Shown here: positions 1 to 49,730 of the stretch, in pieces
Layout: each line of letters opens with the position of its first letter
How positions within the stretch are numbered: position 1 is the first letter of the stretch
Source: Candidatus Eiseniibacteriota bacterium
GTDB taxonomy: Bacteria; Eisenbacteria; RBG-16-71-46; JACRLI01
DNA: 49,730 bases
Assembly (NCBI GenBank): GCA_025351485.1
Contig: JANXVU010000087.1
Coordinates: 1-49,730, forward strand
Direction of reading: 5' to 3'
Made by a program: the position numbers and the translations under genes
The notes under the pieces: generated by a model
Told to the model about the DNA's origin: nothing
What the model saw: the letters and a program-made list of their open reading frames with translations, nothing else
The model's database searches: none

Positions 1-1316
1 AGGCCCGCGGAGACGGACGCGGCGGAGTAGGCGTGTTCCCCGGCGCGCTCCTCCCACAGGTCGATGCTGGGGCGGGGCAGGCCCGTGCGCGGATCCAGGA
101 AGGTCAGCAGGAATTCGGCCGCGCGCCGTGCGGCGGGCCAGAGATGCGAGTCCAGCGCGGGATCAGCCAGTTCCCGCCAGGCCGCTTCGAACGCGAACAG
201 GATGGCCCCGGTCTCGTCCACCTGGTGGAGGCCCCAGGAAGGCGCCAGGTGGCCCTCGGTCCAGTGCCGCTGAAGCCACAATCCGTCGGGTTCCTGGTGA
301 CGCGCCAGCCATCGCAGGGCGCCTTCGGCCAGGTCCTTTCGACCGCCCGCGAGCAGCGCCAGGGAGATGAAGGCCAGGTCCCGTCCCCAGACGAAGCCGT
401 AGCCGCCCGAGCGCTCGAAGTCGGAATCCTGCTCGGGGGCCGCGATGATGCCGCCGGTGGCGCGGTCCGCCACCAGGTCGAAGGTGAGGATGGAGCGGCG
501 ATAGAGCTCGCGGGCTTCCGGCGAAACATTCTGCGGTTCCCCCGCCAGCTCCAACCTTTCCGCGTCGGCGCTGCGGCGCTCCGTGAGCAGGGCCGCCGGG
601 CCCTTCGCGAGCGCGGCGCGCACCCGCTCCACCGCTTCGTCCGGGGACTCGCCGAACGCGAACGCCACGGTTCCTTCTCCCTGGATGGGAGAGGCCAGGG
701 CGCCGTCCACGGGGCCCAGTTCCACCACTCCGCCGTCGAGCCTGCCGTCCCGGGCATCGCTCCACACCGGCCCCTGGCCGTCCGGCGCCGGCCGGCCGAC
801 CACCGCCTGGAAAGAAGGGGCGATGCCCACCGCCAGGGAGCGGTCCCGCCGGTAAAAGACCAGCGCGCCGCTCACCGGATCCACGTAGGCGCCGCCGTAG
901 CGAAGGCTTTCCTCGAAGAGCGGGCGGCAGTAGACCACCAGGCGCGCCCCGGGGCGCGGGCAGCTCACCCTGCGCACCAGCACCGGTTCTTCCGGGTGCA
1001 CGAAATCGAGCGTCTCGATCTTCATGCCCGCCCGGCTCGCGGTGGTGAGCAGGGCGCTGGTGTCTTCCAGATAGTGCTGCTCGTGCTCGAACGGCGCCTC
1101 GTCCAGCCACAACGTCTCGTCTTCGAACGCCATGCCCAGGCGAATCTCGCCCAGGTGCTGTCCCCAGTCCACGTGGGGCCAGAAGAGGCGCTCGATCTCG
1201 CCCTTCCGGGAGAGAGTGGCCAGCACGCTTCCATTTCCCACGATGGCCGACGCCAGGTGCGGGCGGCGGCGGTCGCCGGGGCCGGTGCGGGGAATGAAAG
1301 GTTTGGATTCGGACAT
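1..1316 (-). CDS. GH15 family glucoamylase-like glycoside hydrolase, C-terminus cut by window edge
   Basis: Predicted to release glucose from the non-reducing ends of alpha-glucans. The frame stays open to base 1, so 438 residues are visible and roughly the last third of a usual bacterial GH15 enzyme is missing. The start is the ATG at 1316-1314 with GAGG six bases upstream. Residues about 15-260 look like the N-terminal beta-sandwich of prokaryotic glucoamylases. The (alpha/alpha)6 barrel begins with GYGFVWGRDLAF near residues 304-315, matching the family's W-x-RD segment. DLWEER at about 419-424 carries the expected catalytic acid Glu422. The second catalytic Glu would lie outside the window. 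No signal peptide is seen, so it is probably cytoplasmic and would act on imported maltodextrin or storage glycogen. It is divergent from the esterase at 1428, and the 111 bases between them must hold both promoters. Family assignment is good; the exact substrate is inferred. Confidence 0.85.
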   Translation of the reverse strand, partial: MSESKPFIPRTGPGDRRRPHLASAIVGNGSVLATLSRKGEIERLFWPHVDWGQHLGEIRLGMAFEDETLWLDEAPFEHEQHYLEDTSALLTTASRAGMKIETLDFVHPEEPVLVRRVSCPRPGARLVVYCRPLFEESLRYGGAYVDPVSGALVFYRRDRSLAVGIAPSFQAVVGRPAPDGQGPVWSDARDGRLDGGVVELGPVDGALASPIQGEGTVAFAFGESPDEAVERVRAALAKGPAALLTERRSADAERLELAGEPQNVSPEARELYRRSILTFDLVADRATGGIIAAPEQDSDFERSGGYGFVWGRDLAFISLALLAGGRKDLAEGALRWLARHQEPDGLWLQRHWTEGHLAPSWGLHQVDETGAILFAFEAAWRELADPALDSHLWPAARRAAEFLLTFLDPRTGLPRPSIDLWEERAGEHAYSAASVSAG

Positions 1317-1427
1317 GCAGAGCCTCGCGGAAGTGCAGCGTAGCGGGTGACGGGTGCAGCCAGGGAACGGCCCCATCGTATCGCATCCGCGCTTCAGGCG
1401 CACCGGCCGGCATGCTAGGCTGCAGTC

Positions 1428-2606
1428 ATGGAATCTCTGAGGGTGCGGCTTTACATCCTGCTGCTGTTTGCCCTTCCCGTCCCGGCGGGGGCGGTCCCGG
1501 TGACGTTCCTCGTGTCCGTGCCTCCCGGGACCCGGCCCGGCGCGACCGTGTGGATTTCGGGGAACGATCCGGCGCTGGGAAGCTGGAACGGCTCCGGGCT
1601 CCAGCTGGCGCCGGATGGGAAGGGCGGCTACCGCGGCTCGGCGGAGTTTTCCCCGGGCGCCGCGCTGGAATTCAAGGTGACCCGCGGCAGCTGGGACACG
1701 GTGGAAAAGGATGCCAGGGGCGGGGAAGTCCCCAACCGCCGCTGGAAGGCGCAGGGCGCCGACACCGTCCGGGTGCGCGTGGAGGCCTGGAGGGATGCGA
1801 CCGAGAAGGCGCGGCCCCACACCCTGACCGGCAAGTTCGAGCGCCGGGACGGGTTTCCGTCGGCTTTCGTGAAGCCCCGCGACATACTCGTGTGGCTGCC
1901 GCCCGGCTATGATCGGGACACCACCCGCCGCTATCCGGTGGTCTACTTTCACGATGGCAACAACGTGTTTGATGTGGCGACCAGCTTCCTGGGGGTGGAG
2001 TGGGGCGCGGATGAGACGGCCACCCGGCTGATCGAAACGGGCCGGATCCGGCCGTTCATCGCCGTGGGTGTCTACAACACTCCGGACCGGGTGGAGGAGT
2101 ACACTCCCGCGGTCACGGTTCGCCGCGGGGCCGTGGCCGGCGGGCGCGCGGCCGAGTACGGCCGGTTCCTGGTGGAGGAACTCAAGCCGTGGGTGGACCG
2201 CCGGTTCCGCACTCTCGAGGGACCGGGGGACACGGGGATGATTGGATCCTCGCTGGGCGGCCTGGTGTCGGTCTATCTGGGACTGGAACATCCCGAGGTC
2301 TACGGGCTGATCGGGGCGCTGTCTCCGTCGGTGTGGTGGGCCGACCGGGACATCCTGGCTCGGGTCCGGGGCCACGCCCCCCGGCTCCGCCTCTGGATCG
2401 ACACCGGGGGCCACGAGAGCGGGAATTCCGCCGAGCGGGAGAACGTGGTGGCGGAAGCGGGCCAGTTGCGGGACTCCCTGGTGGCCTGCGGATATGCCCC
2501 CGGAAAGAACCTTCACTTCGAAGTGTTCCCCGGTGCCGAGCACAACGAGACGGCGTGGGCGGCGCGCCTCGACCGGATCCTGGAATTCCTGCTGCCGCCA
2601 AAGTAG
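1428..2606 (+). CDS. Secreted esterase (PF00756, esterase D-like) with N-terminal starch-binding-like domain
   Basis: The 392-residue protein starts with a signal peptide (hydrophobic LYILLLFALPVPAGA, cut near residue 23). Residues about 24-120 resemble a CBM20/CBM48-type beta-sandwich, with WISGNDPALGSWN as the recognisable strand-turn. Residues about 140-392 form an alpha/beta hydrolase of the putative esterase family: RDILVWLPPGYD opens it, GSSLG (273-277) is the nucleophile elbow with Ser275, and His372 in GAEHNE is the likely catalytic histidine. The same layout is known in secreted esterases that deacylate polysaccharides or siderophore esters. Its position between a glucoamylase and a GH57-like gene suggests a carbohydrate ester, but that is inference. 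No convincing ribosome-binding site or terminator was found. It is separated from the next gene by a promoter. Confidence 0.82.
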   Translation: MESLRVRLYILLLFALPVPAGAVPVTFLVSVPPGTRPGATVWISGNDPALGSWNGSGLQLAPDGKGGYRGSAEFSPGAALEFKVTRGSWDTVEKDARGGEVPNRRWKAQGADTVRVRVEAWRDATEKARPHTLTGKFERRDGFPSAFVKPRDILVWLPPGYDRDTTRRYPVVYFHDGNNVFDVATSFLGVEWGADETATRLIETGRIRPFIAVGVYNTPDRVEEYTPAVTVRRGAVAGGRAAEYGRFLVEELKPWVDRRFRTLEGPGDTGMIGSSLGGLVSVYLGLEHPEVYGLIGALSPSVWWADRDILARVRGHAPRLRLWIDTGGHESGNSAERENVVAEAGQLRDSLVACGYAPGKNLHFEVFPGAEHNETAWAARLDRILEFLLPPK

Positions 2607-2636
2607 GGCCGGCGCGGCCCTCCCGAAACTGCGAAC

Positions 2637-2664
2637 TTGACGAAATTTCCAGAGCGTTTAGAAT
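2637..2664 (+). promoter_or_regulatory. Sigma70-type promoter for the alpha-glucan operon
   Basis: TTGACG at 2637-2642 and TAGAAT at 2659-2664 are separated by 16 bases, in an AT-rich island inside GC-rich DNA. The expected transcript start is near 2671, giving a leader of about 110 bases before the ATG at 2780. The -10 region with flanks (TTAGAATTATTT, 2658-2669) is identical to that of the promoter at 21327-21354. Confidence 0.72.
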
Positions 2665-2779
2665 TATTTCATTGAAGTTTCTCAGGCCGCACGAATAGCG
2701 CTCTCCGGCAGCTGCCCGCCCGGGGACCGAGCCCCACACATCTGGCTCGACAATGTTCCGGAATCGGGGAGTCCCCGTC

Positions 2780-5700
2780 ATGTTTCCCAAGGGTCCAAGT
2801 CTGCCTCGTCTTGCCGCGCTCCTTTCCTTGCTCTGCATCGCCCTGATCCCCGCCACGGCCGCTTCGCAGTCCAGGCGATACCTTGAAGACGAGCGGCTGC
2901 TGGAGCGCGCATCCTGGCCGGCCGCTGCCCTGAAGGCGCTTGGGACCGTGCGCGCCGGGGAAAGCGCCGACGAGGCGGCCTCCAACATCCTGTCCTTCTA
3001 CGTCACCGAAGAAACCGGTCGCCTCGCGCTGCGCGTGGGGATGGTCCAGATGCAAAGCCCGGTCGACTCGCGCGATCACTTCGCGCGGCAGCGCGTCCGG
3101 GTGCTGGTGCTGATGGACACCCGGCCCGGCGGCCGGACGGACCTGCCCGAAGGTATCGAGGGCAGCTCGCCGATCGAGTGGGACTCCTACGTCGAGCTCG
3201 ATCCCGCATTCGGCGGGGGGCCGGCCTCCATGCGCGGAGTGGCCGGCGAGGCGCTCGAAGTGCTCCCCGGCGCGCTGGCCCGGGTGGATTCCCGGCGCGA
3301 CGTTCTTTCCGCCTCCTTCGAGCTTCCCGCTTCGCTGGCCGGCCGCGTCAATCCACGTCCGCAGTTGCGCGGGGCCTCCGCCCCGGTGCGCTATTTCGTG
3401 ATCAGCGTGGTTGGAGGCCAGATCCGGGACCGCCTGCTTGCGCCGCTGGGAACGCCGGTGTACGAGGCCAACGTGGACTTCGTCAACCACGGCAACCAGG
3501 GGCTGGCCTATTCGGACGTGTTCCACGGCCGCTCCGGGGCCGAGAGCACCAGCGGGTTCGACGACATCCTGGCCATGCACCAGAACGCGGGCGTCCCGGG
3601 CAATTTCCACGTGGGTGGCTTGATCCAGACCTCGGCCCAGTGGAACTACAACAATGGCGACCCCTACGACTTCAACGGCACGCTTCGGGCAGGCGTCACC
3701 GCCGGCTGGGCGGCGATCCTGACTTCCGCCTACAGCCAGCACATCATGCCCTTCGCCACCGACGGCATGAACAACTGGTCGATCGACCGCGAAAAGGCCA
3801 TGGTCACGTATCGCTACAATTACAACGCCCGCGTTGCCTGGGTGCCGGAGCGGGTGTGGCTCTCGCCCACGCAGGGGCCCACCGGGGGCGTGGTCGACTG
3901 GATGGGGGACAATTTCACGAACCACGGCGTGGACGCGGTGATCCTGGACGACAACATCCACGGCCAGGGCTACGACAACCACCAGATCCACACCATGGCC
4001 GGCACCGGCCTGCGGGTGATCCTTCGCGACAACAACTTCACCGGCAAGATGCACGCCGGGGATGGGGCGGGGGCGCTCGCCGTGCTCACCGGCTTGGCAT
4101 CTTCGGGGCTCGGCACTTACCGCCTGGTGACCTACGCCGATGACTGGGAGATGGCCGCGGCCATGGGCAACTGGGCCACCGACATGCCCTACGCCTATGG
4201 CACCTACCAGTACATGATCACGAAGTGCCAGACCGAAAGCGCCTGGCTCCATGCCTGGAAGCTCGATCCGGCCCTGGACAACCCGAATTTCAACGGCAGC
4301 CCGGCCATGAACGTGACCTACGGAACCTACGGCTCCATCGGAGGCACAGCGGGCTATGGCGGCAGCAACAACGCCTGGTACACCGACTGGGCCGCCTTCG
4401 TGCCCTACGTCACCGGCGGGAACGGCAGCGGCGCGTGCGACGTGAGCCGCGGCGGCAACTGCATGAACCACGGCAGCATCTGGAACACCACCCAGGCCAA
4501 GCTGTCGCTGGCTCCGGTCAACAACATTTCCGAGTCGGGCTGGTACGTGATGATGTCCAACCTACACGAGGAGGGTTGGCACGACTACCTGGGCGGGCCC
4601 ATCAGCGGCTGGCAGCGCAACTACTCGGCGCACATCAAGAACGCCAAGATCTACGCCGAAGCCGCGCGCTGGGCGGGCGGGCTCTATGGAAGCGCCACCG
4701 GCGCGTATCTTTCCGACATCGACGAGGACGGGTTCAACGAGCTGGTGATGTACAACGACCGGGTGTTCGCGGTGTTCGAGACCGCGGGGGGGCGGGCCAC
4801 GCAGATCTTCGCCAAGGGCCCGGCAGGACAGAACTTTTCCATCGTCGGCAGCGACAACGCCTACTGGTCCGGCACGGAGGGCGATTTCAACGACGCCAAC
4901 CACATCGCCGCCTTCAGCGACGTGGGCCCCGGTTACCAGAACGATCCGTACAACGTGCACGTCGACATCGGAACCGGGAATACGGTGCAGGCCACGTTCG
5001 ACCACTACGGCGTGACCAAGACTCTCAAGCTGACCCTGGGACAGCCCTACATCGACGCGCTCTACAGTACGGGCGGACAAACTCAGTACATCCAGAGCGG
5101 CTGGACCCCCGACCTGGTGGACGTGATCTACAACGCCCAGATGAGCCGGGTGTTCGTGCCCAGCCGTTCCTACGTCGGGGAGCGCAACCCCAACACCGGC
5201 GCCACCGGCGCCTACGTTCTCGGGAGCGGGGGCGCGACCTTCAACAAGCAGGTGACCGGGACGGTCGTCCAGGGGGACGAGATCTACGGAAGCCAGAGTT
5301 TCGAGTTCTACATCTACGCAGGCTACGCCTCGGCCCCCGACGGCAGCGGCCACATCGCGGAGCTGGACAGCCTGGCCGCCCACCTTACGGACCAGATCCC
5401 GCCCCAGGTGGCCACGGCTACTTATTTTCCGGTGCCGCGCCAGCTCAGCATCACGTTTACCGAGGCGGTGCGGCGCTCCCCGGTGGTCTTCACCGGTATC
5501 GCCCTCGACCAGAACAACGACGGGGTCGCGGACGTCACCCTGGACAACTCCACCGTGGTGACCAACCCGACCGACGCGGCCACCCTGGTGCTGACGGTCA
5601 GCCCTTCGGTCGGAGCGGCCATCTCCGCACTCAACCACACCACGCTCCGGCTGCTGATGGCCGCGGGCGCGGCCCAGGACGTCCACTCCAACCTGATCGC

Positions 5701-7048
5701 CCAGGTCCGCAACACCGACAACAAGCTGATTTCCTTCGGCGCACCCACGTCCATCACCATCGACGGCTTCGTCAATATGGGCGAGTGGACGCAGTGCGCC
5801 GTGGCGGTGCGCGACTCCAACGACTCACAGTGGAACTCCGGTCCCGGACTGCACAACAACGAGATCCAGGCGCTGCTGATGAGCATGGACTCCACCTACC
5901 TGTACCTGGCGATCGCCGGGCGGGTGGACCACAATTCCTGGCTGATGTACCTGGACACCGACCCCGGCGGCTCGAACGGGCAGGCCGACCTGAGGGGCAT
6001 CGACACCTGGAACCGCAAGACGCTGTTCACGGCGCCGGGATTCAAGGCAGATTGGGAATACGGCTGCTTCCAGGACCAGGGAGCCTTCGACTCCAACGGG
6101 CTTTGGAAGATCCTTTCTCCCACCACCACCGCCGACTCCAGCTCCAGGGTGCTGCTGGCTTTTGATTCGAACCACGTCTACGGCGACAACGGTGGGAGCG
6201 AGCTGGCCATTCCCTGGAGCGTGCTCTACGGGGTGGGGGCGGGACGCGTCCCGGCCAACGCCAGGATTTCCATCGTGGCCTCGCTGGCCTACAACGGGGC
6301 CTCGGGCCAGCTTGGAGGGGACGTTGCGCCCAATCCGGTGGCCGCCATGGCGCTGCCGACCATCGACAAGGTTTACACATTCACGGTGGACGCTAACGGA
6401 GACGGCTATCCGGACCTGCCCGACCACGTCGCCCCGGTGCTGGCGTCGGCCTCGGCCCCCAACGACACCACGGTGATCGTGACTTTTTCCAAGGTGGTGG
6501 AGCCGGTCAGCGCGGGCACCGCGTCCAACTACGCCATCTACCGCACTTCGACACCGGCGCAGACGGTCACGGTCAAGTCGGCGGTGCGCATCGGCGCGGG
6601 AACCCAGGTGACGCTCACCACGGCGCACCAGATCTACCAGGACTACACCTTGATGGTAAGCGCGGTGAGGGACACCGCGTGCAATCCCAATACGATTGCC
6701 TCGAATTCCAGCGTGGCGTTTGCGGGCTCGCCGGTGGCGGTGGAAGAGCCGCGGAACCCGGGCGTGCTGACCCTGATGCAGAACGCCCCGAATCCGTTCG
6801 GCCGCCTGACGGTGATCCGCTACTATGTGCCGGCCTCGGGCGCGGGCGGCGCGCTGAACCTGTCGGTCTTCGACTCCGGGGGGCGAAGGATCCGGACGCT
6901 GGCGCAGGGCGCGTCCCGATCCGGGGCCGGATTCGCGGAATGGGATGGCCGCGACGAGTCGAGCGCTCGCGCGGGAGCGGGCGTGTACTATTATCGCCTG
7001 AGCTCCGGTGCGGAAAAAGTGATTCGCAAGATGGTGCTCTTGAGGTAG
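2780..7048 (+). CDS. Large secreted GH57-like glycoside hydrolase with CBM9-like, Ig-like and FlgD-like C-terminal modules
   Basis: Predicted extracellular alpha-glucan-active enzyme of about 1,420 residues. I chose the ATG at 2780 over an in-frame ATG at 2753 because GGGGAG lies 8 bases upstream and a clean signal peptide follows (LAALLSLLCIALIPATAASQ). The catalytic region (about 200-640) has AWVPERVW with Glu357, like the nucleophile region of GH57, and TYADDWEM with Asp454/455, where the family places its acid. NLHEEGWHD and DEDGFNELVMYNDRVFAVFE match segments seen in GH57 amylopullulanase-like proteins. The N-terminal HGNQGLAYSD replaces the usual HxHQP, so it is divergent. About 870-990 is an SbsA-like Ig domain, 990-1210 a CBM9-like domain (ITIDGFVNMGEW), then another Ig domain, and 1330-1422 a FlgD-like module ending GVYYYRL. 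The latter suggests type IX-like sorting to the cell surface. First gene of an 11-gene unit; gap to the next gene is 12 bases. Confidence 0.72.
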   Translation: MFPKGPSLPRLAALLSLLCIALIPATAASQSRRYLEDERLLERASWPAAALKALGTVRAGESADEAASNILSFYVTEETGRLALRVGMVQMQSPVDSRDHFARQRVRVLVLMDTRPGGRTDLPEGIEGSSPIEWDSYVELDPAFGGGPASMRGVAGEALEVLPGALARVDSRRDVLSASFELPASLAGRVNPRPQLRGASAPVRYFVISVVGGQIRDRLLAPLGTPVYEANVDFVNHGNQGLAYSDVFHGRSGAESTSGFDDILAMHQNAGVPGNFHVGGLIQTSAQWNYNNGDPYDFNGTLRAGVTAGWAAILTSAYSQHIMPFATDGMNNWSIDREKAMVTYRYNYNARVAWVPERVWLSPTQGPTGGVVDWMGDNFTNHGVDAVILDDNIHGQGYDNHQIHTMAGTGLRVILRDNNFTGKMHAGDGAGALAVLTGLASSGLGTYRLVTYADDWEMAAAMGNWATDMPYAYGTYQYMITKCQTESAWLHAWKLDPALDNPNFNGSPAMNVTYGTYGSIGGTAGYGGSNNAWYTDWAAFVPYVTGGNGSGACDVSRGGNCMNHGSIWNTTQAKLSLAPVNNISESGWYVMMSNLHEEGWHDYLGGPISGWQRNYSAHIKNAKIYAEAARWAGGLYGSATGAYLSDIDEDGFNELVMYNDRVFAVFETAGGRATQIFAKGPAGQNFSIVGSDNAYWSGTEGDFNDANHIAAFSDVGPGYQNDPYNVHVDIGTGNTVQATFDHYGVTKTLKLTLGQPYIDALYSTGGQTQYIQSGWTPDLVDVIYNAQMSRVFVPSRSYVGERNPNTGATGAYVLGSGGATFNKQVTGTVVQGDEIYGSQSFEFYIYAGYASAPDGSGHIAELDSLAAHLTDQIPPQVATATYFPVPRQLSITFTEAVRRSPVVFTGIALDQNNDGVADVTLDNSTVVTNPTDAATLVLTVSPSVGAAISALNHTTLRLLMAAGAAQDVHSNLIAQVRNTDNKLISFGAPTSITIDGFVNMGEWTQCAVAVRDSNDSQWNSGPGLHNNEIQALLMSMDSTYLYLAIAGRVDHNSWLMYLDTDPGGSNGQADLRGIDTWNRKTLFTAPGFKADWEYGCFQDQGAFDSNGLWKILSPTTTADSSSRVLLAFDSNHVYGDNGGSELAIPWSVLYGVGAGRVPANARISIVASLAYNGASGQLGGDVAPNPVAAMALPTIDKVYTFTVDANGDGYPDLPDHVAPVLASASAPNDTTVIVTFSKVVEPVSAGTASNYAIYRTSTPAQTVTVKSAVRIGAGTQVTLTTAHQIYQDYTLMVSAVRDTACNPNTIASNSSVAFAGSPVAVEEPRNPGVLTLMQNAPNPFGRLTVIRYYVPASGAGGALNLSVFDSGGRRIRTLAQGASRSGAGFAEWDGRDESSARAGAGVYYYRLSSGAEKVIRKMVLLR

Positions 7049-7060
7049 TCTCCCTCTCGC

Positions 7061-8485
7061 ATGCCTCAGGCCAAGGGACTAGCCGACTTGATGCGAAACG
7101 CCGACCCAGGATCTCTCGGTGCTGTTGAGCGCACGGGTAAGCTGCTGCCCGGGCGCGGCCTTTGGCAAGTATCGGCGGCCGCCGCGGCACTCGTGGCTTT
7201 GATCGCATTCGCCCCGGCGGCGCGCGGCCAGAGCGAAGTCCACAACGGTGGCCGGATCCGGATCGACGGCTTCTCCGATGATTTCACCGACTCCGAATCG
7301 GTGTTCATGCTCAACACCCGCGTCAGTCCTCCCGTTCTTGAAGAATCCCGCACCGATTCCCGCTGGCAGGACAACGACATTTCCCAGATCAAGTTCACCT
7401 GGGACGCGGACTCCGTTTACATTGCGGCCGACGGCGTGATCAACGGGAACAACATGCTCCTGTTGTTCGACGTCGGCAACCCCGCCCCGGGGATCCTGCA
7501 CGACACCGGGGCACGATTTAACGGGCTCACCAGCATGGCCAACCTCAATTCGTGGCGCAGGAACTTTGTCTTCGACAACGGATTTGCCCCGGACCTCTTC
7601 ATGGCCACCTGGGACGGCAACACCACCCCGAAGCTGCTCACGGTGCAGGGAGCCAACACGGTGCTGGACGAGAGCCCGGCCAATGCCTCCGGCGGCACCG
7701 GGCAGTTCCGGTCGGCGGCGAGCTTTTCGGGGACCAAGCAGGGCTCCATGGAGCTCGCCATTCCGTGGTGGAAGTTCCTGGGCTTCTCTTCCCCGACCGG
7801 CCTGGAGAGGCGCTACATCCCCGAATACCGCGATACCGTCACGGTGCTTCCTCCGGGGGTGCGGTTCATCCGGTTCGCCGGCGTGGTCACTGGCGGTGGA
7901 GACGGCACGGGCGGCCCCGACTCCGCGCCCGACAATCTGCAGGGCCACGAGGTGGACGCGGGCATCCAGGAGACCATCGACAATTTCGCGATCCTCGACC
8001 TGGACACCCTGGACGTGAACGGCCGCCCTGGTCCGGACGGTATCCCCGATTTCAGCCGCAGCGGCGGGGGACGGACGGTCATCGTGCAGCCCAAGTCCCG
8101 CATCACCTTCAAAGTGCAGCCGCCCATCCGGTCGGTGCGGTTCGAGCTCGACAGCCTGGCCTTTTCCCGGCCGTCGTTCGCCCCGTCCCGCCAGCAGCGG
8201 GCCGGCTTCCGTTTCGCCGCCACCTCCCCGGACCTGAGCGGTCCGTCCGATCTTGCGGGACGCAGCGTCACGGTTTCGGCTGCGGTCTACGATATGCGCG
8301 GCCAGCTGGTGCGCAGGATCTACACCAACGACCGGCGCCCGGCGGAGCGGCCCGCGGATGGGAAGGACTCCTGGGATGGCCGGGACGACAATGGATCCCT
8401 GGTGCCGGGGGGGATCTACCTGTTGCGATTGGTCCTGGAACCGGCCCAGTTCCGCAAGCTTGCTCCGATCGTGGTGGTGCGGTGA
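7061..8485 (+). CDS. Secreted CBM9/DOMON-like protein with FlgD-like C-terminus
   Basis: The 474-residue protein has a long N-region and then a hydrophobic export segment (AAAAALVALIAFAPAARGQ, about residues 39-57). GGRIRIDGFSDDFTD and the following FTWDADSVYIAADG are the typical opening strands of CBM9-like carbohydrate-binding domains; the domain runs to about residue 310 and includes SMELAIPWWKF, the usual last strand. The tail (about 370-474) is a FlgD-like Ig module with DSWDGRDDNGSLVPGGIYLLRL. The family often binds sugars, so a role in holding alpha-glucan at the surface is plausible, but no catalytic motif is seen. The start is uncertain: ATG 7061 has only a distant GAGG, and ATG 7091 is an alternative. 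It overlaps the next gene by one base (TGATG), which suggests translational coupling with the PorV-like protein. Confidence 0.68.
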   Translation: MPQAKGLADLMRNADPGSLGAVERTGKLLPGRGLWQVSAAAAALVALIAFAPAARGQSEVHNGGRIRIDGFSDDFTDSESVFMLNTRVSPPVLEESRTDSRWQDNDISQIKFTWDADSVYIAADGVINGNNMLLLFDVGNPAPGILHDTGARFNGLTSMANLNSWRRNFVFDNGFAPDLFMATWDGNTTPKLLTVQGANTVLDESPANASGGTGQFRSAASFSGTKQGSMELAIPWWKFLGFSSPTGLERRYIPEYRDTVTVLPPGVRFIRFAGVVTGGGDGTGGPDSAPDNLQGHEVDAGIQETIDNFAILDLDTLDVNGRPGPDGIPDFSRSGGGRTVIVQPKSRITFKVQPPIRSVRFELDSLAFSRPSFAPSRQQRAGFRFAATSPDLSGPSDLAGRSVTVSAAVYDMRGQLVRRIYTNDRRPAERPADGKDSWDGRDDNGSLVPGGIYLLRLVLEPAQFRKLAPIVVVR

Positions 8486-9402
8486 TGCGGTTGTCTTCGT
8501 TCGCGCTTCGTTCGCGCATCCGGATCGCGGTGGTGGCGCTGGCCCTGGTCGCACTTCTTCCCATGCCCGCCCGGGCCTGGTTCGAAGAAAGCGACGTCGG
8601 CGCCCGCGCGGCCGGTTTCGGTCGCGCCTTTTCGGCGGTGGCCGACGATCCCAGCGCGCTGTACTGGAACCCCGCGGGACTCAGCCGGACCCGGGCCCGG
8701 GACCTGGTGCTGACCTATTCCCGCCCGTATTCCATTTCCGGGCTCACCTCCAATTACGCGGCGGTCGCGATCCCTACCCGATTTGGCGGTGCGGGCTTTT
8801 CGATCCATCACCTGGGAGTCAGCGGCGCGGTGCACGAGGACATGCTGACCCTCGGGGGAGGGCGCGAAGTATTCGGGTCGAGCCACGGCTACAGCGTGGC
8901 CGTGGGCGCGGCGGTCAAGCTGGCCCGGCTGTCCTTTCCTTCCTACACCGATCCGGACAACGGGCAGATCGTGGACTTTGGTTCCACTTCGAAGCTCACC
9001 GGCGATGTGGGAGTTCTGGTGAATGTCCCCGGGAACTGGACCGCGGGGGTGACCTTGCGCAATCTCGGCGCGCCGGAATTCCAGGCGCTTGACGGCGTGG
9101 GCGGAGGGAGCGAGCTGCCCACCATGGCCCAGGCCGGCGTGGCGTTCAAATGGAATCCGGAGTCGACCGTGGCCTTCGATTACCAGCAGAACCGCAAGGG
9201 CAAGGGGATCTTCAACCTCGGCGGGGAAATATGGTTCTACGATTCCTTCGCCATCCGCGCGGCCATCACCAGCGCGGATGCGGGCGGGGGATTCAGCATC
9301 AAGGCGCGGCATTTCAAACTGGAGATGGCGTTCCTCACCAACGAGCCGCTGGGGGCGTCCTACCGCGTCGGGCTGAACGTCCCACTGGGGACCTCCAAGT
9401 GA
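8485..9402 (+). CDS. PorV/UPF0164-type outer-membrane beta-barrel protein
   Basis: The 305-residue protein begins at the ATG overlapping the previous stop. It has a signal peptide (IRIAVVALALVALLPMPARA) followed by GARAAGFGRAFSAVADDPSA and LYWNPAGLS, the hallmark of the PorV/PorQ/UPF0164 family (FadL-like barrels). The remainder is alternating amphipathic strands, as expected of an outer-membrane barrel. In Bacteroidota, PorV (LptO) escorts proteins carrying type IX C-terminal domains to the surface attachment complex. Here it directly follows a protein with such a C-terminal module, and a second such pair exists at 43343-49638. Role as a sorting partner is inference from family and context. 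It overlaps the next gene by four bases. Confidence 0.78.
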   Translation: MRLSSFALRSRIRIAVVALALVALLPMPARAWFEESDVGARAAGFGRAFSAVADDPSALYWNPAGLSRTRARDLVLTYSRPYSISGLTSNYAAVAIPTRFGGAGFSIHHLGVSGAVHEDMLTLGGGREVFGSSHGYSVAVGAAVKLARLSFPSYTDPDNGQIVDFGSTSKLTGDVGVLVNVPGNWTAGVTLRNLGAPEFQALDGVGGGSELPTMAQAGVAFKWNPESTVAFDYQQNRKGKGIFNLGGEIWFYDSFAIRAAITSADAGGGFSIKARHFKLEMAFLTNEPLGASYRVGLNVPLGTSK

Positions 9403-10958
9403 GGCCGGGCTCGGTGCGGTCCCGCGCAGCCCGAACCTTGGCGCTGGCCGCGCTCGGGCTGTGCCTGGGAGGCGTTCCGTCCCCGGCGGACACCGTGCTC
9501 AGCGGCGAGTACAACGTCCAGATCGATCTGCGCAAGCAGGACCGGAACTACGATTGGAACTTCGACTCCAACAACAGCGACACCTACAGCAACGCCCAGC
9601 TGCGCCTGTTCAGCCAGCCGTTTACCGGAGTGGAGGCGTTCATCAAGACCGAGGCCGATTGGCATCCCTCGGACAACAACACTTCCCGTCCGCTGTTCCA
9701 GTTCCGCGAGGCGGATCTACGCTACCGCTGGGACCTGGGGGGCAAGGGGTTCGACAGCTATCTATTCTCCCGGCAGAACCGGTTCTGGGTCGAGAACCAT
9801 CTGATCCAGGTGGTCCAGAGCGATCCGCCCTCCGACGGGGGCAACGCGCAGGGATTCCGCGTGGACTCCTGGGGTTTCCTCGGTGGGCTCAACGGGACCT
9901 TCATTTACAGCGACTACAGTAGCCAGTTCGATCCCACGGGAACGAACAAGAACCCGCTCAAGACCGACGACGCGGTGATCGTGCGGCTGCGCGACGAATT
10001 CCTGGAGCGCAAGCTCCGCGCGGGGTTCACCTACAACCGCAAGATCGAAAACCAGATCAACGAAGGCCCCAATGCCGCGGCCTCGGTCATCGCGGGGGAT
10101 CTGCGCTACACCCTGCGCAACGTCGAACTCTCGCTGGAATACGCCCAGAGCGTCACCGACAGCACCCGCCAGTTTCCGTCTCCTTCGGTCAGTTTTCCGG
10201 ACGCCCTCGACCAAAAGTTCCTGGGAATTCCGCTCAGCGACCGGGGCGTGTGGGTGGGTGAAATCCGTTCCATTCAGGTGGGCTCGGCCTCGCTGGGCTA
10301 CATCAACTTCGCCCCGGTGGGATGGCTTCGGGGACCCAAGTTCGACAATCGCCTGGGCGATTCCAACCGCGACGAGCGTGGCTACACCATCAACACGTGG
10401 TACCTGGTGCCCGGCCGCGCAATCACGCTGTCGAATAATCTCACCCGGTACGAAAAGAAGGCCACCATCCGGCGCAAGGTGACCGAGCTCTACAGCGAGG
10501 CCTACATCGAGTTCGTGAACGGTTTCACCGGAAAGGTGTTCTACCGCAACAAGCGCACGACGGATGACCCGGGCCTCCTCACCGAGCGCGTGGACAAGAA
10601 CGACGATCTCTTCGGGGAGGTCCAGGTCGAGAGCAAGCTGGCGTGGCTGCGGGTGGAAGGAAAGCTCAAGAACCTGGGGACGCGGAACGAAAAACAGCTC
10701 GCGTCCATCGAAACCAGCGTCAACATCGGAACGCAGACGAAGTTGTACAACCGCCTCATGTTCGGAAATGATCCGACCGGGCTGCGACGCATCCTGTTCA
10801 GCCAGATCCAGTACCGGCCGGCGGGCAACATGGATTTCTTCCTGGAGTACGGACCCAGCTGGATCGGGGACTCCCAGAGGCCCGTCGACGACGGCGACCT
10901 CGAGGGCAGCGGAGTGCAGAAGGACCTGATCAAGCTCTTCGTGAAGGGCACATTCTGA
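9399..10958 (+). CDS. Putative outer-membrane beta-barrel (porin-like) protein, no recognised family
   Basis: The start is the GTG at 9399, which overlaps the previous stop (GTGA) and gives a clean signal peptide (TLALAALGLCLGGVPSPA). The 519-residue product is rich in alternating polar/aromatic strands (for example YNVQIDLRKQDRNYDWNFD), has no internal hydrophobic helix, and ends in phenylalanine (KLFVKGTF), the classic C-terminal signature of BAM-inserted barrels. I do not recognise a named family. It resembles large porin-like barrels used for oligosaccharide passage. It is translationally coupled on both sides, upstream to the PorV-like gene and downstream to the CBM48 barrel by TGATG, so it may form a two-barrel uptake unit with the latter. 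Confidence 0.65.
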   Translation: MRPGSVRSRAARTLALAALGLCLGGVPSPADTVLSGEYNVQIDLRKQDRNYDWNFDSNNSDTYSNAQLRLFSQPFTGVEAFIKTEADWHPSDNNTSRPLFQFREADLRYRWDLGGKGFDSYLFSRQNRFWVENHLIQVVQSDPPSDGGNAQGFRVDSWGFLGGLNGTFIYSDYSSQFDPTGTNKNPLKTDDAVIVRLRDEFLERKLRAGFTYNRKIENQINEGPNAAASVIAGDLRYTLRNVELSLEYAQSVTDSTRQFPSPSVSFPDALDQKFLGIPLSDRGVWVGEIRSIQVGSASLGYINFAPVGWLRGPKFDNRLGDSNRDERGYTINTWYLVPGRAITLSNNLTRYEKKATIRRKVTELYSEAYIEFVNGFTGKVFYRNKRTTDDPGLLTERVDKNDDLFGEVQVESKLAWLRVEGKLKNLGTRNEKQLASIETSVNIGTQTKLYNRLMFGNDPTGLRRILFSQIQYRPAGNMDFFLEYGPSWIGDSQRPVDDGDLEGSGVQKDLIKLFVKGTF

Positions 10959-13120
10959 TGAGAACGAACTTGGGACGCCGGCGCCTGGCCGCCGGGATCG
11001 TACTGCTTTTCCTCATGGCCTGGTCCCCTCCGCGGGCCTCGGCCGAGGTTTCCTCCGTGGACGGCGGGATCAAGTTCACCTATCGGAACGCCAATGCGAA
11101 AAGCGTGAGCTGGGCCGGCGCGTTCAACAACTGGAGCGCCACCGCCAATCCGATGACCCGGGACGGAGACGTCTGGTCCGTCGTGCTCCCGCTCAAGTCC
11201 GGCGAGCAACAGTACAAGTTCGTCGTGGACGGTCAGTGGGTGGCCGATCCGGAAAATCCGGTGACCGGCGGGGACTTCGGTAACTCAATGGTCAAGGTCG
11301 CCTCGGACGGCAAGCTGGCGGTCATGACGGCAACCTCCAATACCGCGATGAATCCCAAGGTGTACCTGGGCGGGAGGTTCATCACCAAGTACATCTCGCG
11401 CAAGGTGGACGCCGACAGCGGCCGGCTGGAACTGGGGCGCCCCGACTTCAACCTGGACCTGGACTTCAAGATCCGGATGAACGATGTGCTCGACGCCCAC
11501 ATGCTGGTGAACATCGAGAGTGAAAACGAGAACGTGCAGTTCTTTCGCACCCGGCTCAATTTCGACCGGGGTTCGCTGCACCTGCACTCGGAGGCGCTGG
11601 AGCTATTCGGCTTCGACAACGATTCGCTGGGAACCTGGGAGGACCCGCTCCACCTGGTGGGGAATATCGGAATCTATCACCACGCCTTCGGCTTTGCGCA
11701 GCAGGGGGTGGAGGCGCTCAAGGACTTCGGGGACTTCAAGGCGCGGGCGCTGTATTCCGACAACTTCCGGCCGGGGGGCACCAGCCGGCCGAGCGCCCTG
11801 AATCTGACTCTTCCGATTGTCCAGTTGGCGTCCGGTCCCAGCCTGACCGCGAACACATCGCAGGTCTACGACCGCACCTTCGGGGACAACGCCAAGAACA
11901 TCTTCGCCGCGCGGGTGACGCGGGACGCGGGAAAGGAGTGGTGGTTCGGGGTGAGTGGCAGGCTGGACCGGGGCCAAAACCCCGGCCTGGTGGTGATCTT
12001 CGAGCCGGGGGGCACCGATTCGGCCGGCCGGCGCACGGGAGGGGTTCTGACCAGCGGCAACACGGTGGAGCGCTGGTGGGCCGTGGGCGCCGACGCCCGC
12101 TACAAGCAACCGACCTGGGAGTTCGCGGGGGAGTACCTCAAGGGGCGCAACGACCTCATGTACGTCGGGGACGGTTCAGTATTCCAGCTCAACTTCACCC
12201 CTCCGGATACCAGCAGGCTGGTGGTTCCCTTGAGCCGCAAGCCCAGCTCGCCCCGGCTGGCCGACGACAGCCGCGCTACCCTCCAGTGGAGCGGGCGGCT
12301 CGACGAGTCCCTCCGGCTCAGCGCGGGCGTGCAGTTGCACCGCAATCATGTCGCTGCCCTGGGGAGCGACAGCCTGCTTAGCCTGGCCGACTCGCTGGTG
12401 CCCGCAAGCGACTTCACCAATACCCGCATGACCTGGTCCGCCTCGGCGCGGAAAGAGTGGCTATGCAGCTCCGGCAAGCGCCTGACGGCCTCCCTGGGGC
12501 TGGTCTACGATCACTTCGACTACGACGCGCACACGCCCTGGCTGCACCAGTTCTGGTTCGACCGCCACAATTTCTGGCTGGACGCGGGCGAGCACCAGGT
12601 GAGCTTTGACAAGCTGACCCTGCTGGGCGGCAACAACGTCGTCAGCTGGAGGCCTTCGGTCGCCGCGGATGTCTGGACCAAAGGCGAGGTCAAGGTGCGC
12701 TGGCAGGGCACGTTCAATGGTGTTTCCATGAGCACCCGGCCCAAGTACATGGAAAACCTGTTCCAGGCCACGACCCGGCTAGGGTCCCGCACCCACGCGC
12801 TGTGGGACGTGCGGTGGGCCAAGTATGACGATCCGCTCCTGGACCTGGGGCACGGATACGTGGACCACTTCATCCGCTTATCCTACGACTTCACCCCGGG
12901 CATCACCATCCAGGCCGGCTGGGGGGTGGATCCGGACGTCCTGGATCCTCCGGTGAACGAGTACGCGCCGATCGGCCGCGATCTGTTCCTGTTCGGCCAG
13001 GGGGCCAACGGAAGCGTGGCGCAGGACAATTACCGCGGGTTGGCGAAGGCCATCCCGGCCGCGGAGCTGGCGCTTGAATCGGAACGCCGGGTGCAGCTCC
13101 AGGCGATCGTGAGGTTCTAG
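10958..13120 (+). CDS. Outer-membrane beta-barrel with N-terminal CBM48 glycogen-binding domain
   Basis: The 720-residue protein has a signal peptide (AAGIVLLFLMAWSPPRASA). Residues about 33-112 match the AMPK-beta-type glycogen-binding domain (CBM48): SWAGAFNNWS carries the aromatic sugar platform and QQYKFVVDGQWVADPEN is the conserved second half. The rest (about 125-720) is barrel-like, with strands such as DFNLDLDFKIRMND, and ends in VQLQAIVRF with the terminal phenylalanine of outer-membrane proteins. The simplest reading is a porin that binds alpha-1,4-glucan through its periplasmic or extracellular N-terminal domain and passes the products. The topology of the CBM48 domain cannot be decided from sequence. 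No SusC-type plug or TonB box is recognisable. It overlaps the preceding barrel gene by one base and is one base from the next gene. Confidence 0.72.
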   Translation: MRTNLGRRRLAAGIVLLFLMAWSPPRASAEVSSVDGGIKFTYRNANAKSVSWAGAFNNWSATANPMTRDGDVWSVVLPLKSGEQQYKFVVDGQWVADPENPVTGGDFGNSMVKVASDGKLAVMTATSNTAMNPKVYLGGRFITKYISRKVDADSGRLELGRPDFNLDLDFKIRMNDVLDAHMLVNIESENENVQFFRTRLNFDRGSLHLHSEALELFGFDNDSLGTWEDPLHLVGNIGIYHHAFGFAQQGVEALKDFGDFKARALYSDNFRPGGTSRPSALNLTLPIVQLASGPSLTANTSQVYDRTFGDNAKNIFAARVTRDAGKEWWFGVSGRLDRGQNPGLVVIFEPGGTDSAGRRTGGVLTSGNTVERWWAVGADARYKQPTWEFAGEYLKGRNDLMYVGDGSVFQLNFTPPDTSRLVVPLSRKPSSPRLADDSRATLQWSGRLDESLRLSAGVQLHRNHVAALGSDSLLSLADSLVPASDFTNTRMTWSASARKEWLCSSGKRLTASLGLVYDHFDYDAHTPWLHQFWFDRHNFWLDAGEHQVSFDKLTLLGGNNVVSWRPSVAADVWTKGEVKVRWQGTFNGVSMSTRPKYMENLFQATTRLGSRTHALWDVRWAKYDDPLLDLGHGYVDHFIRLSYDFTPGITIQAGWGVDPDVLDPPVNEYAPIGRDLFLFGQGANGSVAQDNYRGLAKAIPAAELALESERRVQLQAIVRF

Positions 13121-13121
13121 C

Positions 13122-13544
13122 ATGAAGCCTTTCTTTGGCGGCAGGGCCCTGGCGGCCCGCGGATCCCTGGGCCTGGTCGCGGTGGCGCTCCTGGTCACCT
13201 CGTGTTCCTCGCTCAGCTTCATCAAGCGGCGGCTTCCCCCTCCGTCCCAGTCGGACCAGGGCGTTGTGTTTCAGTTTGAGGCCCCCTCGGCCAGGGTGGT
13301 GCAGCTCATGGGCAGCTGGCCCGAGAACAACTGGGGCTCGGGCCAGGCGCAGACGGGTTCCTACCGAATCGGGGAGATGGTCCGGGGCGAAGACGGCGTG
13401 TGGAAACGCACGGAAAAACTTCCGCCTGGACGCTACCAGTACAAGTTCAAGGTCGATGAATTGAATTGGAAGGAAGACCCCAATAACCCGCAGCGGGCTG
13501 ACGACGGGTTCGGCGGCTTCAATTCCCTGCTCGTGGTGAACTAG
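13122..13544 (+). CDS. Lipoprotein with a single CBM48-like glycogen-binding domain
   Basis: The 140-residue protein has a lipoprotein signal ending in a lipobox (LLVTSC, Cys28). Almost all the mature part is one CBM48-like domain: VVQLMGSWPENNWGSG corresponds to the first aromatic site and GRYQYKFKVDELNWKEDPNN to the second half. No enzyme domain is present. It is likely an outer-membrane-anchored alpha-glucan-binding protein, a possible functional counterpart of SusE/SusF, although unrelated in sequence as far as can be seen. It is one base downstream of the CBM48 barrel gene and is part of the same transcription unit. Confidence 0.75.
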   Translation: MKPFFGGRALAARGSLGLVAVALLVTSCSSLSFIKRRLPPPSQSDQGVVFQFEAPSARVVQLMGSWPENNWGSGQAQTGSYRIGEMVRGEDGVWKRTEKLPPGRYQYKFKVDELNWKEDPNNPQRADDGFGGFNSLLVVN

Positions 13545-13593
13545 GAAACGGGGAGCCATGATGCCCGCCTCGCATCGATTCCGGGAGAACGCC

Positions 13594-15456
13594 ATGTTGA
13601 AGACGAGCCGCAGGCTGATGTTGGGGATGGTCTGGGTGACGGCCGGGCTGTTGCTCGCGCAGTTGGGGTGCGACCGCGCACCAGGAAAGCTGCTGCTGGA
13701 TCCCGGTGGCAGCGCCGGAGGCGCGGGATACAAGTCGAAGTTCACCAGGATCCAGGTGGCCGGCAACCTTAACCCGACGCTCTACGGGAATTTCGATCTC
13801 ACCAAGTCTCCGGACATGGCGAACCAGGGCAACGGGGTGTGGACGGCGGTGGTAAAGGGTGTCGCCGCCGGGGATCACCTGTTCAAGTTCGTCACCAACG
13901 GGAAATTCGACGATCCCCCGGACTACGGATCGGACGAGGTTTGCCGGCCCTCCACGTCCGGGGCGGTCATCCCGGTCACGGGCCAGGGCACGGCCATCTG
14001 CGTGACCTTCGCGGCGGCCGGCAACTACAAGGTGACCCTGGACGAGCAGACGCTCAAGTTCAAGTTCGAGCCTTACACCGTGGCCACACCGGGCACGATC
14101 GCGGGCACGGTGACCTTTGAAAACCCGCCGCCGTCGCCGCTCAAGGCGGCCGTGACGGTGCTGACTGCCGGAACCCAGACCGTGCAGGCCGCGGACAGCA
14201 CCGAGAGCAACGGCAGTTTCTCCATCGGCGACCTGCCCGAGGGGAGCTACGACGTGCGCTTTGCGGCCTCCGGCTACCTGGACTCGCTCAAGACGAACGT
14301 GCAGGTCGCGGCGGGCCAGACGGTCAACATCGGCACGATCCGGCTGGCCAAGGGCTGCACTTCGGCGTTCAGCAAGATCCAGGTCGCGGGCAACTTGAAC
14401 ACCGACCTGTACGGCAACTTCGACCTGACCAAGTCGCCGGAGCTTCAGAAGGTCGCGGGTTGCAGGTGGGAGACCACCATCAACACCGTGACGGCGGGCC
14501 AGCACTTCCTGAAGCTGGTCACCAACGGCGCGTTCGACAATCCCAAGGACTACGGCGGCGAAGAGTCCAACTGCCTCACCCTGAGCGCCGGGTTCATCAG
14601 TGCGCCGGTGAAGCAGGTCTCCGGCACCGGCACGGCGCTGTGCATCAACTTCCCCGAGGCCGGGAACTACAAGTTCACCCTGGATGAGGATGCGCTCACG
14701 CTCCGGATCGAAAAGACGGTGGTGTTGCAGGGAGGCACGTTGCACGGAGAGGTGGCCTTCGGCGGGACGCCGCCTCGCGGCTTGCATGCGGCGGTGACGG
14801 TGCTGCAGCAGGGGACCTCCACCGTGGTGGCGGCCGACAGCGCCACGCCGGAATTCATCCTGAACGGCATTCCGGCCGGCCAGTACGACGTGAAGTTCGC
14901 GGCCGTGGGATACCTGGACACGCTCCGCTCCGCCGTGATCGCCGTGGGCCAGATCACCGAGCTGGGCACGGTCCAGATGCGCGCGGGGTGCACTTCGGCC
15001 TTCAACAAGATCCAGATCGCCGGAAACCTGAACACCGACAAGTACGGCAACTTTGATCTGACCCGGGCGCCGGAACTGACCAAGATGGGCGGGTGCAGAT
15101 GGCAGGCGACGGTCGACAGCGTCCTCTCCGGCCAGCACTTCTTCAAGCTGGTGACGAACGGGGCGTTTGATAGTCCGCCGGACTACGGCGGCGACGAGAG
15201 CAACTGCCTCACGCTCACCGCCGGTACGCTGAACACAACGGTCCGACCGGCAAGCGGAACGGGGACGGCGCTCTGCGTGACGTTCCCCGACGCCGGAAAG
15301 TACAAGTTCACGCTCGACGAAGCCGCCCGGACGCTCCTGATTGAAAAGGTCACGTCCGCGGCCTCGCGTATCCAGACCATCAAGCTCGGGCTCCGTCCGG
15401 AAAATTCGGCCGGCGCCGGGAGCGAAGGTATCGTTTCCACAGGAGGCTCCCGATGA
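13594..15456 (+). CDS. Probable lipoprotein with alternating carbohydrate-binding-like (A) and carboxypeptidase-regulatory-like (B) repeats, A-B-A-B-A
   Basis: I chose the ATG at 13594 because GGGAG lies six bases upstream and the signal sequence then starts normally (MLKTSRRLMLGMVW, Cys26). ATG 13558 or 13561 are in-frame alternatives. The QLGC lipobox is imperfect. The mature protein has three copies of a roughly 110-residue unit A (13736-14080, 14360-14710, 14990-15350), each opening FxKIQVAGNLN and containing GNFDLTKSPE, a Cys pair in the middle, and GNYKxTLDE at its end. They alternate with two copies of unit B (14090-14350, 14735-14985), which look like carboxypeptidase regulatory (CnaB-like) domains with GSYDVRFAASGYLD. 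Unit A resembles CBM20/CBM48 sandwiches. A spaced multivalent glucan binder at the surface is my inference. It overlaps the next gene by four bases. Confidence 0.68.
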   Translation: MLKTSRRLMLGMVWVTAGLLLAQLGCDRAPGKLLLDPGGSAGGAGYKSKFTRIQVAGNLNPTLYGNFDLTKSPDMANQGNGVWTAVVKGVAAGDHLFKFVTNGKFDDPPDYGSDEVCRPSTSGAVIPVTGQGTAICVTFAAAGNYKVTLDEQTLKFKFEPYTVATPGTIAGTVTFENPPPSPLKAAVTVLTAGTQTVQAADSTESNGSFSIGDLPEGSYDVRFAASGYLDSLKTNVQVAAGQTVNIGTIRLAKGCTSAFSKIQVAGNLNTDLYGNFDLTKSPELQKVAGCRWETTINTVTAGQHFLKLVTNGAFDNPKDYGGEESNCLTLSAGFISAPVKQVSGTGTALCINFPEAGNYKFTLDEDALTLRIEKTVVLQGGTLHGEVAFGGTPPRGLHAAVTVLQQGTSTVVAADSATPEFILNGIPAGQYDVKFAAVGYLDTLRSAVIAVGQITELGTVQMRAGCTSAFNKIQIAGNLNTDKYGNFDLTRAPELTKMGGCRWQATVDSVLSGQHFFKLVTNGAFDSPPDYGGDESNCLTLTAGTLNTTVRPASGTGTALCVTFPDAGKYKFTLDEAARTLLIEKVTSAASRIQTIKLGLRPENSAGAGSEGIVSTGGSR

Positions 15457-16046
15457 AGCGCTTCATGAGCGTGGCACTGGCCGCGCTGTTCACCATTGCC
15501 CTGATGCCCGTGCTCTCCTTTGCCCAGGAGGGGGCCAAGCTGACCACCCTCAAGGCCACCAAGTTCCTGCTCGTGGCCGAAGCGGGCAATGGCCGCAAGC
15601 TGACGGCCACGCTCACCTCCGAGGGCAAGACATGGGTCCTCGCGGCCGACGATATCCATCTCAAGCTGGGGGACGGTGGGATCATCATGGTGGAGGCGCT
15701 CAATGCGTTGCTCGGGGAGCTCAAGGCCCCGGTGGTGGGAGCTCCGGTCAAGGTGGAGGGCGGGTGGCGCTTCTCGATCTCCAACGACGCCGCCAAGGCC
15801 GCCCTGGGCAAGGACCCGGGCACGGTCAGCCTGGCAGGCGAATTCAACGCTTGGAACTCGGGCGACCCGAACTACGCGCTGAAGCTGGCGGACGGAGTGT
15901 GGTCCATCACCGTTCCGCTCCAGCCGGGCAAGTACCAGTACAAGTTCGTCCTGGACGGCGGCGCGAAGTGGAAGGAAGATCCAAGCAATAAGGACACCAT
16001 GGATGACCACAACGGCGGCCTGAACACGATCGTGACAGTGCCGTGA
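15453..16046 (+). CDS. Exported protein with C-terminal CBM48 glycogen-binding domain
   Basis: The 197-residue protein has a strong ribosome-binding site (AGGAGG, 15441-15446) and a signal peptide (FMSVALAALFTIALMPVLSFA). Residues about 27-105 contain repeated small strands with no recognised family. Residues about 112-197 are a clear CBM48 domain: VSLAGEFNAWNSGD and KYQYKFVLDGGAKWKEDPSN. It has no lipobox cysteine, so it is probably periplasmic or secreted. It overlaps the lipoprotein gene upstream and the MalE-like gene downstream by four bases each, so it may deliver bound oligosaccharide to the importer, which is inference. Confidence 0.74.
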   Translation: MKRFMSVALAALFTIALMPVLSFAQEGAKLTTLKATKFLLVAEAGNGRKLTATLTSEGKTWVLAADDIHLKLGDGGIIMVEALNALLGELKAPVVGAPVKVEGGWRFSISNDAAKAALGKDPGTVSLAGEFNAWNSGDPNYALKLADGVWSITVPLQPGKYQYKFVLDGGAKWKEDPSNKDTMDDHNGGLNTIVTVP

Positions 16047-17308
16047 GGCAGGCGATCCCGATGCCCTCGTCGACCATGTTGCGCGGGCTGGCCGGCCTGG
16101 TGCTTCTCGCGCTGTGCGTGGGCGCCGTGTCCGGCTGCTCCGGCAAGAAGAAGGAGATGCGCATCAGCATCTTCGAGCAGATGGACCCGCCGGAGCGTGT
16201 CCAGCTCGAACGGCATCTGGAGGCCTACCGGAAGCTCCACCCGGAGCTGGTCATCACCCACCAGAACTATGAAACCGACGCGCTCCGGCAGCAGTTCCAG
16301 ACCGCCGCCAACGCCGGTGGAGGTCCCGACATCGTGTTCGGCCCTTCGGACCAGATCGGTCCGTTCTCGGTGATGGGGCTGATCCTGCCGCTCGAGGACG
16401 TGCTGGGCAAGGACTACTACGCGGGCTTCGAGCCGGGCAGCCTGGACACCCTGGGCGGGCATTTGTACTACGCGCCGGACCAGCTGGGCAACCATCTGAT
16501 GCTGCTCTACAACAAGAAGCTGACCACCAAGGTCCCGGCGACCACCGACGAGTGGATCGCGGAGGCGAAGCGGCTCACGAAAGACACCAACGGCGACGGC
16601 ACGCCCGACCAGTACGGGATCGTGATGAACCTGGTGGAACCCTTCTGGCTGGCGCCGTTCCTGAACGGCTACGGCGGGTGGGTGATGGACGCGAAGCACC
16701 AGCCGACGCTGGACAGCCCGGGCATGGTGGGCGCCCTGAAGTTCCTGTCCTCGCTCCGAAACCAGAACCTCATGCCGCGCGAGTGCAACTACGCCGTCGC
16801 GGACAACCTGTTCAAGGAGGGCAAGGCGGCCTATCTGGTCAACGGACCATGGTCCTGGACCGCCTACAAAGCCTCCGGCATCGACCTCGGGATCGCGCCC
16901 CTTCCCAAGGCGGCCGCCACGGGTCGCTGGTGCGGCCCGATGACCGCCTCCAAGGGCTACTCCGTCAGCAAGAGCTCTCCGATGGAGATGCGCCCGGAAG
17001 TGGTGGCCCTGGTCAAGTACCTCACCAGCCCCGAGGTCGGGGTGGACAACGCCGACTCCCTGGGCACGCTTCCCAGCATGACCGCGGCCTACGCCGACCC
17101 CCGCGTCTCGGGAAACCCTTTCCTGGCCGCTTCGCGGGCCGCCTACGCCCTGGGCCGCCGGATGCCGGTGGTGCCGGAAATGCGCGCCATTTGGGACGCC
17201 ATGCGCCCTGAAATGGAGAAAGTGCTGAGCGGGGCGGAAACCCCCGAGGCGGCCTCCAAGGCCATGCAGGCGGGCGCGATCAAGCAGATCCAGACCATGA
17301 AGGACTAG
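16043..17308 (+). CDS. malE: ABC transporter substrate-binding lipoprotein, maltooligosaccharide type (MalE-like)
   Basis: The 421-residue protein belongs to the family 1 extracellular solute-binding proteins. The start is the GTG at 16043 overlapping the previous stop; ATG 16061 is an alternative. A lipobox (AVSGC, about Cys33) predicts membrane anchoring. The mature protein opens with MRISIFEQMDPPERVQLERH and carries GGGPDIVFGPSDQIGPF and AAYLVNGPWSWTAYKASGID, patterns typical of maltose/maltodextrin-binding proteins. The neighbouring alpha-glucan genes support maltodextrin as substrate. The two permease genes follow 8 bases downstream. Confidence 0.86.
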   Translation: MRQAIPMPSSTMLRGLAGLVLLALCVGAVSGCSGKKKEMRISIFEQMDPPERVQLERHLEAYRKLHPELVITHQNYETDALRQQFQTAANAGGGPDIVFGPSDQIGPFSVMGLILPLEDVLGKDYYAGFEPGSLDTLGGHLYYAPDQLGNHLMLLYNKKLTTKVPATTDEWIAEAKRLTKDTNGDGTPDQYGIVMNLVEPFWLAPFLNGYGGWVMDAKHQPTLDSPGMVGALKFLSSLRNQNLMPRECNYAVADNLFKEGKAAYLVNGPWSWTAYKASGIDLGIAPLPKAAATGRWCGPMTASKGYSVSKSSPMEMRPEVVALVKYLTSPEVGVDNADSLGTLPSMTAAYADPRVSGNPFLAASRAAYALGRRMPVVPEMRAIWDAMRPEMEKVLSGAETPEAASKAMQAGAIKQIQTMKD

Positions 17309-17316
17309 GGAAGACC

Positions 17317-18207
17317 GTGGGCTCCGGCCGGCGTCCCTACCGGTTCTTTCCGTACCTGATGGTCCTGCCCGCCATGGCCGTCATGGTGGCGGTGGTGTTC
17401 TATCCGCTGCTCTACAACTTCAGCCTGGCCACGCGGAACATGAGCCTGTACCACTTCCAGTCCTCGCAGTTCGTGGGCCTGAAGAACTTCATCGCGATCT
17501 TCTCCGACCACACCTTCTACGGCGTCTTCCTGAAGACGGTGATCTGGACCGTGGCCAACCTGGTCTTCCACGTCCTGTTCGGCGTGACCTTGGGGCTCCT
17601 GCTGGACCGGCCGCTGCCGGGGCGAGCGGTCCTAAGGGCGCTGCTCATCCTGCCGTGGGCCGTTCCCCAGTACATCAGCGCGCTCACCTGGCGGGGCATG
17701 TTCGACTACGAGTACGGCGCCATCAACCTGATCCTCAAGAACGCGTTGCACCTGATGCCGATTCCGTGGCTCTCCAACGCCACCTGGGCCTTCATCGCCC
17801 CGGTGATCACCAACGTGTGGCTGGGATTTCCGTTCATGATGATCGTTACGCTGGGAGGGTTGCAGAGCATTCCGGCGGAGCTCTACGAGGCGGCCGACCT
17901 GGACGGGGCCAGCCCGTGGACCAAGCTCACCCGCATCACGCTGCCAGGGCTGTGGCCGGTGCTGGCACCGTCCATTCTGTTGGGGACGGTGTGGACCTTC
18001 AACAACCTGAACGTGATCTGGCTGGTCACCGACGGGGGACGCCCGGCCGACCAGACCCACATCCTGACCACCTATATCTACAAGGCCGCCTTCGCCTATT
18101 ACCGCTACAGCTATGCGGCGGCGTTCTCGGTCATCGTGTTCCTGATCCTGCTGGGCTTCACCATCGCCTTCATGCGGTCCCTGAAGGGGCAGGAGGCGCG
18201 GGCATGA
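17317..18207 (+). CDS. malF: Maltodextrin-type ABC transporter permease (MalF-like)
   Basis: The 296-residue inner-membrane protein starts at GTG 17317 and has six predicted membrane helices, beginning FFPYLMVLPAMAVMVAVVF. The cytoplasmic EAA loop that docks the ATPase is present (EAADLDGASPWTKLTRITLP). It is shorter than E. coli MalF, which has an extra periplasmic domain; the short form is usual outside enterobacteria. It overlaps malG by four bases. Confidence 0.9.
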   Translation: MGSGRRPYRFFPYLMVLPAMAVMVAVVFYPLLYNFSLATRNMSLYHFQSSQFVGLKNFIAIFSDHTFYGVFLKTVIWTVANLVFHVLFGVTLGLLLDRPLPGRAVLRALLILPWAVPQYISALTWRGMFDYEYGAINLILKNALHLMPIPWLSNATWAFIAPVITNVWLGFPFMMIVTLGGLQSIPAELYEAADLDGASPWTKLTRITLPGLWPVLAPSILLGTVWTFNNLNVIWLVTDGGRPADQTHILTTYIYKAAFAYYRYSYAAAFSVIVFLILLGFTIAFMRSLKGQEARA

Positions 18208-19052
18208 GCGGATTCGGAGGCAGGAAGAAACTCGGGACCGGCGACCTGCTCGCCTATGCGATCCTGGTCACGTTCGCGGTGGCGGCCGTCTACCCGGTGC
18301 TCCAGATCTTCAGCATCTCGCTGCGGCCGGGCGATCGGCTTTACTCCACGTCGCTCGCGATCATCCCGCAGGACGCCACGTTCAAGGCCTATCACACCAT
18401 CCTGTTCGACCGGCCGTTCGGATTGTGGCTTCGCAACAGCCTGCTGCTTTCGGCTTCGGTCACGCTGGTGAGCATCGCGCTGGCCTCCACCGCGGGCTAT
18501 GCATTCTCGCGCTACCGGTTCCGGGGACACCGGGAGGGGATGTATTCGTTCCTGATGACCCAGATGTTTCCGGCGACCATGCTGCTGCTGCCGCTGTACG
18601 TGCTGTTCCGCCAGCTGCAGCTGCTGGATTCGTTCATCGGCCTGGGAGTGGCCTACGTGGCCACTTCGCTGCCATTCTGCGTGTGGACCATGAAGGGCTA
18701 CTACGACACCCTGCCGCGGGACCTGGAGGAGGCGGCGCTCCTGGACGGGATGAACCCGTGGGGGGCGTTCATGGTGGTGGTGCTGCCGCTGGCGGCGCCC
18801 GCGCTGGCCATCACGGCCCTGTTTTCGTTCATGGCCAGCTGGTCGGAGTTCATCGTGGCCCGGGTGATCCTGAGCCGGCCCAACCTGTTCACCCTGCCCC
18901 TTGGACTGGCCAGCCTGGCCGGGACCTTCCAGACCGAATGGGCCAACTATGCGGCCGGCAGCCTGTTAGTGTGCCTGCCCGTGGTGGTGCTGTTCATCGC
19001 TTTGAACCGGCTGCTGATTTCCGGGCTCACCCTGGGTGGGGTCAAGGGGTAA
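18204..19052 (+). CDS. malG: Maltodextrin-type ABC transporter permease (MalG-like)
   Basis: The 282-residue protein starts at the ATG overlapping the malF stop. It has six predicted helices and the EAA loop (LEEAALLDGMNPWGAFMVVV), and ends with the usual GLTLGGVKG tail. It pairs with MalF to form the channel. No MalK/MsmX-type ATPase gene occurs in the window, so the energising subunit must be encoded elsewhere and may be shared. Last gene of the alpha-glucan unit. No clear hairpin terminator follows; the next promoter begins 22 bases later. Confidence 0.9.
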   Translation: MSGFGGRKKLGTGDLLAYAILVTFAVAAVYPVLQIFSISLRPGDRLYSTSLAIIPQDATFKAYHTILFDRPFGLWLRNSLLLSASVTLVSIALASTAGYAFSRYRFRGHREGMYSFLMTQMFPATMLLLPLYVLFRQLQLLDSFIGLGVAYVATSLPFCVWTMKGYYDTLPRDLEEAALLDGMNPWGAFMVVVLPLAAPALAITALFSFMASWSEFIVARVILSRPNLFTLPLGLASLAGTFQTEWANYAAGSLLVCLPVVVLFIALNRLLISGLTLGGVKG

Positions 19053-19073
19053 GGCGCTGACTTATGTTCTTAC

Positions 19074-19102
19074 TTGACATTTAGTTAGCTGACGCGTAGT
19101 AT
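19074..19102 (+). promoter_or_regulatory. Sigma70-type promoter for the CBM9/starch-binding-like secreted protein
   Basis: TTGACA at 19074-19079 and TAGTAT at 19097-19102 are 17 bases apart. The spacer contains an imperfect palindrome (GTTAGCTGAC, 19084-19093) that could be an operator. The expected transcript start is near 19109, which argues against the ATG at 19107 as a translation start. Confidence 0.68.
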
Positions 19103-19202
19103 CATTATGGTCATGGCCGAACGGAAGCTCTTCCCAAACATCACGCGCCACAACCCAACGGGCCGGCCACGTCCCGCGCGGCGCATGCGAGGTACAGTTC
19201 CG

Positions 19203-21323
19203 ATGAAACGTCTATCGATCGTCTCGTTTGCGTGTTCGCTCGTCCTGCTGCTGGCCCTGGCGCCGCGCCCGTCGCACGCGATTCCCTACAACCACGTGAA
19301 CGCCGACGGGATCTGGGGAGTGGGGGAATGGGACGTCTCGGCGGAGCGCCGGTGCGTCAACACCACCACGCCGTACGGTGCCAACGATGGAAACGTCCAG
19401 TCCATCCTGGTGACGTGGGACCACGACAGCCTCTACATCGGCGTCGAAGGCAACACCTGGAACAACGCCGAGCTGATCTACATCGACTCCGACGGCATCA
19501 CCTCCGCGCCTTACAACAAGGACTTCTTCAAGGGCTTCACCACTCCGGGCTGGAACCCTGACTTCGTCTTCGGCGCGTACAACATGCAGTACGGGGACGT
19601 GATCGGGGGTAACCCGCAGTTCCGCAAGATCAACGCCGACAGTTCGACCAGCGTGTTTGCCAGCGTGCGCTACGGCGTGAAGGACAAGAACTCCGATGGC
19701 GGGCACCTGACGGGGCTGGTGGAAATAGCCATTCCCTGGTCGGTACTGGGCGTGCACCCGGGCGGCCGCATCAAGGTGGCGGCCGGAACCGGGTTTGCCA
19801 GCGTGAAGACCCCGCACGTGGATCCTGCGGGTGGCCTGGGAGGCGAATCGGGTGATGAGCTCTGCGGCACCGACCAGGTGGGCGGGACCGATGCGATTTC
19901 GTCCACCCTGGACACCCCGGCGAGCGTCAACTACGACCTGAACCTGGACGGCGTCCCCGACTCCTACCTGGACAGCACGCCGCCGTTCGTGCTCTCCGCC
20001 TCGTCCAATTCGCCCGCGCCAAACTACACCGGCGCGCACAACCAGGTGCTGGTGTCCTTCAGCGAGATCGTCAAGAAGGCGACCGTGGAGGTGCCCTCGA
20101 ACTACACCCTGCAGCACGCTCTTGGATTCGCGGTTCCCGCCACGGCGGTCCGCCAGGCGGACAGCTCCACGGTGCTGCTTACGTTTGTCTCCCCGATCAC
20201 CCTGGGATTCACCAACAAGTTGACCGTCACCGGCGTACAGGACCGGGCCGGCAACACGATCCTGGCCAACGGGACCGCCAACGTCGGCTGCTTCTGCATC
20301 CGGCGGCTGGTGCTCCGGGCCAACATGTCGCTGCACCTGCGCACCGATTCACCGGCCGACTCGTTCGTGGTGATCGGCAACACCTTGCCGCTGGACTTCT
20401 CCAACGTGTGCAAGATCAAGCTGAACGACAGCGGAACGAACGGCGATGCGACGGCCGGCGACAGCATCTGGAGCACCACCATCGACTTCTCGCGCTCGCA
20501 GGTGTGCGGCGCGGGCCCCGACACCACCACGCTGGAATACGAGTTCAACCACCGCTGCTCCGAGTACGAGGGCCTGCACCACGTGTTCGCGATGACCTGC
20601 GGGAACGCGGTCGACACGTTGAACACTTTCTGGAAGGACATCTCCCCGGCCGACTACACCACGCATGCCATCGACGTGGTGTTCAAGGTGGACGCCTACA
20701 CCGAGCCGGGCCAGCGGATCTCGATCGACGGGTCCCAGCAGCCGCTGAGCTGGAGCTCCCCGTCGCCGACCCACCTGCGCAACGACGGGGTGGCCCCGGA
20801 TTCTTCGGCCAACGACAAGCGCTGGAGCGGCAAGTACCGCTTCCCGAAGGGCACGCTCAGGAACGTGGACTTCAAGTACCTGATCGACGACACCACCTAT
20901 GAGTGTGGCGGCAATCGCAACGTGGTGCTCAATGACGCCCTGTTCGACACCACCGGCAGCGTCCTGGGGCCCCTGGTGATCACTCCGGTCGGCATCTTCG
21001 GGCAGAACTGCGCCACCGCCACAGGGGTCGGCCGGCCTCCGGTCATGGCGCCGCGGCTGTTCCCGAATCGCCCGAACCCGTTCGGGCGGAGCACCGAGAT
21101 CGGTTTCCGGGCGCCCGTCTCCGCGGACGTAGACGTGTCGATCTACGACATGTCGGGCAGGCACCTGCGCACCCTGATGAAGGGGCGGGTTGCCGCCGGC
21201 GAGCAGCGGGTCACCTGGGATGGCCGGGACAACAGCGGCCGGAGGCTCCCGAGCGGAGTCTATTTCTACCAGCTGACCTCGGGCGGGTTCAGTGAGCAGC
21301 GCCGCATGTTGCTGGTGCATTAG
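19203..21323 (+). CDS. Secreted multi-domain protein: CBM9-like, Ig-like, two starch-binding-like modules, FlgD-like C-terminus
   Basis: I chose ATG 19203 because CGAGGT ends nine bases upstream, a signal peptide follows directly (LSIVSFACSLVLLLALAP), and the more upstream ATG (19107) sits on the predicted transcript start. The product is about 706 residues. Residues 22-230 are CBM9-like, opening VNADGIWGVGEW and closing LVEIAIPWSVLG. About 250-360 is an SbsA-type Ig domain (VLVSFSEIVKKATVEVPSNY). About 362-470 and 485-600 resemble CBM20-type sandwiches (IGNTLPLDF; ISIDGSQQPLSW, KYRFPKGTL). The end is a FlgD-like module (NRPNPFGRSTEIGF to VTWDGRDNSGRRLPSG). No catalytic residues are recognised. 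It is probably a surface carbohydrate-binding protein exported by a type IX-like route. Several cysteine pairs suggest disulfides. Confidence 0.7.
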   Translation: MKRLSIVSFACSLVLLLALAPRPSHAIPYNHVNADGIWGVGEWDVSAERRCVNTTTPYGANDGNVQSILVTWDHDSLYIGVEGNTWNNAELIYIDSDGITSAPYNKDFFKGFTTPGWNPDFVFGAYNMQYGDVIGGNPQFRKINADSSTSVFASVRYGVKDKNSDGGHLTGLVEIAIPWSVLGVHPGGRIKVAAGTGFASVKTPHVDPAGGLGGESGDELCGTDQVGGTDAISSTLDTPASVNYDLNLDGVPDSYLDSTPPFVLSASSNSPAPNYTGAHNQVLVSFSEIVKKATVEVPSNYTLQHALGFAVPATAVRQADSSTVLLTFVSPITLGFTNKLTVTGVQDRAGNTILANGTANVGCFCIRRLVLRANMSLHLRTDSPADSFVVIGNTLPLDFSNVCKIKLNDSGTNGDATAGDSIWSTTIDFSRSQVCGAGPDTTTLEYEFNHRCSEYEGLHHVFAMTCGNAVDTLNTFWKDISPADYTTHAIDVVFKVDAYTEPGQRISIDGSQQPLSWSSPSPTHLRNDGVAPDSSANDKRWSGKYRFPKGTLRNVDFKYLIDDTTYECGGNRNVVLNDALFDTTGSVLGPLVITPVGIFGQNCATATGVGRPPVMAPRLFPNRPNPFGRSTEIGFRAPVSADVDVSIYDMSGRHLRTLMKGRVAAGEQRVTWDGRDNSGRRLPSGVYFYQLTSGGFSEQRRMLLVH

Positions 21324-21326
21324 GAC

Positions 21327-21354
21327 TTGACAGGTTATAAGAACCAGTTAGAAT
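21327..21354 (+). promoter_or_regulatory. Sigma70-type promoter for the 21456 gene
   Basis: TTGACA at 21327-21332 and TAGAAT at 21349-21354 are 16 bases apart, just after the previous stop. The -10 region with flanks (TTAGAATTATTT) is identical to that at 2658-2669. A small GGTT-ATAAG-AACC inverted repeat lies in the spacer. Confidence 0.72.
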
Positions 21355-21395
21355 TATTTGGAAGTTTGGGCCGCAGCATACATCAAGAGGGGCGC

Positions 21396-21423
21396 CCCGC
21401 CGGGGCCGGACGATCCCGGCGGG
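21396..21423 (+). promoter_or_regulatory. Stable hairpin in the 5' leader of the 21456 gene
   Basis: Perfect 9-bp arms CCCGCCGGG (21396-21404) and CCCGGCGGG (21415-21423) enclose a 10-base loop. No run of T follows, so it is not a standard terminator. It may protect the messenger or modulate translation; the ribosome-binding site GAGGAG is about 18 bases downstream. Confidence 0.45.
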
Positions 21424-21455
21424 ACCCCGTTCGCATCCACGAGGAGAGTCCTGAA

Positions 21456-22367
21456 ATGAAAAAGGCTATCGTTCTTTCAGTGTGCGCGCTGGCGTTTGCG
21501 GCGCGGGCTTACGCGGGAGTCTGCATTCCGCCGGTCGTGGTGGACGGCAACCTGGACGCCACCTACGGGCCGTCCGTGTCCACCCAGACCACCCAGACCC
21601 AGTTCGGCGACAACGGCCTCGGCCAGCAGGACTACGCCAACGGCTCGGAACTCGACGGCGCCTACGGCGTGGTCTACTGCAGCACCCTTTACCTGTTCAT
21701 CGCGGGCAACCTGGAGTCGAACTTCAACAAGCTCGAGATCTTCTTTGACACCCAGGCGGGCGGCCAGAACCAGCTCCGCGGCGACAACGCCAACGTGGAC
21801 TTCAACGGCCTCAACCGCATGGGCGCGGATCCGACCGGCCCGGGCCTGAAGTTCGACCCCGGCTTCGAGGCGGACTACTACCTCACCTGCGGCGGCGGCG
21901 GCGGCCCTTACAACCTGTACTGCAATTACGCCACCCTGCCCACGGGCGGCGCCGGCTCGGGCAACTACCTGGGCGCGGCCTCGGCCGGGAACGGCACTCT
22001 GTCGGGCGGGACCAACCCCGACGGGATCCAGATGACCATCATCAACAGCAACACCGGTGGCGTGAGCGGCGGATGTTCGGCGTCTTCGGGTGCGGGCGTG
22101 CTCAACGGCATCGAAGTCGCGATTCCGCTGTCGGCCCTCGGCAACCCGACCGGCTGCTTCACTGTTTGTGCATTCGTCAACGGCGGTGGCCACGACTACG
22201 TCTCGAACCAGGTGCTGGGACCGCTCGTTCCGGGCACGTGCAACCTGGGCGAGCCGCGCGTGGTGGACTTCGGCCAGCAGCCGGGCAACCAGTACTTCTC
22301 GATCTGCCCGCAGACCACGCCGGCCAAGGCCGCCACGTGGGGCACGCTGCGCCGTTCGTACCGCTAG
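21456..22367 (+). CDS. Secreted CBM9-like protein of unknown function
   Basis: The 303-residue protein starts at ATG 21456 with GAGGAG nine bases upstream and a signal peptide (KAIVLSVCALAFAARAYA). VVVDGNLDATYGP opens a CBM9-like fold; the stretch LYLFIAGNLESNFNKLEIFF, followed by FNGLNRMGAD, is recognisable from extracellular proteins of environmental bacteria that often carry sorting tails. Here no PEP-CTERM or FlgD-like tail is present; the protein ends WGTLRRSYR. Six cysteines in the mature part suggest disulfides. It is a single-gene unit with its own promoter and a strong terminator. Function is unknown; carbohydrate binding is only implied by the fold. Confidence 0.72.
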   Translation: MKKAIVLSVCALAFAARAYAGVCIPPVVVDGNLDATYGPSVSTQTTQTQFGDNGLGQQDYANGSELDGAYGVVYCSTLYLFIAGNLESNFNKLEIFFDTQAGGQNQLRGDNANVDFNGLNRMGADPTGPGLKFDPGFEADYYLTCGGGGGPYNLYCNYATLPTGGAGSGNYLGAASAGNGTLSGGTNPDGIQMTIINSNTGGVSGGCSASSGAGVLNGIEVAIPLSALGNPTGCFTVCAFVNGGGHDYVSNQVLGPLVPGTCNLGEPRVVDFGQQPGNQYFSICPQTTPAKAATWGTLRRSYR

Positions 22368-22393
22368 AAAAGTTTGCAAACTAGGTGAAAGGG

Positions 22394-22423
22394 GCGGGTC
22401 CTCCGAAAGGGGGGCCCGCTTTC
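22394..22423 (+). terminator. Rho-independent terminator after the 21456 gene
   Basis: An 11-bp stem with two G-T pairs (GCGGGTCCTCC / GGGGGGCCCGC) and a GAAA tetraloop is followed by TTTCT. It lies 26 bases after the stop and reads on the plus strand. Confidence 0.8.
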
Positions 22424-22485
22424 TAGTCCCTGCCCCGCGTTTCCGCCGGCTCCACTCGCCCCGCCGCATCTGGTAAAGTGACCCC

Positions 22486-23193
22486 ATGAGCCTCGACGAG
22501 CAGCACGTGACCGACCCCGCGGAAGTTTCCCGCCTGTTCAACCGCATCGCTTCGCGCTACGACCTGATGAACCGCATGATGAGCCTGGGCCAGGACATGG
22601 CCTGGCGCGCTTCGCTGGTGCGCGCCGTGGCCGACCGGCCTGGCCCGCTGCTCGATCTGTGCACCGGCACCGGGGACGTGGCGCTGGAGCTCAAGCGGGC
22701 CGATCGGTCGCGCGTCGTGATCGGCGCGGACGCCAGCCTGGGGATGATGCGCGCGGGCCGGCACAAGGACCCCCGCCGGACGCTGGGTGGATGGGTACAG
22801 GCCGACGCGGTCGCGCTTCCTGTCCGTGCCGGTTCGCTGGGCGCAGTGACGGTGGCCTTCGGAGTGCGCAACGTGGCGCGTCTGGATGACCTGCTCGCGG
22901 AGTTGCTGCGAGCCCTTCGTCCCGGCGGACGGCTTGCGGTACTCGAAATCTTTTCGCCTCGCAGCGACCTCCTGGGAGCGGGGTACGACCTCTACCTGCG
23001 TCGCGTGATCCCCGCCATGGGCACGCTGGTGGGAGGGGACGGACCCGCCTATCGGCACCTGGCCGCTTCGGTCAAGGCCTTCGGGCGGCCGGAGGCGCTG
23101 GAAGGGCGAATGGCCCGGGCCGGATTCACCCGGGTGCGGTCCCGCTCCATGAATCTGGGCACCATCGGACTGGTGCAGGGGGATCGGCCGTGA
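22486..23193 (+). CDS. menG: UbiE/MenG-family demethylmenaquinone (or ubiquinone) methyltransferase
   Basis: The 235-residue protein would C-methylate demethylmenaquinone with S-adenosylmethionine, the last step of menaquinone synthesis. The UbiE signature is clear: VSRLFNRIASRYDLMNRMMS at the N-terminus, the SAM-binding LLDLCTGTGDVALEL, FGVRNVARLDD, and LRPGGRLAVLEIFSP. The length is normal for the family. It overlaps the peptidase gene downstream by four bases, although no functional link is obvious. Menaquinone rather than ubiquinone is inferred from the likely lineage. Confidence 0.9.
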   Translation: MSLDEQHVTDPAEVSRLFNRIASRYDLMNRMMSLGQDMAWRASLVRAVADRPGPLLDLCTGTGDVALELKRADRSRVVIGADASLGMMRAGRHKDPRRTLGGWVQADAVALPVRAGSLGAVTVAFGVRNVARLDDLLAELLRALRPGGRLAVLEIFSPRSDLLGAGYDLYLRRVIPAMGTLVGGDGPAYRHLAASVKAFGRPEALEGRMARAGFTRVRSRSMNLGTIGLVQGDRP

Positions 23194-25022
23194 GGGGGAG
23201 CTGGGGGCTTGCAGGCGCCGGAGTCCATGGCATCGCCCGGCATTCCGGCGCCGCTCTTCTCGCCGGCTTTGCGCTGATCGCCGCCCTGGCCCTGGCGACC
23301 GGGACGGCGCGGGCCCAGGCCCTGCGCGTCTCCGATGGCCCGCTCTTCACGCCGCGCGACGAAGCAGAGATGGAGCAGCGGCTCCACGACGACATCGATT
23401 CGCTCACCTTCGACCACGTGCGCGGCGTTTACCGTTCGCGCCACGGGCGGCGGGTGGACACGTTCCTGGATGCGCTGCCGTTTCTGGAGCGGCGGTTGTC
23501 GGGACAGGTCCTGCACACCACGTCGTTTTTCGGATTCAGAGTTCGTTCCAGGGATGTCGAGCGAAACTGCTTCTATGCGCGGATCTCGGACACTCTGAGC
23601 CTGGGGCTCTGCAACGTGCGGGCCAACCGGCCTGCCGGATTCACCACCCCGGGACGTCCCATCGTGATTCTCTGCAGCCACTACGATTCCGACGGGCGGC
23701 TGACGGGGCCGAACTGGCACTTCGAGAGCGATCCTGCCCCGGGGGCTGACGACGCGGCCTCGGGATGTGCCGCAGTCCTGGAGCTGATGGACCAGGCGAC
23801 GGGATTGGATCTGCCGTTCGTCCTGGAAGGCCGGCTCTTTGGCGGGGAGGAATTTGGTCTCCTCGGCAGCCAGCACGAGGCGGACGCGGCGCGTGCCCGG
23901 GGCGACAGCATCCTGGCGGTGATCAACTTCGACCAGTTGGCCTATGCGCCGAGGCTGGATTCGCTGTTCGTCGTCACCAGCGAGGCTTCCGCATGGCTGG
24001 CCGACTCGTTGGTCCGGGTCTCAAGGCGGGCATGGAGCGGGGGCCCGCCACTCATCGCCGTGGTGCAGAAGGACCTCGTGGAAAACAGCGACCACGTGCC
24101 TTATCTGCAGAAGGGGTATCCGGGTGTCATGCTGGTGGAGGCGCCGCAGCCTTTGGACTACAACAAGACCACGGAAACCGTGGCGGACACGCTGGGGAAC
24201 TTGCGGATGTCGGCCATACGCCGGGCCGTGGAACTCATCAGCCGCTGGCTGAGGGAGCTCTCCCGCCCGGTGATCGCAGCCGACCCGGCGCCCGAGGGTT
24301 TCACCGAAGCCTGCGGACGTGCGCCGATCCAGACGCGGATTAAGCCCGTCGGGGATACCCTCTTCCTGCCTCCCGTCGGCGCACGGGTGATCGCGGGAAG
24401 CGGGCTCTACGGCAACTGGAAGATAGTGGACCGGATGAATGCCGGAGCTCACTCGGATTCTCGCGCCTGTGTCGGCGGGACGCCGTCGCGGCTTCCCGAA
24501 GAGGGACGCCGCCTGGGAGTCATTTCCGGCGAACTCGAGCCGGGACTCGGATCCAGGCTTTCCATCGATTCCAGGCGCGCGTACCCGGTCCTGCCAGGGG
24601 ATTTCGGGCTGCGCTACGCGTCCACGCGGTGGCAATGGCATCCCGGCAATCTGGTTTCGCAAGGAGACGTGGAGCAGGGTGGAGTCCAGGAGCTCGTGGA
24701 GATCCGAGGGCCCTCCGGGGCCCCCTGGGACCTGGGAGTGACCCGAAACCCCTTCTATCTTGCCCGCGGGCAGTCCGGCCCCGTGGTCCGGCTCAACCTT
24801 CCGTTATTGACACCGGTGGCCTGCGAAGTGTTCAGCCCATCGGGGCGGCTGCTTCTTCGCAGAACCCAAATCGTCCGGGAATCCCTCGAAAAGACGGTCG
24901 GGTATGGGATCCCTCTGGCCGGTTCCGGGGAGTCATGGGTGTTCGCCTCCGGCGTCTATTTCTATCGCCTCACCCTCGAGGACGGCCGCACCAGCCACGG
25001 CCGCTTCATGCTGCTGAAATGA
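23190..25022 (+). CDS. Secreted M28-like peptidase with atypical metal site and FlgD-like C-terminus
   Basis: The start is the GTG at 23190 overlapping the menG stop. The 610-residue protein has a long signal region (LLAGFALIAALALATGTARA). Residues about 155-360 match zinc aminopeptidases of family M28: SHYDSDG with His164, PGADDAASG with Asp187, GGEEFGLLGS with Glu220/Glu221 and NFDQLAY with Asp248. The fifth ligand, normally His in a YHTxxDT-like motif, is replaced by Asn325 in DYNKTTETVADT. The site may therefore bind one zinc or be inactive. The region 380-530 is not recognised. The last 80 residues are a FlgD-like module ending ASGVYFYRLTLEDG, implying surface sorting. It is followed after 7 bases by a small membrane protein gene. 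Confidence 0.78.
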   Translation: MRGSWGLAGAGVHGIARHSGAALLAGFALIAALALATGTARAQALRVSDGPLFTPRDEAEMEQRLHDDIDSLTFDHVRGVYRSRHGRRVDTFLDALPFLERRLSGQVLHTTSFFGFRVRSRDVERNCFYARISDTLSLGLCNVRANRPAGFTTPGRPIVILCSHYDSDGRLTGPNWHFESDPAPGADDAASGCAAVLELMDQATGLDLPFVLEGRLFGGEEFGLLGSQHEADAARARGDSILAVINFDQLAYAPRLDSLFVVTSEASAWLADSLVRVSRRAWSGGPPLIAVVQKDLVENSDHVPYLQKGYPGVMLVEAPQPLDYNKTTETVADTLGNLRMSAIRRAVELISRWLRELSRPVIAADPAPEGFTEACGRAPIQTRIKPVGDTLFLPPVGARVIAGSGLYGNWKIVDRMNAGAHSDSRACVGGTPSRLPEEGRRLGVISGELEPGLGSRLSIDSRRAYPVLPGDFGLRYASTRWQWHPGNLVSQGDVEQGGVQELVEIRGPSGAPWDLGVTRNPFYLARGQSGPVVRLNLPLLTPVACEVFSPSGRLLLRRTQIVRESLEKTVGYGIPLAGSGESWVFASGVYFYRLTLEDGRTSHGRFMLLK

Positions 25023-25029
25023 GGCGGCC

Positions 25030-25296
25030 GTGACCGGCTCCCGACCCGAGGGAGGGGCGGGTGCCGAGGAGCGCGCGTGGGCCTGGGTGTGGATGCTGGT
25101 CAACGCCGCGGTGGTGGCCGCCCTGGCCGCGCTGATCCCGTTCTACCGGAATGCGATCCGGCAGTATTCCGCGCAGATTCCGCCGTCGCGCTCGTGGCTT
25201 TTCTACATCGTCGTGGCGCTGGCGATGGGAAATGCAATCCGCCGCATCATTCTGCAATGGAAGCACTTTCATCGCGGCGACACCGACAGCACTTAG
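25030..25296 (+). CDS. Small two-helix membrane protein, unknown function
   Basis: The 88-residue product starts at GTG 25030 with GAGG upstream. It has two predicted membrane helices (AWVWMLVNAAVVAALAALIP and SWLFYIVVALAMGNAI) and a basic tail (RRIILQWKHFHRG). I recognise no family. It sits between the peptidase and the diguanylate cyclase, 7 and 57 bases away, so it may be co-transcribed with them. Confidence 0.55.
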   Translation: MTGSRPEGGAGAEERAWAWVWMLVNAAVVAALAALIPFYRNAIRQYSAQIPPSRSWLFYIVVALAMGNAIRRIILQWKHFHRGDTDST

Positions 25297-25353
25297 CGCG
25301 GCACGGCACGTGCTTTTCCTTCTGGGTCTGAAGCTCCTCCAGGAAGGGAACGC

Positions 25354-26349
25354 ATGGACCCCCGAAAGGCTTCCACGGAAGCTCAATTCATGGATGCCCT
25401 GGCCCTCGCTTCCGCCGCGACCCTCGAAGTGGGCGGGCGGGACGCGCTGGCCCAAGGCCTGCTCAGCGCGGCCGTCCGGCCGGGCGCCGCGATTGCGTGC
25501 GCCTTGCTCACGCCGGCCCCCGGCGGTTCCCCCGGGTGGCTCAAGAGCGGCTTCGGGTCCTCCGTGATCCGCATCCGGCCGGGCTCCGACCTGCCCCGGC
25601 TGCGGACCCAGCGCGGCGCGCCTCGGCTGCTGGAAGGCCCCCAGGCCAGCGAATGGATCAGCCGGTTCACCTCCCATCCCGCGCATGCCGTGGAAGCGCC
25701 CCTGCACTCCCGGGGACACCGTCCGGGGAGCCTGGTGCTGGTGTTCCAGCATGCGGCTGCCTGCCTCTCCGATACCGAGAAGCGGTTTTCCTCGACCCTG
25801 GCGGACCTGGCCCTTCTGGGCCTGGAACGCATTCGGTCGGCTCGCCGGCTCCAGCAGGTGGCCACTCGCGACGACCTCACGGACGCCCTGAATTTTCGTT
25901 TCCTGAAGACCGCCCTCAGGAAGGAAATCGAGTCGGCCGGGCGAACCCAGCTGCCCCTCTCGATCATCATGCTGGATGTGGACCACCTGAAGCGCTACAA
26001 CGAGCGGTTCGGGCACATCCGGGGAAGCGAGCTGCTCCGGGATCTGTCCAAGGTTGTCCTCCAGGGGTTGCCCCGGGGCTGCAAGCTGGCCAAGTACGGC
26101 GGGGACGAGTTCGTGATCATCCTGCCGGGTCGCGGGCGCGAAGAGGCCCTGGAGGTGGGGGAGGTCGTCCGCCAGCGGGTCGCGGGGCACGCCTTCGAGC
26201 TGGCCGAGCCAGGCGAGGTCACGGCCAGTTTCGGAGTGGCGGCGTTCCCCGACAACGGCGTCACATCCCGGGACCTGCTGGAAGCCGCCGACCGCGCACT
26301 CTTCTGGGCCAAGAACTCGGGCCGGAACCGGCTTCAGCTGGCGGTGTGA
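25354..26349 (+). CDS. Diguanylate cyclase with GAF-like N-terminal sensor domain (GGDEF)
   Basis: The 331-residue cytoplasmic protein has a ribosome-binding site (AGGAAGGG) before ATG 25354. Residues about 15-165 look like a GAF-type sensor, joined by a helical linker to a GGDEF domain (about 170-331). The DDLTDALNFRFL opening, LDVDHLKRYNERFGH metal/substrate segment and intact GGDEF at 249-253 indicate active c-di-GMP synthesis. The product-inhibition I-site is absent: the positions aligned with RxxD are Pro240 and Cys243. It lies just upstream of the exopolysaccharide operon promoter, and c-di-GMP commonly controls such operons; a functional link is inference. Family assignment is secure, the sensor ligand is unknown. 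Confidence 0.9.
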   Translation: MDPRKASTEAQFMDALALASAATLEVGGRDALAQGLLSAAVRPGAAIACALLTPAPGGSPGWLKSGFGSSVIRIRPGSDLPRLRTQRGAPRLLEGPQASEWISRFTSHPAHAVEAPLHSRGHRPGSLVLVFQHAAACLSDTEKRFSSTLADLALLGLERIRSARRLQQVATRDDLTDALNFRFLKTALRKEIESAGRTQLPLSIIMLDVDHLKRYNERFGHIRGSELLRDLSKVVLQGLPRGCKLAKYGGDEFVIILPGRGREEALEVGEVVRQRVAGHAFELAEPGEVTASFGVAAFPDNGVTSRDLLEAADRALFWAKNSGRNRLQLAV

Positions 26350-26425
26350 CCCCTTGGGGGCAGTTGTCCCCGTGCGCGGTCCACTTCGTCCTCAACTTCC
26401 CCTAAACCCTGTCCGACAAAGCAGA

Positions 26426-26455
26426 TTGACACTCCGAGTCCGGGGTTCCTATACT
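26426..26455 (+). promoter_or_regulatory. Sigma70-type promoter for the exopolysaccharide operon
   Basis: TTGACA at 26426-26431 and TATACT at 26450-26455 are separated by 18 bases. The expected transcript start is about 26462, leaving a leader of about 44 bases to the ATG at 26506. It is one of the strongest promoter matches in the window. Confidence 0.75.
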
Positions 26456-26505
26456 CCCGCCGAGGCAGTTTGGATGCCATTTATCTTATTCCGCAAGGAG
26501 TTGGA

Positions 26506-27471
26506 ATGATTCGACCCCCGGTTCTGCCCCTTCTCGCGGGCCTTCTGATGCTGTTTGCGGCGAACCCTGCGGCAGCGGTTATCTCGCCTCCCGGATCCCC
26601 CGACTACGAACTCGGTTCCGACGACATTCTGCAGATCAACGTGCGACCCCGGGTCGACCTGAACACCCAGGTCACGGTCCTGAGCGACGGCACCATCAAC
26701 CTGCCGTCCGTGGGGGCGATCAAGGCCTCCGGGCTCACGGTGAATCGGCTGTCCCAGGATCTCACGCGGCGCTACGGCCTGTTCGACCGCGACATCACCC
26801 AGGTCACGGTCACCATCCTGGCCTACAACAGCCAGAAGATCTTTCTGCTGGGCGAGGTCACCCGCCCGGGCCACTACAGCTTCCCGGTCATCCCGGGGAT
26901 CTGGGACGTGGTCCGCGAGGGCGGCGGGCCCACGCCCGAAGCCGAGCTGAGCAGCGTCCAGGTGATCCGGGGCGAAGGGGACAAGCGCGAAACCATCAAC
27001 GTGGATCTTGGCGCAGCCATCAATTCCGGCGACTTCAGTGGGCTTCCCAAGCTCCGGCCCGGCGATTCCATCCGTCTTCTCCGAAGGGGCGCCCCGGTTT
27101 CCGCCAAGGACCAGGTCTATGTCATGGGCCAGGTGCGCCTCCCCGGGATCTATCCTTCGCAGACGGCGACCGACGTGATGTCGGCGATCATGTCGGCCGG
27201 CGGGCCCAACGAGGCGGCCGACCTTGGCAGCGTGCTTATCACGCGCCGGAGCGGCGAGAGTAGCCGCACGCTGGAAGTCGACATGGGCCACTACATCGAC
27301 GGGGGCGGCCTCAACTCCAACGTCCTGGTGCGGCCCGGCGATGCGATCACGGTCAATTCCCGGGGGGGGTTCCTGCGCGGTCTCCTGTCGATCAACACGA
27401 TCCTTCCGGTCTTCCAGGCCATCATCTCCTCGATCATCGCGGTGGAGTCCATCCGCGTGGCGCGAAACTAG
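26506..27471 (+). CDS. Wza-type polysaccharide export outer-membrane protein
   Basis: The 321-residue protein starts at ATG 26506 with AAGGAG five bases upstream; a TTG at 26470 is a weaker option. It has a signal peptide (LLAGLLMLFAANPAAA), the polysaccharide biosynthesis/export domain (YELGSDDILQINV to about 120), and two SLBB domains (KIFLLGEVTRPGHYSFP and VYVMGQVRLPGIYPS). No lipobox cysteine is present, unlike E. coli Wza. It would form the outer-membrane exit channel for the polymer. First gene of the exopolysaccharide operon, 18 bases before the chain-length gene. Confidence 0.9.
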   Translation: MIRPPVLPLLAGLLMLFAANPAAAVISPPGSPDYELGSDDILQINVRPRVDLNTQVTVLSDGTINLPSVGAIKASGLTVNRLSQDLTRRYGLFDRDITQVTVTILAYNSQKIFLLGEVTRPGHYSFPVIPGIWDVVREGGGPTPEAELSSVQVIRGEGDKRETINVDLGAAINSGDFSGLPKLRPGDSIRLLRRGAPVSAKDQVYVMGQVRLPGIYPSQTATDVMSAIMSAGGPNEAADLGSVLITRRSGESSRTLEVDMGHYIDGGGLNSNVLVRPGDAITVNSRGGFLRGLLSINTILPVFQAIISSIIAVESIRVARN

Positions 27472-27489
27472 CCGGTCGGCGAAGGACCC

Positions 27490-29148
27490 ATGGAAACCTC
27501 CAGTCATATCGACGCCCAGCAGTACCTGCGGATCTTCTGGAAGCGCAAGAGCCTGTGGCTTCTTCCGCCGGTGGTAATCCTGTGCACGGTGGCCATCGGG
27601 GTGAACCTGATGCCGCCGGTGTACGAGGCCTCCGCGACCATCCAGTACGACGACCGGCCCAACCTCACGCGGCAGTTGCAGGAGCTCACCGGCATGGGCA
27701 ACCAGGGCGGCCGGAGCGACGAGCTTGCCCAGCAGCGCACCATGGACATGATCGCGACCCTGAAGTCGCGCCAGTTCCTGGAAGGCGTGGTTCGCACCCT
27801 GCGCCTGAACGAAGATCCTGGCGCGGTGGAAGAGGGCCGAAAGATCCACGAGAAGCGCCCGGAGATCGCGGCCGAGGAAGCCACCATGCAGGTGCTGGTG
27901 ATGCGCCTGCGCCAGCGCCTCAGCGTGGAGCCGACCGGGTACACGGTTTTTCGGGTGGTGGTCCGGGACAACTACCCCGAGAATGCCCAGCTCCTGGCCA
28001 AGTGGGTGTCTCAGCTCTTCGTGGACCAGACCCGGGGAGGCTTCACCAACCAGATCCGCGTGGCCGGAGATTTCAGCACCGAGGAGATGGCCGGGTACGA
28101 GAAGAAGCTGCGCGCCTCGGAGGACGCCCTGCGTTCCTTCCAGGAGACCATGCTCGGGCGCCAGCTCGCCTCCAACCCGGTGGGCGAGAAGTCCCGCGAC
28201 CAGGCCCGCTCGCTGATTCGCCAGGCCGCCGAAGAAATGTCCGATTTCGCACGGCAACGGGCCGCGATTGCGCCCGCAGCCCGCCTGAGCGACAAGGTGG
28301 AAGCCGCCCTGATCCACTCGGGCAACCTGCCTGCGCTGAGCGACCAGCTCAACCGAGCCGAGGTCGACCTGGGAGTGCAACTCCTGGACAAGCCCCAGTC
28401 CGATGTCGCGGTGGTGGCCCAGAAGGACCGGGTCGGGAACGCCCGCCAGCAGGTCTACGACGCGCTGACGGCCGCCGCGGCGGTCCGGTTTCCCAACGCG
28501 ACGCCCACCGAGCAGGCGGACATGCGGGACTTTTACTACGCCATGCTGCAGGAGGGCTCGGTCCGCGCCCGCCACGACAGGCTGCAGACCTACCTGACCG
28601 AATACGAGCGCAACTTCCGCGAGTCGCCGCGCGCCCAACTGGAGCTGGATCGCCTGCGCCAGGAAGTGGACAACAACCGCAAGCTGCTGGAGGCCTTCCG
28701 CAGCCAGTCCATCAGCAGCCAGATCTCGCAGAAGGTGGACGCGACCAGCCTTGGCGTGAAGGTCAACATCCTGGATCCTCCGACCCGCCCGATCACTCCG
28801 GTCAGCCCCGACAAGCCGCGGATGTTCCTGTTTGCGCTCATCCTGGGGCCGTTGCTCGGCTTTGGCGCGGTGTTCATGTCCGAATACATGGACACTTCCT
28901 ACCGCAACGTCGAGGAGATCGAGGCGGAGCTCGGCGTTCCCGTGGTGGGCACCATGCCGCGCCCATCGCCCGGGAGAGGCGCCATAGCCGCCAAGCACCA
29001 TCGCTGGGTGCCGATCACGGTTTCCGCGGCCGTCGCGGTCACGGTGGTGTTCTTCGCCCTGAAGCTGACCGTCCTGCCGGAACTCGGAATGGCGCGCCAA
29101 TCCGCGCGCGCCACCGATCCGGGCGCCGCCGCCCAACCGAGGCATTGA
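27490..29148 (+). CDS. Wzz/GumC-type polysaccharide co-polymerase (chain-length regulator)
   Basis: The 552-residue inner-membrane protein begins QQYLRIFWKRKSLWLLPP, leading into the first membrane helix, and the second helix follows DKPRMFLFALILGPLLGFG near residue 440. The large periplasmic region between them is coiled coil (for example LELDRLRQEVDNNRKLLEAF). A third hydrophobic stretch near residue 515 (ITVSAAVAVTVVFFALKL) is unusual. The protein lacks a kinase domain; the kinase is the separate next gene, three bases downstream, as in PCP-2b systems of Gram-positives and many environmental bacteria. Confidence 0.88.
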   Translation: METSSHIDAQQYLRIFWKRKSLWLLPPVVILCTVAIGVNLMPPVYEASATIQYDDRPNLTRQLQELTGMGNQGGRSDELAQQRTMDMIATLKSRQFLEGVVRTLRLNEDPGAVEEGRKIHEKRPEIAAEEATMQVLVMRLRQRLSVEPTGYTVFRVVVRDNYPENAQLLAKWVSQLFVDQTRGGFTNQIRVAGDFSTEEMAGYEKKLRASEDALRSFQETMLGRQLASNPVGEKSRDQARSLIRQAAEEMSDFARQRAAIAPAARLSDKVEAALIHSGNLPALSDQLNRAEVDLGVQLLDKPQSDVAVVAQKDRVGNARQQVYDALTAAAAVRFPNATPTEQADMRDFYYAMLQEGSVRARHDRLQTYLTEYERNFRESPRAQLELDRLRQEVDNNRKLLEAFRSQSISSQISQKVDATSLGVKVNILDPPTRPITPVSPDKPRMFLFALILGPLLGFGAVFMSEYMDTSYRNVEEIEAELGVPVVGTMPRPSPGRGAIAAKHHRWVPITVSAAVAVTVVFFALKLTVLPELGMARQSARATDPGAAAQPRH

Positions 29149-29151
29149 GAT

Positions 29152-29892
29152 ATGGCCGCCATCGCCGCTCCGAAGAGCATTTTCGAGACCTTTGACGCCG
29201 AGTCGCCCATGGCGACCGAATTCCGTCGCCTGTTCGTGCGAATGAAGCGGCTGGCCGGGGAACAGGGCGTCCGGTCGCTGATGATCACGAGTTCCCAGCG
29301 CGACGAGGGCAAGACCACCGCCGCCTCGCACCTGGCGCTCACCGCGGCCCGCTACGGGAACAAGCCCGTGGTGCTTGTCGATTTCGACCTCCGGCGCCCA
29401 CGTATCCACCAGGTGATGGGGCTGCCGCAAAAGGGGGGCGTGGCCGACGTGCTGCGCGGGCAGATCCCGCTCGAAGAGGCTCTGAAGAGCACGCCGCTCG
29501 ACAACCTGACCGTACTGACCAGCGGGAGATCCATGAATTCGCCGTCGGGACTGCTGGATTCGCCCGCGACCCAAGCCCTGCTGGAAGGGCTGCGCGCCCG
29601 CTTCGACCTGGTGATCGTGGACGCGCCGCCGGTGATTCCAGTGACCGATCCGATGCTGATCGCACCGCAGGTGGACGCCACCCTGCTGGTGGTGATGGCC
29701 GGCGAGGTGCCGCGCGCGGTGGTAAAGCGGGCGGCAGGCATGATCCGGGATTCCGGGGCGCGGCTGCTCGGAGTGGTGGTCAACAACCTTGATGAAGTTC
29801 TGCCGTACTACTACGACTACACGTACTACGGTTACGAATCCACGTCACCGCCTCCGGCCGCTCCTCCGGCCGCAGGCAAGGAGCCGCGTTGA
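29152..29892 (+). CDS. CpsD/CapB-type tyrosine autokinase (BY-kinase)
   Basis: The 246-residue cytoplasmic protein is an ATP-binding BY-kinase. The Walker A region is SSQRDEGKTT (47-56), with Asp where Gly is usual; Walker A' is VLVDFDLRRP (about 74-83), and Walker B is LVIVDAPPV. A C-terminal tyrosine cluster (LPYYYDYTYYGY) is the autophosphorylation site typical of the family. It would pair with the preceding Wzz-like protein to control chain length. It overlaps the downstream dehydrogenase gene by four bases. Confidence 0.9.
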   Translation: MAAIAAPKSIFETFDAESPMATEFRRLFVRMKRLAGEQGVRSLMITSSQRDEGKTTAASHLALTAARYGNKPVVLVDFDLRRPRIHQVMGLPQKGGVADVLRGQIPLEEALKSTPLDNLTVLTSGRSMNSPSGLLDSPATQALLEGLRARFDLVIVDAPPVIPVTDPMLIAPQVDATLLVVMAGEVPRAVVKRAAGMIRDSGARLLGVVVNNLDEVLPYYYDYTYYGYESTSPPPAAPPAAGKEPR

Positions 29893-31184
29893 ATCTCGAA
29901 GATAAGATCAAGAATCGGAGTGCCACCCTGGGCGTGATCGGGCTCGGGTACGTGGGCCTGCCGCTCGCCGTGGAGATGGGCAAGGCCGGATTCCACGTGC
30001 ACGGCGTGGACGTGGACGCGCGCAAGGTCAAGGAACTGATGAGCGGCAGGTCCTACGTGAAGGACGTGTCGTCCAAGGACGTGGCGGCCCTGGTGAAGTC
30101 CGGCCACTTCAAGGCGCACACGGAATTCTCGGTGCTGCGGCGGTGCGACACGGTCAACATCTGTGTGCCCACGCCGCTTCGCAAGACCAAGGACCCGGAC
30201 GTCTCCTATATCGTGGCGGCCGTGGACCAGATTGTAAAATACCTGCACAAGGGCCAACTCATCATCCTGGAGAGCACCACCTACCCGGGGACCACGGACG
30301 AATTGATCCTGCCCCGGCTCGAAGAGCGCGGATTCAAGGTGGGGCGAGACTTCTTCCTGGCGTTCTCGCCCGAGCGCGTGGATCCGGGCAATCCGCAGTT
30401 CAACACCAAGAACATTCCGAAGGTGGTGGGGGGCGTGACCCCGGCCTGCACGCGAACCGCCGTGACTCTTTACAAACAGACGCTCAGCCGCGTGATCCCG
30501 GTGTCGTCCACCCGGGTGGCCGAGATGGTCAAGCTGCTCGAGAACACCTTCCGCAGCGTGAACATCGGCCTGGTGAACGAGATCGCCCTGATGAGCGACC
30601 GCATGGGCCTGGACGTGTGGGAAGTGATCGACGCCGCCGCTACCAAGCCGTTCGGATTCATGCCGTTCTATCCGGGGCCCGGGCTGGGCGGTCACTGCAT
30701 CCCGATCGACCCGTTCTACCTTTCCTGGAAGGCCCGCGAAAGCGGCTTCGAGTGCCGTTTCATCGAGCTCGCCGGCCAGGTGAACGGACAGATGCCGCAC
30801 CACGTGGTGGACAAGGTGGCCTCCGCGCTCAACCAGAAGAAGCGGAGCATCAACGGCTCGAACGTGCTGGTGGTGGGCGTGGCCTACAAGAACGACATCG
30901 ACGACGTGCGGGAGTCCCCGGCGCTGGACATCATCGAGCTGTTGCACCGGCGCGGCGCCAAGGTCTCGTACCACGACCCGTTCGTGAAGTCGATCGAGAT
31001 CAACGGCGGGACCATGCGCAGCAAACCGCTCTCCGCCGCCACGCTCAAGGGCTATCACTGCGCCGTGGTGGTCACCGCCCACAAGGGGCTGGACTATGAC
31101 CTCATCTTGAAGAAGGTCCCGGTGGTCGTGGACAGCCGCAACGCCTACAAGGGCCGCAAGGCCGCCAACCTGGTTCGCCTCTAA
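29889..31184 (+). CDS. UDP-N-acetylhexosamine 6-dehydrogenase (WbpA/WecC type)
   Basis: The 431-residue enzyme would oxidise a UDP-HexNAc to its uronic acid with NAD. The start is TTG 29889 overlapping the kinase stop. The NAD site is VIGLGYVGLPLA (16-27), the catalytic cysteine is Cys270 in GPGLGGHCIPIDPFYLSWK, and the C-terminal domain has VLVVGVAYKNDIDDVRESPA. The PFYLSWK segment favours UDP-GlcNAc/UDP-ManNAc over UDP-glucose. It precedes an epimerase gene, as in WbpA-WbpP and Vi-antigen TviB-TviC pairs that make UDP-GalNAcA. Confidence 0.88.
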   Translation: MNLEDKIKNRSATLGVIGLGYVGLPLAVEMGKAGFHVHGVDVDARKVKELMSGRSYVKDVSSKDVAALVKSGHFKAHTEFSVLRRCDTVNICVPTPLRKTKDPDVSYIVAAVDQIVKYLHKGQLIILESTTYPGTTDELILPRLEERGFKVGRDFFLAFSPERVDPGNPQFNTKNIPKVVGGVTPACTRTAVTLYKQTLSRVIPVSSTRVAEMVKLLENTFRSVNIGLVNEIALMSDRMGLDVWEVIDAAATKPFGFMPFYPGPGLGGHCIPIDPFYLSWKARESGFECRFIELAGQVNGQMPHHVVDKVASALNQKKRSINGSNVLVVGVAYKNDIDDVRESPALDIIELLHRRGAKVSYHDPFVKSIEINGGTMRSKPLSAATLKGYHCAVVVTAHKGLDYDLILKKVPVVVDSRNAYKGRKAANLVRL

Positions 31185-31193
31185 GGGGACGCC

Positions 31194-32159
31194 GTGAGCA
31201 AGCGATACCTGGTCACCGGCGGGGCCGGATTCATCGGCTCGAACATCGTGGAGCGGTTGCTGGAGAACGGCGACTGGGTCCGGGTGCTCGACAACTTCTC
31301 GACCGGGCGGCGGTCCAACCTGGACTTCGTCCTCCAGCGCCCCGGATTCCAGGCCCGCTTCGATCTGCTCGAGGCCGATCTGCGTGACCTCGAGGCCTGC
31401 CGCAAGGCGGTCGCCGGGGTGGATGTGGTGTTCCACCAGGCGGCGCTCCCCTCGGTGCAGCGTTCCGTGGAAGACCCCGGCGCCTCCCACGCGGTGAATG
31501 CCACCGGATCCCTGAATCTGCTGGTGGCCGCCCGCGAAGCGGGGGTGAAACGCCTCGTTTACGCCAGTTCCTCGTCGGTCTACGGCGACAACCCGGCGCT
31601 CCCCAAGCTCGAGAGTCACTCCACGCGTCCCTTGAGCCCCTACGCGGTGGCCAAGCTGGCAGCCGAGCACTATGTCCGGAGCTTCCACGAAGTGTACGGA
31701 TTCGAAGGGGTCGCCCTGCGGTACTTCAATGTGTTCGGTCCGAGGCAGAACCCCGACTCCCAGTATGCGGCCGTCATTCCGAGGTTCATCCGAAGCGTGA
31801 TGCGCGGGGAGACCGTGGATATATTTGGAGACGGCGAACAGTCGCGCGACTTCACCTACATCGAGAACGTGGTCCAGGCTAACCTCAAGGCCTCGGTCGC
31901 TCCCGGAGCGCCCGGAAAGGTGTTCAACATCGCCTGCGGCGGACGGGTCTCCCTCAACGAGCTCCTGGCCATGCTCGGCCGCGTGCTGGGCACGCCGGCC
32001 CAGGCCCGCTACCTGGCCCCGCGCATCGGCGACATCAAGCATTCCCAGGCGGACATCGGGCTCGCCGAACGGGAGCTCGGGTTCCGTTGTGAAGTCTCCA
32101 TCGAGGAGGGGCTCCGGCGCACGGTGGAGCATTTCCAGAGTCTCTCGAGAGCTTCCTGA
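31194..32159 (+). CDS. NAD-dependent nucleotide-sugar epimerase (SDR, WbpP/TviC or GalE-like)
   Basis: The 321-residue enzyme starts at GTG 31194. The Rossmann motif is VTGGAGFIGSN at the N-terminus, the active site is Tyr150-x-x-x-Lys154 in SPYAVAKLAAE with ASSSSVYGD before it, and NVFGPRQNPDSQYAAVIP is typical of UDP-GlcNAc/GlcNAcA 4-epimerases. It probably supplies an epimerised HexNAc or HexNAcA together with the upstream dehydrogenase. Exact substrate is not decided by sequence. A gap of 193 bases follows. Confidence 0.87.
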   Translation: MSKRYLVTGGAGFIGSNIVERLLENGDWVRVLDNFSTGRRSNLDFVLQRPGFQARFDLLEADLRDLEACRKAVAGVDVVFHQAALPSVQRSVEDPGASHAVNATGSLNLLVAAREAGVKRLVYASSSSVYGDNPALPKLESHSTRPLSPYAVAKLAAEHYVRSFHEVYGFEGVALRYFNVFGPRQNPDSQYAAVIPRFIRSVMRGETVDIFGDGEQSRDFTYIENVVQANLKASVAPGAPGKVFNIACGGRVSLNELLAMLGRVLGTPAQARYLAPRIGDIKHSQADIGLAERELGFRCEVSIEEGLRRTVEHFQSLSRAS

Positions 32160-32236
32160 TTCCGAAGGCCCCGGAAGTGGCCAGCATGATTCCCTTCAAT
32201 TCCAGAATGACCCAGGGCGAGCTCTGGACGGCAGAC

Positions 32237-32279
32237 ACCCGGACGGTTGCAGTCTCGAGCCGCCCGGGTTCTGAGTTTT
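32237..32279 (+). terminator. Possible attenuator or weak terminator inside the exopolysaccharide operon
   Basis: Arms 32237-32248 (ACCCGGACGGTT) and 32258-32269 (AGCCGCCCGGGT) pair with one mismatch and one G-T pair around a 9-base loop, and TTTT occurs at 32276-32279 after seven intervening bases. The T run is displaced, so termination would be partial. It lies in the only sizeable gap of the operon. Confidence 0.35.
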
Positions 32280-32352
32280 GGGAGGCTGGGCCTCTGCGCC
32301 CTGCCGGGGAGCCCGCGCGCCGCGCGATGGATCTTCGGACGGACGCCCGCCG

Positions 32353-33828
32353 GTGAGCCTTTCGCTCCGGATGGCGCGCCATTCGCTGGTCTATGGCGCG
32401 AGCATCCTGGCCACCCAGGCGCTCGGCTTCCTGATGATCCCGATCTACACCCGGGCGATGCCGCCGCGCGATTACGGGGCCCTGGAGATCCTGGGGCGCA
32501 CGTCCGAGGTGTTGGGAATCTTCGTCATGGCCGGGCTTCGGCTGGCGGTGGTGCGCTTCGTCCAGGACCCGATATTCTCCCGGGAGCGGGGACGGGTGGT
32601 GGGAAGCGCGCTGTGGATCATGTTCGGGATGGGCCTGGTGTTCCTGGGCTCGCTGGTGTTGGGCGCGGAACTCGTGGCCACGCAGCTCCTGCACAATCCC
32701 GGCTTGGCCTGGGCGGTCCGCCTGATGGCGGCCGGTTCGTTCTTCGATCTCATGTGCGTGCTGCCGATGGCGCTGCTGCAGGCGGACCAGAAGTCGGTGA
32801 CGTTCGCCAAGTTCAATCTGCTTCGCTTCAGCGTGGGACTGGGCCTGAATCTGCTCATGGTCGCCTGGTTCCACATGGGTCTCAAGGGAATCCTGCTCTC
32901 CACGATCGGTTCCGCGGGCACCCTCATGGTGATCTTGCAACCAAAGATGTGGCTGAGGGAACGGCCGACCCCGGATGCCGGGCTGGCTCGCCAGTTGCTG
33001 AAATTCGGCCTTCCGTTCGTGCCCGGAGGCTTGTTTCTGTTCGTGCTGAACAACGGGGATCGATATTTCCTGGCCCGCCTGGCGACCCCGGCCGAAGTGG
33101 GGCTGTATGCCCTGGGCTATAAGCTGGGGATGCTGGTCATGTACCTCTTCGTCGAGCCGGTGTCCATGAACTGGAGCGCGATGATGGTGGAAATCCATTC
33201 CCGCAGGGACGGTCCGGAGGTCTTCAGCCGGATGTTCACGTTCATCGCGGCGGCGTACCTGTGCGGGGGAGCGGCGTTTTCGCTGATCGCCCCGATGCTC
33301 CTGCCCTTCGTGGTGGGCCCGGCGTACCTCCCGGCCGGCGGCCTGATCCCCTGGGTGTGCCTGGGTTACTTCTTCTGGGCCTGTTCGTTGTTCCTGGATA
33401 CACCGTTCTACCTGGCCCGCAAGACCGGGGCAAAACCTTTCCTGCTGGGAGCCGCCGCCGCGGTGAACCTATCGCTCTACGCTCTCCTGATTCCCCGCTA
33501 CGGCATGTATGGCGCGGCCTGGGCGACGATTCTTTCGTTCGCCTTCTTTGCGGGCCTCACGTGGTGGTTTGCCCGCCGCCACCTGAACATTCCCTATGCC
33601 TGGGGACGGCTCGCCATGGCTCTCGGGATGGCCGGCGCCGCGGTGGTGGCCGGCGTGCTGGCTCCGGTGGCGCAGGGCTGGCAGCACTGGGCTCTGCGAA
33701 GCGCGATTGCGATCGTTCTGCCCATGGTCGTGTGGCGGGTCACGTTTTCGGAGTTGGAGCGAGGTACCGTCCGGCGGGCTCTCCAGGGGCTGCTCCGGCC
33801 CCCCTCCGAGGCCGGGCATGGAGCCTAG
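32353..33828 (+). CDS. Wzx-type polysaccharide flippase (MATE/oligosaccharidyl-lipid superfamily)
   Basis: The product is about 491 residues from GTG 32353 (MATG 32371 is an alternative; a longer frame to 32278 is non-membranous and unlikely). It has about 12-14 predicted membrane helices, opening MARHSLVYGASILATQALGF, the standard N-terminus of O-antigen flippases. It would translocate lipid-linked repeat units to the periplasmic face. The stop overlaps the next gene by 11 bases. Confidence 0.87.
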   Translation: MSLSLRMARHSLVYGASILATQALGFLMIPIYTRAMPPRDYGALEILGRTSEVLGIFVMAGLRLAVVRFVQDPIFSRERGRVVGSALWIMFGMGLVFLGSLVLGAELVATQLLHNPGLAWAVRLMAAGSFFDLMCVLPMALLQADQKSVTFAKFNLLRFSVGLGLNLLMVAWFHMGLKGILLSTIGSAGTLMVILQPKMWLRERPTPDAGLARQLLKFGLPFVPGGLFLFVLNNGDRYFLARLATPAEVGLYALGYKLGMLVMYLFVEPVSMNWSAMMVEIHSRRDGPEVFSRMFTFIAAAYLCGGAAFSLIAPMLLPFVVGPAYLPAGGLIPWVCLGYFFWACSLFLDTPFYLARKTGAKPFLLGAAAAVNLSLYALLIPRYGMYGAAWATILSFAFFAGLTWWFARRHLNIPYAWGRLAMALGMAGAAVVAGVLAPVAQGWQHWALRSAIAIVLPMVVWRVTFSELERGTVRRALQGLLRPPSEAGHGA

Positions 33829-35308
33829 ATCCACGGGAGTCCCCGGGCGGGAGCCCGGTCACGCCGCATTGAGCGGCCCCGAGCCCCACCGGTTCGAACT
33901 GCTCAAGGGCCGGCATCTGTGGCTGCTGTCGGTGTTGCTCATCTCCGCGCTGAGCGGCGCGGCACTCCTGTTCACCGAGCCCTCGATCGTGGTGGGGGGT
34001 GTGCTCGCACTGTTCTTCGGAGTGGTGCTGCTCTCCCAGCCCTTCCTCGGGCTGATGGTGCTGCTCCTGATCATGGTGGTCCAGCCCGGCGAACTCGTCA
34101 CCACGCTGGCCGCGTTCCACGTCGAGCGTGTGGCCGCCGGTCTGGTGATCATTTCGGTGATCATGGAGCGCCGCCACAGTGGGCGGCCGCTCAGGCTGTG
34201 GGGGCATCCCCTGCTGACCGCGATGTATGTATTCCTGGGCGCCCTGGTGGCTTCGTTCTTCACCTCCATCTGGCCGGGCCGGACCGCCGACTGGATCATG
34301 GGGTTTGTGCGCACCATGTCCTACTGCCTCCTGATCATCAATGTGATTCCGACTTCGCGGCGGCTGACGCTCCTCATGCGCTTCTTCATGCTGCTGCACA
34401 CCTACCTCGCTGTGATGACGCTGCACGGGTACTATGCGGGGCAGATCCAGTTCGCCCAGGGCATCGAACGCGCCGTGGGTCTGACCAGCTTTGGCGGCGA
34501 TCCCAACAACCTTGCCGCGACCCTCGTGGCCGTGATGCCGTTCATGATCCTGGGCATCCGGGTCGAAAAGCGTTTCTGGTGGCGCGCCGCCTGGTCGGCA
34601 AGCATCCTGATGCTCGCGTGGACGGTGGTGCTCACCGGTTCCCGATCGGGTTTCCTGGGGCTGCTCTACCTTTCCATCCTGATCTGGCTGATGAGCCCCC
34701 ACAAGCTGCGCAATCTCCTGGCCGTCCTGCTGCTGGCGGTGGCGGTGTGGAGCGTCATGCCCCAACAGTACCGGACCCGCTATCTGACCATTGGCAACAA
34801 GCACCTGGATGACTCCTCGCTGGGGCGCATCGAGGCTTGGAAGGCCGGCTGGCAGATGTACGTCGAGCATCCGTTCTTCGGCGTGGGAGCGGGCGCCTTC
34901 GGGCTGGGACACGCCCAGCAGACCAATAGCGTGGATACCCGGGGCGGCAACTGGCTCCAGGCGCACAGCCTGTACTTCCAGTTGATCGCTGAAATCGGCA
35001 CGGTGGGGATCTTGGGTTTCGGCTTCTTCGTCCTTTCGGTGCTGCGATGGTGCGGGCGGCTGATGCGAAAATTCCCGCTGCTGCCCAAGACCGACGACTA
35101 CCGGGGCGTGGTCGCACGCGGCGCACTGTTCGCCATCATCGGCCTGCTCATGTCGGGCATTTTCGGCCACAATCTCTACCGCATCACCTGGTACCTGCTG
35201 GCCTCCTTCCTGCTCGTGGCGGATACCGCCGTAGAGAAGGAAGAGGAGCGGGTCGCTCCCGTGATCCCCGCGCAGGCTCCGCTGGAGCCGGTGGCGGGGC
35301 CGGCCTGA
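33818..35308 (+). CDS. O-antigen ligase/polymerase family membrane protein (Wzy_C, PF04932)
   Basis: The 496-residue protein begins at ATG 33818 inside the end of the flippase gene. About 12 hydrophobic helices are visible. VLTGSRSGFLGLLYL and the following large loop with SLGRIEAWKAGWQMYVEHPF and GVGAGAFG are the signature of the O-antigen ligase/Wzy family, including the conserved Arg in GSRSG and His in NWLQAHSLYFQ. It probably polymerises repeat units; WaaL-like ligase activity cannot be excluded. Confidence 0.86.
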   Translation: MEPRSTGVPGREPGHAALSGPEPHRFELLKGRHLWLLSVLLISALSGAALLFTEPSIVVGGVLALFFGVVLLSQPFLGLMVLLLIMVVQPGELVTTLAAFHVERVAAGLVIISVIMERRHSGRPLRLWGHPLLTAMYVFLGALVASFFTSIWPGRTADWIMGFVRTMSYCLLIINVIPTSRRLTLLMRFFMLLHTYLAVMTLHGYYAGQIQFAQGIERAVGLTSFGGDPNNLAATLVAVMPFMILGIRVEKRFWWRAAWSASILMLAWTVVLTGSRSGFLGLLYLSILIWLMSPHKLRNLLAVLLLAVAVWSVMPQQYRTRYLTIGNKHLDDSSLGRIEAWKAGWQMYVEHPFFGVGAGAFGLGHAQQTNSVDTRGGNWLQAHSLYFQLIAEIGTVGILGFGFFVLSVLRWCGRLMRKFPLLPKTDDYRGVVARGALFAIIGLLMSGIFGHNLYRITWYLLASFLLVADTAVEKEEERVAPVIPAQAPLEPVAGPA

Positions 35309-35333
35309 CCCTGGCCGATCGGAATCGAGAGCG

Positions 35334-36545
35334 ATGCGGGTCCTGATCCTGGACGAATGGCTTCCGGTGCCGATGGATTCCGGCAAGCGCCTGAGGAGCT
35401 ACCAGTTGCTCAGGCGCCTGGCCCGGTCCCACGAGCTCACATGGCTCGCGCCCGAGCCCGGCCCGGGTGAAGGGGGCGAGGACGCCAGGGGCGCCATGGA
35501 GGCGGATGGATTCCGCGTGGAAACCGTGCGCGCTCCGGTCTTGAAGCGTTCCGATCCCCGTTTCTACCTCGGCGCCCTCGGATCGGTCCTGTCCAAAGTT
35601 CCCTACGTGGTGACTCTTCACCGGGCAGGGGCCATCGAGCGCCGTCTGAGCGAACTGCACGCCCGCCACCGATTCGATCTCCTGCACGTGGAGTGGACGC
35701 CGCTCTCGGCCAATCTTCCGGCACGTTGGGACCGGCCGTGGGTGGTGGATGCCCACAACCTGGAGTCGCGCATCTGGGGCCGGCTTTCCAGCGTCGCCCC
35801 GGCGCCCTACCTGAGAATGTTCTACGGCCTGGAAGCCAGCCGGATGGCCCGCTTCGAAGCCGATGCCTTCCGCCGGGCGAGCGCGGTGGTCGCGGTATCC
35901 GACCTGGAACGCGCTGAGATCGCGAACCTGGGGGGCCGTGCCTTCACCGTGGAAAACGGAGTGGACCTGGAAGGCCTGCGCGCGAGCGCCGGTGACGGGG
36001 AACCCACCCTGGTCTTCACCGGAGCGCTGGACTGGCACGCGAATATCGACGCGGTCGAGCACTTCGTGCGGAACCTGTGGCCGGGAATCCGGGCCGGGCG
36101 CGCAGGCTGGAAATTCCAGGCCGTGGGCCGGAGCCCTGATGCCGAATGGAAGGCCCGCATGGAGGCCGAACCGGGGGTGGAGATCCACGGTTCCGTTCCC
36201 GACATCCGGCCCTACCTGGATCGGGCCGCCATCGTCGTGGTGCCGCTGCGCGCGGGCGGGGGCACGCGGCTGAAGATCCTCGAGGCATTGTCCATGGAGA
36301 AAGCCGTGGTGAGCACCAGGGTCGGGGCCGAGGGGCTTGAAATCAGGGCCGGGGAGGACTATCTCGTGGCCGAAACACCGGCGGAGTGGTCCGCGGCCAT
36401 CGGTGAGCTGGCCTCGGACCCCGCGTTGCGCCGCCGGATGGGCGCTTCCGGCCGTCGCCGCATCGAGCCTCGCTACGGATGGGACGGTCTGGCCCACAAG
36501 CTGGAAAGAGTGTGGCAGGCCGCATGCGGGGGAGGCGGCGCGTGA
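35334..36545 (+). CDS. GT4 family glycosyltransferase, XrtA/PEP-CTERM-cluster type
   Basis: The 403-residue cytoplasmic enzyme has a GT-B fold: N-terminal MRVLILDEWLPVPMDSGKRL with AHNLESRIWGRL, and C-terminal donor domain with FTGALDWHANIDAVEHF and PLRAGGGTRLKILEALSM, holding the E-x7-E-like pair. The opening and DWHAN motif resemble transferases found in exosortase/EPS clusters. The sugar and acceptor are unknown. It overlaps the next glycosyltransferase by four bases. Confidence 0.85.
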   Translation: MRVLILDEWLPVPMDSGKRLRSYQLLRRLARSHELTWLAPEPGPGEGGEDARGAMEADGFRVETVRAPVLKRSDPRFYLGALGSVLSKVPYVVTLHRAGAIERRLSELHARHRFDLLHVEWTPLSANLPARWDRPWVVDAHNLESRIWGRLSSVAPAPYLRMFYGLEASRMARFEADAFRRASAVVAVSDLERAEIANLGGRAFTVENGVDLEGLRASAGDGEPTLVFTGALDWHANIDAVEHFVRNLWPGIRAGRAGWKFQAVGRSPDAEWKARMEAEPGVEIHGSVPDIRPYLDRAAIVVVPLRAGGGTRLKILEALSMEKAVVSTRVGAEGLEIRAGEDYLVAETPAEWSAAIGELASDPALRRRMGASGRRRIEPRYGWDGLAHKLERVWQAACGGGGA

Positions 36546-38617
36546 AACCGGTGGTGGTGCACCTGCGCGCGAGCAACTTTCTGGGGGGTCCGGAGCGGCA
36601 GCTCCTGGGCCATGCGCTTGCCGCCCGGGGCGCCTGGTACGAGACCGTGCTTACGTCATTCTCGGAAGGCCGGGCCGGTGTGGATTTCCTGGAGGCCGCC
36701 GCGCAGGCCGGCCTCCGGACCCTGCTTCTCAAATCCAGCGGGCCGTTCGATCCCGCTCCGCTGCGGCAGCTGCTCCGGGTGGTGCAGCGCGAACCGGTGG
36801 CGCTCCTGGTCGCGCATGGCTACAAGGCGGCGGCGGTGTGTGAACTGGTGGCCAACATCAGCGGCCGGCCCTGGGTAGGCGCGGCGCGCGGCTTCACCGG
36901 TGAAAACCGCCGCGTGCGGGGCTACGAGTCCCTAGAACTCAGTCTGCTGAAGCGGGCGGAGCGGGTGGTCGCGGTCTCGCAAGGAACCGCAGCCATGCTG
37001 CGCGAGCGGGGCGTGGCTTCCGATCGGATCCGGACGATCCCGAACTCGGTAGACGTCGGCGCGTGGAAAAAGCGGGGAGCCGGCGGCGAGTACTGGCTCT
37101 TTTCCGGAAGGCTGTCCCCGGAAAAGAATCTCTCGGCGGCATTGCGGGCGCTGGCCGCCCTCCCGGGCGGGACCCGGCTGCTGGTCGCCGGCGACGGCCC
37201 GCTGCGCGCCGTCCTGGAGCAGGAGGCTTCCCTTCTCGGCATCGCGGACCGGGTGGAATTCCTGGGATTCCGCAAGGACGTGGGAGAACTCTACGCGGGC
37301 GCCCTGGGCCTGTGCCTGCCGTCGCTCAAGGAAGGCCTGCCCAACGCGGTGCTGGAGGCCCTTTCCTCCGGACTTCCGGTGGTGGCCTCGCGGGTCGGTG
37401 GCGTGCCGGAGCTGATCCGCGACGGGGAGACCGGTCTGCTGGTCGAGCCCGGCGACGTTCCGGCGCTCGCTAAGGCCATGGGCCGGATCGAACAGGATCC
37501 GGAAGGCTCCGCCCAGATGGGCCTTCGCGGAAGGGAACTGGTCCGGGAGAAGTTCGGATTCGAGAGGCAGTGCCGATTGTGGAGTGCGGTCTACGAAGAA
37601 GTCTACCGCTCCCATGCCCGAACCGCGGTGGCCATGCGCGACCGCATCCGCGCGGGATGGACCGGCGGCGTGGGCGCGGTGATCGGTTCGCGATCGGCGC
37701 TTCCGGTGGTCCTGGGCTTCCAGCGGGTTGCCGATCTCGAGGATCCGCTCGAGACCAGCGCCCGCGCCCCGTGGGTCTCGCGCAGGAGCTTCGAACAGCT
37801 GCTCGAGTTGCTGGAGCGGGACTTCGACGTGACTCCGCTGGCCTCGCTGGCCAACGCGCCCCCCTGGGACCGCCCGCGCACGGCGTTGACCTTCGATGGC
37901 GGATGGCTGGATGCCTCGGACGCCGCGCTTCCGCTGCTGCGTGGCCGGGAATGGGCGGCCACCCTTTTCGTGGACGCATCGGCAGAAGGGGAGGCTGATC
38001 CCGACGCGTGGCAGGACCGGCTGTGGCTGGGCTCCCTGGAGGCGTACCGCCGCGGCGAGCCGTGGCACAACATCTGGCGGGGAGTGTGGCCCGCCGAGCC
38101 TGCCCGCGGGCGCGCCGAACTGGCCGCCCAGTGCCGCGTGGTGGTCAAGCGCATGTCCCGCTGGGACGCGTCACGCCGCATGGAGGCCCTGGCCACCCTT
38201 CCCGAAGCAGCCGATTTCTCCGGGCGCACCCGCAAGCTCGGTCCGGGGGAGTGGCAGGCGCTCTTTGCCGGTCCGATGGAGCCGGGGCTGGAACTTCCCG
38301 CGGCATGGTCGCATGCTCCCTTCGACGAGGCCGCGATCACGGCGGGCCTGGCCGAGCGCGCCTCCCGGGTGCATCTGTGGACCGGGTCTGCGCCTCGAGC
38401 CCTGTTGCTCCCGGAGGGCCCTCGGACTGCCGCGATCGCCGGCCTGGCCCGCGAGGCCGGGCACACCCTGGTGATCGGTCGTCGTGAAGGCCGGGTGGAT
38501 CCCGAGTCTCCGGAATTGGTGTGGCCGAGGCTCATGGTGACGGAGGCGCTGCTCGCCGGAACGGACGGCCGGTTTTCGCAGGACCGGTTCCGATTCGCAC
38601 TCGCGAGGTTGCGATGA
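36542..38617 (+). CDS. Fusion of GT4 glycosyltransferase with degenerate NodB-like polysaccharide deacetylase domain
   Basis: The 691-residue protein starts at GTG 36542 overlapping the previous stop. Residues 1-365 are a complete GT4 enzyme: SNFLGGPERQLLGHAL, FSGRLSPEKNLSAALRAL, and the donor site PSLKEGLPNAVLEALSSGLP. Residues about 390-691 look like a polysaccharide deacetylase-type domain: LTFDGGWLDASDAALPLLR at 450-468 aligns with NodB motif 1 (TFDDGY), but the metal-binding second Asp is Gly453, and no convincing HxxxH motif is seen. The domain is probably inactive or has another role. A join of two enzymes in one polypeptide suggests a tethered pair; there is no stop or frameshift between them. 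Overlaps the next gene by four bases. Confidence 0.78.
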   Translation: MKPVVVHLRASNFLGGPERQLLGHALAARGAWYETVLTSFSEGRAGVDFLEAAAQAGLRTLLLKSSGPFDPAPLRQLLRVVQREPVALLVAHGYKAAAVCELVANISGRPWVGAARGFTGENRRVRGYESLELSLLKRAERVVAVSQGTAAMLRERGVASDRIRTIPNSVDVGAWKKRGAGGEYWLFSGRLSPEKNLSAALRALAALPGGTRLLVAGDGPLRAVLEQEASLLGIADRVEFLGFRKDVGELYAGALGLCLPSLKEGLPNAVLEALSSGLPVVASRVGGVPELIRDGETGLLVEPGDVPALAKAMGRIEQDPEGSAQMGLRGRELVREKFGFERQCRLWSAVYEEVYRSHARTAVAMRDRIRAGWTGGVGAVIGSRSALPVVLGFQRVADLEDPLETSARAPWVSRRSFEQLLELLERDFDVTPLASLANAPPWDRPRTALTFDGGWLDASDAALPLLRGREWAATLFVDASAEGEADPDAWQDRLWLGSLEAYRRGEPWHNIWRGVWPAEPARGRAELAAQCRVVVKRMSRWDASRRMEALATLPEAADFSGRTRKLGPGEWQALFAGPMEPGLELPAAWSHAPFDEAAITAGLAERASRVHLWTGSAPRALLLPEGPRTAAIAGLAREAGHTLVIGRREGRVDPESPELVWPRLMVTEALLAGTDGRFSQDRFRFALARLR

Positions 38618-39714
38618 ATTCCAGGATCGCGCTGGTGATCGGCTCCCTGGAAAGCCTGGCCGGCGGCACCGAGCAACACGTGCTCGCACTTGCCGAGGGG
38701 CTCCCGGGACGGGGTTTTGACGTGGACATTTCGTGCGTGGCCGGCACGACGTTCGTTGCCTCCGGCGGCGCTCCTTTCCCCGTGAGGGTACTCGCGTCCG
38801 GGCGGAGGGGCCGGTGGCGCCTGGAGTCGGTGCGATCCCTGGTGGCCGACTGGCGCCGCGAGCGCCCCGCGGCTTGCGTGGCCTATTTCGACGACGCCCA
38901 GTTCGCCTGCGTGGGCGCCTCCATCCTCTCGGGCGCCCTTCCGGTGCTGGCCGCGCGCCGGAACCTCGGCGTGCTGCGGGCGCGCCATTCCCTGGTGGAG
39001 GTGAAACTTCTGGACCGGTTCGTGAGCCGATTCGTGTGCAATGCCGATGCCGTCCGCCGAGACGTGGAGGCCCGGGAGGGCATCCCTTCGAAAAGGACCG
39101 TAGTCCTGTATAATGGGATCGACACCCGGACCGTGCCGCCGGGGGACTGGCGCGCGGCTCACGGCATCGGCCCCGACGCCGTGCTGGTGGCTTGCGTGGC
39201 CGGCCACAGGCCGGTGAAGGGCGTGGACGGATTTCTGAGGGCGTTCGCGCGGGCGGCTGCCGACTACCCCCAGGCGGTGTGCGTGCTCGCCGGGGACGGC
39301 CCGCAGCGGGGCGATTTGGAAGCCCAGGTCCGGGACTCGGGCTTGACGGGCAGGGTATTCTTCGAGGGCCGAAGCGCGGGGGTGAGGCCGCTCCTGGCCG
39401 AGTGCCAGGTGGGGGCGCTGTCCTCCCACAGCGAAGGGTTCTCCACGGCGGTGGTGGAGTACATGGCGGCCGAACTTCCCACGGTCCTCACCGACGTGGG
39501 CGGCAACTCCGAAGCGGTCAGGGAGGGTGTGGACGGCTTCCTGGTTCCGGACGGGAACGAAGCAATGTTTGCGGAGCGGCTCACCCGGTTGCTGCGGGAC
39601 CCGGCGCTGCGGCGCAGCATGGGCGAATCCGCGCGGGAGCGCGCAAGGATCCGGTTTGACCGCGAGGTCATGCTGGACCGGATGGCGGAAATCCTGAGAG
39701 AGGTGACCCACTGA
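38614..39714 (+). CDS. GT4 family glycosyltransferase
   Basis: The 366-residue protein starts at ATG 38614 overlapping the previous stop. The N-domain opens MNSRIALVIGSLESLAGGTE with the Gly-rich acceptor loop. The C-domain contains VAGHRPVKGVDGFLRAF and the donor-binding SHSEGFSTAVVEYMAAELP with both acidic positions of the E-x7-E motif. It is likely a cytoplasmic enzyme building the lipid-linked repeat unit. Sugar specificity is unknown. The stop overlaps the exosortase start by one base. Confidence 0.87.
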   Translation: MNSRIALVIGSLESLAGGTEQHVLALAEGLPGRGFDVDISCVAGTTFVASGGAPFPVRVLASGRRGRWRLESVRSLVADWRRERPAACVAYFDDAQFACVGASILSGALPVLAARRNLGVLRARHSLVEVKLLDRFVSRFVCNADAVRRDVEAREGIPSKRTVVLYNGIDTRTVPPGDWRAAHGIGPDAVLVACVAGHRPVKGVDGFLRAFARAAADYPQAVCVLAGDGPQRGDLEAQVRDSGLTGRVFFEGRSAGVRPLLAECQVGALSSHSEGFSTAVVEYMAAELPTVLTDVGGNSEAVREGVDGFLVPDGNEAMFAERLTRLLRDPALRRSMGESARERARIRFDREVMLDRMAEILREVTH

Positions 39715-40607
39715 TGTCCAGCATCGAACTCCAGCAACCGAAGGGTCGAGTCGTGCCGGGGCCGCTGACCTGGTGGGCCGTCCTGATGGCGGCGACCCTG
39801 GCGGCCATCTACGCCCCGGTGGTGCGCGAATTGTGGCACGACTGGTGGACCGACGATAACTATTCGCACGGCGTGCTGGTGCCGGCCATCACGGCCTTCC
39901 TGCTGTGGAACCGGCGCGAGGAATTCCGTGCCCGGCCGCTCCGCCTGGATGCGCGGGGCCTGCTGCTGGTCGCGCCCTCTCTGGGCCTGCTGCTGTTGGG
40001 CACGGCCGGGGCGGAGTACTTTCTTCAGCGGGTGTCGCTCGTGGGCCTGCTGGGTGGATTGGTCTGGTTCGGCTGCGGCGCCGCGTGGGCCCGACTGGCG
40101 CTTTTGCCGGTGGCCTTCCTGTTCTTCGCGATCCCGGTGCCGTATGTCGTCTACTACAGCATGAGTTTTCCGCTGCAGCAACTGGCGGCCCGGGTGGCCA
40201 CGTTCGCGCTGGACTTCATCGGCGTTCCGGCGACCCGGGTGGGCAACACCATCGAGTTGCCGGGCCACACCCTGGAAGTGGCGGAGGCTTGCAGCGGCCT
40301 GCGTTCGCTGGTCTCGCTGCTGGCCCTCGGCGCCCTGTTCGCCCGCTTCAGCCAGGACAAGGCGTGGAAGCGGTGGTTCCTGTTCGCCTGTACCGTGCCG
40401 GTGGCCATCGCCGGAAACGCGCTGCGCGTGTTCGCGACCGGACTGGGCGTCTACTCGGGGGGCGGGAAGTGGGCCGAGGGCGCGCTCCATGAGGCCATGG
40501 GGATGGCCGTGTTCGCCTTTGCCATGGTGGCCCTGGCGGTGATCTCCGCGGTGCTCCGCGGACTCCGGATGGAATTCAAGCCGCCCCCGGTGGAGGTGGA
40601 CGAGTGA
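39714..40607 (+). CDS. Exosortase (EpsH/XrtA family)
   Basis: The 297-residue membrane protein has about eight helices. The presumed catalytic triad of the exosortase family is intact: Cys193 in EACSGLRSL, Arg238 in GNALRVFATG and His259 in LHEAMGM. The N-terminus has DDNYSHGVLVPAITAFLLW, another family signature. Exosortases are thought to cleave PEP-CTERM tails and attach the protein to the envelope or polymer. No recognisable PEP-CTERM protein is encoded in this window, so substrates are elsewhere or have divergent tails. It is coupled to epsI by a four-base overlap. Confidence 0.92.
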   Translation: MSSIELQQPKGRVVPGPLTWWAVLMAATLAAIYAPVVRELWHDWWTDDNYSHGVLVPAITAFLLWNRREEFRARPLRLDARGLLLVAPSLGLLLLGTAGAEYFLQRVSLVGLLGGLVWFGCGAAWARLALLPVAFLFFAIPVPYVVYYSMSFPLQQLAARVATFALDFIGVPATRVGNTIELPGHTLEVAEACSGLRSLVSLLALGALFARFSQDKAWKRWFLFACTVPVAIAGNALRVFATGLGVYSGGGKWAEGALHEAMGMAVFAFAMVALAVISAVLRGLRMEFKPPPVEVDE

Positions 40608-41275
40608 GCGCGACGTTGAAGTTCTGGCTTCCCGCCGGACTGGTGTGGCTCCTGGTGGCCGCGGGGGGGCTCTACGCCTACACCCTTCGGTCCCACGAGG
40701 TGATCGCGCCCAATTCGGCGAATCTGGGAGAGATCCCCACGGGATCGGGCTCCTGGTCGGGGTCCGACATGCGTTTCGATCCCCGGATCTACCAGGTGCT
40801 GAGCGCCGACACCACGCTGATGCGGCACTACGAGAATCCTTCCACCGTCGGCGATTACTGGATGTTCGTGGCGTACTTCCGGAGCCAGCGCACCGGCGCC
40901 CAGATTCACTCGCCCAAGAATTGCCTGCCGGGTGGCGGCTGGAACATCATCGGACGGGAGGCGGTGCAGCTCCCCTACGACGGCCACACGGTGCGCGTGA
41001 ACCGCTTTCTCATCTCGCGCGGCGGCGAGCGCCAGGTGGTCTACTATTGGTTCATGACCCGGGCCGGGATCATCGATGACGAGTACGCCCTGAAGCTGGA
41101 CCTGGTCAGGAACGCGCTGCTGCGCCGTCCCACGGATGCGGCGTTCGTGCGCCTCTCGTGCTTGGTCGGGCCCGGCGGGGTCGAGGCCACCGATCGCCGG
41201 ACCGTGGAATTCATGCGACTGCTGTCTCCCGACCTGCGCCGGGCGCTGCCGTTCCCGGTCAAGGAGGCCTTCTGA
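40604..41275 (+). CDS. epsI: EpsI family exosortase-associated protein
   Basis: The 223-residue protein starts at GTG 40604 and has one N-terminal membrane anchor (FWLPAGLVWLLVAAGGLYAY). The EpsI signature is the cluster around HSPKNCLPGGGW (His102, Cys107), followed by QVVYYWFMTRAG. The family is always found with exosortase and is sometimes fused to it, but its activity is not known. It is anchored in the inner membrane with the domain outside. AAGGAGG near its 3' end probably serves as ribosome-binding site for the next gene. Confidence 0.9.
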   Translation: MSATLKFWLPAGLVWLLVAAGGLYAYTLRSHEVIAPNSANLGEIPTGSGSWSGSDMRFDPRIYQVLSADTTLMRHYENPSTVGDYWMFVAYFRSQRTGAQIHSPKNCLPGGGWNIIGREAVQLPYDGHTVRVNRFLISRGGERQVVYYWFMTRAGIIDDEYALKLDLVRNALLRRPTDAAFVRLSCLVGPGGVEATDRRTVEFMRLLSPDLRRALPFPVKEAF

Positions 41276-42108
41276 TTCACGCGTTTACGGTGGATGTGGA
41301 GGAGCACTTCCAGGTCCACGGATTCGAAAACGTGGTCCGGCGCGACGAATGGGGCCAGCACGAGTCCCGCATCGGGCGAAACGTGGAGCGGACCCTGGAT
41401 CTGTGCCGGCGGCATGGCGTCAAAGGGACCTTTTTTACCCTGGCCTGGTGCGCGGAGCGCGGGGGGACCTGGTTCGACGAGATCCTGGCCGAGGGTCACG
41501 AGATCGCCAGCCACGGATACGCCCACGAGATTCTCTACAAGCAGGGCCGGGAGGCATTCGCGTCCGACCTGAGTCGGAGCCGGGAAATCCTGGAGTCCCG
41601 CATGGGGTCCCGCGTCACCGGATACCGGGCCCCGAGTTACTCGATCACCCGCAACAGCCTGTGGGCCTTCGAGGTCCTCAAGGACCAGGGATTCGAGTAC
41701 GACTCGAGCGTCTTCCCCATCGGACGGCGCAAGTACGGAATCCCGGACGCGCCGTGCCGGCCTTACGACGTCCGCCTTGCGGACGGCCGCACCATCCACG
41801 AATATCCCCTGTCTGCGCTCAATCTGGGCGCCTGGCGGTTGCCGGTGGCGGCCGGCGCCTATTTGCGGCTCCTTCCTTCCTTCCTCCATTTTTCGGCCAT
41901 TCGCAGCTACGAGGCCCGGGGAATCCCGGCCGTGGTCAACGTCCATCCGTGGGAGATGGACCCCGGCCAGCCGCGCATCGCAGGCGGGTTCGCCGCCAGG
42001 TTCTTCCACTACACCGGTCTCTCGCGCACCGAAGCGCTGCTGGACGGACTCATGTCCGAATTCCGTTTCGGCCCATTGCGGGACCTCGCCGCGGCCTCCG
42101 CGGCCTGA
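41275..42108 (+). CDS. XrtA-type polysaccharide deacetylase (NodB domain), non-canonical start codon
   Basis: The family begins with a short M-x-x-FTVDVEEHFQV N-terminus; here that segment follows directly after the epsI stop with no ATG, GTG or TTG upstream in frame that fits. AAGGAGG (41261-41267) is seven bases before ATT 41275 and four before CTG 41272, so one of these rare codons is the likely start. The protein has about 277 residues. The NodB metal site is complete: Asp7 in TVDVEE and His80/His84 in ASHGYAHE. GYRAPSYSITRNSLWAF and VVNVHPWEMD are the other conserved motifs. It would remove acetyl groups from the exopolysaccharide and is a regular partner of exosortase loci. Overlaps epsI. 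Confidence 0.86.
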   Translation: MHAFTVDVEEHFQVHGFENVVRRDEWGQHESRIGRNVERTLDLCRRHGVKGTFFTLAWCAERGGTWFDEILAEGHEIASHGYAHEILYKQGREAFASDLSRSREILESRMGSRVTGYRAPSYSITRNSLWAFEVLKDQGFEYDSSVFPIGRRKYGIPDAPCRPYDVRLADGRTIHEYPLSALNLGAWRLPVAAGAYLRLLPSFLHFSAIRSYEARGIPAVVNVHPWEMDPGQPRIAGGFAARFFHYTGLSRTEALLDGLMSEFRFGPLRDLAAASAA

Positions 42109-42112
42109 GCCC

Positions 42113-43102
42113 ATGATTCCAAGACTTTCGGTGGTCCTGCCGGTCCTCGATGAGGCCCGATTCCTTCCCGGCACGCTTGACCGACTGCTCGACCAGTCCC
42201 TGGATCCGGTCCGCTACGAGCTGCTGGTGGTGGACGGCGGCTCGACCGATGGGACGAGGGAAATCGTTCGGCGCTACGAGGCCTCCCACTCCCAGGTGAG
42301 GTTGCTCGACAATCCCGCCCGGCGTTCCAGCGCGGGGAGGAACGTGGGATGGCGCGCGGCCCGCGGCGAGTTCGTGTTGTTCGTGGACGGCCACGTGTAC
42401 CTGCCGGGCCGGGATCTTCTGCAAGACTGCCTTCGGGCATTCGAAGCCGGAAGACAGGTGCTGGCGCGTCCGCAGCCGCTCGATCCTCCGGGATTGACGC
42501 CGTTCCAGCGGTCGGTCGCGCTGGCCCGGGCCTCCTGGCTCGGGCACCAGGCCGGGTCCCAGATCTTCAACGAGCGGGAAGGGGAGGTGGACCCGTCCAG
42601 TTCCGGCGCCGGCTACAGCCGCGCGCTCCTGGAGCAACTCGGCGGTTACGACGAGAGGTTCGACGCCTGCGAGGACGTCGAGTTCAACGAGCGTGTGAAA
42701 GCCCGCGGACTCATGGCGTTGACCTCGCCCCGTTTCGCGGTGAAGTACTATCCACGCGCCGACCTGGGCTCGCTGTGGCGCCAGGTGGAGCGATACGGTC
42801 GGGGTCGCGCGAGGCTGTGGCGCAAACACCCTGCGACATTGGGAGTGGCGGTGCCGCTCCCGACGATGTTCTTCCTGGCGGTCTTCGCGCTGTCCATCGG
42901 CGGCATGGCCTTCCCGGCCCTAGGGATCACTTCGGTGGCGATGGAGTTGATCTATGCCGCCACGGTGGCCGCCGCGTCGGTCCAGGTCCAAATGAGCGCC
43001 CGGGAGCCCGTTTCTGCCTCCAGTCTTCCGTTGATCTTTGTCGTGACGCACCTGGGGTTCGCGTGGGGGTTCGCGCTGGAATCAGTGAGCCCGGGGACGT
43101 AA
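42113..43102 (+). CDS. GT2 family glycosyltransferase with C-terminal membrane helices
   Basis: The 329-residue protein has the GT-A fold: LSVVLPVLDEARFLPGTLDR, the donor site VVDGGSTDGTREIV, FVDGHVYLPGRD as the DxD-like motif and CEDVEFNERVKARG as the acceptor/base motif. Two or three hydrophobic segments follow residue 240 (LPTMFFLAVFALSIGGMAFP), so it is probably anchored to the inner membrane. It is the last gene of the exopolysaccharide operon, four bases after the deacetylase. No hairpin terminator was found directly downstream. Confidence 0.88.
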   Translation: MIPRLSVVLPVLDEARFLPGTLDRLLDQSLDPVRYELLVVDGGSTDGTREIVRRYEASHSQVRLLDNPARRSSAGRNVGWRAARGEFVLFVDGHVYLPGRDLLQDCLRAFEAGRQVLARPQPLDPPGLTPFQRSVALARASWLGHQAGSQIFNEREGEVDPSSSGAGYSRALLEQLGGYDERFDACEDVEFNERVKARGLMALTSPRFAVKYYPRADLGSLWRQVERYGRGRARLWRKHPATLGVAVPLPTMFFLAVFALSIGGMAFPALGITSVAMELIYAATVAAASVQVQMSAREPVSASSLPLIFVVTHLGFAWGFALESVSPGT

Positions 43103-43342
43103 TATTTCTGGCCGCTCGCCGCTCTTGTCGAGTGATTATTGCACTCTGCAAGCCCGGTCCGGCGCTTCGAACGATGCCCGGCCCACGGAGCGGCGCCGCC
43201 GGCCCGGGGGGCCGGAGAATGGACTGCAAGCGCAAGTTTCAAGTCTAAGCGCAACAACGGATTGCAGGCCCTGAAAAAGTCCTCGAAATTGACCTGATCC
43301 CGGGCTCCTCGCGGCATCCGCCTTGCATGATTGGCCTCCGAC
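43103..43342. other. Intergenic region before the TIG-repeat gene
   Basis: At 240 bases this is the longest gap in the window. It holds a perfect 7-bp GC hairpin (43199-43215: CCGGCCC, GGG, GGGCCGG) that lacks a following T run, and no promoter as good as the four listed. TTGACC at 43288-43293 has no acceptable -10. No small gene was found. Confidence 0.5.
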
Positions 43343-46300
43343 ATGGATCGCCAATCGAGCTCTTCCCCACCTCGCCACTCCATTCTCCTGGCGAAATTCT
43401 CAGGTTTCGCGACCCGGTGCCTGCTGGCATCCGTGGCCACGGCCGCGCTCGCCGTCTGCGTGCCGCCGCGCGCGCATGCCCAGATCACCCGCACGGTCAC
43501 GCTTGGATGGACCGCCCCGGGCAACGACGGCACGATCGGCACGGCTTCCGCCTACTCCCTGCGCTTCAGTTCCTCCGCCATTTCCGAAGGCACCTGGGCC
43601 GCGGCCACCGCCATCCCGGGCCCGCCTGTTCCGCAGACCGCCGGGACCCCGCAGTCCATGCCCGCCGCGGGATTCGTTCCGGGGCAGACTTACTACTTCG
43701 CGATCAAGGCCGTGGATGGAGCCGGCAACTGGTCCGGCATCAGCAACCTGGTGCCGGTCACCATGCCCGCCATCCTTCCTTTCATCAGCGGCGTGTCCCC
43801 GGTGACCGCGAGCGCCTCGAGCAACGTCAATCTCATCGTGTCGGGGCAGGACTTCCTCGGACCGGACTCGCTCTGGCTGCAGCGGGCCGGTGGACGGATC
43901 GTAGCGACCTCGGTCACCACGCCTTCGGCGCTCCAGGTCAAGGGTACCGTCGCGCTCGGACTCACCAGCACCGGCTACTGGGACCTGGTGGTCAAGAACG
44001 CGGACGGCAAGTCCGACACGCTGGTCTCCGCCCTGTACGTGATGGCGCCCGCTCCCACCGTGACATCGATCACCCCGTCCACGGGGACGAACAACGGAAC
44101 GGTCAGTATCACCAGCATCACGGGGACGAACTTCGTGGGGCCCGACAGTGTGTTCCTGGTCAAGGGCGCCACCCGCCTGACGGCCACCGGGGTCAACGTC
44201 GGCTCCAGTTCCCAGATCTCCTGCACCGTGAGCCTCTCGGGCGCTCCGGTTGGCTCTTACGACGTCCGGGTGAAGAACGCGGACGGGCAGATCGCTTCGC
44301 TGGCGACGGCGTTCACGGTGACCACCCTGGCCAGCCCGCCCGGGATCACCTCGATCACTCCCGGCACCGGCGTGGTGGGTCAGACCCTGATCGGGGTCGG
44401 CATCGTCGGCACCGGTTTCGCGGGCCCCGACAGCGTGATCCTGCTCCAGGGTGCGGCCCGCCTGGTGGGGGCCGGAGTGAGCACGCCGAATGCCACTCAC
44501 ATCTTCTTCAATCTCAGCCTGGTCGGCGCCCCGCTGGGCAGCTATTCCGTGCGCGTCAAGAATGCCGACGGGCAAAGCTCGACCCTGGCCGGCGCTTTCA
44601 CGGTGACCAACCCTACCTCGCCGCCCACGGTCTCTTCGGTGCTGCCGGCGGTGGCGATGCAGAACACGATGATGGGGGTCCAGATCGGTGGCTCCAATTT
44701 CACCGCTCCCGACAGTGTGTACGCCGCGCTGGGGGCCGTCCGGATCGCCCTTGGCGGCGTTTCCAACAGCGGCTCTTCGCAGATCGGGGCGACCCTGAAC
44801 CTGGCGGGCGCCCCGGTCGGCAACTACTCGATCACGGTCAAGAATCCGGACGGGCAGAGCTCGACGCTGGCCTCGGCCATCCAGGTGGTGGCCCCCGGAA
44901 GCGTTCCGACTCTTTCAAGCGTGACCCCCTCGAACGGCATCCGCGGCCAGGTGAGCGGAAGCCTGCAGCTCGGCGGGACCGGATTCTCGGCGCCCGACAG
45001 CGTGATCCTCTCGCAGTCCGGGCACCGGCTGGTCGCCGTACCGGCCTGGGTGCAGTCCAGCTCGCAGATCACGGCCACGCTGGATCTGAATGCAGCCTAC
45101 AGCGGCACCTATGACGTCACGGTCAAGAACGGCGACGGGAACTCGGTGACCCGCCCGGCATCCTTCACGGTATTCCCGAAGGCGCCGGTGGTCACGGCCC
45201 TGGCGCCGGCCACCGCTCCGCAGGGGGCGCCTCTCGTCGGAGCGCTGGTCAGCGGGCAGGGCTTCTGGAGCCCGGACAGCCTGGTGCTGGTGAGCGGGAA
45301 CGTGCGCCTGGTTCCGACTTCGATCCAACAGCTCTACCCGACCCTGCTCAGCATGAACGTGGACCTGACCGCGGCGCCCGCGGGCTCCTACGACCTGCGT
45401 ATCATCAATCCTGACGGGCTTGCCGACACCCTGGTGGGAGCGCTCACGGTCACCAGCATCTCGGCCGCCGCGCCGGTGCTGACCAGCGTCGCGCCGCCTT
45501 CGGGCTGGAACAACGCCAGCGTCAACGTCACCTTCGGGGGAGTGAACTTCACCGGCATCCCGGTGTTGCAGCTGCAGCGCGTGGGCCAGAGTCCGATCGT
45601 GGCCACCTCGGTTTCGCTGGTCGGCCCCTCGCAGGCGAGCGGGCTGTTTGATCTGCACGGCGCCACCACCGGGCTGTGGGACGCCTACTATCGCAATCCC
45701 GACGGCCAGGCGTCCGCGCTCGCGGCGGTCTTCCAGGTGAAGCCGGCCCCGGTCCAGCCGGTGCTGACGTCGGTTTCTCCGACGCAGGGCACCACCGGCC
45801 TTGCCGGCGTGCCGGTCACGCTTCTGGGCTCGGGGTTCTCAGGCCCGGACTCCGTGTGGATCCAACTCGGGAACGCTCGGCGGTTCGCGACCGGAGTCAA
45901 CGTCACGTCCGCCACGCAGATCCAGGCCACGCTGGACTTCACGGGCCTCGCCGCGGGCAGTTACGACGTCGCGGTTCGGAACGTGGGGGGGCTCTCGGAC
46001 ACGCTTCTCTCCGCCCTCGAACTGCTGCAACCGGACGCGGTGGCGGTCAAGCTCATCTCGATCGCGCCGTCCCGGGGTGTCCGGGGCGCGTCCGTCCATA
46101 TCACGGCGCTGGACGGTTCGAACTTCATTGCCCCGGATTCGGTCTGGCTCTCGCACCCGGGCTCCGGCACCCGGATTCCGATGACCGCCGTGCAGCGGCT
46201 GTCGGCATCCCAGATCGTGGGCGACTTCAACCTTTCGGCCGCCACCACCGGCGCGTGGAATGTGGTGCTGCGGAACGGCGACGGCCTGCGCGACTCGCTG

Positions 46301-48715
46301 GTGGGTGGCTTCCATGTCCTGTCGCCTCCGCCCTTGCTGACGTCCGTCACTCCCTCCAGCGGTCGCCGCAACGCGCCCGCACTGCTGGCCCTGGGCGGAA
46401 TTCACTTCCTCGGTCCGAACACGGCGCGGCTGCATTCGCCCGGCAGGGACATCAGCCTGGTGACACTCACGACTCTCCCGGACACTTTGATTTCCGGGAC
46501 CGCCGACATCACCGGCGCGCCCACCGGCATCTACGACGTGATCGTGGCCAACTCCGACGGGCAGGCCGACACCCTTGCGGGAAGCTTCCAGGTTCGCCGT
46601 CCGCGGCCTGCGCCCACTTCGATCTCTTCCACCCACTCCCTTCAAGGCCTGCGTGACCTCCCGCTCACCATCCGGGGCAGGGGCCTGGACAGTGGCGACA
46701 CGGCGTCACTGGTCCTTGGAGCGCTGCGCATTTCCGGTTCCGCTACCCAATGCTCGGGAGACTCGAGCATGCTGGCCCACTTCGACCTGGGCGGCGCGGT
46801 CCCGGGCGACTGGACCGTGGAAATCCGGAACGGGGAAGGGGAGGCGTCCAGCGCTCCGCAGGCGCTTACGGTCGCATCGCCCCAGGGTCCCGCGCTGGTC
46901 TCGGTCTCGCCGGGCGCCGCTTGCGTCTCCGACAGCCTGCTCCTGGCGGTCACCTCTTTGCGGGACCTGAACTCCTCGCGCCCCGAGTCGCTGTGGGTCC
47001 AGTCCGGGGCGGTGCGGCACTACGGGCGGCTCAGCGGCGTGGACACGCTGGCCGGCGCCTGGCTCGTCCGTGCCTGGGTGCGGCTCCAGGGGCTTGGCGC
47101 GGGTGCATGGACGGTCGGACTCACCGACTCGATGGGAGTTTCCGGCTCACTTGAAGGCGCCCTGGATCTGGGGCTTGCCGAGTTCTCGGCCACCGACGGG
47201 CGCTCTATCCGGACCCTGGCGCGCGGTCAGTTCGTGGACGATTCGCTCCGCGTGACCAATCCGGGGCTCTGCCCGGTGACGGTGCGCGCGGAGGCTTCGC
47301 TCGCCTGGATGAGCATCCTTCCGGAAAGCCTGGACGTGGCCCCGGGCGCGACCCTGAGCTTCCGCCTGCGCGTCTCCGCCGCCGGGATGCCCCGGGGTGC
47401 CTACGGCGGAGTGGTCCGGGTCTCGCCCACCTCCGGCCCGGCCGCGCCGGTCTCCGTTCCCGAATCCCTGTTCGTCCAGGCGCCCGCGCTGGCCTGGAGC
47501 CCCGCCTCGGTTCACGGCCGCGCGCTGGCCGGAAGGCCGGGCGAGCCGGTGGCGGTCACCCTGTCCAACGTGGGAGAACTGGCCCTGCACTTCACCGCCG
47601 ACTCCGGGACCCCATGGAGCGCCTGGTCACGGGCGGGCGGATCCATCCTGCCCGGTCAATCGGTGCGCGACACGGTTCGATTCAGCGCGGCCGGCCTGCT
47701 GCCGGGCCGCTACACCGCGCATCTCGCGCTCGGCACCGACGACTCCGCGCATGCATCGGTCCTGCTGGCCGACACGCTGGACGTATCGCCACTCCCCGAT
47801 ACCACGTCCGGGCTCGGATTTGATTCGCTCGAAGTGCACCTGTCGATCGCGGGTTCCGGCGGAGGTCCCTGGCCGCTCTCGCTGCACAACCGCGGCGGTT
47901 CGCCCGAGACCTGGTCGCTCGTCCGCCACGCGGACTGGATTCGGGTGCAGCCTTCGGGTGGAACTCTCCCGGCAGGCGGAGCGGCAGGGATCCAGTTGAG
48001 CTTCGACTTCACCGGCCTGGGATCGGGCGCTTACCGGGACACCCTGACCCTGGCATGGGGCGCCGACTCCAGCCTCTGGGTCCGGCTGCCGGTCCACATC
48101 GAGTTCACCGCGGACGATGCGAGCCCGCTCATCTGCCCGGCAGGCCTGTCTGCTTCCTGGGTGAACCCCGCGGCGGAGCTTACCTGGAACCCGTCGGCCG
48201 ACCTGAGGGTCCAGCGCTACCACATCTATCGCCGCCAGAGCCCCGGGGCATACCAGGCGCTCGGGTTCGTGTCGGCGGATTCCTTCCGCTTCCGGGATGC
48301 GACCGCGGACACCTCCGCGAGCTACACCTACCGGCTCAACCCGGTGGATTCGCGCGGCGCCGAAAATGAAGGTTGCTCGGAAGTCCGGCTGGATTCCAGG
48401 GCTGCAGGAGCTTCCGGGCTGGCCGCCGGCGTGCTCGCGTATCCGAACCCGTTCGCGGGCCACCTCAAGGTGCGCGTGGACGTGCCCGCTTCGGTGGGTG
48501 CGCTCGCCCGGGTCAAGGTCACCATCTACGACGCGGGCCAGCGACCCGTCCGCATCCTGCTCAACGAGACGCGCTCGCCGGGACGTCACGTCATCGAGTG
48601 GGATTCGCGCAATGGGGAGGGCCTTCCGGTCGTTGCCGGCCTCTACCGCGTGGCTCTCGAGATCAACGGCCAGCGCGTGGGCGCACAGTGGCTGGCCCGG
48701 AGGTGGACACCGTGA
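43343..48715 (+). CDS. Giant secreted protein: Fn3-like, about 12 IPT/TIG-like repeats, Ig-like modules, FlgD-like C-terminus
   Basis: About 1,790 residues from ATG 43343; TTG 43331 is an in-frame alternative and neither has a good ribosome-binding site. A signal peptide ends at VCVPPRAHAQ. An Fn3-like domain comes first (TLGWTAPGNDGTIGTASAYS). From 43781 to about 47175 there are 11 clear and one degenerate repeat of about 94 residues, each with ITPxxG, then GxGFxGPDSVxL, then GSYDVxVKNADGQ near its end. This pattern is that of IPT/TIG domains. Two Ig/BACON-like modules and a second Fn3 domain (HIYRRQSPGAYQALG) follow, and then a FlgD-like tail (YPNPFAGHLKVRVDV to VIEWDSRNGEGLPVVAGLYR). No enzyme motif is seen. 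A long surface fibre or adhesin delivered by a type IX-like route is inferred. It is coupled to the PorV-like gene by TGATG. Confidence 0.8.
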   Translation: MDRQSSSSPPRHSILLAKFSGFATRCLLASVATAALAVCVPPRAHAQITRTVTLGWTAPGNDGTIGTASAYSLRFSSSAISEGTWAAATAIPGPPVPQTAGTPQSMPAAGFVPGQTYYFAIKAVDGAGNWSGISNLVPVTMPAILPFISGVSPVTASASSNVNLIVSGQDFLGPDSLWLQRAGGRIVATSVTTPSALQVKGTVALGLTSTGYWDLVVKNADGKSDTLVSALYVMAPAPTVTSITPSTGTNNGTVSITSITGTNFVGPDSVFLVKGATRLTATGVNVGSSSQISCTVSLSGAPVGSYDVRVKNADGQIASLATAFTVTTLASPPGITSITPGTGVVGQTLIGVGIVGTGFAGPDSVILLQGAARLVGAGVSTPNATHIFFNLSLVGAPLGSYSVRVKNADGQSSTLAGAFTVTNPTSPPTVSSVLPAVAMQNTMMGVQIGGSNFTAPDSVYAALGAVRIALGGVSNSGSSQIGATLNLAGAPVGNYSITVKNPDGQSSTLASAIQVVAPGSVPTLSSVTPSNGIRGQVSGSLQLGGTGFSAPDSVILSQSGHRLVAVPAWVQSSSQITATLDLNAAYSGTYDVTVKNGDGNSVTRPASFTVFPKAPVVTALAPATAPQGAPLVGALVSGQGFWSPDSLVLVSGNVRLVPTSIQQLYPTLLSMNVDLTAAPAGSYDLRIINPDGLADTLVGALTVTSISAAAPVLTSVAPPSGWNNASVNVTFGGVNFTGIPVLQLQRVGQSPIVATSVSLVGPSQASGLFDLHGATTGLWDAYYRNPDGQASALAAVFQVKPAPVQPVLTSVSPTQGTTGLAGVPVTLLGSGFSGPDSVWIQLGNARRFATGVNVTSATQIQATLDFTGLAAGSYDVAVRNVGGLSDTLLSALELLQPDAVAVKLISIAPSRGVRGASVHITALDGSNFIAPDSVWLSHPGSGTRIPMTAVQRLSASQIVGDFNLSAATTGAWNVVLRNGDGLRDSLVGGFHVLSPPPLLTSVTPSSGRRNAPALLALGGIHFLGPNTARLHSPGRDISLVTLTTLPDTLISGTADITGAPTGIYDVIVANSDGQADTLAGSFQVRRPRPAPTSISSTHSLQGLRDLPLTIRGRGLDSGDTASLVLGALRISGSATQCSGDSSMLAHFDLGGAVPGDWTVEIRNGEGEASSAPQALTVASPQGPALVSVSPGAACVSDSLLLAVTSLRDLNSSRPESLWVQSGAVRHYGRLSGVDTLAGAWLVRAWVRLQGLGAGAWTVGLTDSMGVSGSLEGALDLGLAEFSATDGRSIRTLARGQFVDDSLRVTNPGLCPVTVRAEASLAWMSILPESLDVAPGATLSFRLRVSAAGMPRGAYGGVVRVSPTSGPAAPVSVPESLFVQAPALAWSPASVHGRALAGRPGEPVAVTLSNVGELALHFTADSGTPWSAWSRAGGSILPGQSVRDTVRFSAAGLLPGRYTAHLALGTDDSAHASVLLADTLDVSPLPDTTSGLGFDSLEVHLSIAGSGGGPWPLSLHNRGGSPETWSLVRHADWIRVQPSGGTLPAGGAAGIQLSFDFTGLGSGAYRDTLTLAWGADSSLWVRLPVHIEFTADDASPLICPAGLSASWVNPAAELTWNPSADLRVQRYHIYRRQSPGAYQALGFVSADSFRFRDATADTSASYTYRLNPVDSRGAENEGCSEVRLDSRAAGASGLAAGVLAYPNPFAGHLKVRVDVPASVGALARVKVTIYDAGQRPVRILLNETRSPGRHVIEWDSRNGEGLPVVAGLYRVALEINGQRVGAQWLARRWTP

Positions 48716-49638
48716 TGAAATCACTTCGCCGGATCGCCGCGGCCGCCGTGTTGTGCCTCCCGGCAGCGCCGGCCCTGGCCCAGGGGGGCGGGGGAGTGAG
48801 CTCGCTGCCCTTCTTCCTTCAGCCGATGGACCCGGGCCGGGCGGCCCTGGGCGGCGCCTACTCGGCGCGTTCGGGTGACGCCGCTTCGATCTTCGTCAAT
48901 CCGGCGAGTGGCTGGAACGCGCGCTCCGAGATGTTCCTGGCGCACACCGAATTCGAGGAAGGGCTTCGCGTGGAGGCCGTGGCGCTTTCCGTCCCGGCCG
49001 ATTTCGGGGGAAGTTTCAGCTTCGGCGCGGGCTACGCGCACCTCGGCACGCTCCAGGGCCTGGACGAGAGCGGCAACGCCGCCGGCGCCGACGTGGCATT
49101 CGGCGCAACCGTCGTCAAGGTGGGCTATGGCCGCCCTGCCGGGGAGCGGTTTGCCTGGGGGGTGGGGGCGGAATATCTCAACCAGGCCATCGCCGGCGTT
49201 TCCGCCTCGGCGTTTGCCGCCAGCCTGGGAGCGCTCTATCGGGGTGAAAAACTTGATATTTCGGCCGCCGCCGACCACCTGGGCTCGCGCTTCCACGCCG
49301 AGGGCGCCAGCCAGGAGCTTCCCGCCAGCATGCGCGCGGGGCTTCGGTTGCACGCCATCAGGAACTTTGAAGTTCTGGGCGAGATCAGCCGCTCGGGCTC
49401 CGATCCGTCGGTCGCCGCCGGCGGCCTGGAATGGCGCCCGGCGCCGCTCCTGGCCCTGCGCGCCGGCTATCACCGTGAAATCTCGGGCGCCGATCCCCGC
49501 TCGGGAATCTGCGCCGGGCTGGGGGTGGGCCTTGGGGCCTGGACCGCCGATTACGGCCTGTCCCAGGAACCGGGGCTGCGCCCGGTCCACCGGTTCGGGC
49601 TCCGGCTCGCCCTGGACCACCTCCGGGAAACGCCCTAG
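48715..49638 (+). CDS. PorV/UPF0164-type outer-membrane barrel protein (second copy)
   Basis: The 307-residue protein starts at the ATG overlapping the stop of the TIG-repeat gene. It has a signal peptide (RIAAAAVLCLPAAPALAQ), the family opening GRAALGGAYSARSGDAASIF followed by VNPASGW, and alternating barrel strands to the end. It is a paralogue of the protein at 8485-9402; both follow directly after a protein with a FlgD-like C-terminus, supporting a cargo-specific partner role. The last residues (LALDHLRETP) lack a terminal aromatic. Confidence 0.8.
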   Translation: MKSLRRIAAAAVLCLPAAPALAQGGGGVSSLPFFLQPMDPGRAALGGAYSARSGDAASIFVNPASGWNARSEMFLAHTEFEEGLRVEAVALSVPADFGGSFSFGAGYAHLGTLQGLDESGNAAGADVAFGATVVKVGYGRPAGERFAWGVGAEYLNQAIAGVSASAFAASLGALYRGEKLDISAAADHLGSRFHAEGASQELPASMRAGLRLHAIRNFEVLGEISRSGSDPSVAAGGLEWRPAPLLALRAGYHREISGADPRSGICAGLGVGLGAWTADYGLSQEPGLRPVHRFGLRLALDHLRETP

Positions 49639-49705
49639 GAACCCGCGCCCAGGGCCGCTCTCCCGGGCCCAACCGCTTTGCCGGCCGGCGCAGCCCCACC
49701 GGGTC

Positions 49706-49730
49706 GAATGGGTCTTTCAAAGACCCATTC
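49706..49730. repeat. Perfect 12-bp inverted repeat at the window end
   Basis: GAATGGGTCTTT (49706-49717), one C, and AAAGACCCATTC (49719-49730) are perfectly complementary. It could be a hairpin terminator for the operon above, whose T run would lie outside the window, or an assembly-end artefact, since the repeat stops exactly on the last base. Confidence 0.55.

Follow-up and report, generated by a model that had tools for sequence, protein, structure and literature searches.

The uptake of large glycans through the outer membrane is understood mainly from SusCD and other TonB-dependent systems. In this work, we analyzed a locus of Candidatus Eiseniibacteriota contained in a stretch of 49,730 nucleotides (hereafter the window, meaning the whole stretch of DNA analyzed). 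The locus resembles the SusCDEFG system of the Bacteroidota in its outer-membrane barrels, its multi-domain lipoproteins predicted to bind starch, its surface amylases and the clustering of its genes. In contrast to that system, its barrels are plugless and of unnamed families, CBM48 modules are found instead of the SusD fold, a MalEFG importer is encoded within the block and accessory proteins carry type-IX-like tails. Furthermore, SusD/RagB (PF07980), whose profile matched the Bacteroides control, was absent from all 21 block-bearing genomes, and SusC/RagA (TIGR04056) never exceeded the cut-off in these 21 genomes, its matches being partial, generic and located away from the block; membership in the SusC/SusD system was rejected on these grounds. 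The original prediction of a convergent, non-Sus system, with CBM48 proteins in the place of SusD/E/F and barrels in that of SusC, agrees with the absence of SusD and of any SusC above the cut-off, whereas the replacement is an analogy only and convergence is plausible, with just a lack of detectable homology established. With the proteobacterial LamB-MalEFGK system the locus shares maltodextrin import by MalE/F/G and a MalK-type ATPase; it differs in showing no LamB-family match, in its barrels of ~24 predicted strands with a CBM48 and in an operon devoid of MalK, while maltoporin stands by itself without CBM lipoproteins. No paper on this gene set was found in a literature search, which is weak evidence as preprints and most subscription journals were outside its scope.

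The features of the locus are the following:

1428-2606, plus strand: exported esterase with an N-terminal CBM20 (Pfam Esterase 3.7e-32, CBM_20 1.8e-06)
2637-2664, plus strand: promoter-like site 1, TTGACG-N16-TAGAAT, near-consensus, heading the 11-gene operon
2753-7048, plus strand: 1431-aa secreted enzyme-like protein with a type-IX-like C-terminal tail (Pfam FlgD_ig 2.9e-07)
7061-8485, plus strand: secreted protein of a conserved family, commonly opening the core block, with a type-IX-like tail
8485-9402, plus strand: PorV/PorQ-like outer-membrane protein (NCBIfam PorV_fam 6.6e-18; Pfam TraF_2 7.8e-08)
9399-10958, plus strand: BARREL1, predicted plugless beta-barrel of ~24 strands from an unnamed family (AlphaFold2 pLDDT 87.3)
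10958-13120, plus strand: BARREL2, large beta-barrel protein with an AMPK-type CBM48 at its N-terminus (Pfam AMPK1_CBM 3e-14)
13122-13544, plus strand: LpCBM48, lipoprotein with lipobox, IKRRLPPP motif and CBM48 (Pfam AMPK1_CBM 1.2e-07)
13558-15456, plus strand: SusE/F-like candidate lipoprotein (Pfam CarboxypepD_reg 1.4e-15, X25 starch-module 1.9e-06)
15453-16046, plus strand: exported CBM48 protein, signal peptidase I type (Pfam AMPK1_CBM 4.9e-11)
16043-17308, plus strand: MalE-type maltodextrin-binding lipoprotein (Pfam SBP_bac_8 2.4e-29)
17317-18207, plus strand: MalF-type permease (Pfam BPD_transp_1 4.6e-17; best NCBIfam match MalF, 6.1e-52)
18204-19052, plus strand: MalG-type permease (Pfam BPD_transp_1 1.8e-15)
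19074-19102, plus strand: promoter-like site 2, of the same type, ahead of the 19107 unit
19107-21323, plus strand: secreted CBM20 and Big_5 protein with a type-IX-like tail (Pfam CBM_20 2.1e-07, FlgD_ig 3.9e-11)
21327-21354, plus strand: promoter-like site 3, sharing TTAGAATTATTT with site 1
21456-22367, plus strand: exported protein without an assigned family, under the third promoter, preferred start ATG 21456

The operon consists of 11 co-directional plus-strand genes (2753-19052), and an open reading frame check found all of them where the original prediction had placed them. Neighbouring genes overlap or are separated by 1-13 bp, or by 49 bp where the lipoprotein is taken to start later: 12 bp at 7048/7061, TGATG-type overlaps at 8485 and 10958, a further overlap at 9399-9402, 1 bp at 13120/13122, 13 bp before the SusE/F-like lipoprotein (start 13558) or 49 bp if its later Met at 13594 is used, ATGA-type overlaps at 15453, 16043 and 18204, and 8 bp before the MalF-type gene at 17317. 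These junctions and coordinates, together with the near-consensus promoter-like site, bear out the claim of a single promoter followed by 11 tightly packed genes. The extent proposed for the locus (2637-19052) fits these genes but not the whole, as the locus extends upstream to the CBM20-esterase and downstream to two units with the same promoter type (19107-21323 and 21456-22367). The CBM20-esterase gene adjoins the block also in the relatives L028, L033, L034 and L036, and the CBM20 and Big_5 protein again lies beside it in relatives; the 21456-22367 protein had no Pfam match. An O-antigen/glycosyltransferase cluster is located ~11-16 kb downstream of the locus, with unrelated genes (ubiE, peptidase M28) in between.

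Gene order and conservation were observed directly. BARREL1 adjoins the CBM48-barrel BARREL2 in 62 of 64 genome loci, LpCBM48 comes next in 57 and the PorV-like protein is present in 44. The block recurs in dozens of genomes and is thus far from a chance arrangement. It is kept across at least 8 bacterial phyla, mostly uncultured (Eiseniibacteriota, Krumholzibacteriota, Cloacimonadota, WOR-3/Hydrothermota, Zixibacteria, Latescibacterota, Elusimicrobiota and Lindowbacteria), so that the search of relatives for a conserved block of CBM48 barrel, CBM48 lipoproteins and MalEFG was successful, and the outcome that no relative conserves it did not appear. Fibrobacterota and Gemmatimonadota were left out of this host count; near-identical BARREL1 sequences occur in L095, L102 and L105, loci labelled Latescibacterota, Fibrobacter and Gemmatimonas, and the phylum labels of these three loci are therefore unreliable. 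Among the 32 loci that span 18 kb or more, 26 contain MalEFG genes or a GH13/GH57 enzyme, whereas six long loci, WOR-3-type in five cases, have the barrels with no Mal or GH13/GH57 genes detected nearby; the core is therefore not necessarily tied to MalEFG import in every locus. The distance matrices of BARREL1, BARREL2 and PorV correlate at 0.92-0.93, with shared organism history as part of the cause.

The AlphaFold2 models place the first strand of BARREL1 at residue 31, right behind the signal peptide, and that of BARREL2 (pLDDT 84.1) at residue 134, after the CBM48, which was matched in all 52 BARREL2 members. By default, this N-terminal CBM48 would face the periplasm, in contrast to SusD. 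Among 52 BARREL1 members no Pfam match was obtained except for one chance-level DUF, and a sequence-profile search of the PDB with BARREL1 gave none. In Foldseek, both models matched generic barrels only, with TM below 0.5 and no specific transporter, the best by size for BARREL1 being FimD usher and TonB receptor barrels; neither family can therefore be named. LamB, FadL and TonB-plug identities were discarded, as none was matched by Pfam in the 52 members of each family, the plug and TonB_dep_Rec models included. It has to be considered that BARREL1 or BARREL2 might be a decayed TonB-dependent receptor, with LpCBM48 or the SusE-like protein as a decayed SusD/E, given that barrel size is near that of 22-strand receptors and that weak SusF_SusE matches occur in relatives. 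Against this stand the plugless families, the strand beginning at residue 31 and the SusD and SusC searches; we consider it very improbable. The structural search did not place the barrels in a TonB-dependent SusC family, and their description as non-SusC thus agrees with both the Pfam and the SusC results.

Three operon proteins, BARREL2, LpCBM48 and the exported CBM48 protein, match AMPK1_CBM above the cut-off, as had been claimed for at least three proteins of the operon; the last carries 2-4 tandem CBM48s in relatives. The W/K/W/N positions, which we take to be the glucan-contact residues W100, K126, W133 and N150 of AMPK beta1 in the AMPK structural literature, are kept in 65, 65, 58 and 64 of 65 BARREL2 sequences and in 58, 56, 56 and 56 of 58 LpCBM48 sequences. 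They are nearly invariant and form predicted glucan-binding sites. The SusE/F-like protein contains three X25/CBM48-fold repeats with two CarboxypepD_reg domains between them, and its relative in L031 gave a sub-threshold SusF_SusE match (7.5e-05). In LpCBM48, the CBM48 had been noticed and a motif after the lipid anchor overlooked: usually IKxRLPPP and apparently undescribed, it is present in 52 of 58 LpCBM48 sequences and in none of 3410 controls. The arrangement recalls LptD-LptE and SusC-SusD in that the genes of a large barrel and of a small lipoprotein, a possible plug or lid, are obligately paired; it differs in that no sequence homology was detected, in that the pairing is putative and in that LpCBM48 has a CBM48, predicted to bind glucan, and the IKxRLPPP anchor motif.

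As in type IX cargo with PorV, FlgD_ig/CTD-type tails are found on three locus proteins (FlgD_ig above the cut-off on the 2753 and 19107 proteins; TIGR04183 at 18.9 of 23 bits on the former), a PorV/PorQ-like protein is encoded in the block and SprA in the genome; the PorV_fam match differs in staying below the NCBIfam cut-off (65.4 of 90 bits). SprA_N is above the cut-off in the window's own genome, and SprA was found in 16 of the 21 block-bearing genomes. The PorV-like label agrees with this sub-threshold match, while the link to type IX secretion had been missed. Two other labels are not confirmed by sequence models. The 2753-7048 protein has a motif order that resembles GH57 (HGNQ, WVPERVW, YADDWE); no GH57 match was found in the Pfam or PDB profile searches, and its hhalign alignment to true GH57s of sister loci was collinear and not significant (probability 0.4%). 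Its orthologues are 39-57% identical and were found in 13 of the 18 genomes that have a BARREL2 relative versus 1 of the 80 that lack one (p = 2e-11). Likewise, the 13 members of the supposedly CBM9-like 7061-8485 family gave only FlgD_ig/CTD-region matches, with no CBM9 profile or PDB support.

The type IX features could also mean that the barrels are anchors or export devices for the surface display of amylases and CBM48 proteins, with ordinary porins feeding MalEFG. The frequency of the PorV/PorQ-like gene and of SprA, the three tails, the WOR-3 loci with barrels and lipoprotein and no Mal genes nearby, and the fact that BARREL1's best size match, the FimD usher, is a secretion barrel all argue in favor of this. 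However, the genomes already possess the SprA translocon, the barrels showed no likeness to any type IX component in Pfam/NCBIfam, and a conserved CBM fused to a barrel fits glucan handling best; we consider this explanation unlikely.

Regarding the substrate, Pfam makes the MalEFG assignment clear (SBP_bac_8 and two BPD_transp_1). MalE and MalF are below the NCBIfam equivalog cut-offs, the closest solved structure to MalE is a maltose/maltodextrin homologue (PDB 6ffl, 1.5e-97), and MalG is 66-69% identical to its relatives. We read the locus as acting on alpha-glucan because of the three CBM48 operon proteins, the kept W/K/W/N residues and this nearest MalE structure, because relatives' blocks hold CBM48-rich GH13 or CBM48-GH57-glucodextranase enzymes together with MalEFG, and because the window's own genome encodes a CBM48-GH13 enzyme and, outside the operon on contig C172, a MalK-type ATPase (OB_MalK). 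A glucan of the cell's own, exported or remodelled as a glycogen-like coat or store, might be served instead of foreign starch, CBM48 being the AMPK-type glycogen module and a glycosyltransferase cluster lying downstream; but MalE/F/G are importer genes, the relatives' blocks have hydrolases and no synthases, and ubiE and peptidase M28 separate that cluster from the locus, so this is very improbable.

Altogether, the locus is probably a conserved, TonB-independent system for the capture and import of alpha-glucan (starch, glycogen or maltodextrin), Sus-like with different outer-membrane parts and with type-IX-secreted accessory proteins. The tracking of BARREL2 by the GH57-like orthologues, the correlated barrel and PorV distances, the distribution of SprA and the shared promoters favor this explanation; the lack of a specific transporter match for the barrels, the lack of a glycogen phosphorylase in the window's own genome and the six long loci described above count against it. 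We infer its substrate, mechanism, complex formation, direction and gating as follows. The SprA-type system would export the tailed enzymes and binding proteins to the surface, helped by the PorV/PorQ-like protein. LpCBM48 and the SusE/F-like protein would hold glucan at the outer membrane, where it may be cut by enzymes of GH13, GH57 or a related kind, whose genes lie within or outside the block. Oligosaccharides would then pass BARREL1 and/or BARREL2, with LpCBM48 probably seated on one barrel via the IKxRLPPP segment, where it would serve as tether, plug or lid, and the BARREL2 CBM48 acting as a trap that holds glucan at the opening of the barrel, by default the periplasmic opening. Finally, lipoprotein MalE and MalFG would import maltodextrin, powered by the MalK-type ATPase. 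More tentatively, it is possible that at least 8 phyla share a class of outer-membrane transporter for nutrients that has not been described before: a TonB-independent pair of plugless barrels, one with a CBM48, gated or tethered by the lipoprotein, and drawing glucan inwards by periplasmic-side binding and MalEFG rather than by TonB energy. A conserved locus of this kind in many uncultured phyla would be a second solution to glycan uptake. Its hosts gain a predicted food source (starch/glycogen), annotators can search for both families of barrel and for the signature of the lipoprotein, and starch or glycogen feeding by these bacteria becomes a testable question with named genes.

As for transcription, neither a generic promoter scan alone nor a terminator scan exceeded the shuffles. 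The motif TTGAC-N16-19-TAGNAT, in turn, occurs three times in the window versus 0.05 expected and 15 times genome-wide, which rules out a chance origin, and all three window copies (2637, 19074 and 21327) stand directly upstream of transcription units of the locus.

Contig C91, on which the window lies, belongs to a 98.6% complete genome of 3.44 Mb that is most closely related to Candidatus Eisenbacteria. Eleven plus-strand genes at 2753-19052 overlap or stand 1-13 bp apart (at most 49 bp with the later lipoprotein start), and we consider that this locus probably encodes an alpha-glucan capture and import system. The original prediction set its limits at 2637-19052; the eleven-gene block was indeed found there, but the neighbourhood proved wider, taking in a CBM20-esterase on the upstream side and, downstream, two further units. 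Domain searches returned the following:

8485-9402, plus strand, PorV/PorQ-like protein (NCBIfam match below cut-off)
9399-10958, plus strand, BARREL1, predicted beta-barrel (no family found in the Pfam search)
10958-13120, plus strand, BARREL2, CBM48-barrel (AMPK1_CBM/CBM48, Pfam)
13122-13544, plus strand, LpCBM48, small lipoprotein (AMPK1_CBM/CBM48, Pfam)
13558-15456, plus strand, SusE-like candidate lipoprotein (CarboxypepD_reg and X25 starch-module repeats, Pfam)
15453-16046, plus strand, exported CBM48 protein (AMPK1_CBM/CBM48, Pfam)
MalE, MalF and MalG, plus strand (SBP_bac_8, BPD_transp_1 and BPD_transp_1, respectively; Pfam, NCBIfam)

Near-identical, strong promoter-like sites stand at 2637, 19074 and 21327, all within 19 kb, the latter two each directly upstream of a further unit. 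The TTGAC-N16-19-TAGNAT form occurs at these three positions in the window versus 0.05 expected (three were reached in 0 of 100 shuffles) and 15 times in the whole genome, where its TTATTT-extended form is confined to 2637 and 21327. This points to a single regulon or to a promoter class of unusual strength.

When 99 genomes were searched with BARREL2, full-length relatives turned up inside and outside the class, and their surroundings show the gene succession (secreted protein)-PorV-BARREL1-BARREL2-LpCBM48-SusE-like-(CBM48 exported)-(GH13 or GH57)-MalEFG. From a survey covering about 85,000 species genomes, we read 64 loci that contain a full BARREL2, neighbours not being a selection criterion. 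BARREL1 adjoined BARREL2 in 62 of them, LpCBM48 came next in 57 and PorV was present in 44; Mal or GH13/GH57 genes accompany 26/32 loci of at least 18 kb. The hosts belong to Eiseniibacteriota, Krumholzibacteriota, Cloacimonadota, WOR-3/Hydrothermota, Zixibacteria, Latescibacterota, Elusimicrobiota and Lindowbacteria, and cluster largely by phylum in the BARREL1 tree; within the window's own phylum, 17/47 genomes have BARREL1. Between BARREL1, BARREL2 and PorV, the distance matrices show correlations of 0.92-0.93, which fits one unit but also shared descent. L095, L102 and L105, whose genomes bear the labels Latescibacterota, Fibrobacter and Gemmatimonas, are near-identical loci, which points to mislabelled bins or cross-contamination.

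Evidence for the substrate comes from several proteins. The best solved relative of MalE is a maltose/maltodextrin protein (6ffl, 1.5e-97). Four CBM48 positions, matching the glucan-contact residues W100, K126, W133 and N150 of AMPK beta, are kept in 65, 65, 58 and 64 of 65 BARREL2 and in 58, 56, 56 and 56 of 58 LpCBM48; from family knowledge, the CBM48 proteins would bind glucan. Block enzymes of relatives are either GH13 alpha-amylase-type, in which up to four CBM48 stretches score at the N-terminus, or CBM48-GH57-glucodextranase. In the window's genome, contig C38 encodes a GH13 that has CBM48s, and contig C172 a MalK-type ATPase. That the locus handles the cell's own glucan seems very improbable. 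In several relatives (L033:4810-6234, L034:10176-11633, L042:13192-15786 and others) the block has beside it proteins in which 4-6 CBM48 domains stand in tandem, that of L042, for example, having no catalytic domain by Pfam. Beside BARREL1/BARREL2 in Lindowbacteria (L042:6814-8190, L140:5785-7161) stands a 458 aa MalG-type protein whose N-terminal segment is CBM48-like, an unusual fusion of a starch module to an inner-membrane permease, possibly the result of a mis-called start.

The first gene (2753-7048) had been labelled GH57-like. The motif order of its 1431-aa product (HGNQ, WVPERVW, YADDWE, GWHD), kept in orthologues, does resemble GH57, but Pfam and PDB searches gave no GH57 match, and a profile comparison with genuine GH57 of sister loci was collinear but not significant. 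Orthologues occur in 13/18 block genomes versus 1/80 others (p = 2e-11). In locus L031 the window's eleven genes recur in unchanged order, and a GH57 relative is inserted before malE; in alignment A5 this relative shares 51% identity with a Pfam-verified GH57. The CBM9 label of the 7061-8485 protein found no support in Pfam or PDB.

AlphaFold2 models of both barrels, built from 52-member alignments, were confident, with a pLDDT of 87 (BARREL1) and 84 (BARREL2). BARREL1 is modelled with about 24 strands (our count from the DSSP list) and appears to lack a plug domain, since the first strand begins at residue 31. In BARREL2 a CBM48 (residues ~32-114) precedes a large barrel with helices directly before the last strand; as barrel termini normally face the periplasm, this CBM48 would by default be expected on the periplasmic side. 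Foldseek returned only generic large barrels for both (FimD usher, siderophore receptors; TM <0.5). Among the 21 block genomes, SusD was found in none and no SusC candidate passed the cut-off, and a decayed SusCD is very improbable. The locus would work like Sus, yet it falls outside the Sus family if SusC and SusD are taken to define that family. We found no description of this gene set among open-licence papers. Only tentatively do we propose that it represents a new class of glycan transporter independent of TonB.

Directly after its lipid-anchor cysteine, LpCBM48 carries a segment, mostly IKxRLPPP, that is an apparently new signature of this lipoprotein. The pattern C-x(2-12)-[IVLW][KREQ]x[RK][LVTI][PES][PKAT]P matched 52/58 loci versus 0/3410 unrelated ORFs, a control of specificity and not an independent discovery, as it was tuned on these proteins; the six misses are degenerate or partial forms by eye. 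Such strong conservation beside the anchor suggests that the segment docks onto a fixed partner, for which one of the barrels is the simplest candidate. FlgD_ig/CTD-type tails on the 2753, 7061 (below cut-off) and 19107 proteins, together with the PorV/PorQ-like gene and SprA in 16/21 block genomes, the window's included, suggest that the secreted proteins use type IX secretion. We regard it as unlikely that the locus encodes a surface-display or anchoring assembly instead of a capture and import system. Six loci (L086, L094, L107, L114, L115, L124; five of WOR-3 type) keep BARREL1-BARREL2-LpCBM48 and a CarboxypepD_reg protein with no Mal or GH13/GH57 genes found nearby, and there the core may act without a local importer.

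Elsewhere in the window, 22486-25022 encodes a ubiE/menG methyltransferase and an M28 peptidase with a C-terminus that looks type-IX-tail-like by eye, and O-antigen ligase (Wzy_C) and GT4 glycosyltransferase genes at 33596-38617 form a separate surface-polysaccharide cluster.

Follow-up and report, generated by a model that had tools for sequence, protein, structure and literature searches.

SusE and SusF of Bacteroides thetaiotaomicron are surface lipoproteins that carry several tandem X25 modules each, and belong to a starch-uptake cluster with an outer-membrane barrel. X25 modules (PF22058) are also found in Sca5 and Sas20 of R. bromii and in the pullulanase of Bacillus acidopullulyticus (BaPul). 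In Sca5 the tryptophans W620 and W661 contact maltotriose, alanine changes of the equivalent tryptophans of Sas20 abolish maltotriose binding, single X25 lobes from Sca5 did not bind by themselves, and the lobes of these proteins pair into one cleft with four tryptophans (PMC9112005). Further described modules are the CBM69 starch-binding domain of AmyP, which is a single module on an amylase, and the CBM48 of the AMPK beta subunit.

Here we describe a repeat protein encoded in a 49,730-nt stretch of DNA from a Candidatus Eiseniibacteriota bacterium (the whole stretch is called the window below), in which three modules of type A alternate with two spacers of type B. It shares with SusE and SusF the fold, the presence of several modules in one lipoprotein and a cluster that includes a predicted outer-membrane barrel, but sequence identity is only ~10–13%, and it differs in having B spacers, probable disulfides and phenylalanine in place of both platform tryptophans. 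Moreover, SusD (PF07980, PF14322) was not found in 13 genomes, while the Bacteroides control was positive. The fold and the two platform columns are likewise shared with Sca5, Sas20 and the BaPul X25, whereas the window modules are separated by B spacers and have Phe. AmyP CBM69 was the best full-length profile match and shares the aromatic columns, while AMPK beta/CBM48 belongs to the same superfamily, a relationship that profile comparison picks up along the first half of unit A; unit A is however longer by ~40 residues, differs in its second half, and is separable from the CBM48 units of the locus.

Layout of the repeat protein and identity of unit A

The repeat protein is encoded by a single 632-residue ORF (13558..15456, + strand) with an N-terminal signal, the units A1-B1-A2-B2-A3 and a short C-terminal tail, and the in-frame Met13 at 13594 is a plausible alternative start. 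A probable lipoprotein signal extends from Met13 to the putatively lipidated Cys38 (...TAGLLLAQLGC-DRAP; 13594..13671, +), and is followed on the same strand by A1 (residues 55–175, 13720..14082), B1 (176–265, 14083..14352), A2 (266–388, 14353..14721), B2 (389–476, 14722..14985) and A3 (477–599, 14986..15354). A2 and A3 are identical at 86/123 residues (70%), and A1 is ~51–53% identical to either (60/118 with A2, 63/118 with A3). The repeats are also visible in the DNA, with a 286-nt repeat at 75% (14306 vs 14939), a 90-nt block in three copies (13725, 14352 and 14985), a 62-nt block also in three copies, and a spacing of 627–642 nt. The alternating layout with three near-copies proposed in the initial annotation is thus borne out by one ORF with both DNA and protein repeats, although the A units measure 121–123 residues, not the ~110 given there. 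The two spacers had been described as CnaB- or carboxypeptidase-regulatory-like, and both B units (CnaB/prealbumin fold) indeed match PF13620 CarboxypepD_reg (two stretches, E 1.4e-15, 57.8 bits with a cut-off of 32.3).

With regard to unit A, X25_BaPul_like (PF22058) scored 28.3 bits (cut-off 27) when summed over the whole window protein, and no single window unit exceeded any Pfam carbohydrate cut-off. Among 26 related units, Pfam matches were to X25 (9/26, E 0.1), AMPK1_CBM (7), CBM48 (5), CBM20 (1) and SusF_SusE (1), with the CBM20, CBM48 and AMPK1_CBM matches being weak. A unit-A profile built from 26 members from the same phylum matched the AMPK CBM (E 1e-4), AmyP CBM69 (E 4e-4) and Sca5 X25 (E 3e-3), and more weakly the BaPul pullulanase (E 0.03) and SusF (E 0.17), while hhalign gave 98% for unit A versus the CBM48 units of the locus. 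Several other assignments were rejected: CBM20 (PF00686 has no match in the window protein), CBM48/AMPK1_CBM (neither PF02922 nor PF16561 matches it), and THSD1_N (PF24306), which was judged spurious with 27.3 bits against a cut-off of 27 when summed over the repeats, a best stretch of 29 residues and 14.4 bits for A2 alone. The top profile matches, the 'Bagel' proteins 8prj and 8pra, were also discarded as sums of many 5-bit repeats in which no single stretch was significant. Single-sequence PDB searches with the units of loci L037 and L035 were at chance level, apart from weak matches to AmyP and to BT3088 SGBPdex.

The AlphaFold2 model of A2 (pLDDT 97.2, pTM 0.90) is a beta-sandwich of ~120 residues with the topology of SusF and Sca5, as expected for the X25/SusE-SusF fold. 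Foldseek searches of the PDB returned SusF (4fe9, probability 1.00) as best match, followed by Sca5 X25-2 (7rpy, probability 1.00, TMq 0.68) and by alpha-amylase accessory domains. While the E-values of the best two are borderline (1.5e-3 and 1.9e-3, respectively), the first eight matches are all starch-related with probabilities of 0.99–1.00, and later ones do not exceed 0.25. SusF was again the best PDB match of the whole-protein model (E 2.5e-8), which also matched CnaB-type pilins, but the pTM of this model is low (0.31), and the domain arrangement was therefore not interpreted. The confident A2 model, with starch-related matches far ahead of the rest, predicts that unit A is an X25/SusE-SusF-like module and as such represents a divergent branch within a known superfamily. 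The carbohydrate-binding type originally suggested for unit A is hence supported by the X25, CBM69 and AMPK-type CBM48 profiles and by the structural matches to SusF and Sca5, and the HMM searches did not place unit A clearly in any non-carbohydrate family. The described likeness to CBM20/48 without an exact match was right in spirit, but nearer named relatives exist in X25/SusE-SusF (PF22058) and AmyP CBM69. Similarly, the idea of a new carbohydrate-binding family agrees with single units falling below the Pfam carbohydrate cut-offs, but a branch of a known superfamily is not a new kind of module.

Platform sites, cysteines and age of the copies

Profile alignment to 7rpy placed the two conserved aromatic columns of unit A at chain positions 143 and 184, which by our own count correspond to W620 and W661 of Sca5 in the published numbering, with a fitting spacing of 41. 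Both columns hold Trp in 32/46 A units and Phe in 7/46, and the residue at one site varies with that at the other (Fisher p 5e-6 among the 46 units, uncorrected for kinship). The seven Phe/Phe units are the three window copies (F79 and F117 in A1, F288 and F326 in A2, F499 and F537 in A3), all three units of relative G012 and one of G028. As the paired platform tryptophans are absent from all three window copies, with Phe instead, these are X25-like rather than canonical X25. They also have five extra residues (TDLYG type) inserted ahead of site 1. This replacement, together with the inability of lone Sca5 X25 lobes to bind, suggests that the affinity of the A units may be low.

The paired cysteines mentioned in the initial annotation are present, with four each in A2 (C267, C302, C339, C362) and A3 (C478, C513, C550, C573) and two in A1 (C129, C148), which lacks the first pair. 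This pair, C1 and C2 (C267 and C302 in A2), is complete in 27 units and absent from 16, with C2 alone in three (Fisher p 1e-9, uncorrected for kinship), and the total number of cysteines is even in most A units, a pattern that fits two disulfides per unit A, in line with the disulfide-bearing units of the initial annotation.

The similarity of adjacent DNA copies had been taken as a sign of recent duplication, which is refuted by a codon comparison between A2 and A3. At codon positions 1+2 the agreement is 80%. At shared four-fold sites it drops to 43% (35 codons), little more than the ~41% that third-position composition would give, and synonymous sites are thus saturated. This indicates that the A2/A3 similarity is held by selection and that the duplication is old. 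When 46 A units were placed in one tree, those of the window grouped together as a separate clade (97/96) with the units of G012 nearest, so the expansion is lineage-specific, yet old. A recent block duplication was seen in G008, where a homologue of 1498 residues (L035:8670-13163, − strand) has six A units, two of them nearly identical.

Gene order in the window and in relatives

Five nearly gapless genes precede the repeat gene, all on the + strand. The first, with which the run conserved in relatives also opens, encodes a 474-aa protein with a weak FlgD-like C-terminus (7061..8485), followed by a PorV-like outer-membrane protein (TraF_2/FadL-like, 8482..9402; family matches and conserved order), a 519-aa probable beta-barrel ending in Phe (9399..10958; sequence and conserved order), a 720-aa protein with an N-terminal AMPK-type CBM48 (PF16561, E 3e-14), a probable beta-barrel and, by alignment, an invariant C-terminal Phe (10958..13120), and a 140-aa probable lipoprotein with one AMPK-type CBM48 (13122..13544; PF16561, E 1.2e-7). 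The 720-aa protein, for which no PDB match was found beyond the CBM, is a candidate outer-membrane glucan channel. Downstream, again on the + strand, there are genes for a 197-aa secreted protein with a C-terminal AMPK-type CBM48 (15453..16046; PF16561, E 4.9e-11), a MalE-like sugar-binding lipoprotein (16043..17308; PF13416, E 2.4e-29), a MalF-like permease (17317..18207; PF00528, E 4.6e-17) and a MalG-like permease (18188..19052, within the reading frame 17655-19052; assigned from its position after MalF and homologues in relatives). The MalE-like protein scores 124.8 bits with NCBIfam MalE, below the cut-off of 291, and also matches GanS. Next is a 738-aa secreted protein (19107..21323, +) with a CBM20 (PF00686, E 2.1e-7) and a C-terminal T9SS-type sorting domain (TIGR04183, 34.3 bits, cut-off 23), which suggests type IX-like secretion in this phylum.

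Elsewhere in the window there is a putative esterase with an N-terminal CBM20 (1428-2606), homologues of which lie near the locus in several relatives, and a 1431-residue protein with a FlgD-like tail (2753-7048) that has neither a Pfam catalytic domain nor a PDB match; its homologues are encoded close to the locus in some relatives (42% identity in L066). An exopolysaccharide cluster (26470-39711) contains genes for Poly_export, Wzz, ParA-like, UDP-sugar dehydrogenase, flippase, Wzy and glycosyltransferase proteins. There is no GH13 gene within the window, but the same genome has a GH13 with CBM48/X25 modules on another contig (C38).

The CBM48-barrel, the small CBM48 lipoprotein and the A-unit protein are encoded on one strand and in identical order in ~20 distinct relatives (18 of these in named records). 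Most are Eisenbacteria, and a few carry the labels Gemmatimonadota, Krumholzibacteriota, Hydrothermota and WOR-3. The conserved run reads PorV-like protein, beta-barrel, CBM48 beta-barrel, small CBM48 lipoprotein, A/B lipoprotein, CBM48 protein(s), MalEFG and, in relatives, a GH13 amylase, and MalE/MalF homologues are near the locus in many relatives. GH13 enzymes with CBM48/X25 modules adjoin it in G022, G028 and G029, and are located within ~10 kb in G002, G004 and G008. Homologues of the 720-aa barrel occur across the Eisenbacteria, with remoter ones labelled Cloacimonadota, Krumholzibacteriota, Latescibacterota and others; on the genome contigs the whole-protein scan gave no match and the OMP profile scan gave matches. 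In one relative a TonB receptor is encoded some kb upstream of the locus. Unit A is also found in other proteins, such as a GH53 endo-galactanase of G002 with a C-terminal A unit (L034:7742-9610, −) and an FG-GAP repeat protein of G008 with an A unit before its FlgD-like tail (L041:6615-10412, +). A search of the open-licence literature found no paper on this locus.

A putative glucan-capturing lipoprotein and its alternatives

We consider it likely, with a probability of about 0.66, that the repeat protein is a surface-anchored lipoprotein that captures alpha-glucans with X25-type units on spacers, and feeds the barrel and MalEFG. The Phe/Phe platform of each A unit would stack against the maltooligosaccharide turns in starch, glycogen or pullulan, and the B spacers would keep the three weak A sites apart and off the membrane, allowing multivalent binding. 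Captured chains may then be cut by a GH13 amylase or neopullulanase (whose gene lies next to the locus in relatives but on a different contig in this genome), would cross the outer membrane via the CBM48-tipped beta-barrel encoded two genes upstream, and would be imported by the MalEFG-like ABC system encoded downstream. The repeat protein is thus best read as a counterpart of SusE/SusF in a system that is analogous to Sus but apparently has no SusD. The repeat layout, the fold (a confident prediction with structural matches), the correspondence of the two aromatic sites to the Sca5 tryptophans and the conserved gene order are established computationally, while ligand, surface location, spacer function and transport route are inferred. 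Besides the replaced tryptophans, points against this reading are the single window units below the Pfam carbohydrate cut-offs, the borderline PDB E-values of the A2 model, the lack of a GH13 gene in the window and the atypical lipobox.

The fusion of unit A to a GH53 galactanase in one relative indicates that the ligand need not be an alpha-glucan everywhere, and the window units may have kept the X25 fold but switched to another ligand, e.g. beta-1,4-galactan or the bacterium's own exopolysaccharide, with the Trp-to-Phe changes and the five-residue insert marking the new specificity. While the joint change to Phe, which the window units share with those of G012 and one of G028, the exopolysaccharide cluster from ~26470 and the GanS match of a MalE-like protein that stays under the MalE cut-off are all consistent with such a switch, we regard it as unlikely, since neighbouring genes encode CBM48 and CBM20 starch modules, GH13 enzymes are present in relatives, and the GH53-borne unit itself has Trp, not Phe, at both sites.

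It is less probable again that the A units are structural, with sugar binding lost and the chain spacing or stabilising a surface complex. Such a role could explain the loss of both tryptophans from all window copies, as well as short homologues in G019, G021 and G023 in which the first site is altered and site 2 is Ser, but aromatic character is retained at both window sites. Together with the conservation of codon positions 1+2 despite synonymous saturation, this argues for a maintained function of the A units.

The lipobox of the window copy is atypical and weak (LAQLGC, with Gln at −3), and is canonical in most relatives. Charged residues come shortly after the cysteine in relatives (CDES, CEDA, CAKEE). 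Asp after the lipid cysteine is a signal for inner-membrane retention in E. coli. An orientation towards the periplasm or inner membrane, in which the protein passes maltodextrins to MalE instead of capturing polymers outside, would suit the Asp next to the predicted lipid cysteine and the MalEFG genes directly downstream, but is very improbable given that the charged residues in relatives resemble the surface-export signals of Bacteroidota, and that disulfides and a long, spaced layout suit an exposed protein.

An unannotated protein of an uncultured, poorly studied phylum thereby gains a named fold, binding residues that can be tested and a genomic setting, and the X25-like modules with Trp/Trp and Phe/Phe sites form a natural set for the effect of the platform on affinity and specificity. 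The conserved locus is more interesting than the repeat protein alone, as it suggests a way in which starch or glycogen may be captured and imported by bacteria that lack SusD. We tentatively propose, at somewhat less than even odds, that an outer-membrane system for alpha-glucans, free of SusC and SusD, is common to Eisenbacteria and neighbouring phyla, consisting of a CBM48-tipped barrel, a small CBM48 lipoprotein, a multi-module X25-like lipoprotein (Phe-Phe here) and MalEFG, which if true would be an independent solution to the capture and import of starch.
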